A stretch of 25,997 bases of DNA from assembly GCA_934757275.1 (NCBI GenBank), contig CAKVLN010000018.1, forward strand, positions 1 through 25,997. The letters run 5' to 3'. Below, piece by piece: positions 1 through 25,997 of the stretch (position 1 is its first letter; every line of letters starts with the position of its first letter). The DNA is from an uncultured Candidatus Melainabacteria bacterium. GTDB taxonomy: Bacteria > Cyanobacteriota > Vampirovibrionia > Gastranaerophilales > Gastranaerophilaceae. The notes under the pieces are model-generated. The model ran no database searches. It saw only the letters and a program-made list of their open reading frames with translations, and was not told where the DNA came from. The translations under genes and the position numbers were made by a program.

Positions 1-277
1 ATTTTTTGTTGTCCATCATTCTTTGCGAATTAACAAGTTTATTCGTCTTCAGCTATTCTGTTTTCAAGGTTCAATTAAAAATTGAATTGCCTTGCTTTCT
101 TATTATTTTATATTCGCTATTTATAATAAAAATTTAGGCTTTAATCTTTTTCACGAAGATGACCAGATTACTTAATTCCTCTGGCTGCTTTCCAGCTTCA
201 CCAACGTTCTTATCGGTTTGTTTCTCTTTGACTTCGTTTCCTCTGTCTCGGTTCCGTTTCCTTCACCCGACTTCTTA
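1..277 (-). other. Probable rRNA-operon leader (rRNA genes would lie left of the window)
   Basis: No open frame is evident. Read on the minus strand, the segment follows a strong promoter and is purine-rich (repeated GGAAAC/GAAACG-type blocks). It then passes into an AT-rich stretch containing CCTTGAAAACAGAATAG, a motif style typical of rRNA leaders and spacers in low-GC bacteria. The 16S start motif is not reached before position 1, so the assignment is inferred from leader style and promoter strength. Another untranslated leader remains possible. Confidence 0.4.
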
Positions 278-305
278 ATCATACGATATCAATTTTAAAT
301 GTCAA
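278..305 (-). promoter_or_regulatory. Strong sigma70-type promoter reading leftward
   Basis: The minus strand has TTGACA (300-305), a 16-base spacer and TATGAT (278-283), close to consensus at both boxes. It reads away from the phage-like cluster into the leader at 1-277. It is the best-matching promoter I see in the window and suits a stable-RNA operon. Confidence 0.7.
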
Positions 306-518
306 CACCTTTTTTTAATTTTCTTTTACAAAAGTTAAAATTTGAGCAAAATTTTGAGTTTGTAAATAGGTAAAGTTGGTTAATTTTATTGAGATAGAAA
401 CGTTAAAAAAATAATTAAAAAATTTTTTTTAATTTTTATATTTTTATTGTTTTTTGAGTTAAATTTTGAAAAATTTTGCATGTACATGACAAAAAAAAAC
501 ATGCTATTTACATGTAAT

Positions 519-619
519 TTTTTTTACCCCTCACCCGAATTTCTAAGTTTCGAGTCTAAAAAATTGACTCTCAACTTGAAATTTTACCATCTCCCGCAAG
601 GGGCGAGGGTAAAAAAAAG
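519..619. repeat. Imperfect long inverted repeat (about 100 bases)
   Basis: The outer arms pair a T-run plus ACCC near 519-538 with GGGGCGAGGGT plus an A-run near 600-618. Nested inside are ATTTCTAAGTTTCGAGTC and an approximately complementary GACTCTCAACTTGAAAT, closed by GAGTC/GACTC. The style (CTCACCC... CGCAAGGGGCGAGGG) resembles dispersed palindromic repeats of many bacterial genomes. The surrounding 306-640 is otherwise very AT-rich and I see no gene in it. Confidence 0.5.
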
Positions 620-634
620 AGCCTAATCGGCTCT
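611..634 (-). terminator. Rho-independent terminator, minus strand
   Basis: On the minus strand AGAGCC, a five-base loop and GGCTCT are followed directly by eight T (the A-run 611-618). It is a second stop for leftward transcription leaving the phage-like cluster and would insulate the promoter at 278-305. Confidence 0.65.
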
Positions 635-770
635 GGAATTAAGAATAGCTGGAAGTATGAAAAAGATTTAATATACATATATTTAACTCCAATTGAGGTT
701 ATGACGCTATTCAACACATCGGCAATTCTGCATTACCCAGATGGAGAATATTAATATAAAAATAATAAAA

Positions 771-798
771 GGTGGGAACCGCTTACGCTTTTCCCACC
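771..798. repeat. GGTGGGAA palindrome, terminator-like
   Basis: Arms GGTGGGAA (771-778) and TTCCCACC (791-798) are perfect, with a 12-base loop. T-rich DNA follows on both strands, so it could terminate in either direction. A related, longer-looped copy lies at 8478-8537, and both are followed by CCCTAC. Confidence 0.5.
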
Positions 799-823
799 CT
801 ACATCTTTTTATTCTTAAATTTT

Positions 824-843
824 GTTGGGCAGGTATGCCCAAC
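824..843. repeat. GTTGGGCA palindrome, copy 1
   Basis: Perfect 8-base arms GTTGGGCA and TGCCCAAC enclose the loop GGTA, followed by CGAC. Copy 2 is at 8683-8701 with 7-base arms and the same flanks (TTTT before, CGACA after). This is a short dispersed palindrome family. Confidence 0.6.
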
Positions 844-878
844 CGACAGAGCTTGCGGCTACAGAAAGCCAAATAAAA

Positions 879-906
879 AAGGCTGATTTTGAATAAAATC
901 AGCCTT
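879..906 (-). terminator. Terminator after the 127-aa gene
   Basis: A perfect 12-base stem (AAGGCTGATTTT and its complement) has a four-base loop. On the minus strand a six-T run overlaps and follows the stem. It lies about 40 bases after the stop of the 949-1332 gene and probably ends the leftward late transcript. Confidence 0.75.
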
Positions 907-948
907 ATAAAGATTAGTGTAGAAAAATTAAGAAAAAGAGATATTTTG

Positions 949-1332
949 TTATTCAGCCATGCCCATCAATCTATCCATTACGATATCCATAACGGCTGGT
1001 GCTAATTCTTCGCCAAATTCTTCTTGAACAATTCCATAAATCATTTCAAATCGTTCCATATATCCAGCTACTCTATCTTGAGTTGCAGCATCTACTGCAC
1101 CCGCACCATCAACATCAGCTGCTTCTTTTGTAGTTTGAGGAGCTACAAAGTAATTATTGTTTGCTAGAAACGCCATAACCTTTGAAGGGTCAACTTGAGT
1201 TTCTGCAGGTTTATTATCTGCTACAGGAGCTTGTTGCTGATCATTCTTAGCAACTTCCTCCTTATTATTACGAGGTATGAAACCTCCGATACCATAACCA
1301 TATCCTGATAATCTTCCAATTCCGTCTGTCAT
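949..1332 (-). CDS. 127-aa protein, last gene of the phage-like cluster
   Basis: I do not recognise this protein. Residues 1-20 are rich in Gly and Tyr (SGYGYGIGGF), residues 20-50 are polar and probably disordered, and residues 85-127 look like acidic amphipathic helices ending in Met-rich sequence (MDIVMDRLMGMAE). No signal peptide or membrane segment is seen. The ATG is preceded by AAAGGAG at good spacing. It lies 174 bases downstream of the terminase gene on the same strand and is followed by a strong terminator. It is therefore either the last late gene of the phage-like cluster or an independent host gene with its own AT-rich promoter in 1333-1506. Confidence 0.75.
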   Translation of the reverse strand: MTDGIGRLSGYGYGIGGFIPRNNKEEVAKNDQQQAPVADNKPAETQVDPSKVMAFLANNNYFVAPQTTKEAADVDGAGAVDAATQDRVAGYMERFEMIYGIVQEEFGEELAPAVMDIVMDRLMGMAE

Positions 1333-1506
1333 TTTTCTACTCCTTTTATTTACTTTTCTTTACTCTATATATATCGGCACATTTTTCAAAAACTTTAGGC
1401 TTTTGGAAGATATTGTTACAATTCGTTACAAATTAAGCCAAAATCGCAGTCACCACCGCATTTTTAATTTCTGATTTAATATCACAAAATTCAAACAATT
1501 ATATTC

Positions 1507-2808
1507 CTAAACTCTTAAACGCCAATAATATTCAACAAGATAACTAATTGCATCAAAGGGGTGCTCTAGAAATTTGAAATCACGGTTTGATTTAATTTGA
1601 TTATGCGTTGGAACATCTACAATACTTGTTCCCTCTTTAAAAGATAAATTATATATATTATACAAAACCCATTTACATCTTCGAGGGTCGACAAACAAGT
1701 GGCGTTCACCCTTTGAATTTTTCACTCTCGCATTAAAAGCAGAAATTCGATTCATAATAGGAGGGTTATAATCTCTCAACCTAAACTTAACGTCCTTATA
1801 GCCATATTCCAAAAGCGATTTTTTAATTATTGCATAATTCGTGTACTCGCTCTGTGTACTTCTATTATCACCAGAGGCGTCACCATTAATTATTATAGCT
1901 GCTTTGTGGTCTGGATAACGTCTGATAAACTCATTTATACATTGCTGTGTGGAAGTATTTTCAATAACGATTTCATCAAAGAAATAAACGTTCTCATCAT
2001 CTTTATGCGCAATCGCCCAACACATAGGGTCGACGTTGAAATCACAAGTCAAGTGCAATGGCAAATTCTGATTATATTTTAGTTTAAGTTTATTCCCCTC
2101 ATCAAACCCTTTGACAACAAGTCCAGAAGAATAGTCGCCAAATTCACCAAGAACATTGATTTTGTAATATTCTTCATCAAAACTATCTTTCATTGATTGA
2201 ATAAAATGCGCTGGCAAATATATATTATTAGTAGTCGGTGCAATTATTAGTCTATAATTTTCCTTAGAATGTTCGACAAATCTTTGCCATATCCAGCCCT
2301 TATCTGCCTGTGGATTGGTATGCCCAAATAGTCTGTAACGAAAATCTACCCAGTTTTTGCCACGATAAGTATTTCTCAAACGTCCTATTAACTGTTTAAA
2401 CGAAGAATCTGTTATTTGCGAAGCTTCTTCGATTTCTGCCCAATGCAAGTTCAAAGACTTAAATCTTTCTGGGTCTTCTAGAGCCGAAAACAAGATTTCT
2501 GAACCATTTGAGAATTTTATCATCTTATCTATTTTATTATAGGTATAATCTTTATCTGGAACATAGCCAAAATTCTCAAGGTGGTCAAGATAAGACACTA
2601 GCGTGGTTTTGCGTACAAGTTCATATTCCTTAGCCCCAACCAAACCTCTTGAGCCTGGATATTTTTTTGCCAGTAAAATTCCCAAAAGCGAACCGCACCA
2701 AGTTTTTCCACTGCCATAACCACCTTGATAAATAGCCACATCAAGCGATTGCGAGTGCGGAATTTCAATAAACTCCTTTTGCTTATCCAACAATTTATAC
2801 TTAACCAT
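1507..2808 (-). CDS. Terminase large subunit (packaging ATPase/nuclease)
   Basis: This is the motor that pumps phage DNA into the procapsid and cuts it. In the N-terminal ATPase domain, Walker A is GGYGSGKT (residues 29-36), Walker B is LHWAEIEEA (121-129), and a GHTNP coupling-type motif lies at 162-166. In the C-terminal RNase H-fold nuclease, acidic residues appear in CDFNVDP (D256), GDASGDN (D310) and HPFDAISY (D419). At 433 aa it is normal family length with every key motif present, so the gene looks functional. The ATG directly follows the stop codon of the DUF1353 gene and has GGAGG upstream, indicating coupled translation. Its place at the end of the late genes, far from the portal, follows T7-like order rather than the lambda-like order with terminase first. 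Confidence 0.93.
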   Translation of the reverse strand: MVKYKLLDKQKEFIEIPHSQSLDVAIYQGGYGSGKTWCGSLLGILLAKKYPGSRGLVGAKEYELVRKTTLVSYLDHLENFGYVPDKDYTYNKIDKMIKFSNGSEILFSALEDPERFKSLNLHWAEIEEASQITDSSFKQLIGRLRNTYRGKNWVDFRYRLFGHTNPQADKGWIWQRFVEHSKENYRLIIAPTTNNIYLPAHFIQSMKDSFDEEYYKINVLGEFGDYSSGLVVKGFDEGNKLKLKYNQNLPLHLTCDFNVDPMCWAIAHKDDENVYFFDEIVIENTSTQQCINEFIRRYPDHKAAIIINGDASGDNRSTQSEYTNYAIIKKSLLEYGYKDVKFRLRDYNPPIMNRISAFNARVKNSKGERHLFVDPRRCKWVLYNIYNLSFKEGTSIVDVPTHNQIKSNRDFKFLEHPFDAISYLVEYYWRLRV

Positions 2809-3267
2809 CTAATTCCTCCACGAGCAAAATGTCTGAAATATATTTACAGAATGTTTCATAAAAAACCGCTTTATAACATTCACCTTGCTTGCTTCTAACA
2901 ACGCATTAAAAACTTTTGTCGAAAAGTTCTTATCATTGTTTACATAATTATGGTTTTCACACAAAACATCATGAATAAGTGCCGCTACTAAAAAGCGGTT
3001 ATCGGTATTTGAACCGATAACACGCCAGAATAATTTAGGAATAGAAGCCCCATCATAGCAATACCCTTTTGGAATTTCAAAATTGTACGTTTTTGATTTT
3101 TTATAATCAATCAAACAAACTTTTAAATTTGATTTATTAACAAAGGGGTATTTTTCGATTGATTTTCTTTCCTCCAGCTCCATCGTTGGAACAAAATATC
3201 TTATCCCAACTTGTGGAACATCACTAAACAACACCCCTACATCTTTATTTGAATACCATTTCTTCAA
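2809..3267 (-). CDS. DUF1353-family phage protein
   Basis: The 152-aa product carries the DUF1353 signature: PKGYCYDGASIPKLFW (residues 66-81) followed by an ALIHDVLC motif with His-Asp at 99-100. The family is common in phage late regions near lysis and terminase genes. Its biochemical role is unknown to me, although the conserved Asp/His residues suggest metal binding. The reading frame begins at TTG, one base after the TAA of the upstream gene. No ATG lies near, and a GAAAGG stretch sits somewhat far upstream, so start by termination-reinitiation is likely. An internal Met at residue 29 is an alternative start. Its stop abuts the terminase ATG. Confidence 0.8.
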   Translation of the reverse strand: MKKWYSNKDVGVLFSDVPQVGIRYFVPTMELEERKSIEKYPFVNKSNLKVCLIDYKKSKTYNFEIPKGYCYDGASIPKLFWRVIGSNTDNRFLVAALIHDVLCENHNYVNNDKNFSTKVFNALLEASKVNVIKRFFMKHSVNIFQTFCSWRN

Positions 3268-3268
3268 A

Positions 3269-3640
3269 TTAAATACCTATAACCTTTCGAGGATAAACAA
3301 TAATTAAATTTTTCTCCCCATAGCTACCCTTTTCTACTAATAAAGTGTCTTCTGTTTTTGTTTCAGCATCACACGCTTTTATGCCATAAGAAAACAGTGC
3401 ATACGCCTTTCCTTTCGGAACTTTTAATAAATCTGTAAAATCAGCTGTGAGTGCAAAAACAACAGTGTCACATTTATTGCTTGCAACCATTAATTCCTTC
3501 CCCACAAGATTTCCATTCTTATCTTGTATTGCAAAATACACTGAATAATTTTTGCTAGTATCCACACCCGACACAACGATTTCGCCGCTATCTCCTTGGT
3601 ACATTATAATTGTACCTTCTTCATTTATACTTAAACTCAT
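3269..3640 (-). CDS. 123-aa probable virion or baseplate-associated protein
   Basis: The sequence reads as all-beta (alternating hydrophobic strands, a YQGDSGEIVVSG turn near residues 14-25, few helices) and has neither signal peptide nor membrane segment. Small beta-sandwich proteins of this type are often accessory tail or head components, but I cannot name a family. The ATG has TAGGAG upstream, seven bases after the stop of the 32-aa ORF, and its own stop is one base before the TTG of the DUF1353 gene. It is thus inside a tightly packed translational series 4226 to 1507. Confidence 0.7.
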   Translation of the reverse strand: MSLSINEEGTIIMYQGDSGEIVVSGVDTSKNYSVYFAIQDKNGNLVGKELMVASNKCDTVVFALTADFTDLLKVPKGKAYALFSYGIKACDAETKTEDTLLVEKGSYGEKNLIIVYPRKVIGI

Positions 3641-3646
3641 AAGCTC

Positions 3647-3745
3647 CTACCTTTTCTCAATACTAAACTTCCCTTTATTAACTAAATGGCGAACCTTTAG
3701 CGTAATTGATTTTTCACCCTTTTTCACTTTAATAACATTTTTCAT
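3647..3745 (-). CDS. 32-aa basic protein
   Basis: This very short ORF (MKNVIKVKKG... FSIEKR) is strongly basic, about one third Lys or Arg. It starts one base after the stop of the upstream 159-aa gene, with a GGAG ribosome site inside that gene's last codons. Its own stop is followed by GGAG for the next gene. Such coupling on both sides argues that it is translated. Function is unknown; a beta-rich nucleic-acid-binding or structural peptide would fit its composition. Confidence 0.6.
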   Translation of the reverse strand: MKNVIKVKKGEKSITLKVRHLVNKGKFSIEKR

Positions 3746-3746
3746 A

Positions 3747-4226
3747 TTAAACTCCAGTAAAATCACTAACTGTACGCATTAAACATTCTTTAACAAAATC
3801 ATTTGTTGCCAATTTCTTTTCCTGCAAACTCATCATATAAGCTTCATCTAGCTCTTTTGTAAAATCTGGCTCATTATAAGTAATTAGCTCGACCGTTTGC
3901 CCCAATTCTAGCCCAGCTTTTATTTGCAACAACAAATCTGACAGAAAATCTTTTTGCGAATTGTCCTTCATGCGTACTTTTCGCCTTATCCAGCCAAGAG
4001 AAGTCTGAAAAAACTCGCTATTAAAAACGTTTTCTCTTTCTTGTGCCAATTTTGCAGCATAATTTGTATCAACTTTTGGCTCGCCATTTTGCAAAATTTC
4101 GTTTTCCTCTAACGCATAAATAGCCTTCGCTGTTTCTTCAATTTTCAAGCCTTTTGTATGGTTGTATTCCACTATAAAATCTAGCTTTGCACCTTCTGTG
4201 CAAGGCTTTTCTAATTTGTATGACAT
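3747..4226 (-). CDS. 159-aa protein after the tail fibre, possible fibre chaperone
   Basis: A soluble, mainly helical protein. Residues 1-60 include an acidic KIEETAKAIYALEENEIL stretch. Residues 75-115 hold a segment (NVFNSEFFQTSLGWIRRKV) that recalls DUF4376-like C-terminal regions found beside tail-fibre genes, followed by SDLLLQIKAGLELGQ. The ATG is preceded by AAGGAG. It lies immediately downstream of the fibre gene, where fibre-assembly proteins or fibre-associated DUF4376 proteins commonly sit, so a fibre-assembly role is plausible but inferred from place and weak resemblance. Confidence 0.7.
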   Translation of the reverse strand: MSYKLEKPCTEGAKLDFIVEYNHTKGLKIEETAKAIYALEENEILQNGEPKVDTNYAAKLAQERENVFNSEFFQTSLGWIRRKVRMKDNSQKDFLSDLLLQIKAGLELGQTVELITYNEPDFTKELDEAYMMSLQEKKLATNDFVKECLMRTVSDFTGV

Positions 4227-4261
4227 AATATAACTCCTTAATATTTAATGATTAAAATATT

Positions 4262-4822
4262 TTAAACTCCGCAAGTGTACCAATAAGAATTACCAGCAGT
4301 AGCCGAGCTACCAGTATAACTTCTACTTAAAACAATAGTTGATACTGTTTTATAAGAAACAAACGGGTTTGACTCTACGCCGGCATTGTTACCTAAAAGC
4401 ACCGTAAAATTTGTATTAGAATATTCCTTCAACAATTTTACAGTTGTCGTTCCTGTCCTCATTGCAACTATTACTAAACCACCTTGCTCCAACCAAACCT
4501 TCTTTGTTTTTGCAGCATCAGAAAAATATTCACGATACCAAGAAGTACCACTTGTATAAGTTGTTATATACAAACCGTTTTTACTAGCAATATCGTTCAT
4601 TGCTGTTGTCAAGTCCGTTTTCATGTTTTCAAGCGACTTATTCATACTCTCGCCCAAATTTGAGATGGAAGAATTAGCCGTCGCAATATTTGTGTTAATA
4701 ATTGCAGTAGTAGACGACAAATTTTCTGATACGTCAGAAATTTTGTTATCTAAATATTGAAAATTGTTATTCATAACCTCAGACGAAGCAAGCGCTCCGT
4801 ACTCAATTTCAGTCAACGACAT
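4262..4822 (-). CDS. Tail fibre / receptor-binding protein
   Basis: Residues 10-85 are Ser/Thr/Asn-rich heptad-like sequence consistent with a trimeric coiled-coil shaft. Residues 90-186 form a beta-rich tip with many Thr, Gly and aromatic residues, ending in YWYTCGV. That ending resembles the W-x-x-x-G close of phage fibre tips of the gp53-like C-terminal type. At 186 aa it is short, as in compact short-tailed phages. Its start overlaps the previous gene by 14 bases, with GGAG just upstream. It would be expected to set host-surface specificity. Confidence 0.75.
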   Translation of the reverse strand: MSLTEIEYGALASSEVMNNNFQYLDNKISDVSENLSSTTAIINTNIATANSSISNLGESMNKSLENMKTDLTTAMNDIASKNGLYITTYTSGTSWYREYFSDAAKTKKVWLEQGGLVIVAMRTGTTTVKLLKEYSNTNFTVLLGNNAGVESNPFVSYKTVSTIVLSRSYTGSSATAGNSYWYTCGV

Positions 4823-5063
4823 CTTTACTCCTTTCGTTTATTAATGTGTCATAAATTTTGTCAACTTTTTTGTTTATATCCATAATTTGCTCTTTCATGT
4901 TTCCAAACTCTGATTTTGTAATATAAACCTGCGAGACCTCGCTCAAAATTTCTCGATGAGTTTGTTCTAATTTTTCAGGAGTCACAAACAAGTTGTACTG
5001 AAAAATAAGCGCAACGCAAACAATAAATGCTGGCGCATATTTATAAATGTATTCCTTTTCCAT
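4809..5063 (-). CDS. 84-aa membrane-anchored coiled-coil protein, holin-like candidate
   Basis: One hydrophobic segment (about residues 9-27, APAFIVCVALIFQYNLFV) is followed by a charged coiled-coil tail with heptads (MKEQIMDINKKVDKIYDTL). I chose the ATG at 5063 because it lies just after the stop of the upstream gene; a start 19 codons further upstream would overlap that gene by 50 bases. Single-span proteins with a cytoplasmic coiled coil next to fibre and terminase genes are often holins or XhlA-like lysis accessories, and in T7 the holin lies between fibre and terminase genes. The role is inferred. Confidence 0.7.
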   Translation of the reverse strand: MEKEYIYKYAPAFIVCVALIFQYNLFVTPEKLEQTHREILSEVSQVYITKSEFGNMKEQIMDINKKVDKIYDTLINERSKDVVD

Positions 5064-5070
5064 TCTTAAA

Positions 5071-5691
5071 CTAAACCGCCTTTCCAGCTGCTGAAACGAC
5101 CGCTGATAGAACATTTGCAAGCTGGCTTAATAGCAAGGAATTATCTTTTGTTGTAGAAGTGCTTTGATTTGTAGCATTACCTTTACTTGTACTCAAAGAT
5201 TGTTTCTGCATATCAGATATCAAATTGTACCCATTTTGGTACTGATTCATAAGATTGTTCAAAACATTGCCAGTTTGATTTTGTGATTCAGCGAGTAAAT
5301 TATTTGCAAAATCAGCAAGCGCATTTGTATTTGTATTAGATAGATTTTTGTACAAATCTGTTGCTTGCGATGAACGCACCATATTTCTATTAGAAAGCGG
5401 ATTGATAATGTTGTTTTCTAAATTTGCTTTCGTTTGAGTGTTCATAGTATTTACAAAAGAATTTAATTTCGCTTGATTAGTAGTCGAATTTAAACTTGGG
5501 TTTAAATATTCGTTCAAAAGAGAATCGATATTCTTGTTCACAAATTTGTAAATACTATTAAGAGCCGTTCCATCATTAAAAGAGGAAACAGTGCCTGAAT
5601 TTGTTGTAGTTGACGTTGCATACGGATTAGAAGTTGTTGTTTTTCCGTATGTAGTAGAACTAGTTCTTGTTGTAGTAGATTTTTTTCCCAT
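5071..5691 (-). CDS. 206-aa Thr/Asn/Ser-rich virion-associated protein
   Basis: The N-terminal 35 residues are almost entirely Thr, Ser, Tyr and Gly (repeated TTT/TST blocks). Residues 45-150 are Asn/Leu-rich amphipathic helices, and the C-terminus is a short hydrophobic Ala/Val segment (LSQLANVLSAVVSAAGKAV). This composition is seen in phage internal or ejection proteins and in tail-needle-like proteins, but I cannot assign a family. The ATG has AAAGGAG upstream. It stands at the tail side of the nozzle gene, where T7 encodes its internal core proteins; no large core proteins occur here, so this may be the only ejection protein. Confidence 0.7.
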   Translation of the reverse strand: MGKKSTTTRTSSTTYGKTTTSNPYATSTTTNSGTVSSFNDGTALNSIYKFVNKNIDSLLNEYLNPSLNSTTNQAKLNSFVNTMNTQTKANLENNIINPLSNRNMVRSSQATDLYKNLSNTNTNALADFANNLLAESQNQTGNVLNNLMNQYQNGYNLISDMQKQSLSTSKGNATNQSTSTTKDNSLLLSQLANVLSAVVSAAGKAV

Positions 5692-5801
5692 TTTTACTCC
5701 TTTCGTTTTAAATTCCCAATATGCGTGCTAAATGCTAATTTTTATTAATACATATATGAGTTGCTAAGAAAGAGATTTCCCTTGCTTAGCCGTTTACCCT
5801 A

Positions 5802-5830
5802 TTGTAAAAAGCATCAAAATAAGCTACAAT
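5802..5830 (+). promoter_or_regulatory. Promoter of the membrane-protein gene, leaderless layout
   Basis: TTGTAA (5802-5807), a 17-base spacer and TACAAT (5825-5830). Six bases separate the -10 box from the ATG at 5837, so the transcript would begin at or next to the start codon. No Shine-Dalgarno sequence is present. Confidence 0.5.
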
Positions 5831-5836
5831 ATTTCT

Positions 5837-6229
5837 ATGCAAAATCCAATCAAAATCGCATACAACTTTATAAAAAATCTTAAACAATACCACGCAGTAC
5901 ACGTTTGTATTTGGCCTACTTTTTTATATTTTTTATTTCTTTGTTGGTTTTTTTATTCTCCATCAAAAAATCACTGTAACGAAGTACCTGAATATTACTT
6001 TGGACTTTGCCTTCTTGCCCTCTTCACATTAGCTATCACATTATTTTCCACATTAGGTGCAATTGTTTTAGAGGCTATAATTTTAATAATACAATTTTTT
6101 ATTCACAAAAAGATTGTAATCAGATGGAATTTCATTATTAATAATATTCTCTTTAATTTTGTATTTTTTATGGCAGTAGTGGTTTATATAATTGCATTAA
6201 TCATGTTAATTTATCTTGCCTTTAATTAG
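5837..6229 (+). CDS. 130-aa integral membrane protein, opposite-strand insertion
   Basis: Three or four hydrophobic spans are visible: about residues 22-42 (aromatic-rich), 54-90 (long enough for two spans) and 100-128. A lysine-rich cytoplasmic start and a short HKK loop near 90 separate them. No known family is recognised. It is the only gene in 949-8037 on the plus strand and separates the nozzle gene region from the T/N-rich gene, so it is probably cargo with its own promoter. Its 3' end overlaps the tail of the broken gene at 6206-6489 by 24 bases. A superinfection-exclusion or immunity role would fit a membrane cargo gene but is not shown. Confidence 0.65.
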   Translation: MQNPIKIAYNFIKNLKQYHAVHVCIWPTFLYFLFLCWFFYSPSKNHCNEVPEYYFGLCLLALFTLAITLFSTLGAIVLEAIILIIQFFIHKKIVIRWNFIINNILFNFVFFMAVVVYIIALIMLIYLAFN

Positions 6230-6489
6230 CTCCTCCAACTCCTCTTGCGTAAATTTTATTGGTATATACAATACATAAGGAACAAGCTCACCAGCTTTTT
6301 GTTGCTTTTCTGCATTATTATTTAATGTCTTTATTATCCAATCAATAGTTCCATCTTTTTCTTTAATTTCCCAATTTTCATAATCATAGAAATTAATACA
6401 AGCCCTAATGCACCAAGTGCACCTTGATTAATATGTTTTCTTTTTTGATTTTCTAAAAATATTTCCAATATATCTGTAACATCATTCAT
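6206..6489 (-). pseudogene. Frameshifted small phage-cluster gene
   Basis: Starting at the ATG 6487-6489, frame one reads MNDVTDILEIFLENQKRKHINQG and continues only to a poor sequence with an early stop. A different frame picks up near 6410-6425 as WCIRACINFYDYENWEIKEK and runs to a stop at 6206-6208, ending EELEELIKGKIN. Together they make one plausible protein of about 93 residues. The likely lesion is at the repeated GGTGCA-CTT-GGTGCA on the minus strand. It lies six bases downstream of the nozzle gene region's end in the late-gene direction. A sequencing error would also explain it. Confidence 0.55.
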
Positions 6490-6495
6490 ATATTT

Positions 6496-8037
6496 TTACC
6501 TCTTAACCTTAATTTTGCCAAACTCTATACTTCTTATACAAAAATCATCACCTTTATTTTTTGTCAAAAACGTCATTTGCAAAGTTTTAAAGAAAGAGGT
6601 TGGTAATTTTTTAATAGAATTTATATCTTTATCTGCAAAATACGCATTATCCCAATGCCCGATATCAAAGTAAAGCGAGTTTTCTAGCGTTCTTGATTTG
6701 ATATAACGAGTTTTTGAAGTTATTGAATCATAATTTTTGACATACTCGACATAAAAACTATTTTGGTAATACATATCCAATGAAACCTTTGGAGGATATG
6801 CCAAAATCTTTAGAGTGTCTTCAAAACCAAAATTCAAAGGCGCACATTTGTAATAAGAAGGAATAAACTCGCCATCAAAAGTTTTTGACTGGTATTCTTC
6901 GTAAATCTTCTTACCACCAGAATACAAAACGCCATCAATTGTCGCAAAACAGTTGATTTTTTGCGACTTTCTTTTTACCCAACTTCTTCTCAAATAATCG
7001 TATATAACTATCGTTGAATATTTTTTGTCCTTTGTCGGAAGTAAAAACCAAACCTCGTTTTTTTCAGCCGTCAAAACTGACAATGTTCTAATACTGTTGA
7101 GTTGTGATTTTGGAACTTCAAATAGCTCTTCTTGTATATCGACTGCAATATTTTCACCGAGCGTTTTATTGCCGTTTACGACCTGTTGAAAACTAAATAC
7201 GCCCTTTTTGGTATTGTCATAAAAATACAATTCCGTTCCATGAAAGACCAACGAATTATATGAGGCACAACCTCCAGGGGAGTCGAATGTTTTATAGAAA
7301 ATATGCTTGTCATCATCTGTTGCAATTAAAGAAGAAGAGTTGCTGTGAAAAACCGCTAACGTACCCAAATAAGGACAAATTGCAGTAATATTTTTTACAA
7401 ACTCTATGTACCCAGCAGACGTAGAAATTTCTGCATCAGAGGTAGAAAAATCGTAAATATCCTCTTGTACCGAATACCACACAACTTGCTGGTTAAAAAT
7501 CCACAATCGTCCAGCATAAATAGCCAAGCCCAAACCCTTAACCTCTCTACCGTCAGCATCTTTCGGTGACATTTTTACAACTTCGTCTAATTCATTTTCT
7601 CCATTTAAGTTGCCAATTTCAATAGACAACAAATCTTCAGAATTAGAAAACACCCACAAGTCTGACCAACCTTGCGCTACATCAGTTGCACAAGATACAC
7701 CAGTAACCTTCAACCCACTAACCTTTTCGGTCAATGTGTCATCAATTCTGGAATAAAGATAAATTTTCCCTTCTGAATTATTTTCGGTATGCACAAAAAA
7801 GTAAGTTTTGCTCTTTTGCACACTTTCAAATATATTTATGACATTTTCATCTTCTGGAATAAGATTACAAACTGCAACATTACCTTTTGCTGTTCTAATT
7901 CCAATACCTGAATTATTCTCAGTTGCAAAAAGTTCTACATTCTGCACATCTGATGCCGTAATTAGCGCAGATGAAAAAGTAGACGCATTGCGTTTTATAC
8001 CAGAGAAATTATTACAAATTAATTCAGTTTTTTGCAT
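6496..8037 (-). CDS. Tail nozzle / stabilisation protein of a short-tailed phage
   Basis: The 513-aa product is made of repeated beta-strand pairs with aromatic-rich blade-like segments (LWVFSNSEDLLSIEIG near 130, LAIYAGRLWIFNQQVVWYS near 172-190, ELYFYDNTKKGVFSFQQV near 275). This is consistent with the beta-propeller of T7 gp12-type nozzles and P22 gp10-type stabilisation proteins. Its position after the adaptor and before the fibre gives the same call. The ATG is preceded by GAAAGGAG. Assignment rests on length, predicted fold and gene order, since the family has little sequence conservation. The 1.7-kb gap to the adaptor gene holds repeats and two plus-strand cargo genes. Confidence 0.75.
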   Translation of the reverse strand: MQKTELICNNFSGIKRNASTFSSALITASDVQNVELFATENNSGIGIRTAKGNVAVCNLIPEDENVINIFESVQKSKTYFFVHTENNSEGKIYLYSRIDDTLTEKVSGLKVTGVSCATDVAQGWSDLWVFSNSEDLLSIEIGNLNGENELDEVVKMSPKDADGREVKGLGLAIYAGRLWIFNQQVVWYSVQEDIYDFSTSDAEISTSAGYIEFVKNITAICPYLGTLAVFHSNSSSLIATDDDKHIFYKTFDSPGGCASYNSLVFHGTELYFYDNTKKGVFSFQQVVNGNKTLGENIAVDIQEELFEVPKSQLNSIRTLSVLTAEKNEVWFLLPTKDKKYSTIVIYDYLRRSWVKRKSQKINCFATIDGVLYSGGKKIYEEYQSKTFDGEFIPSYYKCAPLNFGFEDTLKILAYPPKVSLDMYYQNSFYVEYVKNYDSITSKTRYIKSRTLENSLYFDIGHWDNAYFADKDINSIKKLPTSFFKTLQMTFLTKNKGDDFCIRSIEFGKIKVKR

Positions 8038-8095
8038 GATACTCCTTTCGTTTTTTGGGGAATTGTGAGCAGTGATTTTTTTTGAGGGGGCGGAA

Positions 8096-8138
8096 AGTCA
8101 ATAAGTGAATAGGTGAATGAGTGAATAAGTTCGTATTA
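8096..8138 (+). repeat. Octamer-array arm (GTGAATAA family)
   Basis: Degenerate tandem 8-mers (AATAAGTG, AATAGGTG, AATGAGTG, AATAAGTT) end in CGTATTA. This is the same arm that forms the ends of the elements at 18239, 18744 and 19001. Here it stands alone just upstream of the nozzle gene. Confidence 0.7.
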
Positions 8139-8220
8139 AAATTTTTGATGTGATTAGCGTTCATAATTATAATAGAGCGTGTTGGACAATTGTAAGCCAA
8201 TACGAGATTTTTATAATAAT

Positions 8221-8455
8221 AGATTACTTCGTCGCTAACGCTCCTCGTAATGACGGGGCGTAAAAACTACTTGTTGAGCGTCATTGCGAGAAAATCGTAA
8301 GATTTTCGTGGCAATCTCTAAAAGTTATTGGTGCGTCAAACGACGGCACCCTACTTTTCTCAAAACCTCACTAGTTAGGGAGGTCGCAGTCGTGCTTGAG
8401 CTTTGCGAAAGCTACGAATGCAGGTGGGTATTGATTGAATGAAAATAGTTATTAA
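8221..8455 (+). repeat. Long dispersed repeat, copy 1
   Basis: About 235 bases match the reverse complement of 23943-24171 at roughly nine bases in ten. It is a mosaic of palindromic modules: AGATTACTTCGTCGC..., GAAAATC-GTAA-GATTTTC, GTGCGTCAAACGACGGCACC, and GGGAGGTCGCAGTCGTGCTT... GGTGGGTATT. The last module also occurs at 21067-21137. No gene is evident. Its presence inside the phage-like cluster shows that chromosomal repeats have entered it. Confidence 0.8.
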
Positions 8456-8477
8456 CCATGTCCATTTGGTCTAAAAC

Positions 8478-8537
8478 GGTGGGAACGCACTCCACGTTCT
8501 TTGTGATTTATCAGCGTTTTTAGTCGCTTTTCCCACC
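8478..8537 (+). repeat. GGTGGGAA palindrome, long-loop copy
   Basis: GGTGGGAA (8478-8485) and TTCCCACC (8530-8537) enclose a 44-base loop. It is followed by CTACGTTTTTT, a terminator-like T-run on the plus strand. It is related to the short-loop copy at 771-798. Confidence 0.5.
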
Positions 8538-8550
8538 CTACGTTTTTTCA

Positions 8551-8798
8551 AGTGAATGAGTCAATAAGTGAATAGGTGAATAAGTTCGTATTAAATTATT
8601 TTTTTGTATCAATTCTACGAATCTTGGTAATTCCCTCGTCTTACAAGACAGGGCTAGAATTGAAGCGTCTACTTATGTTTTTGTTGGGCAGGTAGCCCAA
8701 CCGACATTACGCCAATAACAGAACGCATTATACAAAACCAATATTTAATACGAACTTATTCACTCATTCACCAATTGACTCATTACCCCTATTCACTT
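8551..8798. repeat. Inverted pair of octamer arrays
   Basis: The left arm (8551-8593, GTGAATGA/GTGAATAG/GTGAATAA units ending TTCGTATTA) and the right arm (8747-8798, TAATACGAACTTATTCACTC... ) are inverted relative to each other. They enclose about 150 bases, including a copy of the GTTGGGC palindrome at 8683-8701. The remainder of 8038-8932 has no gene I can support. Confidence 0.65.
8683..8701. repeat. GTTGGGC palindrome, copy 2
   Basis: Perfect arms GTTGGGC and GCCCAAC with loop AGGTA, in the same sequence context as 824-843. Confidence 0.6.
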
Positions 8799-8932
8799 TA
8801 ACAAATATTAAGAAATTCCCACTTTTCAAAACCCAACTTTACAAAACTTAACAAATCGCATCAAAAAAGGCAATTTTTTAAAACTTAAATACTTTATATA
8901 TACATAAGAGATAACCAAGGAGAGTTCAAAAG

Positions 8933-9220
8933 ATGTTATTCACTACAGAAACAATTTCAAACAAAGAATTCGAATCTATAAACAATTTCTTCAATGAATT
9001 TGAAGCTGTTGAAACTGTTTCTGTTGAAGATAGCCAAAAAGAAACTACAGTTGCTAAATACATCAACTCTCTTGTTACTTCTTGTTACCAAAAATCTGTT
9101 GATGAAATCGCTAACACTAAAGTTGGCAACAGAGTTGTTAGAAAAAGAAACCTTCAACAAGTGATGAAAGAATCTTTCTTCTACGGTGCTAACAGATTTG
9201 GTAATAACTTTATTGCATAA
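8933..9220 (+). CDS. 95-aa soluble protein, cargo gene with highly-expressed-type codons
   Basis: I do not recognise the family. The N-terminal half is acidic (NNFFNEFEAVETVSVEDSQ) and the C-terminal half basic and helical (NRVVRKRNLQQVMKESFF), with no signal or membrane segment. The ATG has AAGGAGAG eight bases upstream. Codon choice is biased to AAC, TTC, AGA, ACT and GCT, like the alpha-glucan phosphorylase gene at 21386 and unlike the AAT/TTT-leaning phage genes around it. This suggests a strongly expressed host-type gene. It runs against the late genes, has AT-rich promoter-like DNA upstream and its own terminator at 9411. This is the layout of a phage cargo (moron) gene or a host gene that became enclosed. 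Confidence 0.8.
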   Translation: MLFTTETISNKEFESINNFFNEFEAVETVSVEDSQKETTVAKYINSLVTSCYQKSVDEIANTKVGNRVVRKRNLQQVMKESFFYGANRFGNNFIA

Positions 9221-9359
9221 GGGAATAGGGTAATAAGGCAATAAGGTAATAAGAGATTTTAGATATTTCTTAAAGACAAATGCGATAAATAAACAGATAT
9301 TATATCTAAAAATATTATAACCACTTATTCCCCTATTACCTTATTACCTTAATCACTTC
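9221..9359. repeat. Inverted pair of variant octamer arrays (GGTAATAA type)
   Basis: Directly after the stop of the 95-aa gene, GGGAATAG-GGTAATAA-GGCAATAA-GGTAATAA (9221-9253) faces CTTATTCCCCTATTACC-TTATTACC-TTAATCAC (9323-9357) across about 70 bases. The unit length and layout match the GTGAATAA elements elsewhere, but the unit sequence differs. The paired arms could fold into one long hairpin in the 3' untranslated region. Confidence 0.65.
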
Positions 9360-9410
9360 AAAAAAAACATAAACTCTCTCTTATATAATCTTACATCTTA
9401 CAAAACTTTT

Positions 9411-9433
9411 AGCCCCATCTGGGGCTTTTTTTT
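9411..9433 (+). terminator. Terminator of the 95-aa gene
   Basis: AGCCCC, loop ATCT, GGGGCT, then eight T. This is a textbook rho-independent terminator for plus-strand transcription; the minus side has no comparable T-run. Confidence 0.85.
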
Positions 9434-9451
9434 GTGATTTAGTACTTATAG

Positions 9452-9457
9452 TATAAT
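9452..9457 (+). promoter_or_regulatory. -10 box upstream of the hydrophobic peptide
   Basis: A perfect TATAAT follows the terminator of the previous gene. I see no good -35 at standard spacing (TTGTGA at 9432-9437 would leave only 14 bases). A start here would give an untranslated leader of about 95 bases before the ATG at 9560. Confidence 0.4.
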
Positions 9458-9500
9458 AGCTATATTGAACATTAAAAAGTTTATGGGAATAACCGTTAAA

Positions 9501-9552
9501 GCTCCTACCTCTAGCACAACAGTAATTGGTGGAATTAAGCTAGAAAGGAGGG
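9501..9552 (+). promoter_or_regulatory. Possible ribosome-site-sequestering stem
   Basis: GCTCCTACCTCTAGC (9501-9515) is complementary, with a short internal mismatch, to GCTAGAAAGGAGGG (9539-9552), which contains the ribosome-binding site of the 24-aa ORF. The loop would be about 23 bases. Folding would hide the Shine-Dalgarno sequence, as in many type I toxin mRNAs. Confidence 0.45.
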
Positions 9553-9559
9553 TGCGACT

Positions 9560-9634
9560 ATGTGCGCTAAATTACTAATAAAAATAGTAGCAATTGCACT
9601 GCTACTATTTTTAAGTTCTTTAACTGCATTATAG
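9560..9634 (+). CDS. 24-aa hydrophobic peptide, type I toxin-like
   Basis: The peptide starts MCAKLLIKIVAIALLLFLSS and is a single short membrane helix with two Lys near the N-terminus. The ribosome site AAAGGAGGG is near perfect, unusual for a spurious ORF. It sits in a structured transcript: a possible SD-blocking stem before it and a strong hairpin after it. Small hydrophobic peptides with strong but occluded ribosome sites are characteristic of type I toxin-antitoxin toxins (Ldr, TisB and Fst styles), where an antisense or trans RNA represses translation. I cannot point to the antitoxin RNA. A small regulatory membrane peptide is the alternative. Confidence 0.55.
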   Translation: MCAKLLIKIVAIALLLFLSSLTAL

Positions 9635-9645
9635 AGAACGGTGGA

Positions 9646-9674
9646 CTGAGTACAATCTAGAACCTTGTACTCAG
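9646..9674 (+). terminator. Hairpin after the hydrophobic peptide
   Basis: Perfect 10-base arms CTGAGTACAA and TTGTACTCAG have a nine-base loop, and the stem is extended outward by AGAGAAC/GTTCCCT across a bulge. Only a moderate T-rich stretch follows. It may act as a terminator or a stabilising 3' structure. Confidence 0.6.
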
Positions 9675-9763
9675 GTTCCCTATACTTTTATTATTTACGA
9701 TAACACGCCTTTTGTCAATCGCCCCCAAAACATTAAATCAAACTTAAAATACTTTTTCTTTTT

Positions 9764-10423
9764 TCACAAACAAACCTTCTTTTCGCCATCAGCTCCCTTC
9801 GCATACTTAATCAATAACCTATAAGCCGTTTCGGACTGTTTTTTATAAGCCGAATAATTTTCATCACTCTCTGATGCAATAGAATTTAACATTGTTCTTG
9901 CAATAACTGCATTTGTAAACAATTTTTCCAAATGCGCTGGCACTGCAACGATATCCTCTTCATCATTTAGTGCGAAAATTTCTTCACCCTCTTTATTTTC
10001 ACCGATTGCTAAACTAACATAATCGATTACAACGATTGCTTGATTTGTCGGAATTGGATATAAATAAATTTTATCATTCTTCAAATAAAACCCTTCTGGC
10101 ATGCCAGATTTTTCAGGTAACAAATCAGGCTTTTCGATAAGTGGTAAAAACTTTCCACTCAATTTGACACAATAATTCCCTAAACTATTTTTCTTTATCA
10201 TGCCAGTTGGCAAATCGTAAGAATTGATGTTTGGCACGGTTAGTAACAAATGCGTTTTATTTCGGAATTCAAAATTATAAGAATACAAAATCTCTTGTAA
10301 GGCTTTATTTAATGCTAATACCAAAGATTTTTCAAATTCTTCACCTGACCTTGCATCGTTATCATACATAGACCATTCCTGCGTTGCTGCAGTATTATAC
10401 AAATCTAATAAAGTTAGTGTCAT
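9764..10423 (-). CDS. Head-tail adaptor (tail tubular A-like) protein
   Basis: The 219-aa product opens with TLLDLYNTAATQEW and a helical segment, then YDLPTGMIKKNSLGNYCVKLSGKFLPLI and a GFYLKNDKIYLYPIPTNQAIVVIDYVS motif (residues 117-140). It ends in helices with TNAVIARTMLNSIASESDENY. This pattern of helix bundle plus beta segment with 'Y..P.P' is typical of podovirus adaptor (gp11/gp4-like) proteins, which join the portal to the nozzle. Length fits. The ATG has AAAGGAG upstream, 13 bases after the transglycosylase gene. A further 1.7 kb separates it from the nozzle gene, which would normally follow directly. Confidence 0.75.
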   Translation of the reverse strand: MTLTLLDLYNTAATQEWSMYDNDARSGEEFEKSLVLALNKALQEILYSYNFEFRNKTHLLLTVPNINSYDLPTGMIKKNSLGNYCVKLSGKFLPLIEKPDLLPEKSGMPEGFYLKNDKIYLYPIPTNQAIVVIDYVSLAIGENKEGEEIFALNDEEDIVAVPAHLEKLFTNAVIARTMLNSIASESDENYSAYKKQSETAYRLLIKYAKGADGEKKVCL

Positions 10424-10435
10424 ATCATCTCCTTT

Positions 10436-10918
10436 TTAAACAATGCCAGTGACATCGTAACCCGCAAATTTCTTCAAATATGTTTCAACAGAAGTTCCGA
10501 AAGCGTCACAAGCATTGTTTTTCCCATCTGATTTCAAATAATTTATTACACAACCCGCACCTTTTAGGTGCGCACCAGCAAGCAAACCCGATTTTGTGAT
10601 AGTAATACCGTTAATCTTTTTGCCTAAATACTTATCTGCGCCAACCGCTTTCAAATACCCCCATTGACGCTTTTTGAAAATTATTTGCGCATTTTCTTGA
10701 GCCTTTGGGTTATTAAGAAAATCAGTAATCGAATTAACACCATCTTTTCCTGTAAAAGTTCCCTTCCAATCGTTGTTGAAATTTCCTTTTTTAATATAAT
10801 ACCCAGCATCAATCATCGCCATTTCGCCCATTTGATATTTACCTGCGTAGCCATATTTATTATAAGCCTTATAATTTCCACCCGACTCCATTTTTGCTAA
10901 TTCTTCTAAAAATTTCAT
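10436..10918 (-). CDS. Lytic transglycosylase / virion lysozyme
   Basis: Residues 5-35 (LAKMESGGNYKAYN, then GYAGKYQMGEMAM) match the active-site region of SLT-like transglycosylases, with E11 in M-E-S-G-G the expected catalytic acid. The C-terminal part holds LLAGAHLKGAGCVINYL and the D-A-F-G-T-S..Y-L..F-A-G-Y pattern found in phage and LysM-type homologues. At 160 aa it is a single catalytic domain without a signal peptide, so it would be virion-borne or depend on a holin. Its ATG overlaps the stop of the 66-aa gene (ATGA). It is the only peptidoglycan-cutting enzyme seen here and could serve in DNA entry, lysis or both. Confidence 0.85.
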   Translation of the reverse strand: MKFLEELAKMESGGNYKAYNKYGYAGKYQMGEMAMIDAGYYIKKGNFNNDWKGTFTGKDGVNSITDFLNNPKAQENAQIIFKKRQWGYLKAVGADKYLGKKINGITITKSGLLAGAHLKGAGCVINYLKSDGKNNACDAFGTSVETYLKKFAGYDVTGIV

Positions 10919-11115
10919 TGCACTTCCCTTTCAACAACTTTTGAATAAATCGAGTTTTCTTTATCTTCTATTTTGGGCTTAATTTTATCCCTAAATTTTC
11001 GCCCATTCTTTTCAATAATTTGATAATCCTCAGGACTTTTTTCTTTAAGCAGCTTTGCATCTTTTTCGGGCAAAACAAAGATATTGCCAGTAGGCAAATA
11101 TTTAATCTTAAACAT
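10915..11115 (-). CDS. 66-aa phage head-region protein
   Basis: A small, charged protein. It begins with a beta hairpin (FKIKYLPTGNIFVLPEKDA), then a helix (KLLKEKSPEDYQII), and ends in a basic tail. Small proteins with the 'F.LPE.EA..L....P..Y.I' pattern are frequent between capsid and tail-adaptor genes in phages, without a settled function. GAGGAA precedes the ATG, and the stop overlaps the transglycosylase start by four bases. It is the first gene after the terminator-like hairpin that follows the capsid genes. Confidence 0.7.
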   Translation of the reverse strand: MFKIKYLPTGNIFVLPEKDAKLLKEKSPEDYQIIEKNGRKFRDKIKPKIEDKENSIYSKVVEREVQ

Positions 11116-11137
11116 ATATTCCTCTTCTTTATATATT

Positions 11138-11166
11138 AAATAAAGGGGGCTGCGCCCCCTTTATTT
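11138..11166 (-). terminator. Terminator/attenuator after the capsid genes
   Basis: A perfect 13-base stem, AAATAAAGGGGGC and its complement, with a three-base loop TGC, lies between the decoration gene and the 66-aa gene. On the minus strand the 3' arm ends in TTTATTT. It is a partial or full stop that would make capsid-gene mRNA more abundant than tail-gene mRNA. Confidence 0.75.
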
Positions 11167-11186
11167 GCATACCCTGTTTTCCAAAC

Positions 11187-11576
11187 CTATTCAACAGTTC
11201 TAACACCAGCCCATTTTGCAATTGCAAAAATTGTACCTTCAAAACCTTTCGCAAAATCTAAATCTATTGAACCATCAGCTTTTTCAAACCTTGATAAATC
11301 TTGAATTTGAATAGCAGAAACTCCTGTAGGTAATTCAATAACAATGTCACCTAGCATAGAGTTTGGATAAGCGTCACCCGATTTTACTGTTAATAGAGAA
11401 GATGAACTTGTTGTAGTATCAATCACGACAAACAAAGAGTTATTTTTATTTGCAAACGCTTCTTTTATTGTAATACCGTTTTCTTGAACAACATCTTTCT
11501 TTTCTATTCCAATATTTGCAACAGATTCTGTGTGATCAAGTGTTGGATATTGAACATTAATTATATCTCTAGCCAT
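11187..11576 (-). CDS. Probable capsid decoration / minor head protein
   Basis: The 129-aa product lies directly downstream of the major capsid gene and shares with it an identical ribosome-site context (AGAAAGGAAAATTATGGC), implying similarly strong translation. The sequence is beta-rich with a Thr/Ser-rich central stretch (VVIDTTTSSSSLLTVKSGDAYP, residues 50-71) and a GFEGTIFAIAKW motif near the end. Place, size and composition fit a capsid-surface protein. No specific family is recognised. A terminator follows it. Confidence 0.7.
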   Translation of the reverse strand: MARDIINVQYPTLDHTESVANIGIEKKDVVQENGITIKEAFANKNNSLFVVIDTTTSSSSLLTVKSGDAYPNSMLGDIVIELPTGVSAIQIQDLSRFEKADGSIDLDFAKGFEGTIFAIAKWAGVRTVE

Positions 11577-11591
11577 AATTTTCCTTTCTTA

Positions 11592-12488
11592 TTAACCTAA
11601 TGCTAATTGTGCTTTTACTTTCACCGTACCTAAATAATCTGCACGAGGCGCACCTACACCATACAAACCATAACCTTTGTAACAAGTATTGAAATTCTTT
11701 TCTGGAGTGTACGCAGTTGTATTTAGGTTTGCAGAAATTCCGCCAGCAAGAGTTTTGTCTTTCACACCAAACAATGGATAGAAAATACCTTCTTCTGGTT
11801 GAGCAATGTTGTTTGAAACAAGAATTTCCCAACCGCAAAGAGTGCCGATATAACCCTTTTTAGCCTCTTCTTTACCAGTTTCTGTATATTTGTAATCATC
11901 TAGCTTGCCTAAATAGAATTGATATTCTGGAGGAATTACACAAACCATAGAGCCATCAAGCCAGTTTGTATGACCTTTTCCATCACCACGTTGGAATTTT
12001 GCTTGCATAAATGCAAAAATATCCTTTGCTATTTGAGGAGTCAAAGTAATTGCCTCACCAGCATTATCCAAATAATGACCAGCTCTTGTATAAAGATTTG
12101 CGTAAGAAGCATCGACTGCTGCTGCAAATTGCTTGATAGCATCATTTGTATAATCTTTTGCTAGTCCAACTTGTGCGTCGGAGTCCCCTGCTGAAGCTTG
12201 AATCATTTTTTCTTCCATTTCTGACAACTCAAAATGAAACGCTTTACCTCTATCAATTTTTACTTTGCAAGTAGAAAGTGTTGCAGCTTCCGCAGTCGGC
12301 AAATCTCCGCCATCATAATCAAATAAAGTTACCAAACCAGGCATTGTCACATCAACTTCGTCACCTTTGTTGATGTTGTTTTTCAATTCTGAATGAGCAA
12401 GTTTTCCAACTACAAGCTCATTGTAAAAATGTTTGTTAAATGCTTGCGTAAAAGCAGATACGATAAGTTGCTTTGTTGTATCAGCCAT
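11592..12488 (-). CDS. Major capsid protein
   Basis: The 298-aa product lies between scaffold and decoration genes, the standard place for the coat gene. Its parts fit an HK97-fold coat of podovirus type. The N-arm helix is followed by a VDVTMPGLVTLFDYDGGDLP strand region (residues 45-65), and then the spine-helix region (MEEKMIQASAGDSDAQ). The P-domain strands (SMVCVIPPEYQFYLG) and a GWEILVSNNI strand are also present, and the C-terminus reads GVGAPRADYLGTVKVKAQLALG. It begins MADTTKQLIVSAFTQAFNKH. Strong AGAAAGGAAAATT ribosome site. This is the most abundant expected product of the cluster. Confidence 0.88.
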   Translation of the reverse strand: MADTTKQLIVSAFTQAFNKHFYNELVVGKLAHSELKNNINKGDEVDVTMPGLVTLFDYDGGDLPTAEAATLSTCKVKIDRGKAFHFELSEMEEKMIQASAGDSDAQVGLAKDYTNDAIKQFAAAVDASYANLYTRAGHYLDNAGEAITLTPQIAKDIFAFMQAKFQRGDGKGHTNWLDGSMVCVIPPEYQFYLGKLDDYKYTETGKEEAKKGYIGTLCGWEILVSNNIAQPEEGIFYPLFGVKDKTLAGGISANLNTTAYTPEKNFNTCYKGYGLYGVGAPRADYLGTVKVKAQLALG

Positions 12489-12538
12489 AATTTTCCTTTC
12501 TGTTTTTCAGAATAAATTTCTCGCTAAAAAGAACTTGT

Positions 12539-13174
12539 TTAAATCAATCTTTTTAACAATTCGTCTAATTCTGTTTGTGTCATCTCATCTATTCTTTTTT
12601 TAGGAGGAGTAATTGAAGAAACTTCATTTTTAGAAAAATTCATTGCATCAATAGCAGAACGATTTTCTTTTTCTACGGCTTTAGATTTTTCTATTGCCAA
12701 AATTCTTGATGCAACATAATCTTCAATAAGCGTCACAAAACGGTCACTATCTAAGTTCTCGCCTAATGCTAGATACGCTTCTTTGTAGATTTCTCTAAAA
12801 GACGGATCTTGAAAGTATTGTGGCGAATTGTACTTTTGTGCTACTTGCTTTAAGTTTTCCTGCGCTTTTTCGATTTGTTGCTGTTTTTCCCAAGCTTTGT
12901 TCACATCTTCTGAAAGCAAGGCTTTTTGCCTAAGCAAACCTAGCTCTTCTGATTGAGTTCCTTGAAATTTTTCTAATTCCTTGTAAGCTTTGGTAAGCTC
13001 TTCTACTGATTTGAACTTTCCTAAAATAAGACTAGAAGGGGCTGGAGTAGCAGAGTCTTGCTTAACCTCTGTATTAGCTTGTCCTTCTATTTGTTCTGTA
13101 GTTTTGGTTGTATTAGAGTTTTCAGAAACTTTATCTGGCTCATTTACAACACTGTTTTCTTGAATTTCTTCCAT
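12539..13174 (-). CDS. Capsid scaffolding protein
   Basis: The 211-aa, Glu/Gln/Lys-rich and largely helical product lies between portal and capsid genes. Residues 1-45 are disordered and Thr/Glu/Ser-rich; residues 50-130 form a long helix (FKSVEELTKAYKELEKFQG... LRQKALLSEDV); the C-terminus carries a basic helix after KKRIDEMTQTELDELLKRLI. Scaffolds have little sequence conservation but this composition and position are diagnostic. It would shape procapsid assembly and leave before DNA packaging. GAAAGGAAA precedes the ATG. Confidence 0.85.
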   Translation of the reverse strand: MEEIQENSVVNEPDKVSENSNTTKTTEQIEGQANTEVKQDSATPAPSSLILGKFKSVEELTKAYKELEKFQGTQSEELGLLRQKALLSEDVNKAWEKQQQIEKAQENLKQVAQKYNSPQYFQDPSFREIYKEAYLALGENLDSDRFVTLIEDYVASRILAIEKSKAVEKENRSAIDAMNFSKNEVSSITPPKKRIDEMTQTELDELLKRLI

Positions 13175-13278
13175 AAATTTCCTTTCTTTTTTGAATTATT
13201 TCCAAATATTTAATATTTCTTTACAAACCTAGCAATTTATATATTATTTGTGACTTTAATATAACTAAGGAAGGTTAA

Positions 13279-13464
13279 ACTTATCCAGCTGATACCGTGA
13301 CTATCTCTGCGGAATACAAACAAGGCTTGAGATATATTGAAGCCTTCCGTAAGACCCCACATTTAAACATTGACCAAAACACATGGCTTAATAATAGCGT
13401 AGAAAAAGAAGCTCAAAATAATGAAAATTTATTTAGTGCCTTATACATGTGGACTATGTTCTAA
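13279..13464 (+). pseudogene. 3' fragment of an unknown gene
   Basis: After an in-frame stop at 13276-13278, the plus strand stays open for 61 codons (TYPADTVTISAEYKQG... then RYIEAFRKTPHLNIDQNTW, ending LYMWTMF). The composition is protein-like, but there is no ATG and no ribosome site at a useful distance from the only GTG (13297). It fills the gap between scaffold and portal genes on the opposite strand and ends one base before the portal stop. It is best read as the tail end of a gene brought in by recombination; a short GTG-initiated protein is the less likely alternative. Confidence 0.35.
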
Positions 13465-13465
13465 G

Positions 13466-15199
13466 CTATTCACCTTGAGTAATTGGCAAACTTTCTACAC
13501 TTCCTAAAAATCGTTCTGGGCTATCCACGCCTTTTTGCTCAAAATACCAGACAAAAATTTCCTGCAAATTCAAAGGTATCAAGGACGCAAATTTTTCTAT
13601 CGCTTGAATTACAATGTCAGCTTGCTCTGATTTTTGCGTTGTCATAGAGGAATCGGCATACATGTATTTGTAATCACCTTGACGCACCGCATCATCAATT
13701 TCTATAACTTCTTGCTTGTTTTCATGATTTACAAACACAGTTTCTACGCCTGATTTAAAATCAGCACATAACTTTGCCACCTTCTCCACATTTGGAATAA
13801 TCAAATCTTGATTAATTGTATCAACAATCATTGCAAGTCGTATCATTTGTCCTTGCGTTTTTGTATTAATTTCGGTTGCTGTTTTTGCACCGCTTGTCTC
13901 AACCGCACCAATCATATTAGGGAAAATGCCCGACACTTCTGCCATCAAATCGTTTAAAAAACTTATATCCTGCAAGAAGATATTTGAATTAAAAGTTAAT
14001 TGTTGAAAAGCTCCTGTAGGCGACAAATTATCACCATATTCAATAATTTTCCCTGGGTAAAGATTAATTTCATCTTCATCAAAAAAGCCTTCTGGTGCTA
14101 ATAGAGGAGGATTTTCGTTAAGAGTTTGCAAGTTGCAGGTACGATTCATTAATTCTTCTTGCAGGTGTGCTAATGATAAGATTGAATATAAAGGGCTTAT
14201 TCCACGCTTTGTTTCTGGGTCTGTAATAAATGCACCGTAAGAAAATGGATTAATCAAACTTTCGTTTTTCTCAAATAGTGCTAAGTATTTTCTTGCGACA
14301 ACTACCGCATGCCAGTTCTTCAAAATCGTTCCGTCTGGCATTTTTAAATCACCCCAATGCTCTAAAACTTCTATAGTAGAACCGTTTACAATATCTTTAG
14401 TCAAAGAATTTTGACTAGAACGTGTAGGTATGTTTAATATTGCATTTTTCGCCTCATCTGAAAATTTGTAATACTTATTGTTGACAATTTCTGATGGAGT
14501 TTTGTACGTTCTATATATTTTAGGACAAGAATCCCAATTTTCTTTTTGCGAATTATCAAAAACCAAGTCTGCTGGGTTTACGGGATAAATAAACGGATTA
14601 TCATATATTTTTCTTGTATCCACCCAGTAGTTTTTGCCTTTTGCTATTGCGTCCATAATTTGAGGCAACTTGCTTAAATCTTGCGAAAAGATATTTTTGA
14701 AAAAATCAATTGGGCGTCGATATTCTTCGTAGTTCTTTTTCCACGCTGTAAAAGATATCAATTCACCATAAAGTAAGGCATTATCAATAATTTGATCACA
14801 GATTTGGGAGTAATCCATTTTTTCAAGAATGTCAACAAGCATCGCTTTTTGCTTGTTTGAAGCGTTGTTTGAGTCGTGATTTTCACCTGACACATCGAAC
14901 ATAGAATTAACATTCGCATAAGTATTTCTCCAGATAAAAGCTTTTAGAGTTTGGTAAAACATAAAAGTTTTGCACATTTTAATCTTTGTTTTCCATTTTT
15001 GATTTTTGTCAGTTAGTGACTTAAAATCGTTCTTGAAAAAAATCTCATTGGCAAGCTTTGATGCCATTTCGAGATTTGTACTTCGCTCTTGATTAAGCGA
15101 AGTAAATTTTGAGGAAATTTTCTTGATTAATTGTTCCTCCTGCTCTTTTGTAAGCTTTTTAACGCTTTCTTCTTGATTAACAATGTATTCAAACGACAT
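13466..15199 (-). CDS. Portal (head-tail connector) protein
   Basis: The 577-aa product has the size of short-tailed-phage portals (T7 gp8 is about 536 aa). It heads the series portal, scaffold, coat. Features consistent with the family are a helical N-terminus, NPFIYPVNPADLVFDNS-like clip/stem-region strands near 200, a LAHLQEELMNRTCNLQ helix (about 355-375), and GAVETSGAKTATEINTKTQG near 430-450, a 'TAtEi' motif common in podovirus portals. I set the start at the ATG at 15199, preceded by AAAGGAAA. The portal ring is the DNA gate and packaging-motor dock. Upstream of it come repeat and GNAT-remnant sequences rather than a terminase. Confidence 0.85.
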   Translation of the reverse strand: MSFEYIVNQEESVKKLTKEQEEQLIKKISSKFTSLNQERSTNLEMASKLANEIFFKNDFKSLTDKNQKWKTKIKMCKTFMFYQTLKAFIWRNTYANVNSMFDVSGENHDSNNASNKQKAMLVDILEKMDYSQICDQIIDNALLYGELISFTAWKKNYEEYRRPIDFFKNIFSQDLSKLPQIMDAIAKGKNYWVDTRKIYDNPFIYPVNPADLVFDNSQKENWDSCPKIYRTYKTPSEIVNNKYYKFSDEAKNAILNIPTRSSQNSLTKDIVNGSTIEVLEHWGDLKMPDGTILKNWHAVVVARKYLALFEKNESLINPFSYGAFITDPETKRGISPLYSILSLAHLQEELMNRTCNLQTLNENPPLLAPEGFFDEDEINLYPGKIIEYGDNLSPTGAFQQLTFNSNIFLQDISFLNDLMAEVSGIFPNMIGAVETSGAKTATEINTKTQGQMIRLAMIVDTINQDLIIPNVEKVAKLCADFKSGVETVFVNHENKQEVIEIDDAVRQGDYKYMYADSSMTTQKSEQADIVIQAIEKFASLIPLNLQEIFVWYFEQKGVDSPERFLGSVESLPITQGE

Positions 15200-15284
15200 A
15201 TTTTTCCTTTCTGAGTGCAATACTCCTAACAATTTGTTGTGCTGACTATCTATCTACCAACAAACATATCCTCAAACACAGTAG

Positions 15285-15315
15285 GTCGTATTCAACAATT
15301 GTCATTGAACGCGAC
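15285..15315. repeat. 31-base palindrome, copy 1
   Basis: Arms GTCGTATTCAA and TTGAACGCGAC (imperfect) with a nine-base loop. It lies at the 3' side of the truncated GNAT copy and overlaps its last codons. Confidence 0.6.
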
Positions 15316-15631
15316 AATAACTTTCACCTCTATACACAAATTCTTTCCCTCCAACCCACTCAAACCCGCATTTTCTCAAACACAACGCCGACATTTTATT
15401 CTGCGCAACGGCATAAATTTCACAATTAAACCACTTTAACGACATTTTTAAACATTTCAAATTCAATAAATGTTTTTTTCGTTTCGCAAAACCATTCAAA
15501 TACAATTTGTCATTTTCATCTACAAAATAATAAATTGCACCAATCAACTCTTCTTCGTCCAAAAACAAATAAAAAAATGTGTAGTTGACTATAAACTCAA
15601 ACGAATTTGTGTCACAAATCGATTTTTGAAG
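15302..15631 (-). pseudogene. 5'-truncated copy of the GNAT-like gene
   Basis: This matches the gene at 17829-18212 at about nine bases in ten, from its SICDTNSFEF segment to the C-terminus. It lacks the first 35 or so codons: homology stops near 15630 and a stop codon lies directly upstream in frame. Its C-terminus also differs, ending FVYRGESYCRVQ instead of FVYKG. No ATG remains at the 5' end. The fragment is bracketed by inverted copies of a 31-base palindrome (15285-15315 and 15637-15667). It is probably non-functional, unless a TTG at 15566-15568 is used. Confidence 0.7.
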
Positions 15632-15636
15632 TTATT

Positions 15637-15667
15637 GTCGTGTTCAATGACAATAGTTGAACACGAC
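15637..15667. repeat. 31-base palindrome, copy 2
   Basis: Perfect 11-base arms GTCGTGTTCAA and TTGAACACGAC with loop TGACAATAG. The loop shows it is inverted relative to copies 1 and 3. Confidence 0.75.
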
Positions 15668-15726
15668 ATACACTTTTGAAGATCTGCGGCTGCGGCATTT
15701 TTACGTCATTATTATATTTTGTAATA

Positions 15727-15754
15727 TTTACATTTGTTAAAATTTCTTTATAAT
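15727..15754 (+). promoter_or_regulatory. Promoter of the TPR gene
   Basis: TTTACA (15727-15732), a 16-base spacer and TATAAT (15749-15754), about 22 bases before the ATG at 15777, leaving room for the GAGG ribosome site. Confidence 0.65.
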
Positions 15755-15776
15755 AAATATATTGAGGTTGGTGAAA

Positions 15777-17753
15777 ATGATTAACAATAAAAAAGATGCG
15801 AAATACTACTGCGAAGAAGGTGTTAAAAGGTATAAAAAAGGTTCAAAATCAGCATTAAAATCTTTACAAAAAGCGCTTGAACTTGCTCTAAACGACCCAG
15901 CAACACAAAATGAACTTTTAAATGATATTTATGGTGATTTATTTTGTTATTATGACAAACTTTCTCCTGATTACTCCAAGGCTTTGATTTATTTTGACAA
16001 ACTTATTGATACAAATATTGATGATGAAGAACTTGAAAAAGCAAAAGAATTTCGCGCAGAAATTAAAGCCAATCCTGACAAATTTGATAAAACAACTTTA
16101 TTAAAACGTGCTAATCAAATTCGCGTTATGAATGAAGTTGATGCAGATGGCATTTTGTTATATATAAAATGTCTGATTTTATTTGATAATCCAAATTGTG
16201 ATGAAATTTTCTATATCGCGGCTCAACATTATAAATCATATGTCAATTCTGCAGCCGAAAGAAATATCAAACAAGCAATTGCCATAAATCCTAATAAACA
16301 GGAATATTATGACCTGTATTTTAGTATAATGTTGCAAATTTTGGCTGATGAGTATGGTGAAAAAACTTTCTCTAAAACCGTTAAAAAATACGACAAAACA
16401 ATAAAAGATACTATTAACAAATCAATCAAAATAAAACCGACAGCCCAAGCTTATCTCAACTATTATTACTATTACAATCTTTTGAGAGATTTCAAATCAG
16501 CCCTAAAAGCTCTTGATAAAGCAATTGAGCTTGACCCTGAAAATGCTTTTATGTATGAATATCGCGCACAATTAAAAAGTGAAAACAAAGATATAGATGG
16601 CGCAATAAAAGACTGGGAAAGCGCACTTGCAATTTACCCGTATGAAGAAAATAATTATGTCGAAATTGGAAATTTGTACTATGAAAAATATGGCAAAGAA
16701 AAAGTCTATGAGTATTTAGAAGAAAAAATCTCTCAATTTGCCTCTGAAAAAGAATTATATATGTATCTTTTAGTAAATAAAGCAAATTTTGAAAAAGAAT
16801 ATGGCGATTATGACCTATGTCTTTCAGATTGTGATAGAGTAACCAATTTTGCCCAATTTATTCCGAATGAGAAATATAATATCGACGCAATCAAAGCAAT
16901 ATGTTTATGGCAAAAAGGTGATTTTGAAAATGCCCTCAAATCAATAGATTCTGCAATTGAACTTGAACCAAATTGTGCACAAAAATATATGGATAAAGGT
17001 ATAATTTTAAAAGAACAAAAGAGATATGAAGAGGCAATTAACTGTTTAAAAAAAGCAGAAGAAATTTCACTAAAAGGAGACGGTTATATTTTGGAGTATT
17101 TGTACACCGACATAGGCTATTGCTATGAATGCTTAAATAAACAGTTTGAAGCTATAAAATATTACAACAAAGCAATTAAAAAAAGGCTTGATTCTTGGTA
17201 TCCATACCTAAATAAGATTGGTAATTTAATCCGTTTAGGGAAATATAATCTTGCACTGAAATGGACAGAAAAAGCAGAGAAAACATTCAAAAATGAACTA
17301 GACAATAGGTTTTATGGCAACAAAGGGTTAATTTATTATCATTTGAAAGATTACAAAACCGCTGTAAAAAATTTCAAAAAATATCCGCAATGGGATTCTG
17401 CGAAAATTTTGACGGCTTATATTGATTTCTTGCAAGGGAATAGTAAGTCTGCCTTGAAAAAGTTAGAAAAGTTAAAAACAACAACACCTGCGGAAAGTGA
17501 TTACAAACTTCGTTTCATGGCGGTCGTTTATTATAAAAATCAAAAATATGACAAAGCTTTAGAATGCCTTATTCCAACAAAAGATAAAAATTGTTTTTAT
17601 TATTATATAAAATCATGCATATTCAATAAACTTGGTGATAATGTAAACGCAGAAGAAAACATGAATTTGGCAAAATCAACCTTGGAAGAAAATGAAACTA
17701 TAGAAAATATGATAAAAATTATTGAAGACGATTTCCACGTAAATTTTAACTAA
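15777..17753 (+). CDS. Tetratricopeptide-repeat (TPR) protein
   Basis: The 658-aa, Lys/Glu-rich soluble protein is made almost wholly of paired helices. Clear TPR units include the regions near residues 23-36, 240-275 (AIELDPENAFMYEYRAQL), 380-415 (AIELEPNCAQKYMDKG), 415-430, 455-470, 488-502 and 520-535. There is no signal peptide, membrane segment or appended catalytic domain, so it is a cytoplasmic protein-protein scaffold. I chose the ATG with GAGGTTGGTG before it rather than an upstream TTG. It has its own promoter, runs against the phage genes, and sits between two copies of a GNAT-like gene. It is therefore likely cargo or a host gene caught in a duplication. Its partner is unknown. 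Confidence 0.85.
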   Translation: MINNKKDAKYYCEEGVKRYKKGSKSALKSLQKALELALNDPATQNELLNDIYGDLFCYYDKLSPDYSKALIYFDKLIDTNIDDEELEKAKEFRAEIKANPDKFDKTTLLKRANQIRVMNEVDADGILLYIKCLILFDNPNCDEIFYIAAQHYKSYVNSAAERNIKQAIAINPNKQEYYDLYFSIMLQILADEYGEKTFSKTVKKYDKTIKDTINKSIKIKPTAQAYLNYYYYYNLLRDFKSALKALDKAIELDPENAFMYEYRAQLKSENKDIDGAIKDWESALAIYPYEENNYVEIGNLYYEKYGKEKVYEYLEEKISQFASEKELYMYLLVNKANFEKEYGDYDLCLSDCDRVTNFAQFIPNEKYNIDAIKAICLWQKGDFENALKSIDSAIELEPNCAQKYMDKGIILKEQKRYEEAINCLKKAEEISLKGDGYILEYLYTDIGYCYECLNKQFEAIKYYNKAIKKRLDSWYPYLNKIGNLIRLGKYNLALKWTEKAEKTFKNELDNRFYGNKGLIYYHLKDYKTAVKNFKKYPQWDSAKILTAYIDFLQGNSKSALKKLEKLKTTTPAESDYKLRFMAVVYYKNQKYDKALECLIPTKDKNCFYYYIKSCIFNKLGDNVNAEENMNLAKSTLEENETIENMIKIIEDDFHVNFN

Positions 17754-17789
17754 ATAAAATTTGCTATAACTTAAAAAATAAGTTTGTAG

Positions 17790-17820
17790 GGCGTGTTCAA
17801 CTATTGGCATTGAACACGAC
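17790..17820. repeat. 31-base palindrome, copy 3
   Basis: Arms GGCGTGTTCAA and TTGAACACGAC (one mismatch) with loop CTATTGGCA. It lies just 3' of the intact GNAT-like gene, in the same relation as copy 1 has to the truncated gene. It may also end transcripts from both sides. Confidence 0.65.
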
Positions 17821-17828
17821 AAATACTT

Positions 17829-18212
17829 TCACCCTTTATACACAAATTCTTTCCCACCAACCCACTCAAATCCACATTTTCTCAAACACAACGCCGACAT
17901 TTTATTCTGTGCAACGGCATGAATATTCCCTTTGAACCACTTTAACGACATTTTTAAACATTCCAGATTCAACAAATGCTTTTTACGTTTCGCAAAACCA
18001 TTCAAATACAATTTGTCATTTTCATCTACAAAATAATAAATTGCACCAATCAACTCTTCTTCGTCCAAAAACAAATAAAAAAATGTGTTATTGACTATAA
18101 ACTCAAACGAATTTGTATCACAAATAGATTTTTGTACTTTTTCATACAAACTTTTACACTCTTGAATATAACTATGGAACTCTTTTTGCGTTGGAATTAA
18201 TACTTTAATCAT
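17829..18212 (-). CDS. GNAT-fold acetyltransferase-like protein
   Basis: The 127-aa product has a GNAT-like course: an N-terminal helix region (QKEFHSYIQECKSLYEKVQ), the strand FLDEEELIGAIYYFVDENDKLYL (residues 48-72), and a C-terminal AQNKMSALCLRKCGFEWVG segment. The latter resembles the 'N..A..LY.K.GF' close of GNATs. No obvious Q/RxxGxG/A acetyl-CoA loop is visible, so activity is uncertain. The ATG has only a weak GAG upstream. GNAT-like proteins occur in phage late regions, and this one lies on the same strand as the particle genes. A truncated second copy lies at 15302-15631 beyond the TPR gene. Confidence 0.65.
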   Translation of the reverse strand: MIKVLIPTQKEFHSYIQECKSLYEKVQKSICDTNSFEFIVNNTFFYLFLDEEELIGAIYYFVDENDKLYLNGFAKRKKHLLNLECLKMSLKWFKGNIHAVAQNKMSALCLRKCGFEWVGGKEFVYKG

Positions 18213-18238
18213 GGTTAATACTCATTGTTTTTGTGGGT

Positions 18239-18404
18239 GTGAATACGTGAATGAGTGAATAGGTGAATAAGTTCATATAAATATTCTTCTTCATAAAACT
18301 TGTTTTTCTTTGAATATAATAATTTTCAAATTTCTTCTTCTATAAATCATGAGCGAAGCGAATAAAATGAACTTATTCACTTATTCACCTATTCACTTAT
18401 TGAC
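18239..18404. repeat. Octamer-armed element A
   Basis: The left arm GTGAATAC/GTGAATGA/GTGAATAG/GTGAATAA ends in GTTCATA. The right arm is its inverse (GAACTTATTCAC-TTATTCACC-TATTCAC...). The core has ATTCTTCTTCATAAAACTTG and ATCATGAGCGAAGCGAAT, shared with elements B and C. It fills the whole gap between two genes and ends at the stop codon of the next. Confidence 0.75.
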
Positions 18405-18704
18405 CTATATTCTCCCTTCACACAACCCTTCCACCACATTAATTTTCGGCTCTTCATTCTCAACAACCTCGTCATCTAAACCCAATGCCAGCCGTTGACC
18501 TTTTTGAACTTTGCCTATTGCCGAAATCAAAAAATCAATCATTGATAGAGAATTTTTGGGAACGTCAAGAAACTCAAATTCTGCATATTTTATTTCTCTT
18601 GCGTACTCCTCAAGCATAAATTCTAAAACGCTTAACGCTTTATCATAAAACTCAATATGCTTTTGATTGACTTTTTGCTTAATATTTTCAACCTTCTTTG
18701 ACAT
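18405..18704 (-). CDS. 99-aa phage-type protein of unknown function
   Basis: A helical protein. Residues 1-45 form an amphipathic helix (KQKVNQKHIEFYDKALSVLE), followed by FLDVPKNSLSMIDFLISAIGKVQKGQRLALGLD (residues 45-77) and an acidic tail. The 'K.Q.GQR.ALGLD' stretch reminds me of DNA-packaging or small-terminase-like phage proteins, and no other small terminase is evident, but this is weak. The ATG follows AAAAGG. It is bounded on both sides by octamer-armed repeats, and its last codons lie at the repeat edge. Confidence 0.65.
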   Translation of the reverse strand: MSKKVENIKQKVNQKHIEFYDKALSVLEFMLEEYAREIKYAEFEFLDVPKNSLSMIDFLISAIGKVQKGQRLALGLDDEVVENEEPKINVVEGLCEGRI

Positions 18705-18743
18705 AATATACCTTTTCTTGTGGTTTTAATAAATTGGATTTTA

Positions 18744-18890
18744 AAGTGAATAAGTTCGTATTAGTTATTATTCTTCATAAAACTTGCTTTTATATGAACA
18801 TAATAACCTTCAAATCTTTTCATCTTTGAATTATGAGCGAAGCGAATTTAATGAACTTATTCACCTATTCACTTATTGACTTATTGACTT
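18744..18890. repeat. Octamer-armed element B
   Basis: It has a short left arm (AAGTGAATAAGTTCGTATTA), a core with TATTCTTCATAAAACTTG and ATTATGAGCGAAGCGAAT, and a right arm of four inverted units (GAACTTATTCACC... ). The arm lengths differ from element A, showing copy-number change of the 8-base unit. Confidence 0.75.
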
Positions 18891-18907
18891 AACAATAAAA
18901 AAAAACA

Positions 18908-18982
18908 CTGAGGGCAGGGGCAACGTATACTGTACACAAGGAGTGTGTCACGAGAGAGAAAGGTGAAACAATAAGCCCTCAG
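18908..18982 (-). ncRNA. Candidate structured RNA with terminator-like end
   Basis: CTGAGGGC (18908-18915) and GCCCTCAG (18975-18982) close a 59-base interior containing GTATAC and an imperfect TGTACAC/GTGTGTCA hairpin. Read on the minus strand, the last arm is followed by TG and a run of nine T, as at the end of a small RNA or long-loop terminator. It lies alone between two octamer elements. The base composition is much more GC-rich than its surroundings. Confidence 0.35.
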
Positions 18983-19000
18983 AGAGATAAAACTTTTTGA

Positions 19001-19198
19001 AAGTGAATAAGTGACAGAGTGAATAGGTGAATAAGTTCGTATTAGAAATTATTCTTCATAACACATGTTTTACATTGAATTTATAAAAAACAACTTTCAA
19101 CTCTTGCATTTTACAATATCATGAGCGAAGCGAATAAAATGAACTTATTCACTTATTCACTCTGTCACTCATTCACCCTGTCCCCCATTCACTTATTA
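19001..19198. repeat. Octamer-armed element C
   Basis: This is the largest copy. A variant unit GTGACAGA in the left arm is matched by TCTGTCAC in the right arm, so the arms stay complementary. The core again has ATTCTTCATAA and ATCATGAGCGAAGCGAATAAAATGAAC. The right end supplies the last codons of the gene at 19189-19566. Confidence 0.75.
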
Positions 19199-19566
19199 AC
19201 TTTTCTAACCAATTCCTTATTCCCATAAAAATCACAAGCAAATTGCTTAACCACCTCTTTTTTACCTGATTTTACAGATTTATTTAAACCATATTTCCAC
19301 CCAAAAGGTTTTGACTTAAATTTGGCATAGTTAAACTCACGCAATGAATAAACGATTTGCATTCTATGCTTTTGAGCCAACTCATTAGCCTTAATACCAA
19401 CCTCTTTTGTAATTTTATAATTCCCGTCAAAACGCCATTCCGCTAACTCGCTAACAGGCTTTTTACAAATTGGGCAAAAACCTATTGAAAGTTTCCTTGA
19501 GGAATATAATTCGTTTTCTTCCAGATAATAAACGTCATCAGGACGAAATTGACAACAATGTCGCAC
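19189..19566 (-). CDS. 125-aa protein with a zinc-ribbon-like Cys pair
   Basis: The protein has HCC near the N-terminus and CPICKKPV at about residues 31-38, together a possible zinc site. A basic, aromatic C-terminal half follows (SLREFNYAKFKSKPFGWKYG... ). I do not recognise a family; DNA or RNA binding is plausible. The start is GTG, with GGAGG seven bases upstream and a minus-strand TATAAT at 19588-19593, so it has its own promoter region. It is the most upstream gene on the strand of the particle genes and could be the right end of the phage-like region. Its last codons lie inside octamer element C. Confidence 0.7.
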   Translation of the reverse strand: MRHCCQFRPDDVYYLEENELYSSRKLSIGFCPICKKPVSELAEWRFDGNYKITKEVGIKANELAQKHRMQIVYSLREFNYAKFKSKPFGWKYGLNKSVKSGKKEVVKQFACDFYGNKELVRKVNK

Positions 19567-19783
19567 TATGAACCTCCGCTATTCTATATTATATGGGCGT
19601 AACTTGCCCTGTACTTTTCTAAAGATTTGTCCTACGCAGCATTTCAGCCTTGTTTCAAAATCAAGTACAAGAATATACTACACTATTTTCCTTTTCGACA
19701 TAAGGATTGTAAAGAGTTTTTTACATCTTAACCCAAGGTTCAATGTTTGTGATATTTTGGTAATAAAAGAGGAGGCTGAAAGA

Positions 19784-20749
19784 ATGAAGGCTATTGTTTT
19801 TGATAACCAGTTAAAATTAGATAAAAATTACCCAAAACCAATTCCAAAGGAGGGCGAAGCTTTAATTAGAGTAAGCCTTGCAGGAATTTGTAATACGGAT
19901 TACGAAATCACTAAAGGCTATATGGGCTATGTTGGCATTTTAGGTCATGAATTTGTCGGAGTTGTTGAAGAAGTCAATGACAAAGATAAATCACTTGTCG
20001 GCAAACGTGTTGTTGCAGAAATTAGCTATGGTTGTAACGACCCTGATTGCGAATGGTGCGCTAAAAAGAATTATCGCCATTGTCCAAACCGCCATACCCT
20101 CGGCATTTGGCGCAAAGACGGTTGTTTTGCAGAATATATGACAATGCCTATAAATGTGTTGTTTGAGGTTCCTGATAATGTAACGGACGAACAAGCAGTT
20201 TTTGTAGAACCACTTGCTGCAGCATGCGAAATCACAGAACAATTGCATATTGATCCAATGCAAAAAGTTGTTGTGCTAGGCGATGGCAAATTAGGTTTAA
20301 CAACGGCACTTACCTTAAATGCACAGAATTTTGACGTTTTGTTAGTTGGCAAACATCAAAACAAACTAGATATTGCTGCTGCTCAAGGTGTTGCAACAAA
20401 GCTTTTGAGCGAATTTAAAATTGAAAAGAAATACGATGTTGTTGTTGAGGCTACTGGCTCTGCGTCTGGTTTTGAAACCTCAATGGCACTAACAAAACCA
20501 AGAGGAACTTTGGTGTTAAAAAGCACAGTTGCATCAGGAAAAGAATTAAACCTTGCACCAATTGTAATTGATGAAATCACGGTTTTAGGCTCAAGATGCG
20601 GACAATTCCCGCCAGCTCTAAGACTTTTGAAAAATAATAAAATAGATTTTTCGTCATTTATAAGTGGAATTTATTCTATCGATGACGCAATTGAAGCCTT
20701 TGAGGCAAACAAATCAAAAGATAGCCTAAAAATCTTGATAAAGATGTAG
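19784..20749 (+). CDS. Zinc-dependent medium-chain dehydrogenase (MDR / alcohol dehydrogenase-like)
   Basis: The 321-aa NAD(P)-dependent oxidoreductase has all expected sites. The catalytic-zinc ligand is C36 in GICNTDYE, followed by GHEFVG (H55, E56) and E142 in FVEPLA. Structural-zinc cysteines are C84, C89, C92 and C100, and the Rossmann motif is GDGKLG (166-171). The sequence course (VEATGS, GTLVLKST, ITVLGSRCG, PALRLL) fits the MDR-like alcohol dehydrogenase group; the substrate cannot be told. The ATG has GAGGAGG upstream. The frame stays open 72 codons further upstream, but that extension is not family-like and overlaps the promoter region of the divergent gene. It marks the return to ordinary host genes. 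Confidence 0.92.
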   Translation: MKAIVFDNQLKLDKNYPKPIPKEGEALIRVSLAGICNTDYEITKGYMGYVGILGHEFVGVVEEVNDKDKSLVGKRVVAEISYGCNDPDCEWCAKKNYRHCPNRHTLGIWRKDGCFAEYMTMPINVLFEVPDNVTDEQAVFVEPLAAACEITEQLHIDPMQKVVVLGDGKLGLTTALTLNAQNFDVLLVGKHQNKLDIAAAQGVATKLLSEFKIEKKYDVVVEATGSASGFETSMALTKPRGTLVLKSTVASGKELNLAPIVIDEITVLGSRCGQFPPALRLLKNNKIDFSSFISGIYSIDDAIEAFEANKSKDSLKILIKM

Positions 20750-20857
20750 TCCGCTATATCTTCTTAACATTACTTAACCTCGCATGTTGACTAGCTATCT
20801 TGTTCATGGTTTCATAGAGATATAATATGTAAAATTAGCTGAAAAGGAAATAGAAAA

Positions 20858-21010
20858 ATGAGACGTACATTAGAAGGAACAAAAATCAAAAGACAACACG
20901 TTAGTGGTTTCAGAGCTAGAATGTCTACTCCTGGCGGTCAAGAAGTTTTAAACAGAAGACGTGCAAAAGGCAGACACCAAATTGCAATCTCTGGTAGCAA
21001 ACGTGCTTAA
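20858..21010 (+). CDS. rpmH: Ribosomal protein L34
   Basis: The 50-aa basic protein opens MRRTLEGTKIKRQHVSG and has the L34 core GFRARM plus the RRRAKGR motif (residues 33-39). The RTLxGT opening resembles cyanobacterial-type L34. It is a component of the large ribosomal subunit. Codons are of highly expressed type (CGT, AAC). AAAAGGAAA precedes the ATG, TATAAT lies at 20821-20826 and a strong terminator follows, so it is a single-gene unit. The usual neighbours rnpA and yidC are not in the 375 bases downstream, where the next gene is a phosphorylase homologue. Confidence 0.95.
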   Translation: MRRTLEGTKIKRQHVSGFRARMSTPGGQEVLNRRRAKGRHQIAISGSKRA

Positions 21011-21031
21011 GATTTAAAAAGTATTATGTAC

Positions 21032-21060
21032 AAAAAGGGCGACCTGCGGTCGCCCTTTTT
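21032..21060. terminator. Terminator after rpmH
   Basis: A perfect 13-base stem (AAAAAGGGCGACC and its complement) with loop TGC ends in TTTTT. The A-run on the other side makes it bidirectional. Confidence 0.9.
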
Positions 21061-21066
21061 GTGTGC

Positions 21067-21137
21067 AACAAACCGCCCTTATTAGGGAGGTCGCAGTTGT
21101 TCGAGCGATAGCGAGTTACAAATGCGGGTGGGTATTA
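21067..21137 (+). repeat. Partial copy of the long dispersed repeat
   Basis: TTAGGGAGGTCGCAGT... then a diverged middle (GTTCGAGCGATAGCGAGTTAC) and AATGCGGGTGGGTATT match the right-hand module of 8221-8455. The rest of 21061-21385 holds no gene. Near its end, TTGAAA (21301-21306) and TATAAT (21326-21331), 19 bases apart, are a plausible promoter for the phosphorylase homologue. Confidence 0.65.
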
Positions 21138-21385
21138 GCAATATCTAATTACTATAATATATATTAAATGTACAAACTACACTAATTAACTAATCCTTTA
21201 GAATTACTTCTTTACAATTCTTAATATTTTCAAACCGCACGCTATGAGCTACTTTGCCCAGCAAAACTAATATTCAAGAATTACTTTTCAAATAAAAAGA
21301 TTGAAAAAAAGTTATGTTGTTGGTATATAATTTTAGTGGACGAATAGTCCTTTAGTAGTACATAAAAGAAAAGGTTTAAGAAATT

Positions 21386-23077
21386 ATGACATTACCAAAC
21401 GTAGCTTATTTCTCTATGGAAATAGCAATGGATCAATCGCTTAAAACATATTCAGGCGGTTTAGGATTTTTAGCTGGCTCACACATGCTATCAGCTGGTT
21501 ACTTACAAATGCCTATGGTAGGCGTAACTATGTTATGGTCTTACGGCTATTATGACCAAAGAATCGACCATTCTGGCAACGTTGAAGTAGCTTATATTAG
21601 AAAATATTATGATTACTTAGTTGATACAGGTATTACAGTAGAAGTTGATACTTTCGGTGAAAAAGTTAAGGTTAAAGCATTCAGAGTAGATCCTGAATTA
21701 TTCGGCACTTGCCCTGTTTACTTATTAACAACTGATATCGAAGGGAACAGTGACTGGGCTAAGAGCATTTCACATAAATTGTATGATGGCAACGAAAGAA
21801 TCAGAATCGCTCAAGAAACTATTCTTGGTATAGCTGGTGTAAGAGTTCTACAAGCTGCAGGTTATAACTTTGACGTAATTCACATGAACGAAGGTCACGC
21901 ACTTCCTGCTGCATTTGAATTATTAAGACAATACAACGGCAACCTTGAAGAAGTTCAAAAGAAAACTGTATTCACAACTCACACTCCAGTTGCTGCAGGT
22001 AACGAAGTTCACTGGGTTGACACTTTACTAGAAGGTGGTTTCTTCGCTGGTGCATCTAGAGATAGAGCTATTCAATTGGGTGGTGAAAACTTCTCATTAA
22101 CAGTTGCAGCTTTAAGAATGTCAAGAATTGCAAACGCAGTTTCTCAACTTCACGGCTTAGTTGCTAACAAGATGTGGGAATGGGTTGACGGCAGATGTCC
22201 AATCAGAGCTATCACCAACGCTGTAAACCTTCACTACTGGCAAGATAAGAGAATGAATGGCGACAAATCATTCGACGAATTGCTTGCTGCAAAACGTGAA
22301 ATGAAAGAAGAATTATTCAGATATGTTGCAAACGTAGCAGGTAAGAGATTTAACCCAGACGTATTGACAATTACTTGGGCAAGAAGATTTGCTGATTACA
22401 AACGTGCATGGTTAATCTTGATGGATAAAGATAGAATCAACAAGTTGTTAGATGAAAATAAAATTCAAATCATCTTCGCTGGTAAATTCCACCCAGATGA
22501 CGTTATGGGCAAAGAAATGTTCAACAAGTTATTGAACAGATCACACACTCTTAAAAACGTTGTTGTATTACCTGGTTATGAATTACAATTGTCTGGTATG
22601 CTAAAACGTGGTACTGATGTATGGTTAAATACTCCATTAAGACCATTTGAAGCATCAGGTACTTCAGGTATGTCAGCTAACGCTAACGGCGCTCTTCACT
22701 TGTCAACATTCGATGGTTGGACAGTAGAAGGTACTTTCCCTGGAATCAACGGTTACACTGTTGAATACCCAGAAATTGATGACGATATGCCTTGGGAAGA
22801 AAGACATTGGGCTGACCACAGATGTATGATGGATATTATTGAAAACCAAATCATTCCTACATACTACAATAACAAACAAGAATGGGCTAGAATGATGCGT
22901 CAAGCAATCAGAACAGCGGAAGCTTATTTCAACTCTGACAGAATGGTTATTGAATACTACAACAGATTGTATAAGCCAATCGCTCACGATGATTGCTCAG
23001 CTGGAGAAAAGAAAAAAGAATTAAATATTTCTGAAACTCCTACATTTGATGCTTGGACTTATTCAAACATCAAGTAA
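21386..23077 (+). CDS. Alpha-glucan phosphorylase homologue (GT35, short form) lacking the PLP lysine
   Basis: The 563-aa protein follows the short bacterial/archaeal alpha-glucan phosphorylase family. Matching segments are AYFSMEIAM (7-15), YSGGLGFLAGSH (22-33), IHMNEGHALPA (165-175), FTTHTPVAAGNEV (196-208), WARRFADYKRA (331-341), IIFAGKFHPDD (362-372) and DVWLNTPLRPFEASGTSGM (411-429). Family enzymes release glucose-1-phosphate from glycogen or starch, using pyridoxal phosphate held by a Lys that follows SGTSGM. Here residue 430 (codon 22673-22675, TCA) is Ser. Codon use marks strong expression. It is a single-gene unit with its own terminator and no glycogen genes nearby. It may be a phosphorylase with altered cofactor binding, a transferase using another donor, or a non-catalytic glucan-binding protein. 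Confidence 0.9.
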   Translation: MTLPNVAYFSMEIAMDQSLKTYSGGLGFLAGSHMLSAGYLQMPMVGVTMLWSYGYYDQRIDHSGNVEVAYIRKYYDYLVDTGITVEVDTFGEKVKVKAFRVDPELFGTCPVYLLTTDIEGNSDWAKSISHKLYDGNERIRIAQETILGIAGVRVLQAAGYNFDVIHMNEGHALPAAFELLRQYNGNLEEVQKKTVFTTHTPVAAGNEVHWVDTLLEGGFFAGASRDRAIQLGGENFSLTVAALRMSRIANAVSQLHGLVANKMWEWVDGRCPIRAITNAVNLHYWQDKRMNGDKSFDELLAAKREMKEELFRYVANVAGKRFNPDVLTITWARRFADYKRAWLILMDKDRINKLLDENKIQIIFAGKFHPDDVMGKEMFNKLLNRSHTLKNVVVLPGYELQLSGMLKRGTDVWLNTPLRPFEASGTSGMSANANGALHLSTFDGWTVEGTFPGINGYTVEYPEIDDDMPWEERHWADHRCMMDIIENQIIPTYYNNKQEWARMMRQAIRTAEAYFNSDRMVIEYYNRLYKPIAHDDCSAGEKKKELNISETPTFDAWTYSNIK

Positions 23078-23095
23078 TTTGAGTTAATAAACTTT

Positions 23096-23128
23096 AAAAG
23101 GGCTTTTCATTAATGAAAAGCCCTTTTT
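23096..23128. terminator. Shared terminator between convergent genes
   Basis: AAAAGGGCTTTTCAT and ATGAAAAGCCCTTTT form a perfect 15-base stem with a T-run beyond. It serves the phosphorylase homologue on the plus strand and, by symmetry, the gene at 23140 on the minus strand. Confidence 0.9.
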
Positions 23129-23139
23129 ATATTCAAATT

Positions 23140-23778
23140 TTAAAGCGGTATTGGAACCAACCTTGAATAAAATTTATATTCATTAAAACTCTTCGGCAAT
23201 TCTTTCCAATATCTATAAATAACCAACTCTCTGTGTTTTTTTACAAACTCATCTGCCTCTTCTATAGAACTAGCTAAATACGGATAACAAAAAGGTATGC
23301 TTTCCGCTTGTAAATCAATTCTTAAACAATTTTTCGTTTCTAATTGTTCATGCATTTGTAAAAACTTGTTGCGCCTATTATAGTCTGGCGTGACATTATT
23401 TACTTCGTTTCCCATATACAAATTTGCACCGTATTCTGTATTCAAAAACTTTCTAGCTGAATCAAAACTTGCAAAACCACAAGGTTTCGCATAATATGCG
23501 TGTGCATTATCTACAATTAACTTTGGATATTTGCTTGCCATTATTTCTACATTCTTGTCACAAATTCCAAAATAATTCGGATATAAGATAAAGGCATCTT
23601 TTGGAAATTCTTGAGCAGGCAAAAAATCATCATTAATATGATAAAATAAAGGCTTTGCCCCAACTTCCACAATAGCATGACGAATCACATCACAAAGATA
23701 GTATGGGATATAAACTTCTTTAATTGAATATTCCTTAATCAAAAACTTTAACGCATCACGAGCAAAATTAAATTTCAT
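23140..23778 (-). CDS. Compact DegT/DnrJ-type PLP aminotransferase-like protein
   Basis: The 212-aa product resembles the N-terminal core of sugar-aminotransferase-like proteins from surface-polysaccharide loci. It has VYIPYYLCDVIRHAI (early helix), a FYHINDDF strand, FILYPNYFGI, LIVDNAHAYYAKP (Asp for the PLP ring nitrogen) and SFDSARKFL, whose Lys is the likely PLP lysine. Relatives I recall are well over 300 aa. Here the stretch after RKFL appears shortened, and the protein ends at LVPIPL, where relatives continue with a D-x-R-Y segment. The start is the ATG at 23778, since the 30 upstream codons look non-coding. TATAAT (23785-23790) is six bases before the ATG, a leaderless layout. Possibly a reduced or degraded enzyme. 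Confidence 0.65.
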   Translation of the reverse strand: MKFNFARDALKFLIKEYSIKEVYIPYYLCDVIRHAIVEVGAKPLFYHINDDFLPAQEFPKDAFILYPNYFGICDKNVEIMASKYPKLIVDNAHAYYAKPCGFASFDSARKFLNTEYGANLYMGNEVNNVTPDYNRRNKFLQMHEQLETKNCLRIDLQAESIPFCYPYLASSIEEADEFVKKHRELVIYRYWKELPKSFNEYKFYSRLVPIPL

Positions 23779-23877
23779 ATTTTTATTATACAAAAAAATG
23801 TAAGAAAAATTTAATAATGCAAAAAATCGCACCCTACCTTTTTTGTAGAATTTACGCCGACTTCTCAAGGAAAGGTT

Positions 23878-23915
23878 GTTTTCGTTCGTAAGGCTCCGCT
23901 GAACGTTACGAAAAC
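23878..23915. repeat. GTTTTCGT palindrome
   Basis: GTTTTCGT (23878-23885) and ACGAAAAC (23908-23915) enclose CG-rich loop sequence containing GGCTCCGCTGAACG. It is followed by GGGTGAGAGG, a dispersed-repeat style. It is located upstream of the aminotransferase-like gene and before the long repeat. Confidence 0.45.
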
Positions 23916-23942
23916 GGGTGAGAGGTAGAGGAGAGGGGTTTA

Positions 23943-24171
23943 TTAACTATTTTTATCAATACCCACCCGCATTCGTAGCTTTCGCAAAGCTCAAGCACGA
24001 CTGCGACCTCCCTAATGAGTGAGGTTTAGATAAATGTAGGGTGCTGTCGTTTGACGCACCAATAACTTTTAGAGATTGCCACGAAAATCTTACGATTTTC
24101 TCGTAATAACGCACAACTAGTCGTTTTGACGCCCAGTCATTACGAGGAGCGTGAGCGACGAAGTAATCTAT
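23943..24171 (-). repeat. Long dispersed repeat, copy 2 (inverted)
   Basis: This is the reverse complement of 8221-8455 with scattered changes. It includes the GAAAATC/GATTTTC palindrome (about 24083-24101) and GTGCTGTCGTTTGACGCACC. It fills most of the 23779-24220 gap, where I see no gene. Confidence 0.8.
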
Positions 24172-24220
24172 AGTTTTGAAATGTTAAGAAATCGTAATAA
24201 TATTTTTAATGCATTTGCTT

Positions 24221-24250
24221 TTGTTAAGAAATAAGAAAAATTGTTACAAT
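24221..24250 (+). promoter_or_regulatory. Putative promoter upstream of the (GTA)9 tract
   Basis: TTGTTA (24221-24226), an 18-base spacer and TACAAT (24245-24250). Transcription from here would place the (GTA)9 tract a few bases into the transcript. Confidence 0.45.
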
Positions 24251-24260
24251 TGGCGCAAAC

Positions 24261-24287
24261 GTAGTAGTAGTAGTAGTAGTAGTAGTA
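24261..24287 (+). repeat. (GTA)9 microsatellite
   Basis: Nine perfect GTA units lie about ten bases after a -10 box and 121 bases before the start of the large gene at 24409. Perfect trinucleotide runs of this length are rare in bacteria and prone to slippage. Confidence 0.9.
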
Positions 24288-24353
24288 CGCTCAACTTTTG
24301 CAAAACACCCTAAAGTTTACAAAAAATATGCCGATAACTATGAGGTAAGTAAG

Positions 24354-24416
24354 ATGAAAATTTTACAAGTAGAACTAAATAACTCACAAGTTAGAAAGGA
24401 AATTCCTCATGGGTAA
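24354..24416 (+). CDS. 20-aa leader ORF overlapping the large gene
   Basis: ATG after GAGGTAAGTAAG encodes MKILQVELNNSQVRKEIPHG and stops at 24414-24416, eight bases past the start of the large gene, which is in another frame. The ribosome site of the large gene (AGAAAGGAA) lies inside this ORF. The layout would couple translation of the two. Attenuation is not evident, since the peptide has no codon run. Confidence 0.45.
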   Translation: MKILQVELNNSQVRKEIPHG

Positions 24417-25997
24417 CAACACAATCTCACAAAAAATTGATGCTTATGCACAAGCCAATTTGAAAGCATTGAAGCAAGAAGAAGCAAAAACAGGACGCAA
24501 AATGACTAAGTTTGATATTGCGCAGTATATGCTTCAACACGGCAAACTTAACAAAAACGAGTATGCTAATTGGATGAACACATCAGAAGGTTTTAATGCA
24601 CAAGCAATGACAAAAACTCAAATTACCGCACTAAGACAGGGCAACGTTTGGGGGTTTGCCGGCTATGGCGGAGGTGAAGAATCATATTTAGATAGTATGA
24701 CCAGTTTTGCACAAAAAACTCCTATTGAAAAACAAAATACGATTTCTGGACATCAGATGAAATTAAACGAAACAATTGCAGAGCGCAAGAAAAAAGCTGC
24801 AGAAATTAATAATCATATTAAAAACCAAAGATTAATGAACCACAAAAAAACGGCAGAGGAACAAAAGTTTAAAGCCAGAATTGATAAATTACCTACACCT
24901 ACTGAAACTTATACAGAGTTGATGAATGATTTGAAATTTCAAAAAATGGATAGAGGTGAAAAAATCAAATTCTTAATGGAAACTACGGGTAAAAAGGCTT
25001 ATGAGGCAAGAGAACGTGGTGACAAAGAAGCTGCAAAAGAATACTTAATGCAAGGCATGAGTTATGTTTTTGCATACATGGACGAAAAAATTGGTATAAA
25101 TGATATTAAAGAACCATATAAACAAATTGGAAGATTTGTTGCTGAATATGTTGATAAGTGGGTCGATGATGGTGATGACTCAAATTTAAGCCTTGGAGAA
25201 AAGGCCTGGGAAGCAACTAAAGGCACTGCTGATGCAATTGATAGTTTTATAGGCACACAAGGTGCAGCAATGATGGGAACACTTGCAATTGCAGGTGAAG
25301 CCGCAGTAACAGCTGGTATTGGTAAACTGTTTGCAATAGCAACACAAGGATACTTTGCATTTGAAGGAACTGGTTTAGTCATTGATGGTGCTGAAAAAAT
25401 TTACAATGCTGAAACCAAAGAAGAGGCAAGAGTTGGCGGTCAAGAATTTACCACTGGTGGTATTATGCTTGGTGGTGCAGTTAAATCTGTAAGAGGTGGC
25501 GAAAAAAATGTAAAACCTCAAAAGAAAAATGTTCAACAAAAAAATGAAAGCACAAAAGCTGAAAATATCAACGAAAACACACAACAAAATGAAACTCCTC
25601 AAAATATTAACAAATCAACAATTAACAAAGATATAGAAGCAACTTCTAAACCTTCTGCAAAAATTGTTAAAATGAAGCCTAATATCAAACAAGCTAAGCA
25701 AACAAACACAGATAATAAACCTAAAGTTTTAACACCAAAAGAGGCACAAACTAAAGCTATTCTTGATAAAGCTGGTTTCACAGAAGACGTCATTAGTAAA
25801 ATGACAAAAGAAACTCAAGGTAGTTATGGTGATTTAGTACCTTCTACTTTAAAAGTGGTAGAATACCTTGAAAATAGAATTGCTAAAGGTGAAAAAATTT
25901 CTCCTCAAATGTTACATGATGCTATTCAAAATTGCGATGGAATTAATAGCCAACCTGGATATGGCAGTAAATTTCAAGAAATTCAAAAAGAATTGCT
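24409..25997 (+). CDS. Large unrecognised protein, 5' part only (529 codons in window)
   Basis: The frame is open from the ATG to the right edge. Residues 1-75 are helical and polar (KMTKFDIAQYMLQHGKLN), followed by a short VWGFAGYGGGEES stretch (80-92) and charged helices (120-160). Residues 180-250 hold further helices, and 270-360 a Gly/Ala-rich, moderately hydrophobic region (GTADAIDSFIGTQGAAMMG, then AGEAAVTAGIGKLFAIATQG and TTGGIMLGGAVKSV). This recalls the pre-toxin or translocation-like segments of large secreted effectors. Residues 365-440 are Asn/Gln/Lys-rich linker, and a new helical domain begins near 442 (LTPKEAQTKAILDKAGF). No signal peptide. The C-terminus, which would tell the function, is outside. 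AGAAAGGAA precedes the ATG. Confidence 0.8.
   Translation, partial: MGNNTISQKIDAYAQANLKALKQEEAKTGRKMTKFDIAQYMLQHGKLNKNEYANWMNTSEGFNAQAMTKTQITALRQGNVWGFAGYGGGEESYLDSMTSFAQKTPIEKQNTISGHQMKLNETIAERKKKAAEINNHIKNQRLMNHKKTAEEQKFKARIDKLPTPTETYTELMNDLKFQKMDRGEKIKFLMETTGKKAYEARERGDKEAAKEYLMQGMSYVFAYMDEKIGINDIKEPYKQIGRFVAEYVDKWVDDGDDSNLSLGEKAWEATKGTADAIDSFIGTQGAAMMGTLAIAGEAAVTAGIGKLFAIATQGYFAFEGTGLVIDGAEKIYNAETKEEARVGGQEFTTGGIMLGGAVKSVRGGEKNVKPQKKNVQQKNESTKAENINENTQQNETPQNINKSTINKDIEATSKPSAKIVKMKPNIKQAKQTNTDNKPKVLTPKEAQTKAILDKAGFTEDVISKMTKETQGSYGDLVPSTLKVVEYLENRIAKGEKISPQMLHDAIQNCDGINSQPGYGSKFQEIQKEL

Follow-up and report, generated by a model that had tools for sequence, protein, structure and literature searches.

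How has a full set of podovirus-type particle genes come to lie beside host genes in Gastranaerophilales, gut bacteria akin to cyanobacteria but without photosynthesis, and what might it do there? The preliminary description of the window (the whole stretch analysed, 25,997 nucleotides) had offered two readings, a decayed prophage or a domesticated particle-forming cluster such as a short-tailed gene-transfer agent (GTA). Our results favour the second and speak against the first: the module is probably a vertically inherited, domesticated, GTA-like particle locus of podovirus type. This reading is drawn from its conserved chromosomal position, its co-diversification with the hosts, the absence of propagation genes and the loss of the DNA-binding domain from the small terminase (TerS).

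The module is intact and forms a single locus of ~18 kb on the minus strand (the strand of all genes below unless stated), with a T7/P22-like gene order established from family and structure matches, homologues and position. The portal, scaffold-like, capsid, transglycosylase-like, adaptor, fibre-like and terminase genes were all found in the T7-like order proposed earlier. On the right lie the two host genes already named there, a plus-strand MDR dehydrogenase gene (19568..20749; PF08240, PF00107 and synteny), which is the fixed right-hand neighbour, and rpmH (about 20858-20998, plus strand; recognised by motif). The first module gene, g23 (19189..19566), was assigned by synteny beside the MDR gene and is followed by TerS (18405..18704), which the earlier gene list had missed. 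The conserved gene g21 (17829..18212; synteny) recurs as a partial copy (15302..15568) in a 300-bp direct repeat (92%), and a plus-strand gene for a TPR protein (15762..17753; TPR Pfam families) is inserted between the two copies.

The head genes comprise the portal (13466..15232; phrog_332, E 4e-36; PF23899, E 2.3e-10), a scaffold-like protein (12539..13174), the major capsid protein (11592..12488; phrog_267, E 8.5e-16), the conserved head-region protein g15 (11187..11576), a candidate decoration protein matching a family of unknown function (phrog_24894, E 2.5e-6), the small conserved protein g14 (10915..11115; 8 of 160 terminase loci), a lysozyme/transglycosylase-like protein (10436..10918; phrog_27932, E 2e-17; no Pfam match) and the head-tail adaptor (9764..10423; phrog_6013, E 2e-7; SU10_adaptor, E 2.6e-4, under the Pfam cut-off). 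The scaffold and fibre calls are based on position and homologues, without a family match; the scaffold-like protein has a weak homologue (24%) at the same position in a related prophage. Between the adaptor and the nozzle lies a conserved 95-aa gene on the opposite strand (8933..9220, plus; 18 of 160 loci). The beta-rich nozzle (6496..8037) had no family match, and a sequence search of solved structures gave nothing useful; an AlphaFold model (mean pLDDT 81) compared by Foldseek matched the solved podovirus nozzles of Pa223, Pan3 and P22 gp10 with E values of 1.5e-17 to 2e-13, and the T7 nozzle more weakly, which bears out the nozzle assignment made from the sequence.

Beyond a plus-strand membrane protein gene (5837..6229), discussed below, the module continues with g08 (5071..5691; homologues in 55 of 160 terminase loci), for which an internal virion role is a guess, and with a small membrane protein (4809..5120; phrog_462 lipoprotein, E 9.3e-6) that is putatively holin-like from its position. 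The fibre-like protein (4262..4822; 74 of 160 loci; no match in a Pfam search) occupies a region where relatives encode large, variable proteins of fibre-like type. It is followed by the conserved proteins g05 (3747..4226; 41 of 160) and, adjoining the fibre, g04 (3269..3640; 67 of 160), by a member of the DUF1353/PHROG tail assembly chaperone family (2809..3267; PF07087, phrog_1158) and by the large terminase TerL (1507..2808; PF04466, E 8.5e-20; phrog_2). The module had been drawn from position 949; for 949-1332, none of the 160 terminase loci showed a homologue, and this stretch is probably outside it. At the left window edge, where terminators and a promoter had been described, three terminator-like stems were counted vs 0.8 expected, and nine promoter-like sites vs 6.0 expected, a number not above chance (the best scores 11/12, at 305-278 on the minus strand). 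An Rfam search returned no family match. Some contigs break just upstream of the nozzle, as those of a split locus would; other contigs carry the locus in one uninterrupted piece.

The window module belongs to what we call type Ia, with type Ic as the outer group and type Ib comprising temperate prophage relatives; type II is a second short-tailed cluster, of 9.5 kb, in sister lineages, and the small membrane protein has homologues in both type I and type II. Of the 383 genomes of the order, 230 contained a TerL of the family, prophage relatives counted, with a single match in 209, and 153 had no match. Four of the 15 TerL-negative genomes that were placed, which were not randomly drawn, fall inside the main group. 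Among the 150 matches listed, internal stops in TerL occurred in one of the 62 with at least 75% identity, in 3 of 15 at 64-73% identity, the band holding prophages, and in none of 73 at 56-59%.

If the module is a stable host locus, its type Ia relatives should carry it at the same chromosomal position, and they do: the MDR gene lies directly upstream in all 30 type Ia genomes with a contig long enough to show it (12 and 18 from two comparisons, judged by g23 and/or TerS beside MDR), as in the window. On the TerL side of 80 genome loci, tsf was found in 12 and rpsB in 11, several loci being too short to tell. The MDR neighbour was absent from the seven type Ic genomes examined, three pairs of which share other flanks, indicating relocation of the locus or its repeated acquisition.

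Distances between RpoB sequences and between modules were correlated in type I (Spearman 0.75-0.88) and in type II (0.85-0.89). Type I hosts formed one RpoB clade in two trees (support 99/93 and 100/98); the type I TerL tree is in places poorly resolved or at odds with RpoB. One genome inside this clade, G010, yielded only the prophage form. The type I module thus appears to be inherited mostly vertically and to co-diversify with its hosts, with G010 and the type Ic sites as exceptions. Every gene tested was under purifying selection, with type I median dN/dS values of 0.02-0.28 (pairs restricted to 0.1<dS<1.5, G010 left out), and the relaxed selection expected of a relic was not found. The lowest median belonged to TerL (0.023, 10 type I pairs), an argument for continued DNA packaging. 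Active prophages are likewise under purifying selection, and we counted this against the domestication reading, together with the type Ic sites, G010, the TerL tree where it departs from RpoB, and the genomes without a TerL match.

The window gave no match to the integrase or to the DnaB-, SSB-, RecT-, YqaJ- or repressor-like proteins of type Ib, in line with the earlier remark that integrase, repressor and replication genes are missing from the module, so that a temperate prophage in the sense of an element carrying them was not found there. Across 50 type I stretches there was no homologue of the prophage DnaB-, SSB-, RecT-, YqaJ- or repressor-like genes; integrase-like matches, a further point against domestication, occurred in four, three of them ~9-12 kb away and one, in G113, 1.9 kb past TerL. 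True prophages closely related to the module do occur in the same bacteria (G005 C6, G010 and, in part, G004 C8) and were used as a control. Their portal, capsid, adaptor, nozzle, TerL, TerS and g23 genes are homologous to those of the module and identically ordered, but G005 C6 and G010 also encode two large internal proteins and carry integrase-, DnaB-, SSB-, RecT-, YqaJ- and repressor-like genes, and all three have a full-length TerS. No integrase was seen for G004 C8.

TerS itself differs between these types. The window protein covers positions 78-155 of the 193 in the phrog_6299 small terminase family (E 0.009) and, aligned with a 167-aa prophage TerS, lacks the N-terminal part. Of 49 distinct copies whose frame is complete (frames cut by a contig edge excluded), 46 lack the N-terminal DNA-binding domain; these are all the type I (Ia and Ic) copies, and the three exceptions are all type Ib, which keeps the domain. 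The identification as TerS draws on weak PHROG matches together with its position and alignment. In two prophage TerS searched with Pfam, no HTH was detected; phrog_867 ('DNA binding domain') matched one of them (E 5.9e-7), the best E for the other being 0.047. Domain loss in type II was considered but found no support: type II TerS retains Terminase_2, and seven of its eight relatives in viral contigs have the same length (142-145 aa), one of the seven in two pieces.

The sequences of some relatives also show tags, toxin-like Pfam domains and convergent partner genes, as a polymorphic toxin system might. Of 25 type I genomes, 13 encode tagged cargo proteins; none was found in 26 stretches of type II or 15 of type Ib. 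With motifs picked after the sequences had been seen, 17 of 19 cargo proteins had a convergent ORF on the opposite strand no more than 400 bases away, and 16 had one with a predicted membrane segment; the corresponding counts were 25 and 15 for 194 other non-core same-strand ORFs and again 25 and 15 for 181 core genes. Pfam searches of 10 cargo proteins detected papain-fold toxin 1 in two, Lipase_3 in three and DUF6973 in one, and there was one weak Phage_Mu_F match (E 0.021). The g09 family supplies convergent partners, and its members may be immunity-like. The window has no tagged cargo protein and keeps only one orphan partner-like gene of this family (5837..6229, plus strand; 24-44% identity to members in relatives; no Pfam match). 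Cargo and partners together suggest armed particles in relatives, with toxicity as a predicted property.

These results suggest that the particle is kept by the host as a vehicle that carries DNA from cell to cell and, in some relatives, perhaps antibacterial proteins as well. Particles would assemble upon induction in some cells; TerL, with a TerS unable to read a pac site, would fill heads with host DNA that is mostly random; the producing cell would lyse, and the short tail would hand the DNA to kin. An extended form can be proposed tentatively, as a possibility: a kin-discriminating armed GTA, short-tailed, packaging host DNA without sequence preference and loaded through a shared tag with exchangeable toxins, from which opposite-strand immunity genes in the same locus would protect non-producing siblings. 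Somewhat more doubtful is that delivery of antibacterial cargo to non-kin is the main role and DNA packaging secondary, the particle being a bacteriocin-like device. The convergent, membrane-type partners, set beside the two control counts, the toxin-like domains and the restriction of tagged proteins to type I would fit such a device, but TerL has the lowest median dN/dS, the window and 12 of 25 type I genomes have no tagged protein, and the motifs were chosen post hoc, with toxicity and loading putative.

An ordinary temperate prophage family, with integrase and replication genes elsewhere or recently lost and the window copy a decaying remnant, is improbable. Complete type Ib prophages sharing TerL, portal, capsid and nozzle show that such relatives exist, and type Ic sites do differ from Ia; against this stand the fixed locus of the 30 type Ia genomes, host congruence, intact frames under purifying selection, the TerS domain lost from Ia and Ic but kept in Ib, and the 50 type I stretches without homologues of prophage replication genes. 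Hardly credible is a phage satellite or helper-dependent cargo element using type Ib prophages for replication. Ia and Ib-like copies do coexist in G004, G005, G190, G272 and G368, but most TerL-positive genomes hold one TerL copy, and, to our knowledge, phage satellites carry their own integrase, redirect packaging and encode no full virion set.

The literature searched gave no report of a GTA-like system in this branch of bacteria. Given TerL in 230 of 383 sampled genomes and two host-tracking cluster types, the domesticated locus would rank among the wider GTA-like systems. With domesticated copies and temperate sister copies side by side in these bacteria, the conversion of a phage into a host organ, including the loss of the TerS domain, can be followed as a natural experiment, and the toxin-immunity-like cargo would, if true, tie gene transfer to kin recognition.

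In the parts of the source drawn on here (PMC9662315), GTAs are particles made of caudoviricete-derived proteins whose genome is fully endogenised in the host, mostly vertically inherited and co-diversifying with it; they package mostly random host DNA in a small head that does not hold their whole genome, and deliver it to other cells. Judged by its genes, the present particle would be of caudoviricete descent (TerL, portal, capsid and adaptor homology, nozzle fold), and the fixed neighbour and missing replication homologues suggest endogenisation. The cargo genes of relatives resemble the MuF polymorphic toxins that temperate phages encode (as excerpted from PMC5576092), in which phage genes carry toxin domains beside small putative immunity genes; the differences are mostly other tags and N-terminal parts, partners on the opposite strand and a carrier that looks domesticated. 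The nearest phage records by portal (19-22% identity) are the cyanobacterial podoviruses Anabaena A-4L and Phormidium Pf-WMP4, which differ in being independent phages of ~40-45 kb. Two GTAs bear comparison, FpGTA of Faecalibacterium, a host within Bacillota, and RcGTA of Rhodobacter capsulatus, which is long-tailed. FpGTA is described, in the portion of the source used, as two operons of 10.5 and 5.5 kb with particles seen experimentally (PMC12946183); compared by description only, the window differs as one ~18 kb locus beside the MDR gene with a predicted particle, and its family differs in the variable cargo that relatives carry and in having a second type of cluster, found in sister lineages. 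For RcGTA, packaging of host DNA has been demonstrated according to the extracts consulted (PMC6854486, PMC9662315), whereas here the particle would be short-tailed and such packaging is predicted from the genes. The two are alike in vertical inheritance with their hosts, as far as the cited part of PMC9662315 goes, and in a short TerS without the N-terminal DNA-binding domain, the RcGTA protein starting with a coiled-coil and having no HTH domain in the portion of PMC6854486 cited.

The minus-strand genes from 19566 down to 1507, hereafter the module, are predicted to encode a short-tailed phage particle. They run in the order g23, small terminase (TerS, 18405-18704), g21, portal, scaffold-like, major capsid, g15, g14, lysozyme-like and adaptor, followed by nozzle, g08, holin-like, fibre-like, g05, g04, DUF1353 and, last, the large terminase (TerL, 1507-2808). 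A family search gave no match for the nozzle; its AlphaFold model (mean pLDDT 81) matched podovirus nozzles, with that of Pa223 at the top (E 1.5e-17). The right border consists of host genes, an MDR dehydrogenase (MDR, 19568-20749) and rpmH. Three plus-strand genes lie within the module, encoding a g09-family membrane protein, a 95-aa protein and a TPR protein. The TPR gene is flanked by two direct-repeat copies of a 300-bp piece of g21 (15316-15615 and 17822-18121, 92% identical), indicating that its insertion was accompanied by a duplication. The opposite-strand 95-aa gene (8933-9220), between adaptor and nozzle, was conserved in 18 of 160 loci, and a homologue sits apart from the module in one genome of type II, a distinct compact cluster. 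Two 227-bp inverted copies, 92% alike (8209-8435 and 23955-24181), look like a host interspersed repeat; the sequence of 16 of 80 genome loci begins 105-236 bp before the nozzle gene, which is the region of this repeat in the window. Arrays of 8-base units (ACTTATTC/CACCTATT-like) occur on both strands beside module genes, at 8076-8790 and 18230-19200.

Relatives were collected by a TerL pattern scan of species genomes (best 80 of 190 used) and by TerL in a viral collection (best 80 of 102 used). Among the best 80 of the 190, host labels giving a taxon were mostly Candidatus Gastranaerophilales, Melainabacteria or Cyanobacteria, and two were Acinetobacter. Across the order, 206 of 383 genomes had a match to the capsid query, seven of them more than one, and TerL at E 1e-20 matched 230 of 383, weak and prophage-like matches counted, with a single match in 209. 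Besides type II, we distinguished type Ia (the window's kind, capsid identity at least 78%), type Ic (outer type I, capsid identity about 65-70%) and type Ib (prophage form, TerL identity about 68-73%). One temperate phage contig, with an integrase-like gene near TerL (L008:9266-13220), shares TerL (83%), DUF1353 and a holin-like gene with the module and differs in its fibres.

The preliminary description had proposed looking for the same module at the same chromosomal position in related genomes, and this was found for type Ia. MDR lay directly upstream of g23/TerS in the window and in all 30 type Ia genomes whose contig reaches it, namely 12 of a first set (the G006 match being at the stretch edge) and 18 of 20 additional genomes, the contig stopping short of the site in the other two. 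One genome, G368, had TerS and no match to g23. Type Ic modules occupied other places: the fetched stretches of the seven genomes examined contained no MDR, and the pairs G002 and G372, G009 and G207, and G106 and G096 each had common flanks of their own (G310, the seventh, was not judgeable). On the TerL side, genes that we take to be tsf and rpsB were present in 12 and 11 of 80 genome loci, respectively, several loci being too short for judgement, and the neighbours differed in other clades; these names, like dxr and DnaB-, RecT- and YqaJ-like, were assigned by reading the sequences. Both flanks were present in G003, G006, G008 and, judging by the extent of its contig, G166. The 1.5 kb present on the window's TerL side held no tsf, rpsB or other TerL-side neighbour of the relatives, and the gene at 23140-23868, with a homologue near TerL in 14 other loci (cluster C1 of 12), lies past the end of the module away from TerL, indicating that the window's surroundings are rearranged.

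As a prophage control, we used two relatives (G005 C6 and G010) which are complete temperate prophages: beside homologous virion genes they carry a tyrosine recombinase gene, DnaB-, SSB-, RecT-, YqaJ- and repressor-like genes, and genes for two large internal proteins. Among 15 type Ib stretches, for the most part limited to the TerL side, each prophage gene was present in two to nine. The 50 type Ia and Ic stretches, including the window, contained no homologue of DnaB, SSB, RecT, YqaJ, the repressor or the two internal proteins, and gave four weak integrase matches: three separated from the module by about 9-12 kb (two of these spanning just 39 residues) and one, in G113, 1.9 kb beyond TerL. 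The 26 type II stretches yielded one partial match to one internal protein, and the window matched the prophage set in scaffold and GNAT-like proteins only. Among the 150 TerL matches listed, a stop interrupted one of the 62 frames at 75% identity or above, three of the 15 at 64-73% and none of the 73 at 56-59%.

The module's descent largely follows that of its hosts. Spearman correlations of RpoB with module distances (RpoB usable in 22 of 26 genomes of type I and in 22 of 23 of type II) were 0.75 for TerL (22 genomes), 0.85 for portal (18), 0.85 for capsid (20) and 0.88 for nozzle (20) in type I, 0.85-0.89 in type II (21-22 genomes), and 0.66-0.70 when both types were pooled. In the RpoB tree, type I hosts formed one clade (support 99/93) nested among type II hosts, and again did so (100/98) after enlargement from 29 further genomes, of which 25 had an RpoB match and 24 were used. 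The TerL tree had the same main groups, with the type Ia interior poorly resolved. Fifteen genomes without a TerL match, taken from the 20 that head the list of 153 such genomes rather than drawn at random, fell into a deep separate group with two type II genomes (11) or inside the main group (4). G010 is an exception, its host being nested in type I and its sole module found being the prophage form.

The dN/dS comparison that had been suggested for terminase, portal and capsid genes indicated purifying selection, with low type I medians of 0.023 for TerL (10 pairs), 0.032 for portal (9) and 0.064 for capsid (76). Medians were 0.143 for nozzle (14 pairs), 0.279 for TerS (11) and 0.046 for the host MDR (5), and no type I pair exceeded 0.5 across 15 genes. 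Type II medians were 0.028 for TerL, 0.058 for portal, 0.099 for capsid and 0.301 for the scaffold-like gene, and three pairs exceeded 0.5 (TerS one, regulator two).

The short-tailed type II cluster, about 9.5 kb, is widespread in the order, syntenic within clades and often headed by a LuxR-type regulator (L211/L212 of G029 and 22 other genomes). All 23 genomes, picked for a capsid match and mostly also for long contigs, had amidase, nozzle, capsid, scaffold-like, adaptor, TerS, portal and TerL genes; 20 had a holin-like gene and 18 the regulator. Among flanking gene families, F12 was found downstream in 15 genomes, F13 and F14 were each upstream in 12, and F19 (dxr-like) together with F21 was upstream in five. 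This cluster merits separate study.

Many type I genomes carried extra genes between TerS and portal, between portal and scaffold, or downstream of g15. Using two motifs defined after the sequences were seen, namely an N-terminal pattern and a YTRxDGTxVxxYxR-like tag, we chose 19 same-strand cargo proteins. An opposite-strand ORF adjoined the 3' end of 17 of the 19 genes (overlapping or at most 8 bases away in 15), and 16 had a partner with a predicted membrane segment. As controls, a convergent ORF followed 25 of 194 other non-core ORFs on the same strand (15 with a membrane segment in it) and 25 of 181 core genes (again 15 with such a segment). Pfam searches of 10 cargo proteins found a papain-fold toxin 1 domain in two, Lipase_3 in three, DUF6973 in one, an SAA-family domain in one and nothing meaningful in three. 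The cargo protein at L207:13341-14012, in a bacterial particle locus, matched serum amyloid A (PF00277) strongly (E 3.7e-26). In G141 (L381, 12.8-19.3 kb), tagged cargo genes are surrounded by a row of small membrane proteins, encoded on the opposite strand, that resembles an immunity gene array. The 25 type I genomes (982 kb) included 13 with the tag; it was absent from the smaller amounts of type II (26 stretches, 505 kb) and type Ib sequence (15 stretches, 280 kb). The window has no tagged cargo protein and retains one g09-family gene.

The window's TerS, of 99 aa, aligns to the C-terminal part of the 167-aa prophage TerS and lacks the N-terminal part. One of two prophage copies matched the phrog_867 'DNA binding domain' over residues 4-113 (E 5.9e-7) and the other did not; Pfam recognised no HTH in the two. 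The window's TerS matched phrog_23746 (function unknown; E 9.5e-6) and, weakly, positions 78-155 of 193 of the small terminase phrog_6299 (E 0.009). In 81 stretches (10 without TerS, one cut by a contig edge), 46 of 49 distinct copies lacked the N-terminal part, and the three having it were all type Ib. Short and long open TerS frames occurred together in the genomes G004, G005, G272 and G368.

We are confident that the locus is a domesticated particle locus kept by its host. In induced cells, heads would assemble around the portal and be filled with host DNA by TerL acting together with a non-specific TerS, and lysis proteins would release the particles; kin cells would be selected and entered through the nozzle and variable fibres. 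Such transfer of host DNA seems reasonably probable. In relatives armed with cargo, the tag may load cargo proteins, and we think it rather doubtful that these relatives kill non-kin with the particle. Among the open-licence papers listed by our searches, we found no report of a gene transfer agent (GTA) in Gastranaerophilales, Melainabacteria or Vampirovibrionia. In this respect the module's TerS resembles those of two known GTAs: the TerS of the Rhodobacter capsulatus GTA likewise lacks the N-terminal DNA-binding domain (PMC6854486), and that of the Faecalibacterium GTA is described as having no obvious DNA-binding domain (PMC12946183).
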